Shown piece after piece: positions 1 to 64,000 of a stretch of 64,000 nt of DNA. The stretch is from assembly GCF_018398315.1 (NCBI RefSeq), contig NZ_JAHBRW010000002.1:976637-1040636 (forward strand). The letters are read 5' to 3'. Under the pieces are notes generated by a model, which saw only the letters and a program-made list of their open reading frames with translations, searched no databases and was not told the DNA's origin. Made by a program: the position numbers and the translations under genes. This DNA is from Chelatococcus sp. YT9 (lineage in GTDB: Bacteria > Pseudomonadota > Alphaproteobacteria > Rhizobiales > Beijerinckiaceae). Position 1 is the stretch's first letter. Each line of letters opens with the position of its first letter.

Positions 1-1
1 G

Positions 2-802
2 GAACTCACCCAGCGCCAGATCGTCGAATTGCAGCGCGACAAGAGGGTTCGCGTGGAGCGGGAGGAAGGCACTGGCCACGCCTCCGTGCGCATGAATATG
101 AATTTCGACCCGTTCAAGGACAGGCGGGTCCGTCAGGCGCTGCTCTATGCCACGGACTATAACGCGCTCAATCAATCTGTCTTCGAGGGGCTCGGCACGC
201 AGGCCAAATCCATCGTTCCGCCCGCGATAGAAGGGCACGACGGCAGCGCCTGGGTCTTTGACACCGATATCGAGAAGGCCAAGGCGCTCTTGGCCGAGGC
301 CGGCCATCCCAACGGCCTCACCGTCACTGTCGAATACTCGCAGATCTTCTGGTGGGAGGAGCCGCTGGTCATCCAGCTCAGAAGCCAGTTCCAGAAAGTC
401 GGCATCACGCTTGAACTGAAGCAGATCACAGATGCCGACATGCGGGCGCGCACCGCCCCGAACCGGCGCGATTTGCCCTGCTTCACGTTCCTCGACAATC
501 CGATCGTGCTCGATGGCGTGTATACGCTCTATCTAAACGCCCATTCGCAGGGCGCGTCCAACCGCAACGACTATCGCAATCCGGAGTTCGACGCGCTGGT
601 GGACAAGGCCCGCATCGAGATCGATCCCGACAAACGCAATGCGATGATCCGCGAGGCTCAGCGTATTCACACCACGGACGCGACCTGGCTGATGACGCTC
701 TATCCGGGGTCGTTCGAGTCCATGGCGCCCAATATCCGTGGCTGGGTGTGGCAGCCGGACCTGCATGAGCGCTGGGTCGACCTGCGCATCGAAAAGAGCT
801 GA
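2..802 (+). CDS. Dpp/opine-type ABC transporter substrate-binding protein, C-terminal part
   Basis: The frame is open from base 2 to a TGA at 800-802, giving the last 266 residues of a family 5 (SBP_bac_5) periplasmic solute-binding protein; the start and signal peptide lie outside the window. Typical C-lobe features are visible: a stretch like FKDRRVRQALLYATD (residues involved in the hinge region of the family), later NRNDYRNPEFDALVDKA, and a closing block about transport-loop aromatic residues. It sits directly upstream of two permeases and two ATPases in the same direction, so it is the binding subunit of that importer. The ligand (peptide, opine or other) cannot be told from this fragment. 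Confidence 0.9.
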   Translation, partial: ELTQRQIVELQRDKRVRVEREEGTGHASVRMNMNFDPFKDRRVRQALLYATDYNALNQSVFEGLGTQAKSIVPPAIEGHDGSAWVFDTDIEKAKALLAEAGHPNGLTVTVEYSQIFWWEEPLVIQLRSQFQKVGITLELKQITDADMRARTAPNRRDLPCFTFLDNPIVLDGVYTLYLNAHSQGASNRNDYRNPEFDALVDKARIEIDPDKRNAMIREAQRIHTTDATWLMTLYPGSFESMAPNIRGWVWQPDLHERWVDLRIEKS

Positions 803-818
803 TGAGCCTCCGACAACG

Positions 819-1838
819 ATGCCCCGCCAGATTGCGTTCTTCCTGTTTCGACGGCTCGCGCTGACGATCCCGATCCTATTCGGGGTCATGCTTTTCGCCT
901 TCGTGCTGGTTCGTCTCGGCGGGCAGGAGCCCGTCGCACTTCTCGGCGGACCAACGGCGAGCGCCCAGCAACTCGAGGAAATCCGTCAAGAGCTGGGGCT
1001 CGACAAGTCGATCCCGGAGCAGTTTGCGGTCTATGCCGGGAAGGTTCTGAGCCTCGACCTCGGCACGTCATGGCTGAACAACCGGCCCGTTCTCGGGGAT
1101 CTCCTCAGCCGCATCCCGGCGACGCTTGAGCTTCTGCTGCTCGGTGTCGGCCTTGGTGCGCTGATCGGCATCCCCACGGGGCTTCATGCGGCGACACATC
1201 CGAACGGCCGCTTCGATCATCTGAGCCGTTTCCTGTCCCTCCTCGGCTTTTCCATTCCGACTTACTGGCTCGGGCTATTGGTTATCTTCGTATTCTTCTA
1301 TCTTCTCGGCTGGGCGCCGCCACCGATGGGGCGCATCAGCCTCATGGTCACGCCGCCGCCGGCCATCACCGGAAGCTACGTCATCGATGCCCTGCTCGCG
1401 GCGGATACGGAGGCCCTTAGCTCGGCAGCCGCCCAGCTTGCGCTTCCTGTCCTATGTCTCGCGATCGTGGCGGCGGCGCCGATCATCAAGCAGACACGCG
1501 CGATCGCGCTCGACGTGCTGAGCAGTGATTTCGTCCGGTATGCGCGCGCGTCCGGGCTGCCGCCGCGTGTCATGAAGCGCCTTGTCCTACGCAACAGCCT
1601 CGTTCCGCTCATCACCTTCATCGGCACGGAGCTCGCCGGGCTTGTCGGGACGTCGTCGTTGATAGAGCTGGTCTTTGCCTGGGGCGGTGCCGGACAATAC
1701 GGGCTTTCGGCCATCATCCAAGGGGATTTCGTCGCCGTCCAGGGCTACGTGCTCTACGTCACGCTGGCCTCGCTCGTGATCTTCCTCGTGGTTGATCTCG
1801 CGGTGATCCTGCTGGAGCCGAGGGTGCAGGCCCTATGA
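819..1838 (+). CDS. ABC transporter permease, DppB type
   Basis: Inner-membrane permease of a peptide/nickel/opine-class importer, 339 residues. The start at 819 (MPRQIAFFLFRRLALT) is chosen because the family normally begins with this FxxRRL amphipathic segment followed at once by the first membrane helix; the open frame extends upstream into the previous gene but that part reads as non-coding. Several hydrophobic segments are present, and the EAA-like cytoplasmic loop that contacts the ATPase is seen near VRYARASGLPPRVMKR (about residues 240-255). The ribosome site is weak, so coupling to the upstream gene 17 bp away is likely. The stop overlaps the next gene by 4 bp. Confidence 0.93.
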   Translation: MPRQIAFFLFRRLALTIPILFGVMLFAFVLVRLGGQEPVALLGGPTASAQQLEEIRQELGLDKSIPEQFAVYAGKVLSLDLGTSWLNNRPVLGDLLSRIPATLELLLLGVGLGALIGIPTGLHAATHPNGRFDHLSRFLSLLGFSIPTYWLGLLVIFVFFYLLGWAPPPMGRISLMVTPPPAITGSYVIDALLAADTEALSSAAAQLALPVLCLAIVAAAPIIKQTRAIALDVLSSDFVRYARASGLPPRVMKRLVLRNSLVPLITFIGTELAGLVGTSSLIELVFAWGGAGQYGLSAIIQGDFVAVQGYVLYVTLASLVIFLVVDLAVILLEPRVQAL

Positions 1839-2725
1839 GCAAGCAAAGCGTCATGACGGAGCCGGGCGGGCTCGAAGTTTTCGTCCTGCGCTTGCGCCGG
1901 TTCGCACGCCGGACGCCGCACGCCGCGATCGGTGTCGGGCTCGTGCTGCTGTTCCTGATCCTGGCGATCTTCGCACCGTGGATCGCCACCCATGATCCTC
2001 TTCAAGCAAATCCCTACGAGGTTCTGAAGCCGCCATCCGCGGAGTTCCTCCTCGGCACCGACAATGCCGGCATGGACGTGTTCAGCCGCATCATCTACGG
2101 CAGCCGGCTCGCCTTCGGCATCGCGGTGCCGGCTGTCTTGATCGCCATCACCATCGGTGTGCCGCTGGGCCTCGTGGCCGGCTATCGCGGCGGCTTGCTC
2201 GACGAGGCGATCCTGCGCACCACGGATGCTCTGCGGATCTTTCCCTCGATCATTCTGGCCATGGCCATCGTCGCCGCCACCGGCAATTCGCTGGGCAAGA
2301 TCGTCTTTGTCATCGGCCTTGTCGATGCGCCGATTTTCGTGCGTGTGGTGCGGGCCGAGGTGCTGGCCCTCCGCTCGAGCGGGCTGGTCGAAGCGGCCGT
2401 TGCAGCAGGCAACCCGCTGCGGCGCATCCTCTTCGTGCATATCCTGCCCAATGCCATCAAAGGTGCGCTGGCGCAAAGCGCGGTCAGGCTCGCCTGGGCC
2501 ATCCGGGTCAGCGCCACGCTCGCCTTCGTCGGTGTTGGTGTGCAACCCCCAACGCCGGAGTGGGGCGCGATGATCCGCCAGGGCGCGGAGCAGATGGTTA
2601 CCGGAGAATGGTGGGTCGCGTTGTTCCCCGGCATCGCGCTGGTGATGCTCGTGCTCGGCTTCAACATGTGCGGTGACGCGGTGCAGGACTGGCTCGATCC
2701 GCGGCGCCGGGGCAGGGCCGCATGA
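1835..2725 (+). CDS. ABC transporter permease, DppC type
   Basis: Second membrane subunit of the importer, 296 residues, starting in an ATGA overlap with the DppB-type gene. It has the family's N-terminal helix followed by a short periplasmic stretch containing LLGTDNAGMDVFSRI, which is the DppC signature (GTDxxGRDxxSR), with a less common Gly-Met instead of Gly-Arg. The EAA loop is present around LVEAAVAAGNPLRRILF (about residues 185-200), then LPNAIKG. The end overlaps the first ATPase gene by 4 bp. It forms the translocation pore with the DppB subunit. Confidence 0.93.
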   Translation: MSKQSVMTEPGGLEVFVLRLRRFARRTPHAAIGVGLVLLFLILAIFAPWIATHDPLQANPYEVLKPPSAEFLLGTDNAGMDVFSRIIYGSRLAFGIAVPAVLIAITIGVPLGLVAGYRGGLLDEAILRTTDALRIFPSIILAMAIVAATGNSLGKIVFVIGLVDAPIFVRVVRAEVLALRSSGLVEAAVAAGNPLRRILFVHILPNAIKGALAQSAVRLAWAIRVSATLAFVGVGVQPPTPEWGAMIRQGAEQMVTGEWWVALFPGIALVMLVLGFNMCGDAVQDWLDPRRRGRAA

Positions 2726-3705
2726 CCCTGCTTTCCATTCGCAACCTCGATGTGAGATTCGTTGATGACGACGCGCTCGGCCGCCCCCGCGTCGCGCGGG
2801 CTCTCAATGATGTCAGCTTCAAAGTAGAACGCGGCGAGGTCCTTGGGCTCGTCGGTGAAACCGGAGCCGGCAAATCCCTGACCGCACAGGCCGTCATGGG
2901 CCTGTTGCGGCCCCCGGCTCGGCGTCAGGCGGGCAGCATATGTCTGGACGATACGGAGCTGTCGGCACTGGGAGAGGAGGCATTCAACAGCCTGCGCGGC
3001 ACGGCAATGGCGATGGTCGTGCAGAGCCCGAAGACCTCGCTCGATCCACTCTGTCGCATAGGCGATCAGATCGTCCGCATCCAGCGCGCCCATCGCCCTG
3101 TCGAGAGGGCGACGGCCCGGCGGCGGGCGGTAGAGCTTCTCGGTCTCGTTGGCATTCCCGATCCTGCCAGACGCGCCCAAGCCTGGCCCCATGAGCTCTC
3201 CGGAGGGATGGCACAGCGTGTGCTCATCGCCATGGCCCTTGCCAATGATCCGCGCCTGCTGATCGCGGACGAGCCCACGACCGGGCTGGATGTGACTGTC
3301 CAGACGCAGATCCTCGATCTGTTGCGGCAGCTCGTCCTCGACAAGGGCATGGGTCTGATGATCATCACCCATGATCTCGGGGTGGTGGCGCATTATTGTG
3401 ACCGGGTCGCGGTGATGTTTGCTGGCACGATCGTCGAGAGCGGCCCGGTGCGCGACATTCTGGTCACCCCGTCGCATCCCTACACGCAGGCCCTCATGGC
3501 AGCGACCCCTGAGCGCATCGCGCAGGGTCAGCGCCCGCCGGCGGCGGGAGCTCCGCCTGACCTGTTCGCGCTGCCGGCGGGCTGCGTCTACCAGCAGCGC
3601 TGCCGCTTCGCGGACGACATCTGCCGGACCGCTCCTCCCAGCATCGCCCTGCCGCAAGGCGGTGAGGTGCGGTGCCATCATGCCGATCGGACCAAACATG
3701 GCTGA
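2722..3705 (+). CDS. ABC transporter ATPase, DppD type
   Basis: Cytoplasmic nucleotide-binding subunit, 327 residues. Walker A is GETGAGKS (about residue 50), the signature is LSGGMAQRV, Walker B is [12 protein letters not shown] and the H-loop is ITHDLG. The C-terminal oligopeptide/dipeptide extension with its Cys-rich end (CVYQQRCRFADDIC) is present, as in DppD/OppD. The start codon overlaps the permease stop (ATGA), and the gene end overlaps the next ATPase by 8 bp, so the five transporter genes form one translationally coupled operon. Confidence 0.94.
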   Translation: MTLLSIRNLDVRFVDDDALGRPRVARALNDVSFKVERGEVLGLVGETGAGKSLTAQAVMGLLRPPARRQAGSICLDDTELSALGEEAFNSLRGTAMAMVVQSPKTSLDPLCRIGDQIVRIQRAHRPVERATARRRAVELLGLVGIPDPARRAQAWPHELSGGMAQRVLIAMALANDPRLLIADEPTTGLDVTVQTQILDLLRQLVLDKGMGLMIITHDLGVVAHYCDRVAVMFAGTIVESGPVRDILVTPSHPYTQALMAATPERIAQGQRPPAAGAPPDLFALPAGCVYQQRCRFADDICRTAPPSIALPQGGEVRCHHADRTKHG

Positions 3706-4678
3706 CCTGCTCACCGTCGAGAATGTCTCGAAACGCTTCGGGCGGGGCGACCATGTCGTGCGGGCTGTCAACGACGTCTGCCTTACGGTCGCGCCCGGGG
3801 AGATCCTCGGCATCGTGGGGGAAAGCGGCTCGGGCAAATCAACCCTCGGCCGCCTGATCACCCGATTGATCGATGCATCGCAGGGCCGCGTCCTGTTCGC
3901 GGGCGCGGACCTCGGCACACTATCCCCACGCGCTCTGCGCCATGTCCGCAGCGATCTGCAGATGGTCTTCCAAGACCCGTGGGCAGCGCTGAACCCGCGC
4001 CTCAGCATCGGCTACCTCATCGAAGAGCCGCTCAAGCTCCACACCACACTCGATGCAGCGTCACGGCGGCGCCGCGTCAGTGAGCTTGCTGCGCGGGTGC
4101 GGCTGTCCGATGCCCTGCTGGCGCGATTGCCGGCCGATCTGTCCGGGGGCCAACTCCAGCGTGTCTGCATAGCCCGTGCGCTCGCCAGCAATCCGCGTCT
4201 GCTCGTGCTCGATGAGCCGACGAGTTCGCTCGATCTGTCGGTGAGAGCAGGGATCCTTGATCTGCTGCTCGAACTGAAGCGCGAACTCGGCCTTGCGATG
4301 ATATTCATCAGCCATGATCTCGGCACGGTCCGCCTGATCTCGGATCGCGTGCTCGTGCTCTATCTCGGGCGCGTGGTCGAGGTCGGGAGCGGCCCGGCCA
4401 TCTTCGCGGCCCCGCAGCACCCCTATACCCAGGCGCTGCTCTCAGCCTACCTGCCGCCAGACCCGCGCGAGAGCCGGCACCGGATCGTCCTGAAGGGCGA
4501 AATCCCCAGCCCGATAAACCTGCCCCCCGGCTGCTCCTTCGCCTCGCGCTGCCCGCTGGTGCGGGATGATTGTCGCCTTGTGCCTCCCGAGCTGCGGCCG
4601 GCGGGGCGAGGGCAACTCGCCGCCTGCAATCGTCTCGACGACAGCAGCAACATCATTGCACTGGGAACTGCACCATGA
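3698..4678 (+). CDS. ABC transporter ATPase, DppF type
   Basis: Second nucleotide-binding subunit, 326 residues, from the ATG at 3698 ([14 protein letters not shown]). The open frame runs upstream inside dppD, but homology starts only here, and an 8-bp overlap with the DppD stop fits the operon. Walker A is GESGSGKST, the signature is [15 protein letters not shown], Walker B is [12 protein letters not shown] and the H-loop is ISHDLG; the C-terminal Cys motif [13 protein letters not shown] is kept. The stop is shared in an ATGA overlap with the flavoenzyme gene that follows, which ties transport to that enzyme. Confidence 0.94.
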
Positions 4679-6669
4679 GGGATTTCAAGTATCTCTTCGA
4701 GCCGTGCCAACTCGGCCGCCATACCGCGAAGAACCGCATCTGGATGACGGCTCACGCTACCTTGCTCGTCAAGGACCATCTCTTCACCGACGAGCACATT
4801 GCTTACTACGTCGAGCGAGCCAAGGGCGGCGTAGGGGTGATCACGATGGAGGCGATGGCCGCGCATCCGACCACCCAGCCCTACAAGGGCAAGGCTTTTG
4901 CTTTTGATCCGCGCATGGTCGCGCAATACCGCAAGATCGCCGATGCAGTGCATCAGCATGGCGTCAAGATCCTGGCACAGCCCTGGCATCGCGGGCGGCA
5001 GACGAGTTCGGTCGCCAATGGTCTCCCGGTATGGGCGCCGTCGGCGATCCCTTGCGCGGTGTACCGCGAGATGCCGCATGTGATGACGCAGGACGACATC
5101 GCCGAGATCGTGGAGGGGTATAGGCTGTCCGCGCGCTATGCCCGTGAGGGTGGGCTCGACGGTGTCGAAGTCCATGGGATGGCCCATGGTTATCTGCTGG
5201 GGCAGTTTCTGTCGCCGGCGACCAACCATCGCAACGACGCCTATGGCGGCAGCCTGGAAAACCGCCTGCGCATCGTGACGGAGATCATCGACGCAACACG
5301 GGAGGAAACAGGGCCCGATCTTATCGTCGGTATCCGCATCAACTCCGACGATGGCCTGGAAGGCGGGCTCGGTCCCCACGATTGGGCGGAGATCGCCCGG
5401 CGGCTCGAGGCGACGGGGAAGCTCGACTATGTCTCCTGCAGCCATGGCACCTACGTCAACAGGATGCTGATCTATCCGACGTCGCCGGAGGAGCATGGGT
5501 TCCAGCTTCCCGCAACACGGATCGTGAAGCAGGCTGTCGGTCTGCCCGTGGTGGGCGTGGGCCGCATCGTGACGCCGGAGGAGGGCGAGGCCTTTCTCGC
5601 GGACGGGGCCTGCGATTTCATCGGCCTGTCGCGTGCGCTTATCGCGGATCCGTACTGGGCCTTGAAAGCCCAGGAGCGGCGCACGTCCGAGGTGCGGCCT
5701 TGCGTGGGAGCCAACTGGTGCATGGAATCGATTTTCGCGCAGGCGCCGATTGCCTGCATTCATAACCCTGCCGCGGGAGCGGAGCATGAGATCGGCGAGG
5801 ACAAGCATGCGCCGGCCACGCAGCGCAAGAAGGTCGCGGTTGTTGGCGGTGGGCCTGGCGGCATGCGGGCTGCCGCAACGCTTGCCCGGCGCGGACACGA
5901 GGTCACTCTGTTCGAAGCACGGGATCGGCTCGGCGGCCAGGCTGCCTGGTTTACGCGTGCGGAGATCCGCAAGGAGCTAAAGGGTATCATCACCCATCTG
6001 GAAGGGGAACTCGAACGCGGCGGGGTGCTGGTCCGGCTCGATACCCGTGCCGGCCGCCATGATCTGGAGAATTTCGAGGCCGTGGTCGTCGCGACGGGCT
6101 CAACCCCGCTGCGGCATGGCTGGACGCCTTTGCGTCCGAGCCGCTGGGCAGGCGAGGCCGTGCCCGGCACAGGTCAGCCCCATGTTCTCACATTGGCCGA
6201 CGTTCTCGGAAGCGACCATGGGCCAGCGATAGGCCGTCGTGTCGTCGTGTACGATTCCCTCGGCGGCCGTCAGGGTGCCGTCGTCACGGATTTTCTGGCG
6301 AGTGCCGGCCATGAGGTCACGTTCGTCACGCCCCTCGGACAGGCTTCGCCTGGGCTCTCAGCCAGCCGCGACTGGGGCAAGGTCTATGGTCGGCTGAGGC
6401 GACTTGGGGTCAGTTTTCGCTGCGATCGCGAACTCATCGCTATCGGCGAAAGTAGTATCCGAGAGCGCGATGTATATACGCGTGAGGAGCATGACAGCCC
6501 CGCGGATACCGTTGTTCTTGTATTGGGATCGTCCGCCAACGATACGCTCTTTCACGAGCTTCGGGCTGATGGCCGTATTCAAGGCCTATACATGATCGGA
6601 GACTGCATGGCGCCGCGCCGAGTCAGCGATGCCATCCGCGAAGGCGAGCGCGTCGCTCGCCTGATCTGA
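4675..6669 (+). CDS. TMADH/2,4-dienoyl-CoA reductase-type flavin oxidoreductase
   Basis: Protein of 664 residues with the two-part build of trimethylamine dehydrogenase and FadH: an N-terminal old-yellow-enzyme FMN barrel (about residues 1-335), an iron-sulfur loop, and a C-terminal FAD/NAD(P)-binding part beginning [15 protein letters not shown] (about residue 385). Barrel landmarks include [19 protein letters not shown] and [13 protein letters not shown]. The Fe-S loop reads CVGANWC followed by CIHNP: Cys343, Cys349 and Cys361 are present, but the usual fourth ligand is Ala346. It is coupled by 4 bp to the ABC importer, so it probably acts on the imported solute or a product. Amine dehydrogenase, enoate reductase and demethylase roles are all possible. 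Confidence 0.85.
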
Positions 6670-6704
6670 ACCCCGCTCTTCATTTCCTGAAAGGACGAGA
6701 CCTC

Positions 6705-7130
6705 ATGACACCCGAAGGCCAGAAAGAACTCGACAAGATCCGTAACGTGCGTGGCTATACCTTGCCGCTTCACGAAGTGCTGGCTGATCTCAACCCCGAG
6801 TTCGTGCGCCGATACGGCGATCTTGCGTCCTTTGTCATCTTCGGCGACGAAGAAGGGCGGGCGCTCGATCTCAAGACTCGTTTTCTCGTCATGGTTGGAG
6901 TGACGACGGCTGCCAAGGGCGACCGCGAAGGCATCGAGTGGAGCGCCGCCCGCGCGATGAAGGCAGGTGCTACCTGGAACGAGGTTCGCGAGGCAGCATT
7001 CATGGCAGCGCTGCCATGCGGCATGCCGACCTTCGAAGCAGCATGTCGCGTCTTCCAGGATATGGAAAAGGGCCATGGCCTGGTGCCGCAAGAGGTGGAA
7101 ATCACCCGCAGCGGTGTAGATGCCGAATAA
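6705..7130 (+). CDS. carboxymuconolactone decarboxylase-fold protein
   Basis: A 141-residue all-helical protein of the CMD/AhpD superfamily, with the conserved pattern LDLKTRFLVMVGVTTAAKGD and the downstream helix GATWNEVREAAFMAALPCGMP. The CxxC-H redox motif of AhpD-type members is missing; only isolated cysteines occur near the C-terminus, so a thiol peroxidase role is unlikely and a lactone or decarboxylation role like true gamma-carboxymuconolactone decarboxylase is more plausible. A good ribosome site (AAAGGACGAG) precedes the ATG. It lies 35 bp after the flavoenzyme and probably ends the operon. Confidence 0.8.
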   Translation: MTPEGQKELDKIRNVRGYTLPLHEVLADLNPEFVRRYGDLASFVIFGDEEGRALDLKTRFLVMVGVTTAAKGDREGIEWSAARAMKAGATWNEVREAAFMAALPCGMPTFEAACRVFQDMEKGHGLVPQEVEITRSGVDAE

Positions 7131-8046
7131 GTCGATTGTTTCCGGCGCCGGTTAGCTGACATGCGTCCGGGCTCGCTGATGGTCGCGTATTTTCCAGCGC
7201 GAGCTTGACCGGACCGACGTCGGGCTCCGGCTCGGGAAGTCTGGACTTGATGTGATCCAAGACCATTTACGGGATGGCCGGGGGAGCCTCCGGCCTCGCC
7301 ATTCTTATGAAAAAGCGGTCGGCGACTCCTCGGTAAAGCCTAGGAGGAAGGGCTCATGCGTTTTTAGCCTTGAACATGACGGTCGCTCTGCTCGCCGGAT
7401 TTCCGCCCACCGACCGCGCGATAGCGCCAAGACCAGGCTTCGGACGTCGAGAGCTGTCTACGACAGGGCTTGGGTCCGCAACGCTAGCCTAGCTTGCCGC
7501 AGAACAGCTCCACGCTCTTCAGGCTCGCGTTCCCCGTCAAGTTTCAACACTTTCGAGCGTGGCCCTCTCTATCTGGATCTCGCAACATGCCGGGGTGAGG
7601 ATCTCATTCCCCCGCGCTTGGTATGCCCGTGGCGAAATGCATCGATTTGTCATGCAATTCACTCCCACATCATCTGGATCTCCCGCTTAGGCTGATCTAA
7701 TGGTGAGCCACGGAGTTTTCGCTTTGAGCGACATACATCGAGTTTGAAATGGTGAGGCGCGTTTGTCGTGCGGCGTAATCGAAAGGCTATCCCGCAAGCT
7801 TTCTTCTCTCTGCGCACTATCCGCTCGTCTTTCGGAGACCCTCCTGGGCGGATACGCTCTGCGAAATCGCGTAATCCTGGTCCGGTGATGGGCACCTCGA
7901 GCGGGGATCGCGCGGGAACGGGCAATTGCAGGCTGCGGCGTCAGCACGAGGCCAATGCGTGATCAGGGAGCCGAGCGGTTGCGAGCATCGCGCCGGCAAC
8001 ATCGGAGCCGATATCCGCAGCGCACGATAGGGTTATCGGTCGAACT
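7131..8046. other. intergenic region without recognisable gene
   Basis: This 916-bp stretch between the first operon and the GGDEF gene has only short open frames in several phases. None resembles a known protein, and none has both a convincing ribosome site and codon bias like the neighbours. A short palindrome (CCGGCGCCGG) lies just after the operon end but has no T-run. It may be decayed sequence; I see no RNA gene in it. Confidence 0.5.
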
Positions 8047-9210
8047 ATGGCCCTCGACTTTCCAACGCTTTATGTCCTCATTTTTCTGAATACCCTCAGC
8101 CTTGCGGTCATTTGGGCCGGGATTTCGTGGGCCTACGCGTCGTTCATTGCGGCAAGGTATTGGCTCATGTCACTGCTGCTATCCGGGGCTGGCGGAATAT
8201 CGTTGGCTCTGGAAGGCTCTGGGGCGGCGGCCGTACCGACCTTTATCGGGATCTGGCTGATCGGCGCCGGATTCAACACTATGTGGCAAGGCATACGGGT
8301 TTTCTACGGCGAAGCACCGGATTGGCCGCGCTCGGCTGCTGTCTTGACTTTCACCGCAATCGCCATAGCGGCGACGGCCGGAGAACAGCGTGCCCTCCAA
8401 AACATCATTTATGTGGGTGTCCAGATCTTTCCCATTGTCCTGGCCGCTATGGCACTGCAGCGTACCCCTCTGAGGCTGGGTGTGTTGGTGGTTTTCGGTG
8501 GAATAGCGCTCGCCCTTACGGGTCATATCGCCGAGGCCAGCACAAACCTCGCCCGTCTGATCGGCGTACTAAGCTCCGAGCGATATTACGATTTCGCCGC
8601 TTGGTTCCTCGCTGCGGCGTTGGTTGGTGGGAGCGTATGCTATCTGGGGTTCCTTCTCATGGCGATCGATCGTTTGAGAGCCGATCTGGTCGCGCTTTCG
8701 ATTACTGACGATCTGACGGGCCTACCTAATCGGCGGGGCTTCCACGAGAAAGCTCGAGCATTCGACAAGGCCCGGCATCGCCAGCAAAGCAGTGCCTGCG
8801 TCCTCATGATCGATCTCGACAATTTCAAGATCATCAACGACCGTCACGGGCACGCCGCCGGCGATGCATGTCTCATCCATGTCGCACGGGTTGCCGAACG
8901 CGTGCTGCGCCGCGGTGACATTCTGGCTCGGTTGAGTGGCGACGAGTTCTGCCTGCTATTTCCCGACACGGACCTCCGTGAGGCGGAGGGGATTGCAGAA
9001 AGGCTGACGACGGCCCTCTCGGCAGAACCAGTAGAATGGCGAGGATATCACATTTCATTGTCCGCCAGCTTGGGCCTTACCGAATGGAACTTCAGTTCCG
9101 ATTGTTCCATTCACGATGCGCTCGAACAGGCCGACGCGGCGCTGTATCGTGCTAAACGCGAAGGCCGAGATGGGCTCGCGATCTACGCAGCGAATGGAAG
9201 TGTCCAATAA
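8047..9210 (+). CDS. membrane-bound diguanylate cyclase (GGDEF)
   Basis: Protein of 387 residues. The N-terminal half (about 1-210) is hydrophobic with roughly six or seven predicted membrane helices and no recognised ligand-binding signature. The C-terminal half is a GGDEF domain: DDLTGLPNRRGF (about residue 220), DLDNFKIINDRHGH, then the active-site motif as SGDEF at 297-301, a variant that usually remains active. An RRGD inhibitory site lies five residues before it, as in product-inhibited cyclases. It is likely to make cyclic di-GMP in response to a membrane or envelope signal. It stands alone, with no operon partner. Confidence 0.9.
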   Translation: MALDFPTLYVLIFLNTLSLAVIWAGISWAYASFIAARYWLMSLLLSGAGGISLALEGSGAAAVPTFIGIWLIGAGFNTMWQGIRVFYGEAPDWPRSAAVLTFTAIAIAATAGEQRALQNIIYVGVQIFPIVLAAMALQRTPLRLGVLVVFGGIALALTGHIAEASTNLARLIGVLSSERYYDFAAWFLAAALVGGSVCYLGFLLMAIDRLRADLVALSITDDLTGLPNRRGFHEKARAFDKARHRQQSSACVLMIDLDNFKIINDRHGHAAGDACLIHVARVAERVLRRGDILARLSGDEFCLLFPDTDLREAEGIAERLTTALSAEPVEWRGYHISLSASLGLTEWNFSSDCSIHDALEQADAALYRAKREGRDGLAIYAANGSVQ

Positions 9211-9738
9211 CTCGGCGGGTAAAGCCCTCGGAAGCCGAGCAGTTCAACAACGCGTCCAGCCTGTTGTGCCAAGTGAGCTTTATGCAAGTCTGCCTGAAGG
9301 ACGCGCGAGTTTCGTTGTCTCGGCGCTATCGCTAAAGTGCTCGCCCTCTTCACAGGCCTGTTAAGAGCCGGGAGCAGCGGCCTGATTAACCGGCCTCCCA
9401 CAACTGCCCAAATCTCATCCAAGGGCCTGGTTCCTCCCAAGGCGCGGGGGGAGGGGGGACGTCGCGCGCCGGCACTCGTCAGTTCACGGCGTGTGTTGTC
9501 ACCAACACCGCGGTGCCGCTGATCATCGCTGGAGCGCCTCGGTTGGCGAAGAATGTCGGGCGCGGGGGCAGGTTCGACGGGCAGACTGGGAACCCGACGG
9601 ATTTTCTTCTGGGGAAAGAGCGCTAAGCTACTTGGCAAAAGGGGCGGAGCCATTCCATCTCGTGAACGATAAGATGAATGGGCAGCGCTGATGGGAGACA
9701 GCGTTCAAAGCCCTTCGCCAAAGCACCGGGAGGACATT
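9211..9738. other. intergenic region upstream of the Liv operon
   Basis: About 528 bp with no protein I can recognise. An antisense open frame of about 156 codons overlaps the end of the GGDEF gene, but its product is Pro/Arg/Ala-rich and looks like a GC-driven artefact. The only clear signal is the GGGAGG ribosome site near 9728 for the binding-protein gene. The promoter of the Liv operon should lie in this interval, but I could not pick out its boxes with confidence. Confidence 0.45.
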
Positions 9739-10878
9739 ATGAATCGATTTGCATTGCTGCTTGCCACCATGGTGGCGTGGCCAGCTGTTACTGCAACCGC
9801 AAAGGCGGCCGACACGGTGAAGCTCGGCATGGTGGCGGAGCTGTCAGGGGCAGGAGCGCCCTCCGGCACCAACTGGCGCGATGGAGCCAAGCTCGCCGTT
9901 TCCGAGGTTAATGCTGCTGGCGGCATCCTCGGCAAGAAGGTCGAGATGTCGGAGTACGATACGCAGACTGACCCACAGGTGTCGCGCGCGCTCGTCCAGA
10001 AGGCGATCGATGAAGGCGTTATCGCGATCATCGGCACGGTTTATTCCGGTTCGACGATGGTCAACATGCTGGTAGCGAAGCAGAATAGCATCCCCCAATT
10101 CGTCGGCTCAGAGGCGCCGGCTATCGTCGAAAAAGGCAACCCCTTTGTTTATCGCACCTCATCCGGTGCTCAGAAGGGCGTACCTGCGCTGACTCCTTTT
10201 TTCAAGGACACGCTGAAGGCCAAAAAGGTTGGCGTCGCGTGGGTTAATAACGAATTCGGAAAAGGCGGACGAACGGTCTTTTTAGAAGAAATGAAGAAGG
10301 CCGGCATCGAGGTCGTTGCCGACGTCGCATCGGAGCAGGCCCAGACGGACTACGCCGCCGACGTAGCCAAGCTCAAGAGCGCCAACCCTGATGCCGTCTT
10401 CGTCTACATGAACCAGGAGGAATCTGCTCGCTTCCTCATCGAGGCGAAGAAGCAGGCTTTGGCGATGCCGCTCGTAGGTGAGGTCACGTTGACCGAAGCC
10501 AAGGTCATCGAACTCGCGGGCGGCGCAGCCAACGGCGCCATCGCCCATGTCGGTGTCACGGCGACCGCGACACAAGTCCCGGGTATCGCCGCTTTCGCAA
10601 AATCCTTCGAAGAGACTTTCAAGCGCAAGCCGACCCATGATGCCATCAAGGGCTATGTCGGCGTCTGGGCGACCAAATACGTGACGGATCTGGTCGGTAA
10701 GACCGATGGTGAAGCGTTTTCCCAGAAGATGCGCGGCCTATGCCTCAAGGCGGCGGACTATCCCAAGATCCTGCTCGATACCTGCTGGGACGATCGCGGC
10801 GAAATGTCCCGCCCAAGCTTCATGGTTCAGGTCAAGGATGGCTCGCCGGTCGTGATCGGCACGGTTCCCGCCAACTGA
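9739..10878 (+). CDS. Liv-type ABC transporter substrate-binding protein
   Basis: A 379-residue periplasmic binding protein of the branched-chain amino acid (Peripla_BP_6) class. The start at 9739 is set by the GGGAGG ribosome site and by the signal peptide MNRFALLLATMVAWP ending near AKAA; an upstream in-frame start would bury the signal peptide. The mature part opens with VKLGMVAELSGAGAPSG and continues INAAGGILGKKVE-like family sequence. It starts the operon with two permeases, two ATPases and a lactonase-like enzyme. Liv-type proteins bind many amides, organic acids and aromatics, so the ligand remains open. Confidence 0.92.
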   Translation: MNRFALLLATMVAWPAVTATAKAADTVKLGMVAELSGAGAPSGTNWRDGAKLAVSEVNAAGGILGKKVEMSEYDTQTDPQVSRALVQKAIDEGVIAIIGTVYSGSTMVNMLVAKQNSIPQFVGSEAPAIVEKGNPFVYRTSSGAQKGVPALTPFFKDTLKAKKVGVAWVNNEFGKGGRTVFLEEMKKAGIEVVADVASEQAQTDYAADVAKLKSANPDAVFVYMNQEESARFLIEAKKQALAMPLVGEVTLTEAKVIELAGGAANGAIAHVGVTATATQVPGIAAFAKSFEETFKRKPTHDAIKGYVGVWATKYVTDLVGKTDGEAFSQKMRGLCLKAADYPKILLDTCWDDRGEMSRPSFMVQVKDGSPVVIGTVPAN

Positions 10879-10891
10879 CGGCTTTCCTCGC

Positions 10892-10916
10892 GGCCGCGAC
10901 GATCTTCGCCGCGGCC
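10892..10916 (+). terminator. stem-loop between binding-protein and permease genes
   Basis: A perfect 7-bp GC-only stem (GGCCGCG with CGCGGCC) and an 11-nt loop lie 14 bp after the binding-protein stop. There is no T-run, so a full terminator is unlikely. In importer operons such hairpins commonly protect or partly terminate mRNA so that the binding protein is made in excess; I infer that role here. Confidence 0.45.
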
Positions 10917-10936
10917 ATCCAGCGAAAAGACGCGCC

Positions 10937-11815
10937 ATGTCCCAATTCCTCCAAGTCCTGCTGTCCGGCCTCGCGACCGGAGCAGTCTATGCGCTCGTCG
11001 CGATCGGCTTTACGCTCGTTTGGCAGGCAGCGCAGACGGTCAATTTCGCGCAGGGCGAATTTGTCATGATACCGGCCTTCTTCGTGCTGATCGGCATGAA
11101 CTGGCTCGGGCTATCGTTCTGGATCGCGCTGCTCTTTGGCCTCATCATATCGGTCCTGGTCCTTGGCCTGGCCTTCAAAAAGCTGATCGTCGAACCCATC
11201 CTGCCGCATGGAGGCATTACGCTGATCATCGCAACCATGGCGCTCGGCATCCTTCTGAAGGAGAGCGCGAAAGAGTTCTATGGCGCGGAAGCCCAACCCT
11301 TTCCGGCGATGTTTCCCGGCGATCCGATCAATGTGTTCGGTGCCGTCGTTTCCCTGCGCGACCTCATGAACCTTGGTATCTCCCTCGGCATTGTTGTGCT
11401 GCTCACTCTCTTCCTCAACCGCAGCCGAACCGGTCGCTGCATGCAGGCGACCGCACAGAATCCGGGTGTGGCGGAGATCCTTGGTGTCGATGTCAAGCGG
11501 ATGGTGCTCTATACGTTCCTGATCAACGCCGCTCTGGCTGCACTCGCCTCTTTCCTGATCACGCCCGTATATTTGGCAAAGTTCTCCAATGGCGAGACGT
11601 TGGGGCTTATCGCTTTCATCGCGGCCATCGTCGGCGGCTTCAACCAGATTCGGGGCGCGCTCGTCGGCGGTCTGCTGATTGGCGTGCTCGACAACCTGAC
11701 CGCGACATATGTCACGGCGCAGTATCGTGCCGCCCTGCCGCTGGTCCTGCTCATCGTTATAATTCTGGTGCGTCCGCAAGGCATCATGGGCACCTCCGAG
11801 GGGAGGACGGTCTGA
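10937..11815 (+). CDS. Liv-type ABC transporter permease, LivH type
   Basis: Inner-membrane permease of 292 residues. The N-terminus LLSGLATGAVYALVAIGFTLVW and the following TVNFAQGEF are the LivH hallmark. Later segments AIVGGFNQIRGALVGGLLIG and the closing RPQGIMGT complete the family pattern. It begins 58 bp after the binding-protein gene, across a hairpin, and its stop overlaps the LivM-type start by one base (TGATG). Confidence 0.93.
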   Translation: MSQFLQVLLSGLATGAVYALVAIGFTLVWQAAQTVNFAQGEFVMIPAFFVLIGMNWLGLSFWIALLFGLIISVLVLGLAFKKLIVEPILPHGGITLIIATMALGILLKESAKEFYGAEAQPFPAMFPGDPINVFGAVVSLRDLMNLGISLGIVVLLTLFLNRSRTGRCMQATAQNPGVAEILGVDVKRMVLYTFLINAALAALASFLITPVYLAKFSNGETLGLIAFIAAIVGGFNQIRGALVGGLLIGVLDNLTATYVTAQYRAALPLVLLIVIILVRPQGIMGTSEGRTV

Positions 11816-12795
11816 TGCGCCGTTGGCGGCTGTTCGCAATCGTTCTCTTGCTGCTGGCGGCGATCCTGCTTCCGGTAGGACAGAAGAATTACCTCGTTTA
11901 CGTCTTGACCTCCTGGCTGATTTTCACCATTGCCGCCATGGGTCTCAACCTGACGCTCGGCTATGCCGGGCAGATCTCGTTGGCGCAGGCCTCTTTTATG
12001 GCAATAGGTGCCTATACGACGGCGTTGATAACGCTCGCAGGTTGGCATTGGGTGCTGGCTCTGCCGATTGGGCTTGCTCTGTGTTTCGCCGTGGGTCTCG
12101 TGCTCGGTTATCCCGCGCTGAGAGTGAAGGGCCATTTTCTCGCCTTCGTGACGCTCGCTTTCAACACGCTGGTGTTTCTCGTGTTGCGCAACGAGGAATG
12201 GTTGACGGGCGGTACCTACGGCCTTTCGGGCATGCCCCGGCCTGATTTCGGTCTATTCTCCACTGATAGGCAGCTGCCCTTCTATTATTTCACGTTAGGT
12301 ATCACCGTCGTGGCCGCGCTCGCCATGTGGGGTATCGTGCGTTCTCCTTGGGGCCGTGCTTTCAAAGCGCTGCGGGAAAATCCCATCCGGGCCGAAAGCC
12401 TGGGGGTCGACACACGCCGGGTGACGCTGCTCGCTTTCGCCATCGGCTCGGCCTACGGCGGCCTTGCGGGCGCCCTCGTGACGCCGCTCGTGCAGTTCAT
12501 CGAGCCGGGGTCTTTCGGCCTCGCGCATTCGCTGCGCATCCTGCTGATGGTCGTCGTCGGCGGCGCTGGCTATTTTTTCGGCCCCTTCATAGGCGCAGCG
12601 GTGGTCATCCTGCTGCCGGAGGTGCTCCGTTTCACTGAGGGCTATTACCTTATCATCTACTCGGCCTTGGTCATCGTCATGCTCGTCTTCGTGCCGTCCG
12701 GCCTGATCGGCATCTGGGGACGTGTGCGTGATAGGTTCTGGCCACGCCAGCAGGTTCGAGGCGACATGGCCGAGGGAGCACGTCTACAACAATGA
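11815..12795 (+). CDS. Liv-type ABC transporter permease, LivM type
   Basis: Second permease, 326 residues. The start at 11815 (MRRWRLFAIVLLLL) overlaps the LivH stop by one base; the open frame extends about 265 codons upstream but that part is a shadow of livH. Family signatures are LNLTLGYAGQISLAQASFMAIGAYTTA, the loop SPWGRAFKALRENPIRAESLGVD that contacts the ATPases, and the C-terminal VFVPSGLIGIWG. The end overlaps the LivG-type ATPase by 4 bp. Confidence 0.93.
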   Translation: MRRWRLFAIVLLLLAAILLPVGQKNYLVYVLTSWLIFTIAAMGLNLTLGYAGQISLAQASFMAIGAYTTALITLAGWHWVLALPIGLALCFAVGLVLGYPALRVKGHFLAFVTLAFNTLVFLVLRNEEWLTGGTYGLSGMPRPDFGLFSTDRQLPFYYFTLGITVVAALAMWGIVRSPWGRAFKALRENPIRAESLGVDTRRVTLLAFAIGSAYGGLAGALVTPLVQFIEPGSFGLAHSLRILLMVVVGGAGYFFGPFIGAAVVILLPEVLRFTEGYYLIIYSALVIVMLVFVPSGLIGIWGRVRDRFWPRQQVRGDMAEGARLQQ

Positions 12796-13538
12796 GTGAT
12801 CCCGTCCTTTCCATCCGCAACATTGAGAAGAGCTTCGGCGGCATTCGCGCGGTGCGCGGGGTATCCTTCGACGTCCACAAAGGCGAGATACTGGGGCTGA
12901 TCGGTCCCAACGGTTCCGGCAAGTCGACGTTGTTCAACTGTATTCTGGGGCAGCTTTCGCCAGACGCTGGCCATGTTTCGGTCAATGGCCGTTCGGTTTC
13001 CGGCATGCGTGCCTCGGAGCTCAACAAACTGGGCGTTGGCCGCACCTTCCAGCAGCTTTCGGTGTTTCCGAAGATGTCGGTGCTCGACAACATCATACTC
13101 GCCGGGCAGGAGCACCATGGCACAATAATGTCGCGGCTATTTGGCCCGTCGGATGCGGGCCTGACGGAAGAGGCGGATCGGATGATTGCCTTCTTCCGGC
13201 TGCGGCATTTGCGCGACGAACTGGCAGGCTCGCTCTCTTATGGCCAGCAAAAGCTCGTGGACGCGGCGATGGCCTTCATGGCTGGTCCCAGCCTCGTGCT
13301 GCTCGACGAACCTGCCGGCGGCGTCAACTTGACGATGCTGTCGCATTTCAAGGAACGCTTGGCCACGTACAATGCGGAGCATGGCACGACTTTCGTCGTC
13401 ATTGAGCACAACATGGAATTCGTGATGAGCCTCTGCACGCGCATCATCGTGCTCGCCGAGGGTCAAATCATTGCCGAAGGAACGCCTGGCGAGATCCGGT
13501 CCAACCAGACCGTGATCGATGCGTATCTCGGAGGATGA
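12792..13538 (+). CDS. Liv-type ABC transporter ATPase, LivG type
   Basis: Nucleotide-binding subunit, 248 residues. Walker A is GPNGSGKST, the signature is LSYGQQKLVDAAMA (the SYGQQ form typical of LivG), Walker B is LVLLDEPAGGVN and the H-loop is IEHNMEFV. The C-terminal AEGTPGEIRSNQTVIDAYLGG is the normal LivG ending. It is coupled by 4-bp overlaps on both sides. Confidence 0.94.
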   Translation: MSDPVLSIRNIEKSFGGIRAVRGVSFDVHKGEILGLIGPNGSGKSTLFNCILGQLSPDAGHVSVNGRSVSGMRASELNKLGVGRTFQQLSVFPKMSVLDNIILAGQEHHGTIMSRLFGPSDAGLTEEADRMIAFFRLRHLRDELAGSLSYGQQKLVDAAMAFMAGPSLVLLDEPAGGVNLTMLSHFKERLATYNAEHGTTFVVIEHNMEFVMSLCTRIIVLAEGQIIAEGTPGEIRSNQTVIDAYLGG

Positions 13539-14290
13539 GCATGCTCGAACTCAAGGCCGTCCACGGCGGCTATGGCAAGATCACCATCTTGAATGGCATT
13601 TCGTTCTCCATTCCAAAGGCTTCGATCACGACAGTGATCGGACCCAATGGCGCTGGAAAATCGACGGTGTTCAAAGCGATTTTCGGGCTGCTCAGCATCC
13701 ACTCGGGCCAGATTTTCTTGGAAGGGAAGGACGTCACGCGGCATACGCCACGGCAGATGATAAGCAGCGGGGTCACCTATGTGCCGCAGGGACGCAACGT
13801 GGTGCCGCAGCTCTCAGTCTATCACAATCTCGAGCTCGGCGGCATTACGGCGCCCGACCAGGCCAGGGTGAAGCGGCGCATCGAGGCGGTGATGGATCAG
13901 TTCCCAATGCTGCGCGAATTCCGGGACCGCAAGGCAATCGAGCTCTCCGGCGGGCAGCAGAAGCAACTCGAGGTGGCCCGCGCGCTTTTGCTTGATCCCA
14001 AGCTGATCCTGATAGACGAGCCCTCTATCGGCCTTTCGCCCAATCTGGTGCAGGAGGTTTTCCGAACCTTGACCCGCCTGCGCGATCAGGGCGTCGCGGT
14101 GCTGATGGTCGAGCAGAACGCCAAAGCTGCGCTCGCCATCTCCGATTATGGGCTCGTGCTCGAGCTCGGCCAAACGCGCATGCACGATACCGCAGACAAG
14201 CTTCTTGCCGATCCGCGTGTCGGCCAGCTTTTCCTGGGAGGGCACGTCGAATCCGACCCCGCAGGGGCAGCACCAGTCCATGCGGTTTGA
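13535..14290 (+). CDS. Liv-type ABC transporter ATPase, LivF type
   Basis: Second nucleotide-binding subunit, 251 residues. Walker A is GPNGAGKST, the signature is LSGGQQKQLEVARALL, Walker B is LILIDEPSIGLSP and the switch region is VEQNAKAAL. The family block VPQGRNVVPQLSVYHNLELG is clear. The start overlaps LivG by 4 bp, and the end overlaps the SMP-30 gene by 11 bp. The C-terminal tail (SDPAGAAPVHAV) is slightly longer than usual, perhaps because of this overlap. Confidence 0.94.
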   Translation: MSMLELKAVHGGYGKITILNGISFSIPKASITTVIGPNGAGKSTVFKAIFGLLSIHSGQIFLEGKDVTRHTPRQMISSGVTYVPQGRNVVPQLSVYHNLELGGITAPDQARVKRRIEAVMDQFPMLREFRDRKAIELSGGQQKQLEVARALLLDPKLILIDEPSIGLSPNLVQEVFRTLTRLRDQGVAVLMVEQNAKAALAISDYGLVLELGQTRMHDTADKLLADPRVGQLFLGGHVESDPAGAAPVHAV

Positions 14291-15149
14291 AGTGCTGGAT
14301 GCCCCACCCAATCGGTTGGGCGAATGTCCGCTCTGGTGCTGGCGCACCAGCCGCCTTTGGTGGGTCGACGTGCTGGCGGGAGAGCTTTGGAGCCATGATC
14401 CGCAGACGGGACATTGCATGCGCCATCCCGTCAGGGCCAAGCGTCTTGGCTCCATTGCCTTGCGGGAGCGGGGCGGGTTGATCCTCGCCTGCGACGATGG
14501 GCTCTACGCCTATGATCCTGCGAGCGGTGAGCAGAGCTTTCTGGTTGACCCGGAACCCGGGGTGACAGGCCATCGCAAGAATGACGGGCGGGCCGATCCC
14601 TTCGGAAATTTCTGGATCGGCACGCTGCGTGAAGCCGATTACGCGCCGGTCGGCGCGCTCTATCGCGTTTCTCCAGAGCTGAAAGTGGAACGCATGGCCG
14701 AAGCGCTGGCCATCCCAAACGCCCTCGCCTTTGATCCACAACGTGGCAGGATGTACTATGCAGATACCCGCGCCTATACAATCTGGGTATGTGATCTCGA
14801 TCCTGCGAGCGGGACGCTCGGTGAGCGGCGTGTCTTCGCTCGAACCAATGCTCCTGCCCGGCCCGATGGAAGCTGCCTGGATGCCGAAGGTTATCTTTGG
14901 AACGCCAAGTATGCTGGCGGCCGTATCGTTCGATATACACCGGATGGCGCGATCAACGTAACGGTCAATCTTCCCACGAGCCATCCCACATGTTGCTGTT
15001 TTGGCGGGGAGAGACTTGAACGGCTGTACATCACCTCCGCGAGTGCCCCTCGGTCGGAAGCGACGCAATGGGAGGAGCCCCTGGCGGGTCGCCTTTTCAC
15101 GATCGATCCCGGCGTATCAGGTAGCCCGGAATTTTGCGCCGGACTGTAA
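14280..15149 (+). CDS. SMP-30/gluconolactonase/LRE-like hydrolase
   Basis: A 289-residue beta-propeller enzyme. The start at 14280 (MRFEVLDAPPNRLGECPLW) fits the family, which opens with a metal-ligand Glu in LGECPLW. Further metal-site and propeller motifs are KNDGRADPFGNFWIGTL, IPNALAFDPQRGRMYYADT and NAPARPDGSCLDAEGYLW. The family hydrolyses aldonolactones or related esters using one divalent metal. Its 11-bp overlap with livF places it in the Liv operon, which hints that the imported compound, or a product, is a lactone or is oxidised to one. Confidence 0.88.
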   Translation: MRFEVLDAPPNRLGECPLWCWRTSRLWWVDVLAGELWSHDPQTGHCMRHPVRAKRLGSIALRERGGLILACDDGLYAYDPASGEQSFLVDPEPGVTGHRKNDGRADPFGNFWIGTLREADYAPVGALYRVSPELKVERMAEALAIPNALAFDPQRGRMYYADTRAYTIWVCDLDPASGTLGERRVFARTNAPARPDGSCLDAEGYLWNAKYAGGRIVRYTPDGAINVTVNLPTSHPTCCCFGGERLERLYITSASAPRSEATQWEEPLAGRLFTIDPGVSGSPEFCAGL

Positions 15150-16127
15150 ATTGGGACTGCCCTCCATCGAATTGTCACATCCCGGGAACCCACGCCACTG
15201 CCGATCGATCGTGACGTTGGGGCGCTATCGTGCGCAAGCGAGTTGGGGGCGATCTCGATTCACCGTTCGCATGCCCCGGTCACATCAGTGACGTGAGCGC
15301 GGCTGGGCGAAGGTTTTCGTTGAGCCACCGTACGGCGCGATCTATCAGCCCATTGCGAACACGAGCTGACTCAAGTTGCTGCTTCCCGGGGCATTCGTCG
15401 GCGGGCACTCGGCCTCTGCGGCGGTCGCCTTGCAGAGATCGATCACGGGCGGCGGCTTTAGCGTGAGACGGCGGGTCGATCCGTCGTCTCCACCATGCTC
15501 CTGAACCTGCCGCCTATCTTGGCTGCTTGGGTCTTTATCTTACCCTCGGCATTCGAGCTGCCCTACGTCGGCGCGTACAAGAGGTCATCGACAGGTTGTA
15601 AACGCTGCCACGGTGGATCGTAAAAGGGTATAAATTGATTACCCTGACAAAATGAAATCATTAATAAAACATGATATTCATCTAAATTTGAAGGTTAAGT
15701 GGAACCCACCCCTAGCACGTCAAGGCTGAACGCTGCCGTACATTTAGAGTAGCGCCAGTGAGCGAAGCTTCCGGAGTACTCAAAAAAGCGCTCCGGAATT
15801 GGATGCGCGCGATCCTATCCACTAGGCGATCTGCGGCGTGGGCCTTCGCCATCAACCAGGCTTTGTGCGCGCCGTCTTTTTGCTTTTCTCGACCGGGTAG
15901 CGCTGCCTGCAGCTGCTTGGCATCACCTGCACCGGCGCGCGCAATCAGCGATCGAGGGCTGAGTACCCTGATGGCGGCAACCACATGTTTTCCGCCGGTG
16001 AGGACAGTGCCCGCCACCACGATGGTGCTCGAAAAACTACGTGGCTCTTCGAATCGGATACGGGGATATTTGACAAAATCTCTGGCAGGTTGAAGTAAGG
16101 TCCTGCATCACATCGAGGCAGGCATAC
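15150..16127. other. intergenic region with an AT-rich patch
   Basis: About 978 bp without a recognisable gene. Bases 15620-15710 are clearly AT-rich compared with the flanks, with ATTAATAAAACATGATATT-like sequence, and could hold a promoter or mark a recombination junction. Small open frames on both strands around 15712-16093 have no family resemblance that I know. This gap separates the Liv operon from the catabolic island. Confidence 0.5.
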
Positions 16128-16697
16128 ATGCAAAATCTGAAAGTGTGGCTTGCAAGCCGGTGGGTCGTGGCAGCTGGGTTCATGGCTGCGGCGCTCCTGG
16201 CCATCGCGCCTTTATTGCACGCGGCCTACGCGTTGCCGCTTGTGCTAATCTTCCTTCACAGCCCGGGCTACATGCTTCACCAAGTCGAGGAGCATACGGG
16301 AGATCGCTTCCGGACGTTCGTCAACCAACGGGTGTTCGCCGGTCACAACGCACTTAGCGTCGCAGCTGTCCTCGTTATCAACCTGCCCGTCGTCTGGGGG
16401 CTCAATCTGGCGGCGCTCTATGCGGCATATCTCTGGGGCGCCGGCTTTGGGTTGGTGGCGCCTTATACGATGCTCTTGAACGGCGTCACCCACATTGGCG
16501 GTGCAGCGCGCTTTCGCAGCTACAATCCCGGGCTTGTGACCTCGCTTGTTGTGTTCTTGCCCCTCAGTCTATGGACGATCATCGCAATCGGCCCAGTTGA
16601 AGCCAGCTTTCATCTGACAGCGCTTGGATTGGCGGTTATCCTTCACCTCCTCATAGTCGCTGACGTTCTCCTCCGCATCAGGCGCAACGCGGGCTGA
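16128..16697 (+). CDS. HXXEE domain membrane protein
   Basis: A 189-residue integral membrane protein with the motif that names the family, HQVEEH, near residue 48, and about five hydrophobic helices. A second conserved block (NGVTHIGGAARFRSYNPG, about residues 123-140) follows, with the NPG turn common in this family. The His/Glu pattern suggests a metal site in the membrane, but no function is established. A purine-rich AGGCAGG site precedes the ATG. It is transcribed toward the end of the molybdenum-hydroxylase operon and is not part of it. Confidence 0.75.
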   Translation: MQNLKVWLASRWVVAAGFMAAALLAIAPLLHAAYALPLVLIFLHSPGYMLHQVEEHTGDRFRTFVNQRVFAGHNALSVAAVLVINLPVVWGLNLAALYAAYLWGAGFGLVAPYTMLLNGVTHIGGAARFRSYNPGLVTSLVVFLPLSLWTIIAIGPVEASFHLTALGLAVILHLLIVADVLLRIRRNAG

Positions 16698-16888
16698 GAG
16701 GCTGAGGCTTGTCGTTGAGCATGGGTGCCTATAGGAGCAGATCGCCGGGCGATTTGCGCCTCGCGCCGACCACGCTCCCAGCACAGCTTGGCGCGAGCGG
16801 CGACACCCGCCTTATGAGCAGCTCTTCCGCGTTGAGACTTCGATGACGTTCGACTGGATTGGCCCTCATCCAACGGAATAACAATGCC

Positions 16889-17599
16889 TCAGGCGCTGGT
16901 CTTCTGCAGCCCATCCATATAGCGCCTGGCCGAGTTCTTGGCGCTTTTCACGTGCTCCTCGGCGAGCGTGCGGGCTTCGTCGACATTGCCGGCGCTGATC
17001 GCCTCGAAGATGCTCCACATCTCCATGGCGCTGAAGCGCGAGCGTCCCGACATCGACATGGACTTGGATCGAAGCATGTTGATGCGCGCCAGGAGACCGT
17101 CGATGATCTGGGCGATGATCTCGTTGCCGCAGCCATTGAGGATAGTCTTGTAGAATTCGCCCGTGGCGGCGATCTGGTCGGGCAGCGAGTTCCGGCTGAC
17201 CGCGGCGTCGAACGAAAGCAGCGCCGCGCGCATCTTTTCCACATCCTCCGGATTGCGGCGTTGCGCCATCAGAGCGGCCGCTTCTCCTTCAAGCAGGGCG
17301 CGTACATTGTAGATCTGCTCGGCTGCTTCCCAGGATAATTCGGTAATGACCGGCCCCTTATTGGGAATGATCGTCACCAGCCGCTCGGCCTCGAGGCTGC
17401 GCAGAGCCTCGCGTACCGACGTCCGGCTGACGCCCAGTCGCTGGCACAGCTCCGCCTCACGTATGCGCTGACCCGGCGCGAAAATGCCCGAAAGGATGGC
17501 CTCCCGGATCTTGTTGACCGCTAGGCTTTGCACCGTCCGTGCCGAAATGGTCAGGTCGCCAGCAACCGATGTGGATGCTCCCGCCTCTGCCAACGCCAT
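16889..17599 (-). CDS. GntR family transcriptional regulator, FadR/FCD subgroup
   Basis: DNA-binding regulator of 236 residues. The N-terminal winged helix has IREAILSGIFAPGQRIRE and LGVSRTSVREALRSLEAE (about residues 30-75), the GntR signature. The C-terminal part (about 95-225) is an FCD ligand-binding bundle with YNVRALLEGEAAALMA and the region FYKTILNGCGNEIIAQ where FCD proteins place metal/ligand residues. It is the last gene of the operon with the three hydroxylase subunits, its start overlapping the 2Fe-2S subunit stop (TGATG). FCD regulators bind ATTGTATxxxACAAT-like palindromes, and such palindromes recur across the island, so it is the prime candidate for a regional regulator that also controls itself. 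Confidence 0.9.
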   Translation of the reverse strand: MALAEAGASTSVAGDLTISARTVQSLAVNKIREAILSGIFAPGQRIREAELCQRLGVSRTSVREALRSLEAERLVTIIPNKGPVITELSWEAAEQIYNVRALLEGEAAALMAQRRNPEDVEKMRAALLSFDAAVSRNSLPDQIAATGEFYKTILNGCGNEIIAQIIDGLLARINMLRSKSMSMSGRSRFSAMEMWSIFEAISAGNVDEARTLAEEHVKSAKNSARRYMDGLQKTSA

Positions 17600-18078
17600 C
17601 AGTGTCCTCCTTTGGCCACCGCCGCCTTCTGCACGACATCGGCAACGGCATCGATAATCTTCACATAGCCGGTACAGCGACAGATATTACCACGCAACGC
17701 GTCAATGATCTCTTCGCGGCTTGCCTGGGGGCGATCTCTCACAAGGGCATGCGCGACCATGAGGAAGCCCGGCGTGCAATAGCCGCACTGCACGGCGCCG
17801 TGACGCATGAAAGCTTCCTGAATGGGCGCAAGGCCGTTCTCGTCCTCCAGCCCCTCGACTGTGGTCACGCAGCGGCCCTCGACCTGAGCCGCCAGCGTGA
17901 GGCAGGAGGTGACTGGCTCGCCGTCCAGGAGCACCGTGCAAGCGCCGCAGATTCCCTGGGCACAGACCTTGTGCGTGCCGACCTCCGATAATTTGTTTCG
18001 CAACACGTCCACTAGCATCTCGGTGGGGGAAATGTCAGCGGTTCTATGTGTTCCGTTGACAGAAAACGAGACTTTCAT
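17599..18078 (-). CDS. molybdenum hydroxylase small subunit, [2Fe-2S] (CoxS/NdhS type)
   Basis: Electron-transfer subunit of 159 residues. The plant-ferredoxin-type cluster is formed by Cys residues in HKVCAQGICGACTVLLDG (about residues 37-54), and the second cluster by CGYCTPGF and NICRCTGY (about residues 97-135). This is the standard two-cluster small subunit of xanthine oxidase-family enzymes. It overlaps the FAD subunit gene by 4 bp upstream and the regulator by 1 bp downstream. It passes electrons from the molybdenum centre to FAD. Confidence 0.95.
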   Translation of the reverse strand: MKVSFSVNGTHRTADISPTEMLVDVLRNKLSEVGTHKVCAQGICGACTVLLDGEPVTSCLTLAAQVEGRCVTTVEGLEDENGLAPIQEAFMRHGAVQCGYCTPGFLMVAHALVRDRPQASREEIIDALRGNICRCTGYVKIIDAVADVVQKAAVAKGGH

Positions 18079-18962
18079 ACGATATTCTCCTGCCGGGGCG
18101 CCGTACCGAGCGCCTTATTAACCGCGCGTTTCAACAGAACGCCGGCAAGGTGCCGCTTGAAGTCCGCGGAATAGACCAAGTCGGTTTCCGGACTGATCTC
18201 CGCCGCGAGCGCGGCCTGCGCGGACTTCCAGTCGATCGCGTCGAGCGCGCTGCCAGTGAGCGCCTCTTCCGCGCCCCGAGCCCGCAAAGCCGTCGCGGCT
18301 GCGCCATTGACGCCGATGCGGGTGGTCTCGATCCGACCCTGCGCTTCCGTGAACACCACAGAGACCGTTAGCTGAGTCCAGTCCATGGCATTGCGCGGGC
18401 CCTCCTTGCCGAAGGCGAAGTGTGCGTTCTGCGGCACGGGCGGAACGAGCACTGTTTCAAGGATTTCATCCTCTGCCAGGTCGAGGCTGAACCCATCCTT
18501 GTAGAAGCTCTCGATAGGGATGGTGCGCTGCCCGTGGCCGCGGCTCAGCACCAGCTGGGCGCCAAGTGCGATCAGGCCGGTCGCCGGATCGCCCTGGCCG
18601 CCCATCGTGCAGATGCTCCCACCCAGCGTGCCGCGATTGCGCAGCCGCCAGGACGAGATGTCCTTGGCGATCTCGGCCATCAGGGGCAGATGACGCTGGA
18701 TGTCGGCCGAACGGCGCACTTGTTCATGCGTCACCAGCGCGCCGAGCTCGACCTTGCCGTCGCCGTGCACGCGAATGGACTTCATCGTTTCGATCGGGCT
18801 GATGTCGATCAAAGTCGAAGGCTCGGCCAGATGCTGATTAATGAGCGAGGCGATGATCGTACCGCCCGCGACCAGGATGCCGCCACCCTCGGCCGCGCGC
18901 AGCGCCTCGGCGGCCTCGGCGACCGAGCGGGCACGGATGTAATCGGGAACGAGAGTCATCAC
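18075..18962 (-). CDS. molybdenum hydroxylase medium subunit, FAD-binding (CoxM type)
   Basis: FAD subunit of 295 residues. The N-terminal FAD-binding segment is present (AAEGGGILVAGGTIIASLI), as is the second flavin loop RGTLGGSICTMGGQGDPATG, which departs from the usual GGSLAHADPAAD. The C-terminal CO_deh_flav_C domain begins near residue 175. The gene overlaps its neighbours by 4 bp on each side. The altered flavin loop may change the electron acceptor or only mark a divergent subgroup. Confidence 0.92.
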   Translation of the reverse strand: MMTLVPDYIRARSVAEAAEALRAAEGGGILVAGGTIIASLINQHLAEPSTLIDISPIETMKSIRVHGDGKVELGALVTHEQVRRSADIQRHLPLMAEIAKDISSWRLRNRGTLGGSICTMGGQGDPATGLIALGAQLVLSRGHGQRTIPIESFYKDGFSLDLAEDEILETVLVPPVPQNAHFAFGKEGPRNAMDWTQLTVSVVFTEAQGRIETTRIGVNGAAATALRARGAEEALTGSALDAIDWKSAQAALAAEISPETDLVYSADFKRHLAGVLLKRAVNKALGTAPRQENIV

Positions 18963-21337
18963 ATCTTTCCCTTTGGCTCTGGCTGAGCGTTCAGCGCCTT
19001 GAATACGGTTTCCTGATCCATCGGCATCGCCGAGAGCCAGATGCCTGCCGCATCGTGAAGCGCGGCAGCGATGGCTGCCGGCACCGGGATCAAGCTTGCC
19101 TCGGCCACCCCCTTGGCACCGTAGGGCCCGCTGTCGTCGATATTCTCGACGAAGACAGTCTCGATCGTGCCCGGCGCGTCCTTCGGTCCGGCCAGAAGAT
19201 AGTCGCGGAAGCTGGGGTTCTGGATGTAGCCCCCGTTGCGCACGATCTTTTCGTAGAGCGCCATGCCGAGACCCATCACCACGCCCCCCTCGATCTGGCC
19301 TTCCGCTCCCATCGGATTGACGAGCCTTCCCGCGTCATGCGCGGCCCAGAAATGCGGCACCGCGATCTTGCCGGTCTCAGTGTCAACCTCGATCTCCGCG
19401 AGTTGGGTCGCATAGGTGTAGGTCGGGTACGGATTGCCGTTGAAGGTGACGAAGTCGAGCGCGCTGTCGGGATTGAAGACGCCGTAGGCCTTCAGCGTCT
19501 TCAGCTTGTCGCCGAGGGCGGCGCAGATGTCCGCGAACTCGTGCACCTCGTTCGACAGGTGGATACGATCGTCGTCGAGCCGCACCTGGTCGAGCGGCAG
19601 GGCGTAATGTTCGGCTACCATCTCGCGGAACTGGCGGGCGAAGTCACGTCCCGCCACCAGTGCCGCATTCCCGGAAAAATAGGTGGTGCGAGAAGCCGAG
19701 GTCGGCCCCGAGTCATCCGTCTTGGTGGAATCGCCGCTGACCACGCGGATGCGGGCAATCGAGATCCCCGCGGCATCCGCCGCGATCTGCGCCAGCGTCG
19801 TGTCTGAACCGGGCCCGATGTCAGGTGTGCCGCAATTGGCGATCACCGTACCATCGGCCAGAACTTCCAGCCGCGCGGTCGAAGGGTTGCGCACGCCGCT
19901 GTATCCGATGCCGTAGCCGAGCGAGGCCAGCCCCAGGCCTCGCTTGATGCCGCCGGCAAGCGTCATTTTGTCGAGCTCGGCCTTGCGCGCCTCATAGATC
20001 GGCTCGATCACGTCCAGCGTCTTCGTGAAGCCGACCGCGCTCAGCGTCTGACCGGTGAGCGTTGAGGTGCCGTTCTTGACCGCATTGATGCGGCGAATCT
20101 GGATCGGGCTCATGCCGATCTTCTCGGCCAGTTTGTTGATCTGCGATTCCGTCGCAAAGGCGAGCTTGACGATGCCGAAGCTGCGCATGGCCCCGGCCGT
20201 CATGTTGTTGGTGAAGGTGGTGCAGATATGCGCCTTGATGTTGGGAATGTCGTAGGGAAGCGCCGTGTGCACGACACATCGGCCGGCGACGATCGGACTA
20301 TAGGATGTGTAAGCACCACCGTCGGCAAGGATATCCATATCGATGGCTGTTATCCGGCCGTCCTTCATGCCGCCGAGGCGGTGGCGGATGGTCATGGTGT
20401 GGCGCTTGGTCGTCGAGGAGAAGACCTCCTCCGCATCCAGCACCATCTTCACCGGCCTGCCCGTCGCCATTGTGATAAGGCAGGTCACACATTCGATCGT
20501 GTTGTCGATCTTGCCGCCGAAGGCCCCACCGACCACGGTCTGAATGACGCGGATCCTGTCGTGGGGAAGGCCGGTGACACGCTCCAGCTGCTTGTGGTGG
20601 AAATGGGGATACTGGGTGGAGACGAGCAGCGTCAGCACGCCATCCTCGTCGAAGAAGGAAATGCCGGACTGCGCTTCCAGGAAGCAGTGATCGATCGGCT
20701 CGTTGACATAGGTGCCTTCGATGACGAAGTCAGCCTCTGCCAGTGCCTTTTCGACGTCGCCGCGCTCCTTCGAGAGGTTGGCGATGATGTTGCCTTGCGG
20801 ATGAAGCAGAGGCGCGCCCTCTGCCAGCGCCGCGGAAGGCGTGAGCACCGCTGGCGTCTCGTCATACACGACCTCGACCAAAGTGGCGGCGTATTCCGCC
20901 ACCTCCTTGCTTTCGGCCGCGATCACTGCGATTGGCTCGCCGACATGGCGTACGATGTCCTTCGCTAGGATCGGTGTGTCCTCCACCAGCGAGCCGACAT
21001 GCAAGCGGGCCGGATCGATGTCGGCCGCCGTCAGAATGTAAACGACTCCAGGCACGGCCCGTGCGGCGGTTACATCGACCGACACGAGCCTGGCGGAAGG
21101 CACGGTGCTACGCACGAAGCGGCCATGGAGCATGTTCGGCATCGTGATATTCGGTGCATAGCGCGCCTTGCCGCGCACTTTGTAGAGCACGTCGTTCCGC
21201 GGCACGCTGCGGCCGACATAGGTCGGCGTCTGGCCGTCCTCATGGGCGGGATCGGCAAAGCCTTTGTACAGCTTTTGCCACGGGCGCTGCTCGGCCACGC
21301 CGCCCAAGGCAAATTTTTCGCCGCTCTCGTCAATCAT
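18959..21337 (-). CDS. molybdenum hydroxylase large subunit (CoxL/xanthine dehydrogenase family)
   Basis: Catalytic subunit of 792 residues binding the molybdopterin cofactor. It has the VGGAFGGK cofactor loop, RSFG at about 385-388 and the catalytic glutamate in GAKGVAEAS at Glu746. The AYRCSFR loop of true carbon monoxide dehydrogenase is absent, so this is a hydroxylase of aldehydes or N-heterocycles rather than a CO oxidiser. The ATG at 21337 follows a GGGTGG ribosome site and lies 26 bp from a palindromic operator (21364-21376). Family members attack carbons next to ring nitrogen, for example in nicotine, nicotinate and purines, with oxygen from water. The substrate is inferred, not seen. 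Confidence 0.93.
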   Translation of the reverse strand: MIDESGEKFALGGVAEQRPWQKLYKGFADPAHEDGQTPTYVGRSVPRNDVLYKVRGKARYAPNITMPNMLHGRFVRSTVPSARLVSVDVTAARAVPGVVYILTAADIDPARLHVGSLVEDTPILAKDIVRHVGEPIAVIAAESKEVAEYAATLVEVVYDETPAVLTPSAALAEGAPLLHPQGNIIANLSKERGDVEKALAEADFVIEGTYVNEPIDHCFLEAQSGISFFDEDGVLTLLVSTQYPHFHHKQLERVTGLPHDRIRVIQTVVGGAFGGKIDNTIECVTCLITMATGRPVKMVLDAEEVFSSTTKRHTMTIRHRLGGMKDGRITAIDMDILADGGAYTSYSPIVAGRCVVHTALPYDIPNIKAHICTTFTNNMTAGAMRSFGIVKLAFATESQINKLAEKIGMSPIQIRRINAVKNGTSTLTGQTLSAVGFTKTLDVIEPIYEARKAELDKMTLAGGIKRGLGLASLGYGIGYSGVRNPSTARLEVLADGTVIANCGTPDIGPGSDTTLAQIAADAAGISIARIRVVSGDSTKTDDSGPTSASRTTYFSGNAALVAGRDFARQFREMVAEHYALPLDQVRLDDDRIHLSNEVHEFADICAALGDKLKTLKAYGVFNPDSALDFVTFNGNPYPTYTYATQLAEIEVDTETGKIAVPHFWAAHDAGRLVNPMGAEGQIEGGVVMGLGMALYEKIVRNGGYIQNPSFRDYLLAGPKDAPGTIETVFVENIDDSGPYGAKGVAEASLIPVPAAIAAALHDAAGIWLSAMPMDQETVFKALNAQPEPKGKM

Positions 21338-21363
21338 TGAAAACCACCCGAAGAAACTCGTTG

Positions 21364-21376
21364 ATTGTCATACAAT
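21364..21376. promoter_or_regulatory. operator palindrome, site 1 (molybdenum hydroxylase-GntR operon / hydrolase)
   Basis: ATTGTCATACAAT is a perfect inverted repeat of ATTGT with a 3-nt spacer. It lies 26 bp upstream of the large-subunit start and 138 bp upstream of the divergent hydrolase gene, so one site could serve both. Because the GntR gene is in the leftward operon, this would be the autoregulatory site. Confidence 0.7.
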
Positions 21377-21514
21377 TATATGCTTGATCGAGCTTATGCA
21401 AGCCGCATCGCGATGTGGCTGCAATTGAAGAGCAGGCCACACCGGCTTGCTACGGCGGCCACGAGCAACTGCGCCATTTCAATAAGGCTCATAGAAACAG
21501 GAGCTTAGTAAGCG

Positions 21515-22618
21515 ATGCTGAACATTTTTCCGGGCGAGCGCGATTGGGCAATCCAGACGGAGCGGCTGATTGCTCAGGCCGCCTATCGGGGCTCCGATAT
21601 CTTTGAATGCGACCGTGCCGCAAAGCGCATCAAGGAAGGGGACTTCGAAAGCTTCCACCATGAATGGCACGAACTCGGCCGCGAGACCGAGGAGGCGGGA
21701 CGCAAGGCGCTTGAGGCCGGCGACATCGAGACCGCGAAGTACCGGCTCTATCGCGCCTCAAATTATTATCGCCACGCCGATTTCTTCCTGCTCGGTACAG
21801 ACGAGCGGAAAATCGCCAATTTTCGTAAGACAAAACGCTGCTTCGAAGATGCAATTAAGTATGATGCCGATCGGGTCGAAGCCGTTCAGGTGACCTGCGG
21901 CGCCGACATCTATGACGGTTACTATGTCTTTCCGAAGAAGGGCAAAGAAAAGTCGCCGGCCGTGCTTATGCTTGGCGGCGCGGATTCGCTGGCAGAGGAA
22001 ATCTTCTTCTGGGGAACTCAGGAGTTGGCCGACCGCGGCATCGGCGTGCTGATTCTGGATACCCCCGGCCGCGGCTCGAGCCTGCGACTGCGGCACATCC
22101 ATTCCCGCCCGGACTACGAAGTTCCGGTGAAGGCGGCGATTGATTACTTGGAAGCCCGGCCTGATGTGGATCCGGATCGGATCGGCTGTGTCGGCGTTTC
22201 CATGGCGGGGTATTATGCGCCGCGCGGCACTGCTTTCGAGCCGCGTATCAAGGCGTTGGTGCTTTGGTGTGCCTGCTATGACATCCTAGAAGAGCTCTAC
22301 AATTTCTACCCGCCGATCCAGAAGCAGATCCAGTGGATCCTCGGCGTCGACAACGACGCGCAAGCGCGCGAAAAGCTCAAGGATTTCAACATGAAGGGCA
22401 TCGCGCACCAGATCAGGTGCCCGACGCTGATCTCGCACGGCGCCGGCGATGTTGTGATGGACGTCAAGGGCGCGCGTCGCCTCTACGACGAGATCGGAAG
22501 CACTGACAAGGTTCTGAAGATCTGGGAAGGCGACGAGGGCGGCGCCGTCCATTGCAACTACGATAACTGGTCTATCTCCATCCCCTTCATGTTCGATTGG
22601 CTCGCTAAACGCCTGTGA
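21515..22618 (+). CDS. alpha/beta hydrolase similar to 2,6-dihydroxypseudooxynicotine hydrolase
   Basis: A 367-residue hydrolase with a helical N-terminal domain (about 1-130, including YRLYRASNYYRHADFFLLG) and an alpha/beta-hydrolase core. The nucleophile elbow is GVSMAG with Ser229; an acid (Asp in SHGAGDVVMD) and His346 complete a plausible triad. The helical lid plus core and the overall length match the carbon-carbon hydrolase of bacterial nicotine breakdown (DHPONH) and the related FrsA/DUF1100 group. It is divergent from the molybdenum hydroxylase operon and shares its operator. In nicotine pathways the same two enzyme types work one after the other, so a similar order is inferred here. 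Confidence 0.82.
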   Translation: MLNIFPGERDWAIQTERLIAQAAYRGSDIFECDRAAKRIKEGDFESFHHEWHELGRETEEAGRKALEAGDIETAKYRLYRASNYYRHADFFLLGTDERKIANFRKTKRCFEDAIKYDADRVEAVQVTCGADIYDGYYVFPKKGKEKSPAVLMLGGADSLAEEIFFWGTQELADRGIGVLILDTPGRGSSLRLRHIHSRPDYEVPVKAAIDYLEARPDVDPDRIGCVGVSMAGYYAPRGTAFEPRIKALVLWCACYDILEELYNFYPPIQKQIQWILGVDNDAQAREKLKDFNMKGIAHQIRCPTLISHGAGDVVMDVKGARRLYDEIGSTDKVLKIWEGDEGGAVHCNYDNWSISIPFMFDWLAKRL

Positions 22619-22629
22619 TAGCCGTTGAG

Positions 22630-22654
22630 GGATGGCGGGATCAGCCCGCCATCC
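22630..22654 (+). terminator. 10-bp perfect stem-loop after the hydrolase gene
   Basis: GGATGGCGGG pairs fully with CCCGCCATCC around a 5-nt loop, starting 12 bp after the hydrolase stop. No U-rich tail follows; instead operator site 2 begins two bases later. It probably ends or attenuates the hydrolase transcript just before the next promoter. Confidence 0.65.
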
Positions 22655-22655
22655 G

Positions 22656-22668
22656 ATTGTAAGACAAT
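22656..22668. promoter_or_regulatory. operator palindrome, site 2 (AA_synth-enamidase operon)
   Basis: ATTGTAAGACAAT is a perfect ATTGT/ACAAT inverted repeat with a 3-nt spacer, 68 bp upstream of the next start codon. It is the same design as sites 1 and 5. Confidence 0.7.
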
Positions 22669-22736
22669 ATGAAGAATGCTAAGAGGGGATATGACATGTG
22701 GCGAGTGCGCGCGAGCGCCCCTCTGGAGAGCAGGCA

Positions 22737-23315
22737 ATGGAATTGACCATCAGACGGTCTTTCACGATCGTTGAAGACAGGATGATCGACGAGGGAAAGA
22801 AGGCCGATCTCATCCAACGCAAGGCAGCTTGTGTGCTCGTCGTGGCCAATCCCTTCGTCGGCCGCTATGTCGAGGACCTCGGTCCGCTGATCGACGCCAG
22901 CGTGTCACTTGGCGAGCGGCTTGGGCAGATGGTCGTGGCGGCCATGGGTGACTACTCCGTCCAAGGTTATGGAAAAGGCGGGCTGGTCGGGCTCGGCGGC
23001 GAGCAGGAGCATGCCAACGCCCTGTTGACGACCGTCTTTGCCAATCCGATCCGCGAGGCTGTCGGGGGCGGCAAGTCCTGGATTTCGTCGTTCCAGAAGC
23101 GAGTGCCGCCAGGCATGCAGATCGACATCCCGATGGCCTGCAAGGATGCGCTTTACGTCCGCTCGCATTACGACGGCATGACGCTCATGCTTCCCGATAC
23201 GCCCGCGCCCGACGAGATCGCAGTCATCTTCTGTGTGACCAATCGCGGGCGCATCAATGCGCGCGTCGGCGGCATCAAGCACGAGGAGATGCGCGGCGTG
23301 GACGGACTGGTTTGA
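22737..23315 (+). CDS. amino acid synthesis (AA_synth/DUF1185) family protein
   Basis: A 192-residue protein starting at 22737 (MELTIRRSF) after a GGAGAG site. Recognised blocks are VVANPFVGRYVEDL, GKGGLVGLGGEQEHANALLTT, GGGKSWISS and MACKDALYVRSHYDG, which characterise the AA_synth family. No reaction is firmly established for the family, despite the name. It is followed 18 bp later by an enamidase gene and is likely co-transcribed with it, so a role in ring or amide processing of the same compound is inferred. Confidence 0.8.
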   Translation: MELTIRRSFTIVEDRMIDEGKKADLIQRKAACVLVVANPFVGRYVEDLGPLIDASVSLGERLGQMVVAAMGDYSVQGYGKGGLVGLGGEQEHANALLTTVFANPIREAVGGGKSWISSFQKRVPPGMQIDIPMACKDALYVRSHYDGMTLMLPDTPAPDEIAVIFCVTNRGRINARVGGIKHEEMRGVDGLV

Positions 23316-23333
23316 CAGCGAGCGGGGAACAGC

Positions 23334-24530
23334 ATGCGGGTTGCAATCACCAACATCGGCAGGATCGTGTCGGGAAACTGGCGAGCCCCCTTCGCGGCGG
23401 GCGACACGCTGATCCTCGACAACGGCCTGATCAGCCACGTGGGCACCGCTTCGCCGGAGCTCATGAAAGATTGCGACGTGACGGTGGACGCCGCCGGCAC
23501 GGTCGCCATGCCAGGGCTGATCGATTCGCATGTGCACATCACCTTCGGAGACTACACGCCGCGCCAAAAGACGGTGGGCTTCCTCGAGAGCTATGTCCAC
23601 GGCGGCACGACGACGTCGATTACCGCGTCGGAAGTGCATGTCCCCGGCCGGCCGAAGGACCGCGACGGGGTAAAGGCGCTGGCGGTGGCCGCTCACAAGA
23701 GCTTCAAGGATTATCGGCCGGGCGGCATGCGGGTGCACGCCGGGTCCATCATCCTCGAACCCGACCTGGTTGAAAGCGACTTCGCCGATATTGCCGCCAA
23801 GGGGGTTTGGCTCGCCAAGGCCGGCTTCGGTGCTTTTGCCACGCCCTACGGCTACATCGAACAGGTGCGTTGGGCGAAGGAGGCCGGCATGGTCACGACC
23901 GTGCACACGGGCGGCTCCTCCATTCCCGGCTCTTCCGGCATCTGGGCGGACCATGTCATCGCGATGGACGCGGATGTGTCCTTCCATGTCAACGGCGGGC
24001 CCGTCGCCATGCCCGATGCCGATTTCGCGCGACTGGTCGATGAGAGCCGCATCGCGCTGCAATGCTGCACGGCGGGCAATCTGCGCACGCTCTTGATGGT
24101 CGCCGATCTGGCCGTGAAGGCCGAGTGCTTCGACCGGCTGCTTGTGGCCACGGACACGCCGACGGGCAGTGGAATCATGCCGCTCGGCATGTTCTACACG
24201 ATCACCCACCTCGCTAGCCTCGGCAAGATGCCGGTGGAATGGGCGATCGCCGCCGCCACGGGCAACAATGCTGCCGTTTACCGGCTGAACAGCGGAATCA
24301 TTGCGCCGGGGCGCGATGCGGACGTGCTCCTGATCGACGCATGCGCCGGCGGCGCCAAGAATGACGCGCTCTCAGCCATCGCCAATGGGGACGTACCGGC
24401 GGTCTCGGCCGTCTTCACCGATGGTGTGCCGCGCTTCGTCGGGCGCAGCCGGAACACTCCGGCCGGGATGCGCAGCGTGCGCGTGGCCGAGAGCCGCATC
24501 ATGCAGGACTTCAGCGCCGCCACGCATTGA
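23334..24530 (+). CDS. enamidase-like amidohydrolase (cyclic amide hydrolase)
   Basis: Metal-dependent amidohydrolase of 398 residues. It carries the HxH pair in DSHVHI (about residue 64), a metal/active-site His in VHTGGSSIPGSS, a further His in FHVNGGP and an Asp in TDTPTGSG. The blocks GDYTPRQKT and VPGRPKDRDG strongly resemble, from memory, the enamidase of anaerobic nicotinate breakdown in Eubacterium barkeri, which opens the lactam ring of 6-oxo-tetrahydronicotinate. A similar ring-opening of a partly reduced cyclic enamide is therefore proposed; the exact substrate is unknown. It sits between the AA_synth and alcohol dehydrogenase genes. Confidence 0.85.
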   Translation: MRVAITNIGRIVSGNWRAPFAAGDTLILDNGLISHVGTASPELMKDCDVTVDAAGTVAMPGLIDSHVHITFGDYTPRQKTVGFLESYVHGGTTTSITASEVHVPGRPKDRDGVKALAVAAHKSFKDYRPGGMRVHAGSIILEPDLVESDFADIAAKGVWLAKAGFGAFATPYGYIEQVRWAKEAGMVTTVHTGGSSIPGSSGIWADHVIAMDADVSFHVNGGPVAMPDADFARLVDESRIALQCCTAGNLRTLLMVADLAVKAECFDRLLVATDTPTGSGIMPLGMFYTITHLASLGKMPVEWAIAAATGNNAAVYRLNSGIIAPGRDADVLLIDACAGGAKNDALSAIANGDVPAVSAVFTDGVPRFVGRSRNTPAGMRSVRVAESRIMQDFSAATH

Positions 24531-24555
24531 AGTGGTCATCGCCAAGGGAGGAATC

Positions 24556-25644
24556 ATGAGGATCGAGGCGGCCATAGCCTATCCGGAGACTGAGCGGTTC
24601 GTGCTCGCTTCGGTCGAACTGGAAGAGCCGCGCGAGACCGAAGTCATGGTGCGGCTGGTCGCCACCGGCATCTGTCACACCGACCTCAAGATGCTGCACA
24701 CGCCGGGAACGGTGCCTCGCCCAATCGTGCTGGGCCACGAGGGAGCGGGCATTGTCGCGAAGGTGGGGTCAGGCGTCACCAAGGTGAAGCCCGGGGACCA
24801 TGTCGTGATGAGCATCAATTCTTGTGGCCACTGCGGCAATTGCCGGCAGTCCATGCCCTCCTATTGCGAGGACCTTTTTGCGCGCAATTTCAGCGGCACG
24901 CGGCCGGATGGAACGACCGCGTTGGCACGCGAGGGTGAGCACCTCTACAGCCATTTCTTCGGTCAGTCCTCGCTTGCTACCTATTGCATCGCGACCGAGC
25001 GCAATGTCATCCCTGTGCCGCATGACCTTCCGCTGGAAACGCTCGCGCCGCTGGGGTGCGGCATCCAAACAGGGGCTGGCGCCATCCTCAACGTATTGAA
25101 GCCGCAGCCGGGGTCGTCCATCGCCATTGCCGGAACGGGGCCAGTGGGCCTCAGCGCCATCATGGCCGCGAAGCTATCCGGGGCGACCACGATCGTCGCG
25201 GTCGACACGCGCGACAGCCGGCTGGAGATGGCGCGCGAAATGGGCGCCACCCATGCGGTCAATCCGGTCGGTCAAGACCTGACGGCCGCGATCCGCGCCG
25301 CATCTGGCCCGACCGATTGGGCCCTCGACACGACTGGTAATGTCGACGTGGTCAACGGCCTTGTCGCCGCGCTCAACCCGCGCGGCACATGCGGCGTGGT
25401 GTCCAACGGCCGTTCGGCGACCCCGATCAACTTCCACCCCCTGATCTTCGGCGGCCGCTCGATAACCGGGATAGCGCAGGGTGGCGCTGACCCTGAAAGC
25501 TTTATCCCACGCATGATCGCGCTGCACCGTGAGGGAAAGTTTCCCTTCGACCGCATGATCACCCGCTATGCCTTCCGCGACCTCAACAAGGCTTGTGACG
25601 ACGCCATGTCGGGTGAGGTTCTGAAGCCCGTCGTGATTTTTTAG
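24556..25644 (+). CDS. zinc-dependent alcohol dehydrogenase (MDR family)
   Basis: A 362-residue medium-chain dehydrogenase. The start at 24556 follows GGGAGG; the longer open frame is a shadow of the enamidase gene. Catalytic zinc ligands are in [11 protein letters not shown] (Cys) and GHEGAG (His-Glu). The structural zinc site has four cysteines in [15 protein letters not shown]. The NAD(P) fold begins [12 protein letters not shown], and an Asp (VAVDTRDS) at the end of strand 2 favours NAD. The sequence resembles aryl-alcohol dehydrogenases. With the aldehyde dehydrogenase downstream it could take an alcohol product to the acid. Confidence 0.92.
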
Positions 25645-25718
25645 CGGGTCCGTCGTGCGCCGCTGAGGAAGGTCGCGCGGTTTGCGCGTGGGACCACGCA
25701 TGAAAGCGAGTTTCTTGG

Positions 25719-26357
25719 ATGAGCATGCTTGGCATTGGCGACACCGCCCCTGACTTCCACGCTGAAACATCAGAGGGGCCGATCGACTTCTACGACTTTG
25801 CGGCCGACGGCTGGGTGGTGCTGTTCTCGCATCCACATTTCTTCCGGCCCGTTTGCGTGTCGGAAATGGGACAGGCATCGAGACTGGCGCCGGATTTCGT
25901 GGCGCTCGGCTGCAAGCTCCTGGCGGTCACTGTCGATCCACTCGATCGCTTCGAAGACTGGCAGGCCGATATCGTCAAGTCCGAGGCGACCGGCATACGT
26001 TTTCCGGTGGTCAGTGATCCGGAGCGACAGGTCACAGCACTCTACGGCCTGATCCACCCGGCCATGAGCCCCGAAGCGCCGACCCGCTCGGCTTATATCA
26101 TCGATCCGCAGCGCAGGGTGCGCGCGCTGCTTGCTTTCCCCTCCAGCATGGGGCGCGACTTCGCCTACATCCTGACACTCGTCAATTCGCTGCAGCTGAC
26201 CGACCGCGCCAAGGTAGCGTCACCCGCGGGTTGGCGTCCCGGTGACGAGATGGCGATCGTACCCGGCCTGTCCGCGGAGGAACTGTCAAGCCGTTTCCCG
26301 GCCGGCTGGCGGGAGGCCACACCCTATCTGCGCTACGTGCAGATCCCGTCGAAATAA
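25719..26357 (+). CDS. peroxiredoxin-like protein (Prx6/AhpE type) with altered active site
   Basis: A 212-residue thioredoxin-fold protein of the 1-Cys Prx6 group: opening GDTAPDFHAETSEG, core block GCKLLAVTVDPLDRFEDWQADI and the C-terminal dimerisation part with WRPGDEMAIVPGLS. The peroxidatic cysteine is kept in FFRPVCVSEMG, but the invariant Thr of the PxxxTxxC motif is Arg. This Thr positions the peroxide, so the protein may be a poor peroxidase or have another role. The start could equally be the in-frame ATG at 25725, which has a slightly better upstream purine run. It is 74 bp after the alcohol dehydrogenase, probably the end of that operon. Confidence 0.85.
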   Translation: MSMLGIGDTAPDFHAETSEGPIDFYDFAADGWVVLFSHPHFFRPVCVSEMGQASRLAPDFVALGCKLLAVTVDPLDRFEDWQADIVKSEATGIRFPVVSDPERQVTALYGLIHPAMSPEAPTRSAYIIDPQRRVRALLAFPSSMGRDFAYILTLVNSLQLTDRAKVASPAGWRPGDEMAIVPGLSAEELSSRFPAGWREATPYLRYVQIPSK

Positions 26358-26386
26358 CCCCGGGAGTTGACAGCGGCGCGCTGCGT

Positions 26387-26405
26387 ATGATTGTATGGCA
26401 ATCAT
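26387..26405. promoter_or_regulatory. operator palindrome, site 3 (aldehyde dehydrogenase operon)
   Basis: ATGATTGTATGGCAATCAT has 7-bp arms (ATGATTG/CAATCAT) around the shared core ATTGTATGGCAAT, one base off the consensus. It ends 19 bp before the ATG, so a bound repressor would block initiation directly. Confidence 0.7.
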
Positions 26406-26424
26406 AAACAAGGCGGGATAGACC

Positions 26425-27852
26425 ATGGACGCTAGGCAGTTCTACATCGACGGCGCGTGGGTCGATCCGCTCACCGCCTCCCGGCCTTTCGCGATCGTTA
26501 GCCCGCTCACCGAGCAGCAGTCCGGTGAGCTGATCCTGGGGTCGGCGGCCGATGTCGATCGTGCCGTTACCGCCGCGCGCAAGGCCCTGCCCGAATGGGC
26601 CGCGTGGTCTCGCGCGGAGCGCATGGCCATCCTCGATCGCATCGTCAGGTGCTACAACCGTCGCATCGACGAGGTCGCCCGCGTTATTGCCGAGGAGATC
26701 GGCGCGCCCCTTTGGTTCGCCCGCGACGTGCAGGCCGTCGGCGTTGCCACGCAGTTCAGCGTGATGCGCCGCATCCTCGAGACCTACGCGTTCGAGCATT
26801 ACATCGGCACGACGTTGATCCGGCGTGAGCCCTTCGGCGTCTGCGGCCTGATTACCGCCTGGAACTGGCCACTGAACCTGATCGCCGGGAAGCTGGCGCC
26901 GGCACTCGCCACCGGCTGCACCGTCGTCCTGAAGCCCAGCGAATATGCGCCGCTGAGCACACTGATCCTCACCGAGGTTCTGGAGGAGGCCGGCCTTCCC
27001 AAGGGCGTCTTCAATATGGTGCAGGGAACCGGCGCCGAAGTCGGCGAGGCGATCGCGGGGCATTCGGGCATCGATATGGTGTCGATCACCGGTTCCACCC
27101 GCGCTGGCGCCCTGGTTGCCAAGGCTGCCGCGGACACGGTCAAGCGCGTGCACCAGGAACTCGGCGGCAAGTCGGCCCACATCATCACGGCGGATGCCGA
27201 TCTGCAAGATGCCGTGCCCTGGGGCGTGGCGCGCTCGTTCATGAATTCCGGCCAGTCGTGCGAGGCACCGACCCGCATGCTGGTGCACCGCGACCAACTG
27301 GAGACGGTCAACGACCTCGCCAGGAAGGCGGCAGAGACCTACACGCTCGGTCACCCGTTCGATGACAACACCAAACTCGGACCACTGGTCAACGCGATCC
27401 AGTTCGAGCGCGCACAGGACCTGATCCAGTCCGGCATCGACCAGGGCGCGACGCTGGTTACCGGCGGCATCGGGCGGCCGGCCGAGCTCAACAGCGGCTA
27501 CTTCGTCAAGCCGACCGTCTTTTCCGATGTGAAACCCGACATGCGGATCGCGGTGGAGGAGATCTTTGCGCCGGTGCTGTCGATCATGCCCTATGAGACG
27601 ATCGACGAGGCGGTCGAGATCGCCAACAGCTCAGTCTACGGGCTGGCCGCCTATGTTCATGGCGAACACACCCACGCGACTGAACTTGCCTGCCGCCTGC
27701 AAGCCGGCAGGGTCTACATCAACGGCGCGGCCTCGCAATCCGACGTGCCGTTCGGCGGCTACAAGCAGTCCGGCAATGGACGGCAGAGTGGGATCTTCGG
27801 CTTCGAGGATTACCTCGAGATCAAGGCTGTCCTCGGCCATCGCAAATCCTGA
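26425..27852 (+). CDS. NAD(P)-dependent aldehyde dehydrogenase
   Basis: A 475-residue ALDH-superfamily enzyme. The cofactor and oxyanion residue region is TAWNWPLN (Asn), the general base is Glu245 in QELGGKSAH, the nucleophile is Cys279 in NSGQSCEAPTRM, and the C-terminal IFAPVLSIMPY and FGGYKQSGNGRQSG are standard. Length and order fit a substrate-broad aliphatic/aromatic ALDH. It is the first gene behind operator site 3 and is followed 13 bp later by a flavin monooxygenase. It probably oxidises an aldehyde intermediate of the island pathway. Confidence 0.95.
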   Translation: MDARQFYIDGAWVDPLTASRPFAIVSPLTEQQSGELILGSAADVDRAVTAARKALPEWAAWSRAERMAILDRIVRCYNRRIDEVARVIAEEIGAPLWFARDVQAVGVATQFSVMRRILETYAFEHYIGTTLIRREPFGVCGLITAWNWPLNLIAGKLAPALATGCTVVLKPSEYAPLSTLILTEVLEEAGLPKGVFNMVQGTGAEVGEAIAGHSGIDMVSITGSTRAGALVAKAAADTVKRVHQELGGKSAHIITADADLQDAVPWGVARSFMNSGQSCEAPTRMLVHRDQLETVNDLARKAAETYTLGHPFDDNTKLGPLVNAIQFERAQDLIQSGIDQGATLVTGGIGRPAELNSGYFVKPTVFSDVKPDMRIAVEEIFAPVLSIMPYETIDEAVEIANSSVYGLAAYVHGEHTHATELACRLQAGRVYINGAASQSDVPFGGYKQSGNGRQSGIFGFEDYLEIKAVLGHRKS

Positions 27853-27865
27853 GGGAGACCGGACC

Positions 27866-29224
27866 ATGCACGATCGCAAGAAGATGAAGCTTGCCATGAT
27901 GTGGTTCGCGCCAGGTTCGCACGGCGCGGGCTGGCGCATGCCGGGTGCCGCGCGCTCTACCGTGACGCAGTTCGAGACCTATGTCGAAGTCGCCAAGAAA
28001 TGCGAACAGGCCAAGCTCGACGCCCTTTTCTTCGCCGATAGCAACGCCATCCAGCCGACGCCGCTGATCGAGAAGCGCGACAAGGCGGCGGAAAAGTTCT
28101 ACCGCGCGGCAATCATCGAGGCCATGTCCGTGATCCCGGCGCTGGCCGCCGTGACCTCGAAGCTCGGTCTAATCGCCACCGGCACGACGACTTACAACGA
28201 GCCCTACACGATCGCGCGCCGCTTCGCGACGATAGATCTGATCAGCAAGGGCCGAGCCGGCTGGAATCTGGTCACCTCGCAGCACGAGAACGAGGCGCAG
28301 AATTTCGGTTTCGAAAAGCACATGGAGCACGACGAGCGCTATGTGCGGGCGGAAGAGTTCTTCGACGTGGTCACCGGGCTGTGGAACAGTTGGGACGCGG
28401 ACGCCTTGGTCGAGGACAAGGAGAATGCACGCTATTTCGACGTAGAGAAGGTGCATGTCCTCAATCACAAGGGCAAGTACTTCAACGTCAAGGGGCCGCT
28501 CAACGTGCCGCGCTCACCCCAGGGGCGGCCGATCATCGTGCAGGCAGGGTCGTCCGGCCCCGGCCGCAATCTTGCCGCCAGGATTGCCGACCTTGTATTC
28601 TCCGCAAACTCCACTCTTGAAGAGAGCAAGGCCTTCACTGACGATTTGAAGGCGCGCGCAGTGGCCTGCGGCCGCTCGGCCGATGCGGTCAAACTGATGC
28701 CGGGCTTCATGCCAATCATTGGCCGAACAGAGGCGGAGGCAAAGGAACATTACCTGCAGCTGCAGTCTCTGATTACCGATGAGCAGGCGCTGATCGCGAT
28801 CAGCCGCTTCGCTGGCGGCGTCGACCTGTCGCAATATCCGCTCGACGGCCCCTTGCCGGAGTTGCCCACTGTCAACGGCGCCCAGACGCGCCAGCAGATC
28901 ATGATCGAGACGGCGCGGCGCGAAAATCTCAGCATCCGCCAGATAGGCCGGCGCTTTGCAGAGTCGCTCGGCCACAATTTAGTCTGGGGCACGCCGGCGC
29001 AGGTGGCCGACATCATGGAAGATTGGTTCAGCAAGGGAGCCTGTGACGGGTTCTGCATTCTGCCGCCCTATTTCCCACGTGGCGTGGACGATTTTACGGA
29101 CCTCCTCGTGCCGGAATTGCAGCGCCGTGGCTTGTTCCGCACCGAATACGAGGGCTCGACGTTGCGGGAGAACCTCGGGTTGCCTGATCCGGTCCATACG
29201 AAACGGGTCATGGCTGACGCGTAG
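27866..29224 (+). CDS. NtaA/DszA-family flavin-dependent monooxygenase (1)
   Basis: A 452-residue luciferase-like oxygenase. The start at 27866 follows GAGGGAG; the open frame upstream is a shadow of the ALDH gene. Family blocks include MMWFAPGSHGAGWRMP, LDALFFADSN, TYNEPYTIARRFATID, GRAGWNLVTS, NHKGKYFNVKGPLN and IIVQAGSSGPG. These match the NtaA/SnaA/DszA group, two-component monooxygenases that use FMNH2 made by a separate reductase and cleave C-N or C-S bonds or open rings. No flavin reductase gene is present nearby. It is paralogous to the gene at 31963. Confidence 0.92.
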   Translation: MHDRKKMKLAMMWFAPGSHGAGWRMPGAARSTVTQFETYVEVAKKCEQAKLDALFFADSNAIQPTPLIEKRDKAAEKFYRAAIIEAMSVIPALAAVTSKLGLIATGTTTYNEPYTIARRFATIDLISKGRAGWNLVTSQHENEAQNFGFEKHMEHDERYVRAEEFFDVVTGLWNSWDADALVEDKENARYFDVEKVHVLNHKGKYFNVKGPLNVPRSPQGRPIIVQAGSSGPGRNLAARIADLVFSANSTLEESKAFTDDLKARAVACGRSADAVKLMPGFMPIIGRTEAEAKEHYLQLQSLITDEQALIAISRFAGGVDLSQYPLDGPLPELPTVNGAQTRQQIMIETARRENLSIRQIGRRFAESLGHNLVWGTPAQVADIMEDWFSKGACDGFCILPPYFPRGVDDFTDLLVPELQRRGLFRTEYEGSTLRENLGLPDPVHTKRVMADA

Positions 29225-29247
29225 CCACGCCCGCTCCGTCCGAGAAT

Positions 29248-29260
29248 ATTGTATTATCGT
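29248..29260. promoter_or_regulatory. degenerate operator, site 4 (P450 operon)
   Basis: ATTGTATTATCGT keeps the left half-site ATTGTAT of the shared operator but not the right arm. With flanks it reads ATATTGTATTATCGTATG, very close to site 8 read in reverse (ATATTGTATGATTCTATG), which argues that both are real. It lies 54 bp upstream of the P450 start. Confidence 0.5.
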
Positions 29261-29314
29261 ATGCTAGAAGCGCTCAGCGCTACGCGTCCCTTACAAGGAC
29301 CGCCGGAGGTCGCT

Positions 29315-30547
29315 ATGTCAGAATCCGCTGTTACGTCCTGTCCCTTTAGCGGCACCCGCGAATACCCCATCAAGCGCTCCAACCCGCTCGACCCTGCGCC
29401 GGAACTCGCCGAAATGCGCGCCGCCGAACCGTTCGCAAAGGTGCGCCTGTGGACCGGCCAGGATGCCTGGCTGGTGACGCGTTACGATGACGTGCGCAAG
29501 CTTTTAACAGATCCGCGGGTCAGCGCGGATAACACCTTGCCCAACTTTCCGGGCGCAACGCCCGGTATGCTGGCGGTGCGAACCAAATATCCGAGCTTCA
29601 TCACCATGGACGTGCCTGAGCACACGCAGTTCCGGCGCATGCTCACCGGCGAATTCGCGGTCAAGAAGATCGAGGCGCTGAAACCGCGCATCCAGCAGGT
29701 CGTAGACGAGCGCATCGACGCGATCCTCGCCAAGGGGCCGCCGAGCGATATCGTGCGCGACCTGACCCTTGCGCTGCCGATCACCATGATCTGCGACCTG
29801 CTCGGCGTTCCCTACGAAGACCAGGATTTCTTCCACGCAAAGGCCGACCTGATCACCGACAGTCGCACCCCGCCGGACGTCTCCTCAAAAGCGATCCAGG
29901 AATTGTGCGACGTCTATATCGCCGGATTGATCGAGAGGAAGAACCTGAGCCCGACGGACGACCTCCTGAGCCGGCTGGTGGTGAACCAGCTCAGGCCAGG
30001 GCACCTCACGCCGATTCAGCTCATCGGCATCGCGCGCCTGTTGCTGATCGCCGGCCACGACACCTCCGCGCACACCATGTCGCTCGGTATTCTGGCGCTG
30101 CTCGAGAATCCGGAGCAGAAACAGGCGCTGATCGACGATCCGACGTTGATCAACAGCACGGTCGAGGAAATTCTGCGCTACGTCGATGTCACCCATAACG
30201 GCCGCAGGCGTATAGCGACGGCAGACATCGAAATCGGCGGACATGTCATTAGGAAGGGCGAAGGCATTATCGCCCACAATGCAGCGGCCAATCGCGACGC
30301 TGACGCTTTTCCGGACGCGGACAAGTTCCGCATCCAACGCGATGCGCGCCATCACATCGCCTTCGGCTACGGCATCCACCAGTGCCTCGGCCAGCCTTTG
30401 GCCCGGGCCGAGCTGCAAATCCTGATTGGTACCCTGTTCCGCCGCATACCAAGCCTGGCGCTTGCGGCACCGATATCGAGTCTCGAATTCAAGGAAACCA
30501 GCTTCGTCTATGGCGTAGAGCGGATTCCTGTCACGTGGGAGAGCTGA
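29315..30547 (+). CDS. cytochrome P450 (bacterial class I type)
   Basis: A soluble P450 of 410 residues, started at 29315 after GCCGGAGG. The oxygen-binding I-helix motif is AGHDTSAHT, the K-helix ExxR is in VEEILRYV, and the haem loop is FGYGIHQCLGQPLAR with the axial thiolate Cys357. These features resemble CYP105/107-like bacterial enzymes. A [3Fe-4S] ferredoxin and an FAD reductase gene follow immediately, which gives a complete class I electron-transfer chain. Hydroxylation or N/O-dealkylation of the imported compound is likely, but the target position is unknown. Confidence 0.95.
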   Translation: MSESAVTSCPFSGTREYPIKRSNPLDPAPELAEMRAAEPFAKVRLWTGQDAWLVTRYDDVRKLLTDPRVSADNTLPNFPGATPGMLAVRTKYPSFITMDVPEHTQFRRMLTGEFAVKKIEALKPRIQQVVDERIDAILAKGPPSDIVRDLTLALPITMICDLLGVPYEDQDFFHAKADLITDSRTPPDVSSKAIQELCDVYIAGLIERKNLSPTDDLLSRLVVNQLRPGHLTPIQLIGIARLLLIAGHDTSAHTMSLGILALLENPEQKQALIDDPTLINSTVEEILRYVDVTHNGRRRIATADIEIGGHVIRKGEGIIAHNAAANRDADAFPDADKFRIQRDARHHIAFGYGIHQCLGQPLARAELQILIGTLFRRIPSLALAAPISSLEFKETSFVYGVERIPVTWES

Positions 30548-30548
30548 A

Positions 30549-30743
30549 ATGCGCGTGCTCATCGAACAGGCGAGATGCTGCGGCGCCGGTCAATGCGTGC
30601 TTGCGGCGCCGGATATCTTCGACCAACGCGAGGAGGACGGCATCGTCATCCTGCTGCAGGAGAACCCGCCGGAAGAGAGCCGTGCGGACGTGCTGCAGGC
30701 GATCAAGGTTTGCCCCGCGCTTGCGATCCGGCTCGAGGACTGA
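30549..30743 (+). CDS. [3Fe-4S] ferredoxin, P450 redox partner
   Basis: A 64-residue ferredoxin. The cluster cysteines are in CCGAGQC (about residues 10-16, CxxxxxC spacing with an extra Cys) and the distal KVCPALAI. This is the pattern of the small ferredoxins encoded next to bacterial P450s. The start lies one base after the P450 stop, and the gene ends 3 bp before the reductase, so the trio is tightly co-expressed. Confidence 0.93.
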   Translation: MRVLIEQARCCGAGQCVLAAPDIFDQREEDGIVILLQENPPEESRADVLQAIKVCPALAIRLED

Positions 30744-30746
30744 GCC

Positions 30747-31937
30747 TTGCGCACGGTCATTGTCGTCGGCGGGTCGGCCGCGGGGCTCGCCGCCGTCCAG
30801 GCGCTGCGCGCGGAAGGTTACAGGGGCCGCATTCTCGTGGTCGGGGCGGAACCCCACCTTCCCTACGACCGGCCGCCACTCTCCAAGGGTTTCATCGCCG
30901 ACAACCTGCCTTTCGAGCATGTTCGGCTCAGCGAGCCGGCGCTGCTTAATGAGCTGGGGGCCGAATGGCTCATTCCTGCGCGGGCCTGCGAGCTCGATCT
31001 CGACCGCCGCATGCTCCGGTTGGAAGCGGGCGACCGGCTCGGCTTCGACGGGTTGATTCTTGCCACCGGCGTCAGCCCGCGCGTCTTTCCCGGCCCGCGA
31101 CCGAACGGCGTGTACACGCTTCGCAGCTTGGATGACGCAGCCGCGCTGCGCACTGCATTGGGAAGCGCGCCCCAAGTCGCGGTTATCGGCACTGGCGTCC
31201 TCGGTATGGAATTCGCTGCCACCGCCCGCAAGCTTGGTCTCGATGTCACGGTTATCGGCAACGCGCCGCACCCGCTGGCCCGCCAGTTCCCCGCCGCGAT
31301 CGGCAACCTGCTCGCCGCGCGCCACCGCGCGGCGGGCGTGATGCTGCGCTTGGAGGTCCAGGTGGCCGGCTTCGAAGAGAAGGGTGGGCATCTAAGCGGC
31401 GTGCGGCTTGCCGATGGCGATATCGTTCCGGCCGAGCTCGCGCTGGTCGCGATCGGATCGCAGCCTGATGTCGACTGGCTGCGCACGAGCGGCTTGCCGA
31501 TCGGCGACGGCATTCTGTGCGATGCTTGCTGCCGCGCCGCGCCCGGCGTCTATGCGGCCGGCGACGTCGCCTCCTGGTGGCATTCCGGCTACGGCGCGCG
31601 GCTGCGCATCGAGCACCGTATGAATGCCACCGAACAGGCGGGCGCAACGGTGAAGAACCTGCTAGGCGCCGCCGAAGACTTCCGACCGATTCCTTTCATG
31701 TGGAGCGACCAGCACGACATCAAGCTGCAGAGCTATGGCATCTTCCCGGATGATGGCGAGGTGGAGATCGAGGGCGACATGGCGTCAGGCCGCTTCGTTG
31801 CGCTCTGCCACAATCAAGGCCGCGTTGTGGGCGCGCTCGGCTGGAATGCCGTCAAGGCGCTGCGGCAAAGTCGCATGCGGCTCGTCGAGGCTATGGAGGG
31901 GATCCGTCTGGATGAGCTGCAGCTGACGGTGGGCTGA
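30747..31937 (+). CDS. FAD-dependent ferredoxin reductase
   Basis: A 396-residue flavoprotein of the putidaredoxin-reductase class. The FAD Rossmann motif is VIVVGGSAAGLAA, the conserved PYDRPPLSK follows, the NAD motif is VAVIGTGVLGMEFA, and the ATG motif with the late GVYAAGDVAS close the FAD site. The only start close to the conserved N-terminus is TTG at 30747. It supplies electrons from NAD(P)H to the upstream ferredoxin and P450. Confidence 0.93.
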   Translation: MRTVIVVGGSAAGLAAVQALRAEGYRGRILVVGAEPHLPYDRPPLSKGFIADNLPFEHVRLSEPALLNELGAEWLIPARACELDLDRRMLRLEAGDRLGFDGLILATGVSPRVFPGPRPNGVYTLRSLDDAAALRTALGSAPQVAVIGTGVLGMEFAATARKLGLDVTVIGNAPHPLARQFPAAIGNLLAARHRAAGVMLRLEVQVAGFEEKGGHLSGVRLADGDIVPAELALVAIGSQPDVDWLRTSGLPIGDGILCDACCRAAPGVYAAGDVASWWHSGYGARLRIEHRMNATEQAGATVKNLLGAAEDFRPIPFMWSDQHDIKLQSYGIFPDDGEVEIEGDMASGRFVALCHNQGRVVGALGWNAVKALRQSRMRLVEAMEGIRLDELQLTVG

Positions 31938-31962
31938 GCCGTTCGCGACAAGGGGAGACGTC

Positions 31963-33249
31963 ATGAGCCGCAAGATGCATCTCGGCGTATTCGTGCTGGG
32001 CACTGGCAACCAGGTCGATGGGTGGCGGGCGGAAGGCGCCGACCCCACCAATTTCGATATTAAGGCGCTTGCCCGCATCGCGACGACGGCTGAGCGGGCG
32101 AAGATGGATTTCGTCTTCGTTCCCGACAATGTTTCGGCCGAGGTCGACGATCACCCATCCATGGTGGCGCGGCTGGAACCGATCGCGCAACTTAGCGCGC
32201 TGGCCATGGTGACGAGTCGCATCGGGCTCGTCGGCACCGCCTCCACCATGTTCTCCCAACCTTACAACCTTGCCCGCGCCTTCCAATCGCTTGATCTGAT
32301 CAGCGCCGGGCGGGCCGGCTGGAATGTGGTTACGACCTCCTCGCCCATCGCGGGGCTCAATTTCGGCACCGAGGGGCGGCGGGAGCACGATCTGCGCTAC
32401 GAAATGGCCGACGAGTTCGTCGAGGTCGTGCGCGGACTCTGGAACACCTGGGACGATGGCGCGGTGCTGGTTGATCGTGCGAAGGGCCGCTACTTCGATC
32501 CCACGCGGATCCACCTCCTCAACCATAAGGGTAAATGCTATTCGGTGCGCGGACCTCTCAACGCGCCCCGCGGGCCGCAGGGCAATCCCGTGCTGGTGCA
32601 GGCGGGATCATCGCCGGCCGGCATGGGCTTCGCCGCGCGCCATGCCGACCTGATCGTGACCGTGCAGCACGCGATCGGGGAAGGGCGCGACTTTTACGAC
32701 AAGGTGCGCAGCATGGCGGCCGGTCATGGCCGCGACCCGAACCAGTGCAAGATCCTGAACGGCATCTTTACCGTGGTTGGCCGTACTGACGAAGAAGCGC
32801 ATGCCAAGCTGGCGCGCCTGGCGGCGTTCGTCGACGTACAAAGCTCGATTCGCACGGTGTCGGACCGGCTCGGCCATGATCTCACACAGTATTCGCTCGA
32901 CGGGCCCGTCCCGGACCTGCCGATGACCGATGGTATGCAGGGCTTCGCGCGCGCGCTGATTCCCCTGGCGCGACGCGAAAATTACACGCTGCGGCAATTG
33001 TTCAACCTCATGGCAGTCGGGCGCGGCTACATCGTCGCCGTCGGCACCCCGGACAAGATCGCCGACATCATGCAGGAGTGGGTGGATGCGCGGGCGGCCG
33101 ATGGCTTCGTCATCATGCCCGCCTATTTCCCTGACTATCTGGACGACTTCGCCGAATTGGTCACTCCCGAGCTGCAGCGCCGCGGCGCTTTCCGTGAGAC
33201 CTACTCCGGCGTTACTCTGCGCGATCATCTCGGCCTGCCGCGCGTCTGA
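31963..33249 (+). CDS. NtaA/DszA-family flavin-dependent monooxygenase (2)
   Basis: A 428-residue oxygenase paralogous to the one at 27866, sharing FDLISxGRAGWN-type, NHKGKxxxVxGPLN-type and VLVQAGSSPAG blocks and the C-terminal PAYFPDYLDDFAELVTPELQRRG. It starts with MSRKMHLGVFVLG after a GGGGAG ribosome site and follows the P450 reductase by 25 bp. Members need reduced FMN from a partner reductase, which is not encoded here. Two such enzymes in one island suggest two successive ring or C-N cleavage steps. Confidence 0.92.
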   Translation: MSRKMHLGVFVLGTGNQVDGWRAEGADPTNFDIKALARIATTAERAKMDFVFVPDNVSAEVDDHPSMVARLEPIAQLSALAMVTSRIGLVGTASTMFSQPYNLARAFQSLDLISAGRAGWNVVTTSSPIAGLNFGTEGRREHDLRYEMADEFVEVVRGLWNTWDDGAVLVDRAKGRYFDPTRIHLLNHKGKCYSVRGPLNAPRGPQGNPVLVQAGSSPAGMGFAARHADLIVTVQHAIGEGRDFYDKVRSMAAGHGRDPNQCKILNGIFTVVGRTDEEAHAKLARLAAFVDVQSSIRTVSDRLGHDLTQYSLDGPVPDLPMTDGMQGFARALIPLARRENYTLRQLFNLMAVGRGYIVAVGTPDKIADIMQEWVDARAADGFVIMPAYFPDYLDDFAELVTPELQRRGAFRETYSGVTLRDHLGLPRV

Positions 33250-33424
33250 CCGAAGCGGCAAGGGTGAGTACTCATCCCCTGGGGGGAGCGAGGAACAGAT
33301 CATCGCCGTTCGTTAGCAGCCTTCTCCAACGCCATGAAATACTGCGGCAGGGCAGGGCTGTTCCATCGATCGCGCGTGTTACGCCGCAGCCGCAGGTGCC
33401 TCTCGAGCAACTGGAACACCAGCT

Positions 33425-34354
33425 TCATGGTCGAGCAGGCGTTGGGCCGAGTCGCTCCTCAACTCCGGACTGCGCCACGATCCAGTCGCGGAAGGCGATC
33501 AAGGGCGGGTAGTCCTTTCTGCCCTCCGGCCAGGCAAGATAATATTTGTCGCTGCTTTCATAGGTGACGTCGACCGCCGGGACGAGGTGCCCGCCCAACA
33601 GTTCCTCCTCGATGAGGAAGGTCGGCAGGAGCCCGACACCTAGGCCCGCTGCCGCGGCGCGGGCGACGGTTGAAAACTGGTCGAAGCTGCCGGCCGAGAT
33701 CCGGCCGGGCTCCAGTCCCAGCGCCCGAAACCACTTCTCCCAATCGGTGGCGCGCCCCATCGAGCCCATATGGATCAGCGGCTGCCCGATGAGGTCAGCG
33801 GGCGTGCGGATACCGCGGCTCTCTCGAAAATCTCGACTGCAGGCGGGTACGAGAAACTCACGCCGCAGCTCAACCATCTCCGCGCCCGGCCAGTAAGGCA
33901 CACCAGCATGGATTGCGGCATCGACGCCCTCGTCACGGAAATCAAACAGGCTGAAGCGCGTCTTTAAATTGACCGTGATGCCAGGATATAGGCGCTTGAA
34001 GTCGGACAGCCGTGGCGCCAGCCAGCGCGTCCCAAAGGACGACAGGATCGTCACGTTGAGGATGCCGCCATTTGGATTGGCATAGAGGTTTTGCGAGGCG
34101 GTCGAGAGTCGGTCGAGCGCCTCCCGCACCTCGGCCAAGAAATTCATGGCCGCGGAGTTCGGCCGAACCGTCTGGCGGTCGCGCACGAAGAGCTCGACCT
34201 GCAGCTGCTCCTCCAGCGCGCGGATCTGCCGGCTCACGGCGCTCTGCGTGAGGCTCAGCTCCTTGGCCGCCGCGCTGACGCTTCCCAGCCGCGCCGTCGC
34301 CTCGAAGGCCGCGAGCAACGAGACAGACGGTAGATAGCGCCGGGTATAACTCAT
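33425..34354 (-). CDS. LysR family transcriptional regulator (GcvA-like)
   Basis: A 309-residue regulator. The winged-helix region is SLLAAFEATARLGSVSAAAKELSLTQSAVSRQI (seen in parts at about residues 12-44), and the effector domain begins near residue 95, with a TLLSSFGTRWLAPRL-like opening typical of the GcvA group. It is divergent from the PhyH gene with a 332-bp spacer holding two repeats of one 10-mer, one of them touching its own start codon. It probably controls the PhyH gene and itself; its effector is unknown. Confidence 0.92.
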   Translation of the reverse strand: MSYTRRYLPSVSLLAAFEATARLGSVSAAAKELSLTQSAVSRQIRALEEQLQVELFVRDRQTVRPNSAAMNFLAEVREALDRLSTASQNLYANPNGGILNVTILSSFGTRWLAPRLSDFKRLYPGITVNLKTRFSLFDFRDEGVDAAIHAGVPYWPGAEMVELRREFLVPACSRDFRESRGIRTPADLIGQPLIHMGSMGRATDWEKWFRALGLEPGRISAGSFDQFSTVARAAAAGLGVGLLPTFLIEEELLGGHLVPAVDVTYESSDKYYLAWPEGRKDYPPLIAFRDWIVAQSGVEERLGPTPARP

Positions 34355-34686
34355 CGGTTATTCCGTATTGGAATGATCTTGTTGACCAAGCATTGCTTGT
34401 TGTTGGGCAAGGGACAAGCAAAATGGCTTACAAGCAAGGGACGGATATTTGGTCCACTTGCCCATAATGCGGAGGTTATTCCGATGTGTAAAGGCTTCGC
34501 CTGCCCACTCAAAGATCGCGTACGGATGAATGCCGTCCTCGACGACCTGCCGCTCGCTGGCGAGTGCCCCCGCCGCGCCGGGCCATCGGCTCCGACCGGC
34601 CAGCGTCCGATACCTTCCGCGCCGCCTCGAACCGCGGCTGCTCGCCAGGGCGCCGCGAGTCAATTGAAAGAAGGAGAACAGCAGTC
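34355..34686. promoter_or_regulatory. LysR-PhyH divergent control region
   Basis: The 10-mer GGTTATTCCG occurs at 34356-34365 and again at 34474-34483. The first copy is part of the inverted repeat ATTCC-N5-GGAAT (34360-34374), which fits the T-N11-A LysR box and abuts the regulator start codon. The second lies about 200 bp before the PhyH start. The rest of the spacer holds no recognisable gene. Confidence 0.55.
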
Positions 34687-35565
34687 ATGACCGTGCAATT
34701 CACAAGGCCGATCACAGAGGACGAAATCCGCACCTATGAGGAGGACGGCGTCGTATGCCTGCGCAACATCCTCAGCGCCGAATGGGTGAAGATGCTGCAG
34801 GACGCAGTCGAGGACGTGCTGAACCAGCCAGGCCCGTCCGGCCATGATATCGCTGCCGGCTCCGGTAGCGGCAAGTTCGGCTACGACATCTTTATGTGGA
34901 CCTTCAACGAGCGTTTCCGCCAGTTCCAGGCCGAGTCGCCCATGCCGGAATGGGCCGCGACCCTCATGCGCTCCAAGGCGGTGAACCTCGCCGTCGACGC
35001 AATGTTCGTCAAGGAGCCGAATACGACAAACCACACACCGTGGCACCATGATCAGCCGTATCTTTGGATGGACGGGACGCAGGTCTGCTCGTTCTGGACG
35101 CCGCTCGATTCCGTCACCCTGGAAACCGGCGTGACCGAGTGGATCCCTGGCTCCCACCGCACGGGCAAGTGGTATCGTCCTGCTGGCTTCGACGCCAAGA
35201 AGTACAAGGACTATCCTGATGATTTGTTCGAGCCGCTGCCAGACATCGAGGCCAACCGCGGTGACTGGAACATCGTGCATTTCGACATGGATCCAGGCGA
35301 CGTGCTGGCCCACCATCTGCTGACGCTGCACCATGCGCCGGGCAACACGTCGCAAGACCGGCGCCGGCGTGCCCTTGCTTTCCGCTATGCCGGGGACGAC
35401 GTCACCTATGCCAAGCGCCCGATGGGGCCGCAGCCGCTACGCGATCCAGGCCTCTCGGTGGGGCAGCCGCTAAACTCGGCTATGTTCCCGCAGGTCTGGC
35501 CGCGGCGCCCGCTTGCCGCATTGGACCGTGACGCGCAGGCGATTGACGCCTTGGCAGCGGCGTAA
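34687..35565 (+). CDS. phytanoyl-CoA dioxygenase (PhyH) family oxygenase
   Basis: A 292-residue Fe(II)/2-oxoglutarate-type oxygenase started at 34687 after GAAGGAG. The metal motif HxD is seen in HTPWHHDQPYLWMDG (about residues 117-131), and a distal His in HHLLTLHHAPGN with the Arg of RRRALAFRYAGDD positions the co-substrate. Members hydroxylate small molecules, phosphonates or CoA esters. It is divergent from the LysR gene. Hydroxylation or demethylation of a pathway intermediate is inferred. Confidence 0.88.
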   Translation: MTVQFTRPITEDEIRTYEEDGVVCLRNILSAEWVKMLQDAVEDVLNQPGPSGHDIAAGSGSGKFGYDIFMWTFNERFRQFQAESPMPEWAATLMRSKAVNLAVDAMFVKEPNTTNHTPWHHDQPYLWMDGTQVCSFWTPLDSVTLETGVTEWIPGSHRTGKWYRPAGFDAKKYKDYPDDLFEPLPDIEANRGDWNIVHFDMDPGDVLAHHLLTLHHAPGNTSQDRRRRALAFRYAGDDVTYAKRPMGPQPLRDPGLSVGQPLNSAMFPQVWPRRPLAALDRDAQAIDALAAA

Positions 35566-35623
35566 TCCGTACCGGCGGCCGAGACGTAACTCGGCTGCCG
35601 GTTTCGTTCTCGATCATGGTCAA

Positions 35624-35640
35624 ATATTGTAATACAATAT
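35624..35640. promoter_or_regulatory. operator palindrome, site 5 (DMT permease)
   Basis: ATATTGTAATACAATAT is a perfect 17-bp palindrome, the best copy of the shared operator. It lies 207 bp upstream of the permease start and 58 bp after the PhyH stop. A 12-codon open frame follows at 35644 (MRARVGGMLVRS) and could be a leader or chance. Confidence 0.75.
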
Positions 35641-35847
35641 CCCATGCGTGCTCGCGTAGGAGGGATGCTCGTGCGCTCTTGAACACGGCAACCGTCTCCA
35701 ACGTGCGCAGCGCCGGCCTCGGAGCAACTGGCGGCCTTCGGTACGGCGCTCAACACCTCTTTCGGGGGGAGCACTACACGGTTGGCTCGGCTTTGGCCGA
35801 CGTGCGACAACCTTTTCGCTCTTGGCTGACGCCACGACAGGTTCTCC

Positions 35848-36726
35848 ATGCCAAGAAAATCTCTGGCCGGGATCGGGCTGAAGCTCGGCTCCGTCTCATT
35901 CTTCGTTTCCATGTTCGCGCTGATCAAGCTGGCCGGCAGCGTGCCGACCGGACAGGTCGTGTTCTATCGCTCAGTCTTCGCCATGCTGCCGATCCTGGCT
36001 TTCCTCGTTCTGCGCAGGGAATTGGCGATGGCGCTGAAAACCAGCCGACCGCTCGGTCATGTCGGGCGCGGCCTCTGTGGTTCTGCTAGCATCGGCCTCA
36101 CCTTTCTCGCGCTGGCCTACCTGCCGCTCTCCGACGCGATCATGTTCGGCTATGCGCAGCCGCTGTTTGCCGTCGCGCTGGGAGCTATCATGCTCGGCGA
36201 GATCGTCCGGCCCTCGCGCTGGTTGGCGGTGCTTGCAGGCCTGGCCGGGGTCGCTGTGGTTGCCTGGCCCGGCCTCACCATTTTTAGTGGTGAGGGTTTT
36301 GACGGCCACCAAGCGATCGGCGCCGGGGCGGCGATCGGCGGCGCCTTTGCAACCGCCTGTTCGGTGCTGATGCTGAAGGCGCTGGTCGAGACCGAGCGCT
36401 CCTCCACCATCGTGCTCTGGTTTTCGCTGACCTCTACGGGTTTCGCGCTGGCGACGTTCCCTTTCGGCTGGGCCGACCTTTCGGACGAACAAACGCTGCT
36501 TCTTGCGCTCGGTGGGTTCGCCGGCGGCATGGCGCACGTGCTCGTCACCGAAAGCCTGCGCCACGCCGACATGTCGATGCTGGCGCCGCTCGACTATACC
36601 TCGGTGCTCATCGGTCCGGTTCTGGGTTATCTCCTGTTTGCCGAATTGCCGACGCTGCATATGCTCGTCGGCGGCACGATGATAGCCTCCGCGGGACTTT
36701 TCCTGATCTGGACGGAACGACGGTGA
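35848..36726 (+). CDS. EamA/DMT family permease
   Basis: A 292-residue membrane protein with about ten hydrophobic helices in two EamA repeats. Typical marks are QVVFYRSVFAMLP near the first repeat, FLALAYLPLSDAIMFGYAQPLF, and in the second repeat LRHADMSMLAPLDYTSVLIGP followed by FAELPT. DMT permeases export or exchange metabolites and amino acids. It lies behind operator site 5, so its export function may belong to the same regulon, for example removal of a toxic intermediate. The leader of about 200 bp is unusually long. Confidence 0.88.
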   Translation: MPRKSLAGIGLKLGSVSFFVSMFALIKLAGSVPTGQVVFYRSVFAMLPILAFLVLRRELAMALKTSRPLGHVGRGLCGSASIGLTFLALAYLPLSDAIMFGYAQPLFAVALGAIMLGEIVRPSRWLAVLAGLAGVAVVAWPGLTIFSGEGFDGHQAIGAGAAIGGAFATACSVLMLKALVETERSSTIVLWFSLTSTGFALATFPFGWADLSDEQTLLLALGGFAGGMAHVLVTESLRHADMSMLAPLDYTSVLIGPVLGYLLFAELPTLHMLVGGTMIASAGLFLIWTERR

Positions 36727-37089
36727 CGTTCGCGCCGTAGAGGGCGCCAAGAGAGCCGTCAAGGTGGCGCCAACGTCCAGAGGAGAGGTGCTGCGCGGGC
36801 GGGAAGTAGGTGCGCCGGCCACGCATGCGGCGTCGATCGCCGCTGCGACAGAGTTGCTGCCGGGCTGACTGACGCCGCGCCATGCAGCCGAAGTTTTAGC
36901 CAATCGCGCCGTCTGGCGAAGGTTCCAGTTGATGGATCGTCGCCAAACTACCACCAAGCCCCTAACCAACGAAAGTGCTGCAGCGAGCGCATCGACGCCC
37001 ATCTGCGGGACCGGCTGAGCATCGAGGCGGCGGGCCGTTTCGGGAGGCCCGCCAAGGTTGGGAGGAGGTGCCGCGCGGGGCGCGGAAGG
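36727..37089. other. convergent intergenic region
   Basis: This 363-bp gap between two convergent genes holds no recognisable gene. Its only structure is the stem-loop at 37029-37053. Confidence 0.5.
37029..37053. terminator. stem-loop in the convergent gap
   Basis: GGCGGGCC and GGCCCGCC pair perfectly over 8 bp around a 9-nt loop, 37 bp past the end of the leftward binding-protein gene. No T-run is present on either side, so it may be an mRNA end-protecting hairpin rather than a classical terminator. Confidence 0.45.
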
Positions 37090-38199
37090 TCAGTTCTTGT
37101 AGTCGACGTACTGGCCGCCCTTGATCGTCTTCAGCTCGACCGCCTTGTCGACGTCACCATTGGCCAGGAAGGTCGTGGTCCCGGAAGCGCCCGGGAAATC
37201 CTTGACGGCGAGGATTGCCTTGCGAGCCGCCTCCGTGTCGCCGTTGGACTTCGCCATCGCGTCGGCCAGTATCAGCAACATGTCGTACATGGTAGCGCCA
37301 TAGACTTCCGGCTTCTGGCCGTAGCGCTTCTCGTATTCGGCAGTGTAGTCCGTCATCGTGCCTGCCACCGGATTGTCGGTGTCGAAGACGGCCTTGGTGT
37401 AGACGCTCCCTTCGGCCGCTTCCTTTGCGATCTGCACCACTTCGGGCAGTTCGAAATCAAGCGTGCCAATAAACGGCGCTTCGATGCCGAGCTCGCGCGC
37501 CTGCTTCAACACCTGGCCCGTGGTCTTGTAGGCCAAAACCAGGATGACATCGGGCTTGGCGACGCGGATGCGGGTGAGTTGCGCGCGCATGTCGGTGGAG
37601 TCGGGCGCGAAAGACAGACTCTCGACGATCTCTCCGCCATCGGCCTTAAACTGCTTCTCGAAAGCCTTGGCACCCCAGTCGGCCCATTCGAGATTGACCC
37701 ACAGGACCGCCGCCTTCTTGTACCGGGTTTTCGCGAATTCGTTGAGAGCGCGGATTTCGCTGCCGAGATTAGTAGCGTTCCGGAAGACGTAGGACTTGCC
37801 TTCAGTAATCCCCGGCAGCGTGGCCGAGGTGGTGAGAATGACCTTCTTCTCTTCTGCGATCGGGATCAGCGCCTTCGTGATGCCCGTCAGCGTGGTCATG
37901 ACCGCGTTGACCCGGTCCGCCGCGATCAGCTTGTTCATCGCCGCCACGCCGTCGCGCGGATTGCTTTTGCTGTCCTCGTAGATGACGGTGAGCTTGCGCT
38001 CCGGACCCCACTTCGCGTTAATCTGGTCCACGGCGATGTTCATGCCGTTTCGCATCCAGGTGCCGTAGGACGCGGCGTCCCCGGTCATTGGCAGAACCGT
38101 GCCGATTTTGATCTCTTCGGCGGCCGAAAGGCCTCCTGTCGTCAGCCCGAGCGCGAGTGCCGCGCCCCAGGCAAGCCTCGCAAGTCGTAATCCAGTCAT
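37090..38199 (-). CDS. Liv-type ABC transporter substrate-binding protein (2)
   Basis: A 369-residue periplasmic binding protein with signal peptide RLARLAWGAALALGLTTGG, cleaved near LSAAEE, and mature start IKIGTVLPMTGDAASYG. I take the ATG at 38199, preceded by GGGTGAG; an in-frame ATG at 38247 would put the start codon inside the operator and lacks a ribosome site. It is transcribed away from the matching permease operon, with operator site 6 between them. The FANATNLGSEIRAL-like region (RNATNLGSEIRALNEFAKT) is typical of aromatic or amide-binding relatives, though the ligand is not certain. Confidence 0.9.
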   Translation of the reverse strand: MTGLRLARLAWGAALALGLTTGGLSAAEEIKIGTVLPMTGDAASYGTWMRNGMNIAVDQINAKWGPERKLTVIYEDSKSNPRDGVAAMNKLIAADRVNAVMTTLTGITKALIPIAEEKKVILTTSATLPGITEGKSYVFRNATNLGSEIRALNEFAKTRYKKAAVLWVNLEWADWGAKAFEKQFKADGGEIVESLSFAPDSTDMRAQLTRIRVAKPDVILVLAYKTTGQVLKQARELGIEAPFIGTLDFELPEVVQIAKEAAEGSVYTKAVFDTDNPVAGTMTDYTAEYEKRYGQKPEVYGATMYDMLLILADAMAKSNGDTEAARKAILAVKDFPGASGTTTFLANGDVDKAVELKTIKGGQYVDYKN

Positions 38200-38239
38200 G
38201 ATGCTCACCCGCATTCGGCACCGGGCGTCGGTGCAGTTG

Positions 38240-38252
38240 ACTGTCATACATT
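38240..38252. promoter_or_regulatory. operator, site 6 (Liv importer 2, divergent)
   Basis: ACTGTCATACATT matches the shared operator with one changed base in each arm. It is centred between the binding-protein gene (40 bp away) and the permease operon (35 bp away) and can control both directions. An AT-rich run (TTAATATAATAT) follows. Confidence 0.55.
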
Positions 38253-38287
38253 AATATAATATCCGAAATGACGCAACGTGTGGCAGC

Positions 38288-39181
38288 GTGAACGGGGAGA
38301 TGCCGCGGTTGGAGCTGGTTCTTCAGATTTTCGCGGGCGGCGTAGTGACGGCAGCGCTTTACGGCCTGTTCGGCCTAAGCTTCAGCTTCATCTATTCCTC
38401 TACACGGATCATGCATTTCGCACATGGTGCGACCTACACGCTGGCCATGTTCGCCTTTTACTGCCTGACGGCACTGGCCGGCCTGCCGCTGCTTGCGGCA
38501 GCAGCGGCAACGGTGGCTTTGGCCGCACTCGCAGGCTGGGCGATGATGGCAGGCTTCTACCAGGCCTTCCTGACCAAGGGCGCCTCGCAGGGTGCGCTGA
38601 TGATCGCCTCGCTTGGCCTTTTCATTGCTGTGGAAAGCATTGCCGGCCTTCTGTTCGGCACCAGCTCACGCGTTGTGTCCACCGCGGCGGTGTCGCGCGG
38701 TCTGGATTTCGGCGGCATCTATCTCACCGGCTTGCAGCTTTGGATGTTCGGTCTTTGCGCCGCGGCGATCATTCTGGCGCTTGCGACGGTGCGGCTGTCG
38801 AGCCTCGGGCGCGCGGTCAGAGGCATGGCGGACGATCCCGATCTTGCCGAAAACCTCGGCATCGACGTGCGGCGCCTGCGGGGCATCGTTTTTGGCGTCG
38901 GCTCCGCCCTTCTGGCGCTCGGTGCGGTGCTGGTGTCGCTTGACGTTGGCGTGGTGCCGGGCTCGAGCCTGAGAATGCTCTTGATCGCCGCCACCGCCAG
39001 TATCATCGGCGGCAGTCACTCGCTCTATGGCGGGCTGGTCGGCGGCCTCGCCGTCGGTTTGCTCGAAAGCGTAGGCCTCTACGCGCTCGATGCCCGCTGG
39101 CTGAACGTCATGATCTTCTCGGCGCTGATCCTCATCCTCCTCATCCAGCCGTCCGGTCTTCTGAAGCTGGGGAGACGCTGA
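38288..39181 (+). CDS. Liv-type ABC transporter permease, LivH type (2)
   Basis: A 297-residue permease with the N-terminal VTAALYGLFGLSFSFIYSSTRIMHFAHG pattern (seen in pieces) of LivH. Its ATPase-contact loop is LGRAVRGMADDPDLAENLGID, and it ends with LLIQPSGLLKLG. The start is set at GTG 38288; an ATG at 38300 is the alternative and has a purine run immediately upstream, but too close. It begins the permease-ATPase operon opposite to its binding protein. Confidence 0.9.
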   Translation: MNGEMPRLELVLQIFAGGVVTAALYGLFGLSFSFIYSSTRIMHFAHGATYTLAMFAFYCLTALAGLPLLAAAAATVALAALAGWAMMAGFYQAFLTKGASQGALMIASLGLFIAVESIAGLLFGTSSRVVSTAAVSRGLDFGGIYLTGLQLWMFGLCAAAIILALATVRLSSLGRAVRGMADDPDLAENLGIDVRRLRGIVFGVGSALLALGAVLVSLDVGVVPGSSLRMLLIAATASIIGGSHSLYGGLVGGLAVGLLESVGLYALDARWLNVMIFSALILILLIQPSGLLKLGRR

Positions 39182-40047
39182 TGGATTATCTGTTCGCCGT
39201 CCTCACCTTCTTCGCCATTTATGCGGTGCTCGCCACGTCGCTCAACATCGTGGTCGGCCACGCCGGTCTTCTGTCGATTGGCCATGCGGCGCTGTTTTGC
39301 GTCGGGGCTTACGTCTCGGCGCTGGCGAGCCTGCGCCTCGGCCTGGCAGTGCCGCTGGGGGCCGTGCTGGCGATCGTTGTCACGGCGATCGTCGGCGGGC
39401 TGGTCACGGTGCCGCTCCTCAGGCTCAGTGGTGACTATTTCATCCTCGGGTCGCTCGGCATCCAGATCATTGTGGTCGACATCATCCGCAATCTCGATGT
39501 CATCACCGAGGGTCCCCGGGGTTTGGCCAGTATTCCACGGCCCTCGCTCGGCGGACTTGCGGTCGAGAGCAATCTCTCCTTCGCGATCGTCTATGGCGTA
39601 GTGGCAGTCATTGCCTGCCTGCTGGCGCGCTATTTGATGCGCAGCCCCTATGGACGCGTGCTCGAGGCAACGCGCGATGACGAGGACGCTGCTTCCGCTC
39701 TCGGCAGGAATGTTGTCTGGACGCGGCTGCGGGCCTTCATTCTCTCAGCGGCGTTGGCCGGGCTGGCGGGCTCGATGTACGCGCATTTCGTCTCCTTCAT
39801 CGACCCTACCAGCTTCGGTTTTTCCGAATCCATTTATATCCTGTCGATGGTCGTGATCGGCGGTATGGGCACGGCCCGCGGGCCCCTCCTGGGTGCGGCG
39901 CTGCTCCTGACCGCCCCCGAGATCATGCGCTTCGTCGGCGCCTCGACCGGTTCCGACGCCTACATCCGGCAGCTGCTTTATGCCGTGCTGCTGATCGCCT
40001 TCGCCTATTTCCGGCCGCAAGGCATCGGCGGAAAGAGGCTCGCATGA
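39181..40047 (+). CDS. Liv-type ABC transporter permease, LivM type (2)
   Basis: A 288-residue permease starting on the last base of the LivH stop (TGATGG). Signatures are TSLNIVVGHAGLLSIGHAALFCVGAY, the loop SPYGRVLEATRDDEDAASALG and the C-terminal YFRPQGIGG. It carries the usual 8-10 hydrophobic segments and overlaps the next ATPase by 4 bp. Confidence 0.92.
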   Translation: MDYLFAVLTFFAIYAVLATSLNIVVGHAGLLSIGHAALFCVGAYVSALASLRLGLAVPLGAVLAIVVTAIVGGLVTVPLLRLSGDYFILGSLGIQIIVVDIIRNLDVITEGPRGLASIPRPSLGGLAVESNLSFAIVYGVVAVIACLLARYLMRSPYGRVLEATRDDEDAASALGRNVVWTRLRAFILSAALAGLAGSMYAHFVSFIDPTSFGFSESIYILSMVVIGGMGTARGPLLGAALLLTAPEIMRFVGASTGSDAYIRQLLYAVLLIAFAYFRPQGIGGKRLA

Positions 40048-40820
40048 TCGCGCCAGTTCCGCTCCGGGTCGAGGGCATTTGCAAGCGCTTCGGTGGCCTC
40101 GAGGCGTTGAAGGACGTGTCCTTCGTGGCACCTGCCGGCAAGATTACCGGCCTTGTCGGCCAGAACGGCGCCGGGAAGACGACGCTGATCAACGTGATCA
40201 CGAGGCAGCTGACGCCTGACGCCGGCGAGGTCTATGCCGGTCCCCGACGCATCACGCGGCTTGCAACCCATCAGGTGGCGGGGGCGGGTTTGGCGCGGAC
40301 CTTCCAGCAACTACGGCTCTTCGCCAACATGAGCTGCCTGGAAAACGTCTTGCTTGGCTTGCCGAAAGGCCGCGGTGAGAGCCTCGCGGCCTGCCTGTTC
40401 ACGCCTGGTCGCGTGGCCCGGCAAGAGGCTGAAGATCGCGCGGCCGCACGCACGATCCTCGAAGCCTTTGGCCTCGGCGATCGCGCCGAGGTCAGCGCGG
40501 CCGGGCTTTCCTACGGCCTGCAAAAACTTTTGTCTCTGGCGCGGCTGGCCGCGGCGCGGGCCGAGATCGTGCTGATCGACGAGCCGACCTCCGGGCTTTC
40601 GGGCGAGGCGGTGGAGCGGGTGGCAAACGCTGTGGCCCGCTTCCGGGACCAGGGCAAGACAGTGGTTCTGGTCGAGCACGACATGGATGTGCTGTTTGCG
40701 CTCTCCGACCATGTTGTGGTGCTCGACCAAGGCCAAGTGCTGTGCCAGGGCACGCCGGCAGAAATCCGGATCAACAACGAGGTGCGCGAGATTTATCTCG
40801 GCAAGGGGCATGCGGGATGA
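40044..40820 (+). CDS. Liv-type ABC transporter ATPase, LivG type (2)
   Basis: A 258-residue ATPase. Walker A is GQNGAGKTT, the signature is LSYGLQKLLSLARL (Leu where Gln is common), Walker B is IVLIDEPTSGLSG and the switch is VEHDMDVLF. The LivG block GLARTFQQLRLFANMSCLENVLLG is present, as is the C-terminal EVREIYLGKGHAG. It overlaps both neighbours by 4 bp. Confidence 0.93.
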   Translation: MIAPVPLRVEGICKRFGGLEALKDVSFVAPAGKITGLVGQNGAGKTTLINVITRQLTPDAGEVYAGPRRITRLATHQVAGAGLARTFQQLRLFANMSCLENVLLGLPKGRGESLAACLFTPGRVARQEAEDRAAARTILEAFGLGDRAEVSAAGLSYGLQKLLSLARLAAARAEIVLIDEPTSGLSGEAVERVANAVARFRDQGKTVVLVEHDMDVLFALSDHVVVLDQGQVLCQGTPAEIRINNEVREIYLGKGHAG

Positions 40821-41542
40821 GCCTTGCCGTCACCGATCTGCACGCAGATATCGCTGCTAAGCCGATCCTGCAGGGCCTGTCGCTCCGAATCGCGCCGGGC
40901 GAAGTGGTCGCGCTGATCGGCAGTCCCGGCTGCGGCAAGAGCACGCTGATGCGTGCGATCTTCGGCCGCCATCCGGTGATATCGGGCCGCGTGGAGTATG
41001 AGGGCAAGAGCACGCTGGAGCGCAGCCCGGCCGAGCAGATCAGGGCGGGCATCGCCTATGTGCAGCAGGGCGGCAAGGTCTTTCGCAGCTTGAGCGTTAC
41101 GGAGAACCTCGCGCTCGCCGCCATGATGCTGCCGGGAACGGAGGCTTCGGGTCGGATCGGTGAGCTTTACACGCTTTTCCCGCGTCTGGCGGAGCGACGT
41201 GGCCAAGCGGCCGGCTCGCTGAGCGGCGGCGAGCGCCAGATGCTCGCGCTGTCGATGGGAATGATGACCCGGCCGAGCCTCATCCTGCTCGACGAGCCCT
41301 CGACCGGGCTCTCGCCGCTGATGACCGAGCGCATTCTGGGCGAGGTCAGATCTGCGGCGAAATCGTCCGGCGCCGCCGTGTTGGTGGTGGAGCAGAATGT
41401 CCGCAATGCCGTCTCGATTGGCGACCGCGTGCTGGTGATGAGCCGCGGCATCATCGCCCATGACCACGCCGTCTCCCCAGACGCCGACCTTGCGGAGCTG
41501 CTTGAGGCCTATTCCTTTACGTCGACCGCCCGCAACACCTGA
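40817..41542 (+). CDS. Liv-type ABC transporter ATPase, LivF type (2)
   Basis: A 241-residue ATPase from the ATG at 40817 (MSLAVTDLHADIAAKPILQ), in an ATGA overlap; the longer frame upstream is a shadow. Walker A is GSPGCGKST, an unusual Ser-Pro-Gly-Cys version. The signature is LSGGERQMLALSM, Walker B is LILLDEPSTGLSP and the switch is VEQNVRNAV. The LivF block VQQGGKVFRSLSVTENLAL is clear. Confidence 0.92.
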   Translation: MSLAVTDLHADIAAKPILQGLSLRIAPGEVVALIGSPGCGKSTLMRAIFGRHPVISGRVEYEGKSTLERSPAEQIRAGIAYVQQGGKVFRSLSVTENLALAAMMLPGTEASGRIGELYTLFPRLAERRGQAAGSLSGGERQMLALSMGMMTRPSLILLDEPSTGLSPLMTERILGEVRSAAKSSGAAVLVVEQNVRNAVSIGDRVLVMSRGIIAHDHAVSPDADLAELLEAYSFTSTARNT

Positions 41543-41593
41543 TGGTCGTCGGACCCGTGCGTTGCCGCGGTCACCTGAAAGTGGAGATCGATC

Positions 41594-42052
41594 ATGAACA
41601 TGTCCGGCAGCAACGAGATCAGCGCGCCGCGCGAGGCGGTATGGACGGCGCTGTTCAACCCTGAGGTGCTGAAGGCGTGCATCCAAGGCTGTGAGGCGCT
41701 GGAACAGGTGTCCGACAATGAATATACCGCGACCGTCACCATCAAGATCGGCCCGGTCAAGGCGCGGTTCCAGGGCAAGGTCAGCATCGCGGACGCCACT
41801 GCCGGCGAGCAGTGCCGGCTGGTCGGCGAAGGCTCGGGCGGCATCGCCGGCTTCGCCAAGGGTTCCGCGCTGGTCAAGCTCCGAGACGCACCAGGCGGCA
41901 CGGTGATCGATTATGAAGTCGAGTCACAGATCGGCGGCAAGCTTGCCCAGCTCGGTGCGCGCATGATCAATTCCGCCGCCGTCCGGATGGCAAGCGACTT
42001 TTTCACCAAGTTTGCGGACGTCGCTGAAACCGCGAGCGCCGCGTCTCGATAG
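41594..42052 (+). CDS. CoxG-like SRPBCC family protein
   Basis: A 152-residue START/SRPBCC-fold protein of the carbon-monoxide-dehydrogenase subunit G family. Marks are APREAVWTALFNPEVLKACIQGC, the strand block ATVTIKIGPVKARFQG and VESQIGGKLAQLGARMI. CoxG-type proteins accompany CoxLMS molybdenum hydroxylases and have been linked to membrane recruitment or maturation, and more recently to lipid or quinone delivery. Here it lies 20 kb from the hydroxylase genes but in the same regulated island. It follows the ATPase by 51 bp. Confidence 0.9.
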   Translation: MNMSGSNEISAPREAVWTALFNPEVLKACIQGCEALEQVSDNEYTATVTIKIGPVKARFQGKVSIADATAGEQCRLVGEGSGGIAGFAKGSALVKLRDAPGGTVIDYEVESQIGGKLAQLGARMINSAAVRMASDFFTKFADVAETASAASR

Positions 42053-42115
42053 CGTCCCGGCGACATTCAACGTGATTACACAACCAAGCCAGTTTTTAGC
42101 ATTGCCCATATCTAG

Positions 42116-42128
42116 AATGTATGACAAT
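42116..42128. promoter_or_regulatory. operator palindrome, site 7 (first Dpp binding protein)
   Basis: AATGTATGACAAT differs from the shared operator by one base in the left arm. It lies 195 bp before the chosen start of the binding-protein gene, implying a long leader or a further promoter element. Confidence 0.6.
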
Positions 42129-42323
42129 AATCCAATCATGCAGCTGAGAGCTTGATGGCCGGACAAGAAGAACGGGCCACGTGGGGAGCACGGTTGGAGT
42201 AGCGCGCCACCCCGGCAGTGGGAAACGGTTGCCTCGGGCCAACAGCTTCCTTTCGCTCAACGAGGGAACGGATCGAGGGTGCATCTTCGCGGATCAGCAA
42301 ACCCTCTGCACGGGAGTATCGAG

Positions 42324-43946
42324 ATGGCCGAATACAACTGGAGTGCGCTCGCAATGGACCGCCGCCGCTTCGTAACCGGAACGCTCACGGCATCGGCCAC
42401 GCTGATGGCGCCACGGTTCGCCGACGCACAACAGCCGACCACATTGGTGGGCGTGCTTGAGGAGGATCCGCCCGGGTTCAACTCTGCCATTACCAGCACG
42501 ATCTCGACCTTCGCGACCAGCTCACCCGTCCATCAGGGCCTGACGCTGATCATGGCGGACGGCACGATCGAGCCGCTGCTCGCCAAAAGCTGGGAGATCT
42601 CGCCCGATGGCCTCACTTACACGTTTCATCTGCGCGACGACGTGATGTGGCATGACGGACATCCCTTCACCTCGGCCGATGTCAAGTTCTCGATCGAGAA
42701 TGCCAATGGCAAGCTGCATCCCTGGGGCAAGGTCGCCTACAAGCCGCTGAAGGCGATTGAGACGCCGGATGACCACACCGTGATCTACCGCTTGAGCGCG
42801 CCATCGGCCTCGCTGATGTCGGCGACCGACCGCGCCGTCGGCGCCATCATCCCGAAGCATCTGTGGGAGGGCAAGAATATTGCCACCGACCCTCTCAACC
42901 AGAAGCCGGTCGGTACCGGCCCCTATAAGCTGGTCGCTTACGAGCGCGGCAAGGAAGTGCGCTATGAGCGCAATCCCAACTACTTCATCAAGGGCGCGCC
43001 ACTGGTCGATCAGCTGATCTTTCGCATCATGCCTGACCCCGCGACACGCATTTCCGCGCTCCAGCAAGGCGAGGTCGACATGATCTACTGGAACGCGCTG
43101 CCGCAGTCGGAAGTCGCGCGTCTATCCAGGCTGCCAAACCTGCAGATCACTAAGTCGCCGAACCGCGGCGCCGCCTATCAGGCAGTGTACAACCTGAAGA
43201 ACCAGTATCTGGGCAACAAGGACGTCCGGAAGGCCTTCGCCCACGCGATCGACCGCAAGTTCATCCGCGAGAGTGTCGATGGCGGCTTGACCTCGTCGGA
43301 GCAGCTCGGCCCCGTCTCGCCGGCCTCGCCGCTCTACAACAAGGCGCTGAAGGACTACGCGTTCGATCCAGCGCTCGCCAATAAGCTCCTCGATCAGGCT
43401 GGCTTCCCCAGAGGGGCAGACGGCAACCGCTTCACCATCGAGATCGCATGGCCCTCCTTCAACGTCGCAGCCGGCAAGATCGCGGACATCATCAAGCAGA
43501 ATCTCGCCGCCGTCGGTGTCGGCGTGAAGCTATTCTCCGCCGACCGCGCCGCGATGATCCAGCGGTGCTACGTCGGCGGCCAGTTCGACATAGCGATCGA
43601 GGCCCATGCCATCGGGCCGGACCCGGACATCGGCACGGAGCGCTTTTACAATTCGCGCAACATCCAGCCACTGCCCTACGTCAACAATTCGAGCTACGTC
43701 AATGCCGAGGTCGATAAACTGTTCGACGAGCAGCGCTCGCTCATCGATCTCGACAAACGCAAGGTCGTCTACGACAAGATTCAGGAGATTATCTGGGACG
43801 ATCTGCCAATAATGGCGCTTTACCAGGTCGTTTTCAACAACGTATCGCGTAAGCAGTATGCCGTCGACATCTTCGAGGATAATGGCAACGGTACCTGGGA
43901 ATCCTTCGATCGCGCGAAGATTGTGGGCGTCCACACCAAAGCTTGA
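42324..43946 (+). CDS. Dpp/opine-type ABC transporter substrate-binding protein (A)
   Basis: A family 5 binding protein of 540 residues. The start at 42324 has a CGGGAG ribosome site; MDRRRFVTGTLTASATL follows shortly and looks like a Tat-type signal (RRxFV), with cleavage near FADAQQ. Family marks are PLLAKSWEISPDGLTYTF, RDDVMWHDGHPFTSADV, TGPYKLVAYERG and KNQYLGNKDVRKAFAHAIDR. It is closely similar to the gene at 48670. It precedes the Dpp permease/ATPase set by 183 bp. Confidence 0.92.
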   Translation: MAEYNWSALAMDRRRFVTGTLTASATLMAPRFADAQQPTTLVGVLEEDPPGFNSAITSTISTFATSSPVHQGLTLIMADGTIEPLLAKSWEISPDGLTYTFHLRDDVMWHDGHPFTSADVKFSIENANGKLHPWGKVAYKPLKAIETPDDHTVIYRLSAPSASLMSATDRAVGAIIPKHLWEGKNIATDPLNQKPVGTGPYKLVAYERGKEVRYERNPNYFIKGAPLVDQLIFRIMPDPATRISALQQGEVDMIYWNALPQSEVARLSRLPNLQITKSPNRGAAYQAVYNLKNQYLGNKDVRKAFAHAIDRKFIRESVDGGLTSSEQLGPVSPASPLYNKALKDYAFDPALANKLLDQAGFPRGADGNRFTIEIAWPSFNVAAGKIADIIKQNLAAVGVGVKLFSADRAAMIQRCYVGGQFDIAIEAHAIGPDPDIGTERFYNSRNIQPLPYVNNSSYVNAEVDKLFDEQRSLIDLDKRKVVYDKIQEIIWDDLPIMALYQVVFNNVSRKQYAVDIFEDNGNGTWESFDRAKIVGVHTKA

Positions 43947-44129
43947 CCAGACATGGCATGGGCTGGCCTGCGAACATGTGTAGGCCAGCCCGACGGCAAT
44001 ACTAGACACGACGGCGTCGCCGCATGCCGCGTCGCGCTCTCGATAGCTATGGTTTTCGCGGTCCAATCGTCGGTAGCGGCCGGTGCATGCAGGTGCTGAC
44101 GCCACCAACACCGCCCACGGAGTTTGCTG

Positions 44130-45101
44130 ATGACGATGAGCTTACCGGGATTGGTACTGAACAGGGTCCTGCTGGGCATCCCGACCCTGCTCATCATCGT
44201 CACGGCTACCTTCGTGTTGATCCGGCTGGCGCCGGGTGATCCGGCGCTTATCCTGGCGGGCGATGCTCCGACCCCGGAATTCCTGGCCGCGATCAACGAG
44301 CGCTACGGGCTTGACCGGCCAATCCTCGAACAGCTCCTGATCTTCCTCGGCCAAGCAATCCGGTTCGATCTGGGCACCTCAATCTACTACCAGCAGCCCG
44401 TCGTCGACGTCGTGCTGCAGCGCGCCCCGGCTACCATCATCCTTACGGCCTCCGCGATCCTGGTGGCGGCCCTGGCAGGCGTCATCTTCGGCGTCTGGGC
44501 CGCGCGCCACAAGGGCACCAACATCGATGCCGGGGTCGGCCTGGCCTCGCTGCTCGGCTACTCGCTCCCCGCCTTCTGGCTCGGCCAACTCCTGATTTTG
44601 CTGTTTGCGGTGCAGCTTAACATTCTCCCCGCCGGCGGCATGACCACCGCGCGCATTCAACTGTCGGGTGCCGCCTACTATCTGGACGTCGCGAGGCACA
44701 TGGTACTTCCGGTGCTAACGCTCGCCACCTTCGAACTCGGCCTGATCGCGCGGTTTACGCGCACCGCAATGGTCGAAGCCTTGGGGCGTGACTATGTGCT
44801 CGTCGCGCGCGCCAAGGGCGGGCGCATGAACTACGTGGTCTGGAAACACGCGTTCCCGAACGCCATCGTCACCACGATCACCATCGTCGGGCTGGAGTTC
44901 GGCGTGCTGCTCGGTGGCGCTGTGGTGACGGAGACGGTGTTCAGCTGGCCGGGCATCGGGCGCCTGTTCTACGACGCCATCCTGCGCCGCGACTTCCCGC
45001 TGTTGACCGGTTGTTTCATTTTGTCGTCGATCGCCGTCATCGTGATCAACCTGATCACCGATCTGCTCTGCGCCATCCTCGACCCGCGGACCAGGAGGTA
45101 G
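44130..45101 (+). CDS. ABC transporter permease, DppB type (2)
   Basis: A 323-residue permease started at ATG 44130 (MTMSLPGLVLNRVLLGIP) behind CACGGAG. The family motif FVLIRLAPGDPA is at about residue 30, the EAA loop region is RDYVLVARAKGGRMNYVVWKHA (in pieces), and the end is YDAILRRDFPL plus ILDPRTRR. It forms the pore with the DppC-type protein that starts 3 bp downstream. Confidence 0.93.
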   Translation: MTMSLPGLVLNRVLLGIPTLLIIVTATFVLIRLAPGDPALILAGDAPTPEFLAAINERYGLDRPILEQLLIFLGQAIRFDLGTSIYYQQPVVDVVLQRAPATIILTASAILVAALAGVIFGVWAARHKGTNIDAGVGLASLLGYSLPAFWLGQLLILLFAVQLNILPAGGMTTARIQLSGAAYYLDVARHMVLPVLTLATFELGLIARFTRTAMVEALGRDYVLVARAKGGRMNYVVWKHAFPNAIVTTITIVGLEFGVLLGGAVVTETVFSWPGIGRLFYDAILRRDFPLLTGCFILSSIAVIVINLITDLLCAILDPRTRR

Positions 45102-45104
45102 GAC

Positions 45105-45977
45105 ATGGCGGACGCCATCACCCCCGTTCAGACAGGTGCCAAGGCCCGCTTCCGCCTGCCGCGCGTGACCTGGTTCAAGCTGACGCCTTCTGCTGTGATC
45201 GGCTTGACCGGGCTCACCTTCATCCTTGGACTAGCGGTGCTCGGACCCTTTCTGTGGCCGATCGATCCGCTGGCGATAAGCCGCGACAGCTTCATGCCGC
45301 CGAGCCTTGCTCATCCGATGGGAACGGATGATCTTGGCCGCGACATCCTCGCCCGCGCCATTCAGGGCGCACGCATTTCACTCGTAATCGGCATGATGGG
45401 CGCCTGCGTCGCCGCGTTAACAGGAACGCTGGTCGGAGCCGTCGCAGGCTATGCCGGCGGCATGGTCGACGAGCTCCTGATGCGCATGACCGAGATCTTC
45501 CAGGTCGTGCCGCGCTTTCTGCTCGCCATCATCGTCATGGCACTCTACGGCGCCAGCCAGACGAGCATCGTGCTGGTGATCGGCTTCCTGGCCTGGCCTG
45601 GCACGGCGCGCGTGGTGCGCGCCCAGTTCATGATCCTGCGCGGCGAGGAATTCGTGCTGGCTGCACGCATGAGCGGGGCGAGCCGCAGCCGCGTCGTCCT
45701 GCGCCACATCCTGCCCAATGTCGCGCCTTACCTCATCGTCTCGGTCTTCCTCCAGATGGGCGCGGCGATCTTGGTGGAATCCTTCCTGAGCTTCATAGGC
45801 CTCGGCGATCCGTCGTCGCCGAGCTGGGGGCTGCTCCTCCAGCAATACCAGCTCTATCTGCAGTCGGCCTGGTGGATGACCACTTTCCCGGGCCTGCTTC
45901 TCGCGATCACCATCTTCAGCCTCAATCTCTTGGGCGACAGTTTCAGCACCGCACGTCATAGCGGCACCCGGCGATAA
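45105..45977 (+). CDS. ABC transporter permease, DppC type (2)
   Basis: A 290-residue permease starting after an excellent ribosome site (AGGAGG). It has the DppC motif MGTDDLGRDILARAIQGAR (about residue 67), the EAA loop EFVLAARMSGASRSRVVL and SFIGLGDPSSPSWGLLL. An ATPase gene follows after 10 bp. Confidence 0.94.
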   Translation: MADAITPVQTGAKARFRLPRVTWFKLTPSAVIGLTGLTFILGLAVLGPFLWPIDPLAISRDSFMPPSLAHPMGTDDLGRDILARAIQGARISLVIGMMGACVAALTGTLVGAVAGYAGGMVDELLMRMTEIFQVVPRFLLAIIVMALYGASQTSIVLVIGFLAWPGTARVVRAQFMILRGEEFVLAARMSGASRSRVVLRHILPNVAPYLIVSVFLQMGAAILVESFLSFIGLGDPSSPSWGLLLQQYQLYLQSAWWMTTFPGLLLAITIFSLNLLGDSFSTARHSGTRR

Positions 45978-45987
45978 GGAGACGATC

Positions 45988-47034
45988 GTGTCAGATCGCA
46001 CGCAACCCTCTGAGGCGGTGCTTTCCATCAACGGACTGACCACTGCCTTTCCGACACCTTATGGCGAGTTCAAGGCGGTCGACAACGTCACTCTTGAAGT
46101 ACGCGCGCATGAACGCGTGGCCGTTGTGGGTGAGTCCGGCTCGGGCAAGTCGATGCTGATGCTGTCGATTCTGCGGCTTGTGCCGGAGCCCGGCAAGATT
46201 GTTGCGGGGGAAGTCTGCTTCGATGGCCGCGACATTGCCGCCATTAGTGCCCGCGACATGGCGGACCTGCGCGGAAGCGAGATCGCGCTGATCTTTCAGG
46301 ATCCGATGTCGTCATGGAACCCGGTCAAGCGCATCGGCCAGCAGATCGCCGAGGCGATGAAGCTGCACCGCAAGATCGAGCGCAAGAGCATCCGCGACCG
46401 CGTCGTCGATCTCTTACGCAAGGTCGGCATTCCCTCGCCCAAGGAGCGTGCGAGGTCCTATCCGCACGAGTTCTCGGGCGGCATGCGCCAGCGCGGCATG
46501 ATCGGGATGGGCCTTTCCAACAATCCCAAGCTCCTGATCGCCGACGAGCCGACCACCGCGCTCGATGTCACCGTGCAGGATCAGGTGATCCGACTGCTGC
46601 GCGACGTCAATGAGCAGTACGGCACCGCACTTATCCTGATCACGCACAATCTGGCGCTGGTCGCGAGCCTCGCAGAGCGCGTCGTGGTCATGTATGCCGG
46701 CCGCGTCATGGAAAGAGGTACGGCCGAGCAGATTTTCCGCGCACCCCAGCATCCCTATACCTGGGGCCTGCTGCAGTCAGTGCCGCGCATCGACCAGGAT
46801 TCCGGGCAGGACCTGATTGGCATCCCGGGCTCGCCCCTTGACAACAGCCAGAAGATCGCCGGGTGCAAGTTCAATCCCCGCTGCCGGTTCAAGATCGACC
46901 GCTGCATGGTGGAGGAGCCGGGGCTGATCCCGGTTGGAGACGGTCAGGTCGCCCGCTGCTGGGTGATGATGAAGAACACGGCGTTTCAAAAAGATGATCA
47001 TGCAACCAATCAAGCCAGCCACGCCACTGCTTGA
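45988..47034 (+). CDS. ABC transporter ATPase, DppD type (2)
   Basis: A 348-residue ATPase with a GTG start at 45988 behind AAGGAG. Walker A is GESGSGKSM, the signature is [12 protein letters not shown], Walker B is [12 protein letters not shown] and the H-loop is ITHNLA. The oligopeptide C-terminal extension with Cys residues ([14 protein letters not shown]) is complete. The 3' end overlaps the DppF-type gene by about 41 bp, more than elsewhere in the operon. Confidence 0.93.
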
Positions 47035-48010
47035 GGCCACAGGCCTCTCCAAGCAGTTCCCGCTCGCGCGCGGCTTTGGCCGCAAAACCATCCTGCGCGC
47101 CGTCGACAACGTCACGATGCACATCAACGCCGGTGAGACGCTCGGTCTGATAGGCGAATCCGGCTGCGGCAAGTCCACGCTGGGTCGCATGATCTCGCAG
47201 CTCATGGACCCGAGCAGCGGCACCATCCGCTTCGACGGGCAAGATATCAGCCAGCTGCCGCGGCCTGAGCGACGGCGCGTGCGACAGCAGATTCAGACGA
47301 TCTTCCAGGATCCCTACAGTTCGCTGAATCCGGTCATGACGGTGCGCGATATCATCGCGGAGCCCTTGCGCAATTTCGATGTGGCAAAGGGGCCGGACGC
47401 CGACCGCAAGATCCGTGAGGTGCTCGACCTCTGTGGCATCCCAGCCAGCGCGATGATCAAGTACCCGCGCGAATTCTCCGGCGGCCAGCGCCAGCGCATT
47501 GGCATCGCGCGAGCCCTCGTGCTCAAGCCCCGCTTCATCGTTGCCGACGAGCCGGTATCCGCACTTGACGTGTCGATCCAGGCGCAGATCGTCAACTTCC
47601 TTCGCGATCTGCAGCGCGAGTTCAAGCTGTCCTACCTGTTCATCGGCCATGACATGGCCGTGGTGCGGCACATCTCCCACCGCGTTTCTGTGATGTATCT
47701 CGGTCGCATCGTCGAGACCGCACCCTCCTCGCGCATCTATGCCGATCCGCGACACCCCTACACGCAGGCCTTACTAAGTTCGGTGCCGATCCCCGATCCG
47801 GCTCGTGAAGCCAAGCGCCAGGCGAAGGAACTGAAGGGCGAGATCCCGTCGCCGCTCGCCCCGCCACCCGGCTGCCATTTCAATCCGCGCTGCGCCATCG
47901 CCGACCTGGCAATCTGCACCGCATCCGTGCCGCCGCTCACTGGCCTGACGCCAGACCACCAAGCGGCCTGCCATCTCCAGGAGCGCGCCAAAGTGCTCCC
48001 GGCCGCGTAA
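46994..48010 (+). CDS. ABC transporter ATPase, DppF type (2)
   Basis: A 338-residue ATPase; ATG 46994 or the in-frame ATG at 47000 may start it. Walker A is GESGCGKST, the signature is FSGGQRQRIGIARAL, Walker B is FIVADEPVSALD and the H-loop is IGHDMAVV. The C-terminal CHFNPRCAIADLAIC completes the family pattern. It closes the permease/ATPase block that lies between two related binding-protein genes. Confidence 0.93.
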   Translation: MIMQPIKPATPLLEATGLSKQFPLARGFGRKTILRAVDNVTMHINAGETLGLIGESGCGKSTLGRMISQLMDPSSGTIRFDGQDISQLPRPERRRVRQQIQTIFQDPYSSLNPVMTVRDIIAEPLRNFDVAKGPDADRKIREVLDLCGIPASAMIKYPREFSGGQRQRIGIARALVLKPRFIVADEPVSALDVSIQAQIVNFLRDLQREFKLSYLFIGHDMAVVRHISHRVSVMYLGRIVETAPSSRIYADPRHPYTQALLSSVPIPDPAREAKRQAKELKGEIPSPLAPPPGCHFNPRCAIADLAICTASVPPLTGLTPDHQAACHLQERAKVLPAA

Positions 48011-48669
48011 ATCGACCGGCGCTCGAGTGAGGTGTAGACCTGGGGCGGTCCAGGCGGAAGCGGTACTTCCTGATGGAACCCAACTGAGTTGGCGGAAAGT
48101 AGGTTCAGGCTAACGCCCGCGCGTTTGACGTATTCGCCCCGCCCGTAGCCTGACGCGGCCATAGACAACCGGCACTCTCGGGTCCCGTTCCTCACGCTGA
48201 AGATGGCGGGCCGCTGACCGCAGCGAAGACAAGATTGCCTTTACCGGCGCTTAGCGGCCGGTAGTCGTAGGAGGCGCGCCGCACGCATGACCAGACCGAG
48301 ACCGGCCCCCCGCTGGCCGGGTATCCTCCTCACTAAAAACCAACCGGCCCATCACCGCGACGCGGAAGCTCCAGTCCTCAATGCTGTCGAGCAAGCATCG
48401 CGGCGGGCGATACGGCTCAGGATCATCTCGCTCAAAGGCAGATTTCCCTCGACAGGTCGAAGAGGCCGGCGTCGTGATGAACAAGTGTCGTTAGCCAGCG
48501 ATATCTGCCGAAAAGCTCAGGCGGCGGAATGAGTTGGCGTGAGGCTCCAGCCATCACTCGATCTTCGGCCTGATCGAGATCGTAGATTGACATAGAATCA
48601 TACAATATGTAGCGTTTTAACGGATTGTTATAGCGTGGCGTGGACCGCGCGTAAGCTGGGGGATGTCAT
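48011..48669. other. intergenic region before the second Dpp binding protein
   Basis: About 659 bp with no recognisable gene. A 7-bp stem-loop (TACCGGC/GCCGGTA, 48242-48263) lies in the middle. The right end becomes AT-rich and carries operator site 8. Small open frames on both strands lack family resemblance. Confidence 0.5.
48589..48606. promoter_or_regulatory. degenerate operator, site 8 (second Dpp binding protein)
   Basis: CATACAAT at 48599-48606 is one intact half of the shared operator; the other arm (AGAAT) is degenerate. Read on the minus strand with flanks it is ATATTGTATGATTCTATG, nearly the same as site 4. It ends 63 bp before the start codon. Confidence 0.5.
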
Positions 48670-50265
48670 ATGCGGGATTGGAATCTCACGCGGCGTGGTA
48701 TCCTGAGGACGTCCTTCGGCATGTCGGCAGCGATAGTCTGGAAGCCCGCTTTCGCGCAGCAAAAGACCACGCTGGTCGGCGCGCTCGAGGGGGATCCGAC
48801 CGTGTTCAACGCCGCTGTCAGCTCCGCGATCTCCACCTACGTCACCAGTTCCCCGATCCATCAAGGCCTGACGCGCATCAAGCCCGACGGGTCAATCGAG
48901 CCGCTGCTTGCCAAAAGCTGGGAGATCAGCCCAGACGGCAAGACCTACGTTTTCACGCTGCGCGACGACGTTCTGTGGCAGGACGGCCGGCCGTTCACGT
49001 CGGCCGACGTCAAGTTCACCATTGAGAACGCGATCAAGACGATTCAGCCGCGGGGCAAAGCGGCCTATACGCCCGTGACAGCAGTGGACGCGCCGAATGC
49101 CAGCACCGTGGTGTACCGCTTGTCCGCCCCCTCCGCCGAGCTGATGATGGCGACCGATGCAGTCTGCGCACCCATCATCCCAAAGCATCTGTGGGAAGGA
49201 AAGAACCTCGCCACCGACCCACTCAACCAGAAGCCAGTCGGCACCGGGCCCTACAAGCTCGTCAGCTATCAGCGCGGCCGCGAGGTGCGATACGAGAAGA
49301 ACGAGAACTATTTCATCAAGGGTAGGCCGATGGTGGACGAGGTCGTCCTGCGCATCATGCCCGATCCGGCATCGCGCGTTGCCGCCTTCCAGCAGGGCGA
49401 GCTCGACATGATGTACTACAATGCGCTGCCACAGTCGGAGGCGATCCGACTGTCAAAGTTGCCCGGCAACAAGCTTACGCGCTCGGTTAATCGCGGTGCG
49501 GCCTACCACATCGTGCTCAACCTGAAGAACCAGCACCTCGCCAACAAAGAGGTGCGGAAGGCTATAGCGCACGCCATCGACCGCAAGTTCATCCGCGAAA
49601 ACATCGATGGCGGCATGACAGCGTCCGAGCAGCTGGGTCCGGTCTCGCCAGCAGATCCCCTCTATAATAAGAAGCTGGTCGACTATACGTTCGACGCCGC
49701 GCAGGCCAACAGGATGCTGGATGAGGCAGGCTTCAAGCGGGGTGCCGACGGCACGCGCTTCGAACTAGAGCTCGGCTGGGCCTCGTCACTGGGGTCTGCC
49801 GCCAATATCGCCGACATCATCAAGCAGAACCTGGCGGCGGTCGGGATCAAGCTCAATCTTTTTTCCGCCGACCGCGCCGCCTTTGACCAGCGCGCTTATG
49901 CCACCGGCAATTTCGCCATGACCATCGAGGCCGTCGCAATAGGACCGGGCGTCGGCGGCATCGAGCGCTTCTACAATTCCAACAACATTCGACCTGTTCC
50001 TTACACCAACAATTCTGATTATCGGAGCGAGGAGGTCGACGCGCTCTTTACCAAGCAGCGCTCCATCCTGGATCCGGTGGAGCGCAAGGCCGTCTATGAC
50101 CGGATCCAGGAAGTCATCTGGGACGAGTTGCCGATCCTCCCGCTCTACCAAGTCGTGTTCTTCAGCATCACCCGCTCCAACTACGTAACCGATGTCTACG
50201 AAGAAGGTGGCAATGGCAGCTGGGCGACCTATGAGGATGCCAAGATCGTCGGCGTGCACAAATAG
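48670..50265 (+). CDS. Dpp/opine-type ABC transporter substrate-binding protein (B)
   Basis: A 531-residue family 5 binding protein. The N-terminus MRDWNLTRRGILRTSFGMS has a twin-arginine motif (TRRGIL), with cleavage expected near PAFAQQ. It aligns along its whole length with the protein at 42324: both have TTLVGxLExDP, TSSPxHQGLT, PLLAKSWEISPDG, LTSSEQLGPVSP versus MTASEQLGPVSP, and VVFxxxxRxxY. It sits after the permease/ATPase block and has its own operator-like site, so the importer probably has two interchangeable receptors of different ligand preference. Confidence 0.92.
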   Translation: MRDWNLTRRGILRTSFGMSAAIVWKPAFAQQKTTLVGALEGDPTVFNAAVSSAISTYVTSSPIHQGLTRIKPDGSIEPLLAKSWEISPDGKTYVFTLRDDVLWQDGRPFTSADVKFTIENAIKTIQPRGKAAYTPVTAVDAPNASTVVYRLSAPSAELMMATDAVCAPIIPKHLWEGKNLATDPLNQKPVGTGPYKLVSYQRGREVRYEKNENYFIKGRPMVDEVVLRIMPDPASRVAAFQQGELDMMYYNALPQSEAIRLSKLPGNKLTRSVNRGAAYHIVLNLKNQHLANKEVRKAIAHAIDRKFIRENIDGGMTASEQLGPVSPADPLYNKKLVDYTFDAAQANRMLDEAGFKRGADGTRFELELGWASSLGSAANIADIIKQNLAAVGIKLNLFSADRAAFDQRAYATGNFAMTIEAVAIGPGVGGIERFYNSNNIRPVPYTNNSDYRSEEVDALFTKQRSILDPVERKAVYDRIQEVIWDELPILPLYQVVFFSITRSNYVTDVYEEGGNGSWATYEDAKIVGVHK

Positions 50266-50609
50266 GATGCGAGGCGGTCGGCGGCCGCGCCGGCCCCCCG
50301 CATATGTTATTCCCGTAATAATATTTGTGAAAATAAGCACGGATTTTCTGAGTATATCATCAGCGATGACAGTTTAAGGGCACGATATTACCGTATGCGG
50401 CTGTTGCTACGCGACGCGCTGTAAGACGGGTACACGTTAACAGTGGGCCAGTGAATGCAGGCCCGGGATTGCTGACGTTCGCGGATCGTGTCTGTTGCAA
50501 CGGCTGAAAGCTGCGCTTTGTTCAGACGGGTGCGTCGCGCGGCAACGTTGTGGAAGGACTGGAGTCACGAAGTCATCAAAGTATCACGCTTCCTGCCTAG
50601 GAGCGGAGG
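50266..50609. other. intergenic region upstream of the MFS gene
   Basis: 344 bp with no recognisable gene. Bases 50305-50370 are AT-rich (TTATTCCCGTAATAATATTT) and are the likeliest promoter zone for the MFS gene. The shared operator is not present here. Confidence 0.45.
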
Positions 50610-51776
50610 ATGCGACAACATTTCCGCGTCCTGACCATTCTTGCGCTGACTCAGATCACCGGTTGGGGTGCAGTCGGCGTTCTGCCCGTGATCGCAGAAC
50701 CAATCTCATTGGATTTCAGAAGTTCCCTGCCATCGGTCTTCGTCGCAACCACTGTGATGTTCGTCGCCATGGGTATCGCTGCACCTTGGGCCAGTTGGGC
50801 GTTTCGACGGTTCGGAACACGTGAGGTGATGGCCGCGGGAGCAGCTTTGATCGGCTTGGGGCTATGTTTGCTTGCGCTTTCACCGAACCTTCCGGTCTTT
50901 TGGGGTAGCTGGGCGCTGACCGGCGTGGCCGGCGCAATGTTCCTGACAACTTCGGCCTACGCGTACATCGCCGAATATGCAGGGGATCGCGCGCGCAGCT
51001 TGATCGGAACGCTGATGGTGGTGACTGGCCTCGCGGGGAGCATCTTCTGGCCCGTCACGGCCTTTCTCGAAACGCTCGTTGGCTGGCGTGGGGCGGTCCT
51101 TGTCTATGCGAGCGTCATGATTTTGATTGTTGGGCCGGTGGTTCGCTACGGCTTGGCCCCGACCAGAAGGGGGATGACGACAGACAATCATCGGGGAAAC
51201 GCGCAAAAGGGGCCAGTCTTCGTCCTACTGGTCGCGGCCATAGCCTTGAACAGTTTTGTCACTTTCGGAGTCGAGGCTGTTGGAATTCAATTCCTGCAGG
51301 CGATGGGAATGGAGCTCGCCGCAGCGGTCGCGATCGCCTCGTTACTTGGGGTGTTCAAAGTTGCCGGTCGCGTTATCGATCTTCTCGGCGGGGGCGGTTG
51401 GGATGGCTTGTCCACCGGGATCGTAGCGGGCGCGATGATTCCGATGGGCCTCGCGGCGATCTGGATAGGTGGTGCGGGAACTCTGGCGATAGCTGGTTAT
51501 CTCTTGCTGTTTGGGATCGGAAGCGGCGCCTTTGCCGTCGCACGGGCGACCATGCCGCTCGTCTTCTATAATAATGCCGACTATGCGGCTGCGATGGCTT
51601 CGATTGCCCTGCCGATGAACTTGATCAATGCGCTGGCGCCTCCGACTCTCGCGTTCCTGATGAGTGGTATCGGAGCACAGGGCGTTTTTGCTATGCTCGG
51701 CGGGCTCAGCCTCGCCGCCTTCGGGCTTCTGTTGCGATTGAACTTCATGCGTGTCCGAAGGACGGTTGCCGGCTAA
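50610..51776 (+). CDS. MFS transporter
   Basis: A 388-residue major facilitator protein with about twelve hydrophobic helices. The loop 2-3 region is ASWAFRRFGTREVMAAGAALIGLG (in pieces), a form of the GxxxDRxGRR motif, and the opening is LTILALTQITGWGAVGVLPVIAEPI. It resembles small-molecule MFS carriers, but no substrate marks are visible. GGAGCGGAGG precedes the ATG. It is a single gene between the island and the IclR gene, convergent with the latter, with no shared operator in front. Confidence 0.88.
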   Translation: MRQHFRVLTILALTQITGWGAVGVLPVIAEPISLDFRSSLPSVFVATTVMFVAMGIAAPWASWAFRRFGTREVMAAGAALIGLGLCLLALSPNLPVFWGSWALTGVAGAMFLTTSAYAYIAEYAGDRARSLIGTLMVVTGLAGSIFWPVTAFLETLVGWRGAVLVYASVMILIVGPVVRYGLAPTRRGMTTDNHRGNAQKGPVFVLLVAAIALNSFVTFGVEAVGIQFLQAMGMELAAAVAIASLLGVFKVAGRVIDLLGGGGWDGLSTGIVAGAMIPMGLAAIWIGGAGTLAIAGYLLLFGIGSGAFAVARATMPLVFYNNADYAAAMASIALPMNLINALAPPTLAFLMSGIGAQGVFAMLGGLSLAAFGLLLRLNFMRVRRTVAG

Positions 51777-51921
51777 ATGCAACTGCTTTTGGCCATACGA
51801 ACAAGCCGGATGTCACTTCTCAGGCGGCGCCATCGAGCACCTGAACAGTCGCGGCTGCTCAGCCTCTGAGATGCGCAAAATCGTGCGTAAATTGAATTGC
51901 GATCTCGACATTGAACTGAAA

Positions 51922-52689
51922 TCAACCGCCCAAGCTCCGCGATATGGCATCAGCTGTCCGCAACAGTTCCGAGAGCATTTGGTCGGAGAGTTCTTCTGCA
52001 TTCGCCACAAACGTGACGCTCAGGGCGGCGGTCACTCGCTGCTCCGCGTTGCGCAGAGGTACGGAAACGGCTCTCACGCCGCTAATGAATTCTCCCCGGT
52101 CTACAGCCCAGCCATTGCGACGGATGTCATCAATCTCCTTTTGAAGCATCACTGGGTCCACAATCGTAGCATCAGTATGCCGCGATAGCTCGAGTGCAAG
52201 AAGCGAGGCGACTTCCTTCTCATCTGAGAACGCGAGCAGCACCTTGCTTGCTGCCCCGGCGTGAAGTGGGAAACGACTTCCCACCTGAGCCGCGATGCTA
52301 AATGGACCGCTGCCCAATGCGACGCCGACGACAACCGCCTCTTGGCCGTCCTTGATCGTCACCTTCACCGTCTGTCCGCGACGATAGGCAAGGTCCTCCA
52401 TGTATGGACGGCTCGCACTTGCAATGTCTGGCGGCGTCGACACATGCCGCGCCAGACGTACGAGAGTTGGTCCCAGCGAAAAAGCGGCGTCGCTATAGTG
52501 ACGTTGTACCACGCCGTGCTCAGCAAGAGTATTGAGCATGCGATATACTGTGGTGCGGGAAATCTTTAGTTCGCGGGAGAGCTTCGCGACTGACACCCCA
52601 TCGGGTGTCGCCTCAAGCGCGAATAAAACTGCCATCATCTTATCGATCACCGGAATCCGGTGGGTCGCAACAGCTCCAGCATACATCAT
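51922..52689 (-). CDS. IclR family transcriptional regulator
   Basis: A 255-residue regulator. The start is placed at 52689 (or the adjacent ATG 52686) because AAGGAG lies just upstream; a longer open frame to 52752 would run into the operator. The winged helix has PDGVSVAKLSRELKISRTTVYRMLNTLAEHG (in pieces, about residues 32-62), and the effector domain has the IclR GAASKVLLAF and RRNGWAVDRGEFISGVRAVSVP blocks. It is divergent from the sugar-acid operon, and the palindrome between them is the presumed binding site. Confidence 0.92.
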   Translation of the reverse strand: MMYAGAVATHRIPVIDKMMAVLFALEATPDGVSVAKLSRELKISRTTVYRMLNTLAEHGVVQRHYSDAAFSLGPTLVRLARHVSTPPDIASASRPYMEDLAYRRGQTVKVTIKDGQEAVVVGVALGSGPFSIAAQVGSRFPLHAGAASKVLLAFSDEKEVASLLALELSRHTDATIVDPVMLQKEIDDIRRNGWAVDRGEFISGVRAVSVPLRNAEQRVTAALSVTFVANAEELSDQMLSELLRTADAISRSLGG

Positions 52690-52745
52690 GAACTCCTTGA
52701 CACTGCACCGCTCATCCGACATGCTCAATTCAAATAAGAAGCATA

Positions 52746-52761
52746 GTTTCAAATATGAAAC
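52746..52761. promoter_or_regulatory. IclR-type operator palindrome
   Basis: GTTTCAAATATGAAAC has perfect 6-bp arms (GTTTCA/TGAAAC) with a 4-bp AT centre. It lies between the IclR gene and the binding-protein gene, 40 bp before the latter. IclR proteins bind pseudo-palindromes of this length, such as TGGAAATNATTTCCA-like boxes. Confidence 0.6.
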
Positions 52762-52801
52762 AAGAGGCCAGCTGGTCGAGGATGCTCACGGAGGAGACGA
52801 G

Positions 52802-54079
52802 ATGAAATATCTGACCCGGCGCGTTTTGGTTGCCGCCGCCTTTGTCCTTGCGGCGGGGCCCGCCGCTGCACAGCAGAAGACAATCACGTGGATCACGCAC
52901 CCGGTCATCTACGATGTGACCGGGAAAGGCGAGCTTCTGAAGAAATTCACTGAGGAGACGGGAATCAAGGTGGAGGTCACCACCTTTCCGACGGACGCGC
53001 TGGCTCAACGCATTCCAGCTGAGTTCATTGCCGGCAGTGACGCTTACGACGTCGTGACAATGGCCAATTTTTGGTCCGAGCGCTTGACCCGTTACGTCGA
53101 GCCCCTTGAGCCATACCTAGCAAAGAAGCCGGTTTCCGGCGGTATCGAGGCGTTCTCTGAAGGTTTTGTGCGCCAATTCCGCATCCCGCTAACTCCCGAA
53201 GGCAAGCTCTATGCAATCCCGTTGCGCATGTCGGTCGACATCCTGTTTTATCGCAAGGACATCCTTGAGCAGGCCGGCGTTGCGGTTCCAAAAACTCTCG
53301 ATGAGTACTACGCGGCGGCCAAGAAGCTGACGAAGGACACGGACGGAGACGGTAAGACGGACATCTACGGGGCAGTATACCAGGGAATTCAATCAAACCA
53401 GGGCCTTTATGACTGGTATGATTGGGCCGCTCCCCTCGGCGTCGACATCCTGACATCGGATGGCAAGAAGGCCGCCTTCAACACACCGCAGGCGGTCAAA
53501 GCGACTGAAATGCGCCGCCGTTTCGTCGCCGAAGGATTAGTCAATCCGGGGGTGCTTTCCTACAGCTTCGACGATGCCATCAGCGCTATGGCGCAGGGCA
53601 AAGCCGCAATGTCGATCATGTTCGATGCTTACTGGTCACAGCTGGAGAACAAAGAAAAAAGCCAGGTCGCCGGGAAGATCGGATACGCGGCTGCGCCGAG
53701 GGATCCGTCTGTGAGCGACGCCTATTTCGGGCGCGGATGGGGCTTGTTCATCAACGGCAAGTCGAAGAACAAGGATGCTGCTTGGGAGTTTATAAGCTGG
53801 CTCACGGCCCCCGAGCAACAGCTCTGGATGGCGGTGAACCACGGCAATCCCATCAGCCGGCCAGCCGTTGCTGCCCACCCCGACTTTGTCGCGAAGGTAC
53901 CGGTTGCGCCTGCATTGACCGAGGCTCTGCCTAGAGCACGGACTATGCCGGTCTCAGCCGAGTTTGTCCGAGTTCAGGACATCCTCGTCAAACACATCAG
54001 CGCCGCCCAGGCAGGTACCGTCTCAGCACGCGATGCCCTCGCCGCCGCTGAGCGCGAGGTGGCACCAATTCTAAAATAG
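52802..54079 (+). CDS. carbohydrate-type ABC transporter substrate-binding protein
   Basis: A 425-residue family 1 binding protein with signal peptide LTRRVLVAAAFVLAAGPA ending near AAAQQ. The start at 52802 has the site GGAGGAGACGAG; the long upstream frame is not coding. Near residue 180 it has KDTDGDGKTDIYG, the Ca-binding-like loop common in sugar-binding proteins, and later GKAAMSIMFDAYWSQLE. It heads the operon with two permeases and sugar-acid enzymes. A hairpin follows its stop codon. Confidence 0.92.
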   Translation: MKYLTRRVLVAAAFVLAAGPAAAQQKTITWITHPVIYDVTGKGELLKKFTEETGIKVEVTTFPTDALAQRIPAEFIAGSDAYDVVTMANFWSERLTRYVEPLEPYLAKKPVSGGIEAFSEGFVRQFRIPLTPEGKLYAIPLRMSVDILFYRKDILEQAGVAVPKTLDEYYAAAKKLTKDTDGDGKTDIYGAVYQGIQSNQGLYDWYDWAAPLGVDILTSDGKKAAFNTPQAVKATEMRRRFVAEGLVNPGVLSYSFDDAISAMAQGKAAMSIMFDAYWSQLENKEKSQVAGKIGYAAAPRDPSVSDAYFGRGWGLFINGKSKNKDAAWEFISWLTAPEQQLWMAVNHGNPISRPAVAAHPDFVAKVPVAPALTEALPRARTMPVSAEFVRVQDILVKHISAAQAGTVSARDALAAAEREVAPILK

Positions 54080-54088
54080 TCGGCCGGA

Positions 54089-54119
54089 TGAACGGGTCCG
54101 TGCCACTGGGATCCGTTCA
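54089..54119 (+). terminator. stem-loop after the sugar-binding-protein gene
   Basis: TGAACGGGTCC pairs with GGATCCGTTCA over 11 bp with one G-U pair and a 9-nt loop. It begins 10 bp after the stop codon and is followed by CTTCTCTCC rather than a clean U-run. It probably limits read-through or stabilises the binding-protein mRNA. Confidence 0.55.
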
Positions 54120-54164
54120 CTTCTCTCCAGACCTGTATCCAACCGCGAAAGACAACTCCCAGCG

Positions 54165-55151
54165 ATGGGTCGACCGATGCCGATGCAATCCGATAGCGCC
54201 GCGCTCGTACCACCGCCGCGCGCCTCACTCCCTGAACGGAGTTCGACGGCACGGCGGCGGCCGTTCCCTGAGTCAAGACTGCTTGGTGCCGGAGCGACAC
54301 CCTACTTGCTCGTGGCCCCTGCGATCCTGGCGCTCGCGGTCACTGTCGCGTATCCTATATTATACAACGTGTATATCAGTCTATTCGACTGGAACATCCT
54401 CGATTCTGATGCCCCGGAGCAGCTGGTCGGCCTGGGGAACTACCGCACAATTCTGGCCGATCCTGGCTTTTTACACTCGTTATGGATCACCGCCAGCTTC
54501 ACCATCGTCGCCGTCGGCATTGAGTTTGTTCTCGGATTGTCGCTCGCCATGCTCGTCAATGAGCAGATCTACGGCCGACGCCTGGTGCGCACCCTTCTCG
54601 TTGCACCAGTGATGGCGACCCCGATCGTTGTCGGCTTGATCTTCAAAGTGCTCTGGCACGCAGAATTCGGCGTCGTGAACTATCTTCTCGCCCTCATCGG
54701 TCTCGGGCCGGTTCACTGGCTCTCGGAGCCAACCACAGCGTTCATCGCTCTTCTGATCACCGAGGTCTGGCATAACACCGCTTTTGTGTTCCTTGTCATG
54801 CTCGGTGCCCTTCAAATGCTACCTGCGGAGCCTTACGAAGCGGCAGTCGTTGACGGGGCCTCACTGATCCAACGCTTCCGCTATGTTACCTTACCTCTCC
54901 TGCGGCCCGCGATCCTCGTGGCCCTGCTCTTCCGTCTGGTGTTCACCATCCGGTTGTTCGACGAAGTTTGGGCGCTGACGCGGGGCGGACCCCAGAGTGC
55001 TACTGAGACTATCTCAATCCTGATCTACAAGTCGGCCTTCGAACAGTTCCGAATGGGGTATGCGGCGGCACTGTCGATCCTGCTCCTGATCTTGACCGCT
55101 ATCCTGGCTCTCATTCTCATCCGCGTTCTCTACCGGAGTGAGCCCACATGA
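54165..55151 (+). CDS. carbohydrate ABC transporter permease, MalF type
   Basis: A 328-residue inner-membrane permease. After a Pro/Arg-rich cytoplasmic tail of about 45 residues the first helix begins PYLLVAPAILALAVTVAYP, followed by LFDWNI and GLGNYRTIL typical of this class. The EAA loop is EPYEAAVVDGASLIQRFRYVTLPLL (in pieces). ATGs at 54177 and 54183 are possible alternative starts. The end overlaps the second permease by 4 bp. Confidence 0.92.
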   Translation: MGRPMPMQSDSAALVPPPRASLPERSSTARRRPFPESRLLGAGATPYLLVAPAILALAVTVAYPILYNVYISLFDWNILDSDAPEQLVGLGNYRTILADPGFLHSLWITASFTIVAVGIEFVLGLSLAMLVNEQIYGRRLVRTLLVAPVMATPIVVGLIFKVLWHAEFGVVNYLLALIGLGPVHWLSEPTTAFIALLITEVWHNTAFVFLVMLGALQMLPAEPYEAAVVDGASLIQRFRYVTLPLLRPAILVALLFRLVFTIRLFDEVWALTRGGPQSATETISILIYKSAFEQFRMGYAAALSILLLILTAILALILIRVLYRSEPT

Positions 55152-55966
55152 ACCGGCGCACCCTCGTCCTGCTTTCTTTGCTCTCACTGATTGCTGTAGC
55201 GACAACGCTGTTCCCAATTCTTTGGATGGTGAACCTCTCGTTGAAGACGCAAGTTCAGGCTTTACAGATGCCGCCTGAATTCTTCTTCATGCCAACATTC
55301 GCGGCCTATCGGGCGGCCTGGAGCAAGGCGGGTTTCGGACCGGCGCTCTTCAACAGCCTTGTCGTTAGCGCTCTCGCTTTGTCAGTTGGGCTTATTCTCG
55401 GCCTGCTGGCTGCCTATGCGGTATCGCGCTTTCGCTTCGTCGGTGCCCAGACGGTGCTGTTCGCCATGTTGGTGACCCGCATCTTCCCGCCGGTCGCATT
55501 GATCCTCCCGTTCTATCTCAATCTCCGGACCATCGGCGGGCATGACACCTATTGGGGCCTCGCTCTTGCCTATGTGGCGCTCAATGTCCCGCTCGCAACG
55601 TGGATGCTGAAGGGCTACTTCGATGCGATTCCCAGAGAACTCGAGGAATGCGCCATGATAGACGGGGCATCCCGGTTCACCGCAGTTCGCAAGATCACGC
55701 TGCCTCTAATGGCGCCCGGGATCGTGGCGACGTCGATCTTCGCCTTCATCGTCTCTTGGAACGACTTCCTGTTCGCACTCATTCTGACAAGCCGCAACGC
55801 CCGAACACTGCCAGTTGTGATCGCAGAGTTCGTCGGCGATACGGGGGTCGACTGGCCAGAGGTCATGGCCGCGTCCGTGACGGCCCTTGCGCCAATCCTG
55901 GCTGCAACGTTCATTCTGCAAAAGCACATCGCCCAAGGTCTTGTTGCCGGAGCGGTCAAAGGTTGA
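55148..55966 (+). CDS. carbohydrate ABC transporter permease, MalG type
   Basis: A 272-residue permease. Marks are FPILWMVNLSLKT near the N-terminus, YAVSRFRFVGAQTVL, and the EAA loop PRELEECAMIDGASRFTAVRKITLPLMAPG (in pieces), ending in KHIAQGLVAGAVKG. It pairs with the MalF-type protein. No ATPase gene follows; the next gene is an aldolase. The operon therefore lacks its own motor subunit. Confidence 0.93.
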   Translation: MNRRTLVLLSLLSLIAVATTLFPILWMVNLSLKTQVQALQMPPEFFFMPTFAAYRAAWSKAGFGPALFNSLVVSALALSVGLILGLLAAYAVSRFRFVGAQTVLFAMLVTRIFPPVALILPFYLNLRTIGGHDTYWGLALAYVALNVPLATWMLKGYFDAIPRELEECAMIDGASRFTAVRKITLPLMAPGIVATSIFAFIVSWNDFLFALILTSRNARTLPVVIAEFVGDTGVDWPEVMAASVTALAPILAATFILQKHIAQGLVAGAVKG

Positions 55967-56013
55967 TCAGGAGCCCATATGTTCCTGGAAACCACATTAA
56001 ATTGGAGAAAACG

Positions 56014-56784
56014 ATGTCAGGACAACTTGATGCGAACGGCGTCGACACCCGTGCGTTACAGCGCGAAGCAGGGATGATGAAGCTAGAAAGGCTCATTGCC
56101 GAGCGCGAAATCATTGATACGACCCCATTCGCTATCCCTGTCAAAGACCTGCTGGCGCGTTACGAGCGGCTCTATACCGGAGCGATCAGTGATGTCATGC
56201 GGGAGTTCTGTCTCATGAACCAGGCTCTGCCAGGCTATCTTCAGCCGCTGCGGCCGGAGCGGACGGTAGCCGGGGTCGCGTTCACGGTCAAAAGCGCGCC
56301 GAACACCAAGGTCACGGGTGAGCTCACCTACCGGACACAGATGCTCGACGAGATCGGTGAGGACACGTTCGTCATCTGGGATACCTCGGGCGATACGGAG
56401 TCTACCGCGTGGGGCGGCGTGATGACAGCAACCGCTATTGGCAAAGGCATCAAGGCGGCAGCTATCGATGGTGGAATTCGTGACACCCACCAGATCCTGC
56501 AGAAGGATTTCCCGATTTTCTACAAGTATCGTAGTCCAAACGGCTCCCTCGGGCGCTGTCTGATCACGCATTACCAGATTCCGATTAAGTTCGGATCCGT
56601 CATGGTGCGGCCTGGAGACGTGATTGTCGGCGATATTGATGGCGTCATCGTGGTGCCCCACAACGTCGCGGTTGATGTGCTGCTTCGTGCTGAGGAAATC
56701 CTCAATAACGAGAAGCAGATTTTTCAATGGGTGGAGGAGGGCAACTCGATTCAGGAGATCACCCGCAAGGGAGGATACTTCTAG
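56014..56784 (+). CDS. RraA/HMG-CHA aldolase family protein
   Basis: A 256-residue protein of the RraA-like class II pyruvate aldolase family. The start at 56014 follows TTGGAG. Active-site marks are AISDVMREF near the start of the core, WGGVMTATAIGKGIKAAAIDGGIRD (in pieces) with the key Arg-Asp of GGIRDT, and GDVIVGDIDGVIVVP. Such enzymes cleave 4-hydroxy-2-oxo acids to pyruvate or decarboxylate oxaloacetate, or act as lyases on sugar acids. Placement beside dehydratases and a lactonase supports a role in sugar-acid breakdown. Confidence 0.88.
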   Translation: MSGQLDANGVDTRALQREAGMMKLERLIAEREIIDTTPFAIPVKDLLARYERLYTGAISDVMREFCLMNQALPGYLQPLRPERTVAGVAFTVKSAPNTKVTGELTYRTQMLDEIGEDTFVIWDTSGDTESTAWGGVMTATAIGKGIKAAAIDGGIRDTHQILQKDFPIFYKYRSPNGSLGRCLITHYQIPIKFGSVMVRPGDVIVGDIDGVIVVPHNVAVDVLLRAEEILNNEKQIFQWVEEGNSIQEITRKGGYF

Positions 56785-56817
56785 CACAATACCACCCCGG
56801 ATGTGAGGAACTATTCC

Positions 56818-57711
56818 ATGTCTTCGCTCGCGCAACATGGCAGGACCGCAATGGCCGCCCATGACGACTTGGCACTCACGGCGTCAACAGCGGTCGAAGT
56901 GATCTGCAGCAATCTCGCGTTCCCGGAGGGACCCGCGTTCGCGCCGGATGGCTCCCTATGGTGGGTCGAACTGCAGGGAGGATGCCTCAGTACAATCACA
57001 CCAGAAGATGTTCGTAGATACCAAGTCGGCGGTCATCCGAACGGTCTTACCTTCGACTGTGCCGGTGGGGCGTGGTTCTGCGACGCGGGGATGCGTGCCA
57101 TCCGGCGTTTGGATCTAGCGGCGGGTACGGCTCGGACGCTTGCGTCTCGGGGCCGGGGTGAGCCGCTCAACAAACCGAACGATCTCGCGTTCGACAGCCG
57201 TGGCACTCTGGTGTTTACATGTCCGGGGGACTCGCGGACCGAACCGACAGGCAGCATCTGGGCCTACCATGACGGCATCGAGCCAGAACCAGTCGCTGAC
57301 AATCTCTACTTCCCGAACGGCTTGGCGCTTGCGGACGACGGGCGCTCGCTCGTGGTCGCCGAGACCTACCGGCATCGACTTTGGAAGGGTGAGTGGGACC
57401 CGGAAAACCTGAGGTGGATCAATCCACGGCCGTGGGCAGAGATCGGTGGCCCCACCGGGCCCGATGGTATGGCGCTCGGCGCCGACGGCCTGCTCTATGT
57501 CGCCGTCTTCGGCCAAGGCTGCATAAAGGCCGTCGATCCCACTGGAACAATCGTGGCGGTGTATGCAACACCAGGCTCCAGGCCGACCAACTGCGCCTTC
57601 GACCCCACCGGCGAACGCGGGCTCGTGGTCACTGAAGCTGAACGGGGCGAAGTCTTGTCCTATCCCGGGCTCGGCCGCGGGGCCACACTATTCGACGGGT
57701 GCCGACCATGA
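56818..57711 (+). CDS. SMP-30/gluconolactonase-like hydrolase (2)
   Basis: A 297-residue beta-propeller lactonase. I choose ATG 56818 because TGAGGAA lies upstream; a GTG at 56803 is also in frame. Metal-site motifs are AFPEGPAFAPDGSLWWV, LNKPNDLAFDSRGTLVFT, NLYFPNGLALADDGRSLVVAET and GGPTGPDGMALGADGLLYV. It shares an ATGA overlap with the following dehydrogenase. With that enzyme it would hydrolyse the lactone formed by sugar oxidation. Confidence 0.9.
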   Translation: MSSLAQHGRTAMAAHDDLALTASTAVEVICSNLAFPEGPAFAPDGSLWWVELQGGCLSTITPEDVRRYQVGGHPNGLTFDCAGGAWFCDAGMRAIRRLDLAAGTARTLASRGRGEPLNKPNDLAFDSRGTLVFTCPGDSRTEPTGSIWAYHDGIEPEPVADNLYFPNGLALADDGRSLVVAETYRHRLWKGEWDPENLRWINPRPWAEIGGPTGPDGMALGADGLLYVAVFGQGCIKAVDPTGTIVAVYATPGSRPTNCAFDPTGERGLVVTEAERGEVLSYPGLGRGATLFDGCRP

Positions 57712-58475
57712 CGGTCGCATCCAGGTTCCGGCTGGATGGGAAACGGGCCTTTGTCACCGCGTCCAGCCGTGGCATCGGCCGTGGGATTGCGCTTGCTCTG
57801 GCAGAGGCAGGCGCTTCGGTCGTGGTCCATGGCGCTACCCGCCTGTCCGAAGTGCAAGCTGTTGCTGGGGAAATAGTCGCTTCTGGCGGACGGGCCCATG
57901 CTCTCCTCGCCGACTTTGCCGAGCCGCGCGCGGTGTCAATGGTCGCAGATCGCGCGGAGGCGGCTTTTGGCGGACTGGATATCCTGGTCTCCAACGCTGC
58001 CGTCCAGGTACGCCAACCTTGGGATCGGATGACAGCAGATGCCATCGATTTCCAGATGCAGGTGAATTTCCGGGCCACTTTGACTCTGATCACCCGACTT
58101 GCTTCGGGCATGATGGAGCGAGGATGGGGACGGATTCTCACGGTCGGCTCCGTTCAGGAGCACAAGCCGCATCCGGAGATGGTGGTCTATGCCGCGACGA
58201 AGTCAGCTCAGACCAACATGGTGGAGAACCTCGCCCGCCAGCTGGCACCACGAGGGGTCACCGTGAACAATCTCGCTCCAGGAGTCATCCTGACGGAACG
58301 CAATACTCAATCTCTGAGTGATCAAGCCTATGCCGAGACTGTAAAAACGAATATCCCGGCGGGTTTCTTTGGAGAAGCGTTCGATTGTGCCGGAGCGGCC
58401 TTGCTGCTTTGCTCGGACGCGGGCCGGTACATCACCGGTACAAGTCTTATCGTTGATGGTGGCATGCATCTATGA
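57708..58475 (+). CDS. SDR family oxidoreductase
   Basis: A 255-residue classical short-chain dehydrogenase. The cofactor motif is TASSRGIGRG, the NAG-like segment is ILVSNAAVQ, the catalytic Ser is in TVGSVQEHKP, and Tyr-Lys is in VVYAATKSA. The C-terminal GTSLIVDGGMHL is standard. The start in the ATGA overlap (57708) is preferred to the GTG at 57699. It probably oxidises a sugar or sugar acid upstream of the lactonase. Confidence 0.93.
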   Translation: MTVASRFRLDGKRAFVTASSRGIGRGIALALAEAGASVVVHGATRLSEVQAVAGEIVASGGRAHALLADFAEPRAVSMVADRAEAAFGGLDILVSNAAVQVRQPWDRMTADAIDFQMQVNFRATLTLITRLASGMMERGWGRILTVGSVQEHKPHPEMVVYAATKSAQTNMVENLARQLAPRGVTVNNLAPGVILTERNTQSLSDQAYAETVKTNIPAGFFGEAFDCAGAALLLCSDAGRYITGTSLIVDGGMHL

Positions 58476-58521
58476 GCGCAACATCCGACAGACAATTCCA
58501 GACAGAGGGAACAAGGACACG

Positions 58522-58812
58522 GTGACCATCGATTGTAGAAAGCCCTTGAACAAGATCCCAATCTTGCATTGGACTTCCGCCGACCGTCGGCAGTTCGTGA
58601 TCGAGGTTGAGCCGTTAGGCTGCGGCACAGCCAAGCTGCTTCACAAGATGCAGGTTTGCAGATCGCGCACTTCGCGACGACCGATAGGGCTGCGAGCAGT
58701 CGTCCCGCTGAAACACTATGCGGTCGCGAGGCTGATCGAAATGGAGGCGGCGGAGCAGCGGATCGGAAACGCGGCTCGCCGCCAACGCGCCGAAGGTGAG
58801 ACATCGACATGA
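58522..58812 (+). CDS. possible small protein in the sugar-acid operon
   Basis: A 96-codon frame from GTG 58522 to a TGA that forms an ATGA overlap with the next gene. AAGGA lies 4 bp before the GTG, and third codon positions look GC-rich like the neighbours. The product contains FVIEVEPLGCGTAKL and a charged C-terminus; no family is recognised. The overlap and ribosome site argue for a real gene, but the 333-bp gap could also be a decayed gene. Confidence 0.35.
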   Translation: MTIDCRKPLNKIPILHWTSADRRQFVIEVEPLGCGTAKLLHKMQVCRSRTSRRPIGLRAVVPLKHYAVARLIEMEAAEQRIGNAARRQRAEGETST

Positions 58813-59798
58813 AACTTTGCATGATGCTACCGCCCACTCCAGACCGGCGCTGGACACTGGCGCGGCAGATGGGCGTCAAACACGCAATCGCCAAGCTCGC
58901 CCCTGAACTGACCGGAACGTTGCCGCCATGGGATGCTGAGGCTCTGGCGGCCCATCAAGCCCGGTACCGAGAGGCTGGATTCGAGATCATCGGATTGGAA
59001 GGTGACCAGTTCGACATGAGCCGGATCAAGCAGGGTCTTCCAGGTCGTGACGAGGATATTGAACGTTACAAGTGCATGCTCCGGAACATGGGGCGAGCCG
59101 GAATCCGACTGTTATGTTACAATTTCATGGTAGGCATTGGCTGGTATCGGACGAGGACATCATTGGAGATCCGAGGTGGGGCTCGGGTATCCGGCTTCGA
59201 TGCTGAAGCTGCCGCAGCGTTGGGTTTGACCGATGCTGGACAGATCTCGCGAGACCAGGTCTGGGATAACTACGAATACTTCATTCGCCGCGTCATCGGA
59301 GCAGCGGAAGACGCCGGTGTTCGCATGGCACTTCACCCCGACGATCCGCCGGTCCCCGAACTACGCGGCATCGGCCGCATCATGACCTCCTCGGACGCCA
59401 TGGCCGTGGCGATAGATCTGGCCGCAAGCCCCGCTGCCGGTATTACCTTCTGCCAAGGCAGTTTCCGCACCATGGGCGAAGACGTGGCGAAGACCGTTCA
59501 CCGCTTCGCCGACAAGATCGCCTTCATCCACGTTCGTGATGTCCGCGGTCGGGCCGAGCGGTTCGAAGAAACGTTCCCGGACGACGGAGACACCGACATG
59601 GCCGCCGTCTTCCGTGCGTACCACGACATCGGCTTCAATGGCCCCATCCGTCCCGATCATGCCCCCGCGCTCGACGGAGATCACGTTCATACAGGCGCCG
59701 TGTCCGGCATCAACGTCGGCTATGAAGCCAATGGGATGATCTACACGGTTGGTTACATGAAAGGTCTCATGCAGGCCAGCGGCATCTCCTGCGAATAG
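58809..59798 (+). CDS. mannonate dehydratase (UxuA) family protein (1)
   Basis: A 329-residue TIM-barrel enzyme of the UxuA family. Expected metal ligands are visible: His in MALHPDDPP, Cys in ITFCQGSFRTMG, His241 in FIHVRDVRG and Asp283 in RPDHAP. The length is shorter than E. coli UxuA (about 394) but matches the short UxuA group. It would dehydrate a hexonate such as D-mannonate to 2-keto-3-deoxygluconate, which the RraA-like aldolase might then process. Confidence 0.88.
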   Translation: MKLCMMLPPTPDRRWTLARQMGVKHAIAKLAPELTGTLPPWDAEALAAHQARYREAGFEIIGLEGDQFDMSRIKQGLPGRDEDIERYKCMLRNMGRAGIRLLCYNFMVGIGWYRTRTSLEIRGGARVSGFDAEAAAALGLTDAGQISRDQVWDNYEYFIRRVIGAAEDAGVRMALHPDDPPVPELRGIGRIMTSSDAMAVAIDLAASPAAGITFCQGSFRTMGEDVAKTVHRFADKIAFIHVRDVRGRAERFEETFPDDGDTDMAAVFRAYHDIGFNGPIRPDHAPALDGDHVHTGAVSGINVGYEANGMIYTVGYMKGLMQASGISCE

Positions 59799-59808
59799 GA
59801 AAACGGCA

Positions 59809-60876
59809 ATGACCGCCCTTGAAAAATATCCGCCCCGTCATGCTTGGACCGAGCTGCCGATGCGAACTGCAATGGCGACTTTCTGGCCTCCGACCGAGGA
59901 TCGCCTGCGCTTCATGAAGCAGCTCGGAATTGACGACACCATTCTGTGGGCAACGACGTTCCCCACACCGGAGGCCATCAGTTTCAAAGAGCTCTTGAGT
60001 GTGCGCACGCGCTGCGAAGCTCACGGTCTGAAGGTTTTTGCCGTGGAGAGCGTGTCGGCCCATTTCTATGACAAGATCGTCCTCGGCAAAGATGGGCGGG
60101 ACGAGCAGATCGAATCGTATAAGCGCATCATTCAGGCGGTCGGCCGTGCTGGAATTCCGGTTCTTGGCTACAACTGGATGATTAACGGCGTATGGCGATC
60201 GAGCTATTCGAATCCAATACGCGGAGGTGCTAAGGCAACAGCCTTTGATTACGAGATGATGCGTAATGCCCCCTTGATTGCTGACAGGGAGTACGAGGAA
60301 GAGGAGTTCTGGGATAATTACGAGTACTTCATCCGGCGTGTGTTGCCTGCGGCCGAGGCGGAGGGCGTGAAACTCGCGATCCATCCCAACGACCCGCCGG
60401 TTGAGCGGCTGGGAGGATTGCCCTGCCTGATGCGCTCGCGCGCCAACATCGATCGCGCTCTTTCGATCCAGCCGAGTGATGCGCATGGACTGACCTTCTG
60501 CCTCGGCAACTGGGGTGCGATGGGCGCCGATCTCGTTGACGCTATCCGCCATTATGGCCCGCTTGGGAAGCTGCTCTACGTGCACTTCCAAGCCACGCGC
60601 GGCACGATCCCGGCCTTTACCGAGAGCTTTGTCGACGATGCCGATTACGACCCAATCGAGCTGATTGAAGCGCTGGACGAGGTCGGATTCAATGGTGTCA
60701 TGATCCCCGGCCACGTGCCGCAGATCGAGATGGACATCGAGTGGCGGACGGAGCTGTCGGTCAAGAAGACCCCTTATCACCATCCAATGGGCGGGTTCGC
60801 CGCCCGCGCGTTTACGATTGGATACCTCAAAGCAACCATTTCTGCTGTTCGTGCCAGACGGGTGGGCAGGCAATGA
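59809..60876 (+). CDS. mannonate dehydratase (UxuA) family protein (2), divergent
   Basis: A 355-residue paralogue of the preceding gene, 10 bp downstream. It keeps the first metal His (LAIHPNDPP), the Cys (LTFCLGNWGAMG) and a His in LYVHFQATRG, but the RPDH motif is replaced by IPGH, so the metal-ligand Asp is Gly301. The HVRD-type residues are also changed (HFQA). Catalysis on another substrate, or loss of dehydratase activity, is likely. The stop shares an ATGA overlap with the next gene. Confidence 0.83.
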   Translation: MTALEKYPPRHAWTELPMRTAMATFWPPTEDRLRFMKQLGIDDTILWATTFPTPEAISFKELLSVRTRCEAHGLKVFAVESVSAHFYDKIVLGKDGRDEQIESYKRIIQAVGRAGIPVLGYNWMINGVWRSSYSNPIRGGAKATAFDYEMMRNAPLIADREYEEEEFWDNYEYFIRRVLPAAEAEGVKLAIHPNDPPVERLGGLPCLMRSRANIDRALSIQPSDAHGLTFCLGNWGAMGADLVDAIRHYGPLGKLLYVHFQATRGTIPAFTESFVDDADYDPIELIEALDEVGFNGVMIPGHVPQIEMDIEWRTELSVKKTPYHHPMGGFAARAFTIGYLKATISAVRARRVGRQ

Positions 60877-62024
60877 CCCATCTGCGTGGTCTAACCTGGG
60901 CGCATACCCGAGGCTTTGCGCCGCTTGCAGGTCTCGGACGGGTTTGGGAAGATTTCCATCCAGATCAACAGATAACGTGGGACGCCCGGTCCCTGTGGTC
61001 GTTCGGCGAAGAGCCCCTCGAGCGCTATCTGGACGAATACGACTTCTTTGTCTTCGACTATCCGTTTGCCGGCGAGGCGATTGAAAAGAAATGGGTCTTG
61101 CCACTCGAAGCCGTCTTGTCTCCTGAACTCATCATCGAGCGGCAGGTTGCGACCGTTGGACCGGCGTTCTCATCGTTTCAGACGCCAGACGGGCTTGCGG
61201 CAATTCCGCTCGATGTTGCGACGCATGTCTCTGCGTTGAGGCCAGACCTCCTGGCGGAACTCGGAGTAGGGCGCCCGTCGACCTGGAATGGAGTGGTCGG
61301 CCTAGCCCGCGAGACAGGGCGTGTTGCCATGCCGATGCGACCTACAGGAGTTTGGGGCGCCTTCCTGACCTTATGCGCGAATGCCGGCGATACACCCTTC
61401 CGCCGAGCAGATGGCGCTGCTGTGGATCCGCACGTTGCGTCTGATGCCCTTGAAAAACTCCGGGCCCTTGCTCGCCATCTCGATCCATCCTGCTTCGACA
61501 CATATCCAGTAGCTCTGCTCAACAGGATGGCAACGACAGACGAGATTGCCTATGTCCCCCTGACCTACGGCTACTCCAGCTATGGTCTGGCCGGTTACGG
61601 TCGCTATCGATTGCGATTTGAGGATCCGATCGTCGGGCCAAATGGCTGCAACGGAGCCATTCTGGGAGGAGCCGGAATTGGCATCTCGAGCCGGTGCCGA
61701 CACATCGAAGAAGCTGCTATGCACCTGTGCTGGCTCACTTCGGAGTCAATTCAATCAACCCTTTATGTCTCCATGGGAGGGCAACCGGCACGACGCGAGG
61801 CTTGGCTTAGCCGATCGGCCAACCAGCTCACAAACGGCTTTTTTGAGAACACGCTCAGGAGCGCAGAGTCTGCATATGTTCGCCCGAACCGGCCCGGGTT
61901 CCATGACTTGCAAAATGAAGCAGCCTCTTTATTGCATCAGGTGGTGGTAAGAGATGCTAACCTCAACAACGCGCTGCGAGGAATCGAGGATCTTTGGCAA
62001 CGTTTCAACCGGACGCTAGAATGA
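60873..62024 (+). CDS. extracellular solute-binding-like protein without signal peptide
   Basis: A 383-residue protein with the fold marks of family 1 sugar-binding proteins: DEYDFFVFDYPFAGEA, SSFQTPDGLAAIPLDVATHV, a middle WNGVVGLARETGR and the late GGAGIGISSRCRHIEEAAMHLCWLTS. It starts at 60873 (MTHLRGLTWAHTRGFAPL) in an ATGA overlap with the UxuA-like gene. No hydrophobic signal segment is present, so the product seems cytoplasmic, or is exported in another way. It lies at the end of an operon that already has a normal binding protein. Its role could be sensing or storage of the sugar acid, but this is not shown. Confidence 0.8.
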   Translation: MTHLRGLTWAHTRGFAPLAGLGRVWEDFHPDQQITWDARSLWSFGEEPLERYLDEYDFFVFDYPFAGEAIEKKWVLPLEAVLSPELIIERQVATVGPAFSSFQTPDGLAAIPLDVATHVSALRPDLLAELGVGRPSTWNGVVGLARETGRVAMPMRPTGVWGAFLTLCANAGDTPFRRADGAAVDPHVASDALEKLRALARHLDPSCFDTYPVALLNRMATTDEIAYVPLTYGYSSYGLAGYGRYRLRFEDPIVGPNGCNGAILGGAGIGISSRCRHIEEAAMHLCWLTSESIQSTLYVSMGGQPARREAWLSRSANQLTNGFFENTLRSAESAYVRPNRPGFHDLQNEAASLLHQVVVRDANLNNALRGIEDLWQRFNRTLE

Positions 62025-62515
62025 GTCATCGAGCTGCAGGGAAATAATTTTAGTCTATAAATTTCTATACTGGATAATAAATGAATTATCTGGTCTCAAC
62101 TCGCGCATTTAAATGTAAGTCGGCATTTTTCTGCTGTGCGGATGGACCAGAAGGGCCGGATCACGAGCGCCAGGGTTTCCACAGCATGATCGACCCGACC
62201 AAGGCGAGGGCTTCAGCGCACGTGATGCCGAGAGCTGCCCCGGATGCATTCTTTGGCGATGCATCATGATGGCGCATCAGCGCTTGCCATCTTCTTCGCG
62301 TAATGATCACCGCTATCGCTCTCGATCATGCTGCTGCCACGAACAAGAAAGCACCTATCCTTTCACACCGGCAGGACATCTCATCGACGCCGGACTACGA
62401 AGAGGGGTTCCCGCGCATGCATTGCGCGCGTCAGCAGGAGATTCTGCACGCCGCACCTTTCTGCGGCTTAAGGAACATGCCAGAACTGCGCGAGGCGATC
62501 TGCGGAGTCAAGAAA
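62025..62515. other. intergenic region upstream of the response regulator
   Basis: About 490 bp with no convincing gene. The first 80 bases are AT-rich (for example ATAAATTTCTATACTGG) and follow the sugar-acid operon. The frame of the response regulator stays open back to 62303, but that N-terminal part has no receiver homology, and the regulator start at 62516 is preferred. Confidence 0.5.
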
Positions 62516-62890
62516 ATGGCGGGCTCGACTTTAGCTGGCACACGGGTCCTCCTCGTCGAAGACGAAGCGCTGGTCGCGATGATGCTGGAAGACAGTCTAT
62601 CGGATCTCGACTGCCTGGTCGCGGGCGTCGCCTCAACGCTGAATGAGGCCGAAGCGAAGATTGTAACGGTCGATTTCGACGTCGCAATCCTCGATGTCAA
62701 TCTCAATGGCAAGCAAACGGACCCCATTGCGCGGGCGCTAAAAGGCAAAGACGTCCCGTTCGTATTCTGCACTGGGTACGGATCGCTTAGTCTTCCGGCG
62801 GAGTTCGGTGGTGCACCGGTTCTCGCGAAACCGTTCCAGTTGCAGGAACTGCAGGCTGTGCTGACCGAGGTGCTCCGCGCGAGAGGCTGA
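62516..62890 (+). CDS. single-domain response regulator (CheY-like receiver)
   Basis: A 124-residue receiver domain. The acidic pocket is in VLLVEDEAL, the phospho-acceptor Asp is in VAILDVNLNG, the Thr position is in VFCTGYG and the Lys is in VLAKPF. No output domain is attached. I set the start at 62516 (MAGSTLAGTRVLLVED) where homology begins, with GGAG upstream; starts at 62477 or 62303 are also in frame. It converges with the hybrid kinase, ending 10 bp from that gene's stop, so the two may form a phosphorelay pair. Confidence 0.85.
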   Translation: MAGSTLAGTRVLLVEDEALVAMMLEDSLSDLDCLVAGVASTLNEAEAKIVTVDFDVAILDVNLNGKQTDPIARALKGKDVPFVFCTGYGSLSLPAEFGGAPVLAKPFQLQELQAVLTEVLRARG

Positions 62891-62900
62891 ACCGGCGCCG

Positions 62901-64000
62901 CTAGCGGGTGCGCGGGGGCAGGTCGAGCAAATCGCGAATGCGAGCCGCAAGCTGCTCGAAGGTGAAGGGCTTCGAGAGGAGTTCGACCCCTGGGTCCAGG
63001 CGGCCATGGTGCACTATGGCATTCCGGGAATAACCCGTCGTGAACAGCACCTTCAATTCCGGGCGCAGCTTGAGCGCCTCGTCAGCAAGGACCTTTCCGC
63101 TTCTTCCTGGCAGAACGACGTCTGTAAACAGGAGGTCGATGCGCTGATCTGTGCTGACGATCGCAAGGGCAGCGTCCGCGTCCTCAGCCTCAAGCACGTT
63201 GTATCCCATTTCGCTGAGGATGGAGACACTATAAGCGCGGACGTCCTGATTGTCTTCGACAACGAGTATGACTTCGCCGTCGCTGCTTTGGGGCACCACA
63301 TAGTCCGCTGCCTCGTCCGCTTCGCCCGTGCCGTGATGCCGTGGGAAATACATCTTCACGCTCGTGCCCTGGCCAACCTCGCTATAGATCGTCACATGGC
63401 CGCCGGACTGCTTGACGAAGCCATAGACCATGCTGAGCCCGAGTCCCGTACCGCGTCCCACCTCTTTCGTCGTGTAAAACGGCTCGAAGACGCGCTCCAG
63501 GACATCCTTGGGCATTCCTTCCCCCGTGTCGCTTACGCAGAGGGCGACGTATTGTCCTGGGATCACCTCAGCGTCGGTCTCCACATAACGATCGTCGAGA
63601 AACGTATTGGCCGTTTCAATCGTGAGCTTACCTCCGCCCGGCATGGCGTCTCGCGCGTTGACGGCGAGATTGATGATCGCGCTTTCCAGCTGGTTCTGGT
63701 CAGCTTCGATGGTCCATAAGCGCGGGGCGAGGACGCCCTCGAGCTCGACTTGCTCGCCGAGCGTGCGATGAAGGAGCTCGGTCATGTTTCGAACGAGGTT
63801 GTTGAGATCGATCGCGCGCGGTGCGAGGGGTTGACGCCGCGAAAAGGCGAGCAGGCGACCGGTCAGGCCAGCGGCTCGCTGGGCGCCCTGAAGAGCCATA
63901 TCCGCGGCGCGTCGCACACGCGCCCCATCTTCCGGCTTGGACCGCCTGATGGTGTCGAGGCCGCCAATGATGACCGTCAGCAGATTGTTGAAGTCATGGG
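62901..64000 (-). CDS. hybrid sensor histidine kinase, partial (N-terminus outside window)
   Basis: The last 366 residues are present; the frame stays open to the right edge. From that edge come the phospho-His box (HDFNNLLTVIIGG), the N-box NLAVNARDAMPGGG, G-boxes DTGEGMP and GTGLGLSMVYGF, and a C-terminal receiver domain with VVEDNQDVRAY, phospho-acceptor FTDVVLPG and LSKPF. This order is typical of the HDFNN hybrid kinases abundant in rhizobia and relatives. The sensor part lies beyond the window, so the signal is unknown. Confidence 0.92.
   Translation of the reverse strand, partial: HDFNNLLTVIIGGLDTIRRSKPEDGARVRRAADMALQGAQRAAGLTGRLLAFSRRQPLAPRAIDLNNLVRNMTELLHRTLGEQVELEGVLAPRLWTIEADQNQLESAIINLAVNARDAMPGGGKLTIETANTFLDDRYVETDAEVIPGQYVALCVSDTGEGMPKDVLERVFEPFYTTKEVGRGTGLGLSMVYGFVKQSGGHVTIYSEVGQGTSVKMYFPRHHGTGEADEAADYVVPQSSDGEVILVVEDNQDVRAYSVSILSEMGYNVLEAEDADAALAIVSTDQRIDLLFTDVVLPGRSGKVLADEALKLRPELKVLFTTGYSRNAIVHHGRLDPGVELLSKPFTFEQLAARIRDLLDLPPRTR

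Follow-up and report, generated by a model that had tools for sequence, protein, structure and literature searches.

A GntR-FCD regulator and a shared palindrome as the probable switch of a catabolic island in Chelatococcus sp. YT9

The window, that is the whole stretch of DNA analysed here, comprises 64,000 nt of Chelatococcus sp. YT9 (NZ_JAHBRW010000002.1, positions 976,637–1,040,636, forward strand). It holds a catabolic island of 30-odd kb, whose genes and palindromes are listed in Table 1. The best PDB matches of CoxL are 4-hydroxybenzoyl-CoA reductase and nicotinate dehydrogenase, and CoxL also matches 6-hydroxypseudooxynicotine dehydrogenase (7dqx, 3.2e-75). The substrate is not fixed by any PDB match of the window enzymes. 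The genes for CoxL, CoxM, CoxS and the GntR protein adjoin one another behind a palindrome 26 nt before CoxL, and may be read as a single transcript. The genes from the ALDH to the second NtaA/DmoA-type monooxygenase (26425–33249) are likely one operon. Plasmid DNA related to the island was found in eight records, none of which covers 80% of it.

Table 1. Genes and predicted operators of the island (window coordinates)
Feature	Position	Strand	Remarks
GntR-FCD regulator, 236 aa	16889–17599	-	last of the adjoining CoxL-CoxM-CoxS-GntR genes; Pfam
Molybdenum hydroxylase (CoxS 17599–18078, CoxM 18075–18962, CoxL 18959–21337)	17599–21337	-	Pfam
Predicted operator 1, ATTGTCATACAAT	21364–21376		perfect ATTGT-N3-ACAAT; 26 nt to CoxL, 138 nt to hydrolase gene
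Alpha/beta hydrolase, kin of 2,6-dihydroxypseudooxynicotine hydrolase	21515–22618	+	2jbw 1.1e-21, GxSxxG serine aligned
Predicted operator 2, ATTGTAAGACAAT	22656–22668		perfect palindrome; PF06684 gene as called starts 29 nt downstream
PF06684 gene	22698–23315	+	Pfam
Amidohydrolase	23334–24530	+	Pfam
Zinc alcohol dehydrogenase	~24592–25644	+	Pfam
Peroxiredoxin	25719–26357	+	Pfam
Predicted operator 3, ATTGTATGGCAAT	26390–26402		one arm change; ALDH gene 22 nt downstream
ALDH	26425–27852	+	Pfam
NtaA/DmoA-type FMN monooxygenase, first copy	~27902–29224	+	Pfam; TIGR03860 above cut-off
Claimed operator, ATTGTATTATCGT	29248–29260		one half-site kept; unsupported
P450	29261–30547	+	Pfam
Ferredoxin	30549–30743	+	from translation
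Ferredoxin reductase	30747–31937	+	Pfam
NtaA/DmoA-type monooxygenase, second copy	31963–33249	+	Pfam; TIGR03860 above cut-off
LysR-type regulator	33425–34354	-	Pfam
PhyH-type dioxygenase	34564–35565	+	divergent from LysR; Pfam
Predicted operator 4, ATTGTAATACAAT	35626–35638		perfect palindrome; EamA transporter gene 209 nt downstream
EamA-family transporter	35848–36726	+	Pfam PF00892
livK of Liv-type importer	37090 to ~38199	-	Pfam; start at signal peptide, from translation
Predicted operator 5, ACTGTCATACATT	38240–38252		two arm changes; between livK (-) and livHMGF (+)
livH, livM, livG, livF of Liv-type importer	38288–41542	+	Pfam
CoxG-like gene	41594–42052	+	Pfam
Predicted operator 6, AATGTATGACAAT	42116–42128		one arm change; Opp-type importer 150 nt downstream
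Opp-type (oligopeptide) importer: binding protein, two permeases, two ATPases	42279–48010	+	Pfam
Predicted operator 7, two overlapping imperfect sites	48586–48598, 48594–48606		beside a TTGACA; second binding-protein gene 63 nt downstream
Second Opp-type binding protein	48670–50265	+	Pfam
MFS transporter	50610–51776	+	Pfam

The regulator gene, which the preliminary description of this DNA had not located, encodes an N-terminal GntR winged helix-turn-helix (PF00392, 1.6e-18, 66.6 bits, cut-off 27) and a C-terminal FCD domain (PF07729, 2.8e-26, 92.8 bits, cut-off 24.3). The protein thus belongs to the FCD (FadR) subfamily of the GntR superfamily and shares its architecture with FadR, PdhR and NanR. 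Its best NCBIfam match is PhnR of Burkholderia (TIGR03338, 2.1e-33). The PhnR_burk equivalog assignment was rejected, the 115.7 bits being far below the cut-off of 271.5, and no phosphonate enzyme was found among the window proteins scanned. The genome has 51 GntR-like matches including the regulator; the next best is only 36% identical, and the regulator has no close paralogue there.

The preliminary description had listed eight strings, beginning at 21364, 22656, 26390, 29248, 35626, 38240, 42116 and 48594, as operators of one GntR-controlled regulon. Their coordinates are correct, as is the account of their arms: perfect at 21364, 22656 and 35626, one change at 26390 and 42116, two at 38240, and one half kept at 29248 and 48594. 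Seven predicted operator regions are supported, five of them strongly, and 29248 drops out. Operators of the FCD subfamily are palindromes with a GT-N3-AC core, as in TGGT-N3-ACCA of FadR. The predicted operator ATTGT-N3-ACAAT, which is linked to the clade of the regulator, has the same core and differs from the FadR, PdhR and NanR systems in its ATTGT/ACAAT arms.

The window contains 16 matches to ATTGTATGACAAT with at most three mismatches, counted on both strands so that the three palindromes enter twice; shuffles gave a mean of 5.28, and none of 100 reached 16. The looser ATTGTN3ACAAT with at most two mismatches gave 15 matches versus 10.28 in shuffles, 8 of 100 shuffles being as high, which is nothing unusual. 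In the 6.74-Mb genome, exact ATTGTN3ACAAT occurs at 5 places, 3 of them inside the window. With one arm change allowed there are 53 places, 50 of which were listed in order with the window stretch covered, and 5 lie inside the window. The free-spacer palindrome with one arm change is common genome-wide and so uninformative on its own. A genome scan had been proposed in the preliminary description, and by pattern it bears the idea out: all 5 places within one change of ATTGTATGACAAT in the 6.74-Mb genome lie inside the island.

The genome-wide search used patterns, and a matrix was applied to the window and to a 400-kb background sample of the same genome. This matrix derives from 32 distinct sites, all in other genomes. 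It ranks 22656 first, followed by 35626, 42116, 26390 and 21364, and all five score above the background maximum. Ranks six to eight (48586, 38240 and 48594) fall within the background range, with 4, 5 and 8 background matches as good. Could the matches, rather than being operators, be pieces of promoters that stand out as AT-rich because the genome is GC-rich? The background-range scores of these three and of 29248 would fit such a reading, as would the resemblance of TTGACA/TACAAT-like strings to promoter boxes. However, five sites beat the whole background sample with a matrix made from other genomes. When the matrix columns were permuted, 0 of 500 trials reached the five hits seen at threshold 13, and 2 of 500 reached the seven seen at 9.17, which makes this explanation extremely improbable. 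The earlier remark that sites are missing from the first 21 kb and beyond 49 kb is right as far as strong ones go; the highest-scoring matches there, at 18071 (8.2) and 49410 (8.1), are intragenic.

With the gene starts as drawn here, all supported sites fall in the 9.1% of 16889–51776 that is intergenic. The site at 38240 is counted as intergenic because the livK start was taken at the signal peptide (~38199, outside operator 5) and not at the longest ORF start (38247, inside it). A site equivalent to 22656 precedes PF06684 in three other genomes (G092, G074 and G052).

The claimed operator at 29248 was rejected. Its matrix rank is 12, with 23 equally good matches in the 400-kb background, and it touches the P450 ATG inside a tightly packed row of genes. 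Transcription of the P450 genes more likely starts at the ALDH promoter (26390) than at a site of their own. The LysR and PhyH genes likewise have no operator of their own, the best nearby matrix score being 3.4 at 34422.

The island is retained in a relative of the same genus, G002, where five of six near-consensus places lie inside it. The sites at 21364, 22656, 26390, 38240 and 42116 are identical there, 38240 together with its flanks. At 35626 two bases differ (ATCGTCATACAAT), leaving one arm change from the palindrome, and at 48594 one base differs, with AATCATACAATATGTA kept amid poorly conserved surroundings. The expected conservation in a related strain thus holds for these sites but not for 29248, which decays: two bases differ and the arm changes rise from three to four. 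Position and conservation in this one close relative suggest 38240 and 48586/48594 as operators. In two further genus members near-consensus places number 0 (G001) and 1 (G003); both probably lack the island, because no PF06684 match was found in them at 1e-40.

Loci with relatives of the regulator link the palindrome to this protein. Its closest relatives (47–58% identity) occur in 47 named loci; in 45 of these the palindrome, with one arm change or none, lies upstream of the GntR match at a distance of no more than 1.6 kb. The 47 loci are not independent, many being from Mesorhizobium, and give 32 distinct 23-mers. Exact palindromes number 15 in the 47 loci, versus 0–1 for each of the 19 other permutations of the arm letters. 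L063 and L079 have two-change strings only, which count for little: that of L063 sits as in other Mesorhizobium, and that of L079 could be chance. In three plasmid loci held out of the matrix (GntR at 53–55% identity), sites above the own-genome background maximum were found in 3 of 3, and one locus has four strong sites. The comparison with orthologous clusters suggested earlier points to one GntR-controlled regulon. Our home-made ORF caller yielded numerous antisense shadow ORFs where loci were rich in GC, and it only guided the choice of proteins for Pfam.

A tree of 62 rows was built from 57 of 80 loci, the window, G074, G092 (two GntR) and G143. By hand, 23 loci were left off: 13 belong to the 47 close loci and are mostly near-copies, and 10 belong to the 33 distant loci. 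The operator-bearing rows form one branch of 37 (99/94) with a common recognition helix. The site label changes 5 times on the tree, not once; shuffles average 19.8 changes, and 0 of 500 are as low. Operator and regulator clade are inherited together. Metal-ligand histidines occur in many FCD domains, are not required of all members, and FadR itself binds no metal. In our regulator, two of the histidines usual in FCD domains are replaced by Tyr and Met. The first position is Tyr in 37/37 clade rows and His in 20/25 other rows; the second is Met or Leu in 37/37 and His in 19/25. The third His is present in 34/37 clade rows, with 3 gaps.

The palindrome might instead be bound by another regulator, such as the LysR protein encoded at 33425, inside the island, or one of the 50 further GntR-like matches in the genome. 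Yet the palindrome tracks the GntR clade through loci with quite different enzymes, the next best GntR match of the genome reaches 36% identity, and the palindrome is absent from both Leisingera loci opened, whose GntR proteins are 38.5 and 41.1% identical. Another binder is thus very unlikely, and the GntR-FCD protein is likely the one that binds. A stricter statement, according to which the site is missing from PF06684 loci that have no close GntR, had to be softened: in G143 (GntR 40%) a TTGTCATACAA core that had escaped the one-mismatch filter precedes the PF06684 gene, and L117 (GntR 41%) has an exact site.

The sites also bear on the direction of control. The same regulator and operators could serve to activate some or all promoters, a view favoured by the varying site-to-start distances (22–63 nt at some genes, 138–209 nt at others) and by a simple scan of 21000–40900, which found no sigma-70-like promoters at the operators and 2 promoter-like sites versus 3.7 in shuffles. 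But operator 1 overlaps a minus-strand TATAAT (21375–21380), several sites lie 22–40 nt before start codons, and FadR-subfamily regulators mostly repress. Activation is accordingly the less expected case, with perhaps a small chance of being right.

About seven promoters of the island are very probably under the control of one local GntR switch, which would act through the shared palindrome. The single GntR-controlled regulon proposed earlier is upheld by the close-relative loci, except that 29248, LysR and PhyH have no supported site; its span of 21364–48606 does enclose the seven operator regions but has to be extended leftwards to the regulator at 16889. We have good confidence in a GntR-FCD repressor of a pyridine-type catabolic regulon, probably autoregulated and inducer-released, which would bind at seven intergenic sites. 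The protein would block core promoters by overlap at its own hydroxylase operon, the hydrolase gene, the PF06684-amidohydrolase operon and the ALDH-monooxygenase-P450 operon, and also at the EamA transporter, the Liv-type importer and the Opp-type importer with its second binding protein. An intermediate formed in breaking down the imported compound may bind the FCD domain and release the repressor, so that import and breakdown would switch on together. In this way sequence alone is enough to name the regulator and operator of a large catabolic island that had not been characterised, and the promoters that belong to the regulon.

The compound degraded by the island is most likely a nitrogen heterocycle of the pyridine type, because the Mesorhizobium orthologues of the regulator face AAMS hydrolase, MHPCO and Mlr6791-type genes, and the Leisingera relatives face PF06684, hydrolase, flavin reductase, LLM oxidoreductase and ALDH genes. 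The Mesorhizobium vitamin B6 (pyridoxine) degradation cluster has a GntR of the same clade (47–51% identity, on a supported branch common to both), with the same palindrome about 100–175 nt upstream of the regulator match. A PF06684 gene, present in the island, is also found in 32 of the 33 such loci. In that cluster MHPCO cleaves the ring and AAMS hydrolase acts next. Neither has a match in the window at 1e-15, which sets the island apart from a vitamin B6 degradation cluster; unlike the latter it has FMN monooxygenases, a P450, a molybdenum hydroxylase and an amidohydrolase. An operator is thus predicted for the GntR regulator beside the Mesorhizobium vitamin B6 genes. We found no literature on that regulator or its operator, most subscription papers being out of reach, and passages of PMC2954203, PMC7913881 and PMC4213383 do not deal with the palindrome or the regulator.

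It is conceivable, though we hold it only tentatively, that the GntR clade, whose operator is fixed and whose FCD pocket has lost two of its usual histidines, is a general switch for pyridine-ring opening. It would sense a ring-cleavage intermediate common to vitamin B6 breakdown, the island and related clusters, and the PF06684 enzyme, perhaps a tautomerase to judge by its chorismate-mutase-like fold, would act on this intermediate or on what is made from it. In that event genome mining for nitrogen-heterocycle pathways not yet known could start from the operator; the palindrome is in any case a motif for finding further clusters.

The trigonelline (tgn) cluster, like the island, has a luciferase-type monooxygenase and an ALDH. 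A trigonelline-like layout stands beside the GntR genes of the two Leisingera plasmids, and from this layout one might guess that those loci degrade trigonelline. According to PMC7913881, TgnF is a PF06684-type protein, like the one found in the island, and another member of the family is reported in 7-hydroxycoumarin degradation, so that the family is not pyridine-specific. Shared regulation links PF06684, whose function is so far a guess, with heterocycle catabolism.

All eight strings reported to share a 13-base core were found in the window as quoted and at the positions assigned to them. The consensus core with up to three changes occurs 16 times in the window, an excess over the 5.28 in shuffled sequences (both strands counted); the loose palindrome (ATTGT-N3-ACAAT) shows no excess over shuffles in the window. 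In the genome of 6,741,503 bases, which contains the window at C2:976637–1040636, the exact palindrome is present at five places, three of them inside the window. Allowing one arm change gives 53 places, five inside the window. When one change or none is permitted, the consensus has five places genome-wide, all five in the catabolic gene region (the island, about 16889–51776). A consensus relative, AATGTATAACAAT, lies outside the island on the same replicon (C2:1311285–1311297).

The preliminary description named a GntR regulator without its gene; a GntR-FCD gene was found in the island (table). The own genome has 51 GntR-like matches including this protein, the next best being 36% identical.

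Positions of the regulator gene, the proposed operators and other features in the window
Feature	Position	Strand	Remark
GntR-FCD gene	16889–17599	minus	last in adjoining minus-strand row CoxL, CoxM, CoxS, GntR
Operator 1	21364–21376		26 nt before CoxL
Operator 2	22656		
PF06684 gene	22698–23315		
Operator 3	26390		
Small ferredoxin gene	30549–30743	plus	CCGAGQC...CP; between P450 and reductase
Operator 4	35626		
Operator 5	38240		
Operator 6	42116		
Operator 7	48586–48606		

A search with regulator alignment A1 gave, as the best 80 named loci, 47 close ones (47–58% identity) and 33 distant ones (27–41%). Among these 80, exact palindromes number 15 in 14 of the close loci and three in three of the distant loci, and each of 19 other arm permutations occurs at most once in the close loci. 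In 45/47 close loci, the 1.6 kb before the GntR match contain a site whose arms carry one change or none; the strings in L063 and L079 carry two, and that of L079 may be a chance match.

Because the consensus was derived from the window itself, a position matrix was built from other genomes only, using the 32 distinct 23-mers left from the 47 close loci, which are non-independent, many being Mesorhizobium. Operators 2, 4, 6, 3 and 1 score 24.7 to 13.3 and exceed the maximum of 12.0 in a 400-kb sample of the own genome. The next scores in the window are 10.5 (48586), 9.2 (38240) and 8.7 (48594); 29248, another of the proposed eight sites, ranks twelfth (6.4). In 500 trials with column-permuted matrices, the observed count of five hits at 13.0 was never reached, and the observed count of seven at 9.17 was reached twice. 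A second gene set at 52532–62024, without a strong operator, comprises a sugar-type ABC importer, an SDR, two UxuA/TIM-barrel proteins and an RraA-like protein.

From 27 plasmid records in which a related GntR was found, five were opened as held-out loci. The best matrix scores were 21.1 in Shinella, 23.8 in Mesorhizobium WSM4875 and 15.7 in Agrobacterium vitis, all three with a GntR of 53–55% identity. The WSM4875 locus has four hits above 17, at 4238, 8906, 12338 and 18526, which stand in front of PF06684/GntR, an importer gene, a row of dehydroquinase and hydroxylase genes, and a gene for a deacylase; the regulon is spread over several places there, as in the window. In A. vitis one hit (11279) falls within a gene, and three operator-like hits (8835, 8867 and 8898), 31–32 bp apart, lie between PF06684 and GntR. 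The two Leisingera plasmids (L157 and L158; GntR 41.1 and 38.5%) have no matrix hit above 5.7. Their GntR gene runs divergently to genes for PF06684, a hydrolase, a flavin reductase, an LLM oxidoreductase and an ALDH, an arrangement like that of the trigonelline cluster, and a different palindromic string (GGTATACC, CATACAGTATG) lies upstream.

At 1e-40 the PF06684 protein has matches in 32 of 149 genomes, own included, and among three genus mates in G002 only, where the island is syntenic. Over 13 bases, operators 1, 2, 3, 5 and 6 are identical in G002, and 48594 has one change. Operator 4 has two changes, leaving the G002 version one arm change off the palindrome, and 29248 has two that take it farther from the palindrome. 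Near-consensus places number six in G002 (five in its island), none in G001 and one in G003. In three further genomes (G092, G074 and G052), a GntR of 52–56% identity adjoins PF06684 and amidohydrolase genes, with a site preceding PF06684.

In a 62-row regulator tree, 37 rows including the window regulator form one branch (support 99/94); in 35 of them a site with no more than one change is present, L063 and L079 being the exceptions. Mapped on the tree, the site label takes five changes, since L117 (exact site) and L101 (weak site) sit outside this branch. The helix of the clade is approximately LCxxLG[VI]SRxS[VL]REALRSLEAE. Two FCD columns, presumably metal ligands like a third His present in 34 clade rows (3 gaps), are His in 20/25 and 19/25 other rows; the clade has Tyr in 37/37 at one and Met (35) or Leu (2) at the other, the window GntR having Tyr150 and Met194.

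The sites and the regulator gene are present and are inherited together. The GntR protein would bind the operators, and probably represses the target promoters, since operator 1 overlaps TATAAT and operators lie 22–40 nt before ALDH, CoxL, PF06684, livH and livK. Its own gene may be autoregulated, and a pathway intermediate could release the repressor. This is no new class of system; it is a well delimited putative regulon.

The regulator of Mesorhizobium loti CJ3sym (L061) faces matches to AAMS hydrolase 3kxp (3.7e-166), MHPCO 3alj (1e-255), PF06684 and Mlr6791 2z7b (2.7e-138). All of the 33 loci that were grouped with L061 contain matches to MHPCO and AAMS hydrolase, and 32 of them contain PF06684. 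This is the vitamin B6 degradation cluster, an assignment based on the PDB names and on background knowledge of the pathway. The regulon offers a connection to vitamin B6 catabolism that can be tested. Elsewhere the regulator stands together with PF06684 and an amidohydrolase, in varying company with genes for an FAD monooxygenase, a UbiD-like protein, an ALDH or a molybdenum hydroxylase. In a passage of PMC7913881, PF06684 is connected with TgnF, which assists in the breakdown of trigonelline; as the PF06684 protein treated there acts in 7-hydroxycoumarin breakdown, the family alone is no proof of a pyridine substrate. Its fold is chorismate-mutase-like and its function unproven, according to a part of PMC2954203.

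Within the island, operator 1 is common to the molybdenum hydroxylase and a 2jbw-like hydrolase. Behind operator 3 stands a compact row of ALDH, two NtaA/DmoA-type monooxygenases, P450, ferredoxin and ferredoxin reductase; the last three together constitute a full P450 system within this row. Further along come an EamA transporter and two importers. The gene set is compatible with a nitrogen heterocycle or alkaloid as substrate. Operator 4 is separated from EamA by 209 nt (35639–35847), in which GGAGGGATG at 35659–35667 could begin a short ORF.
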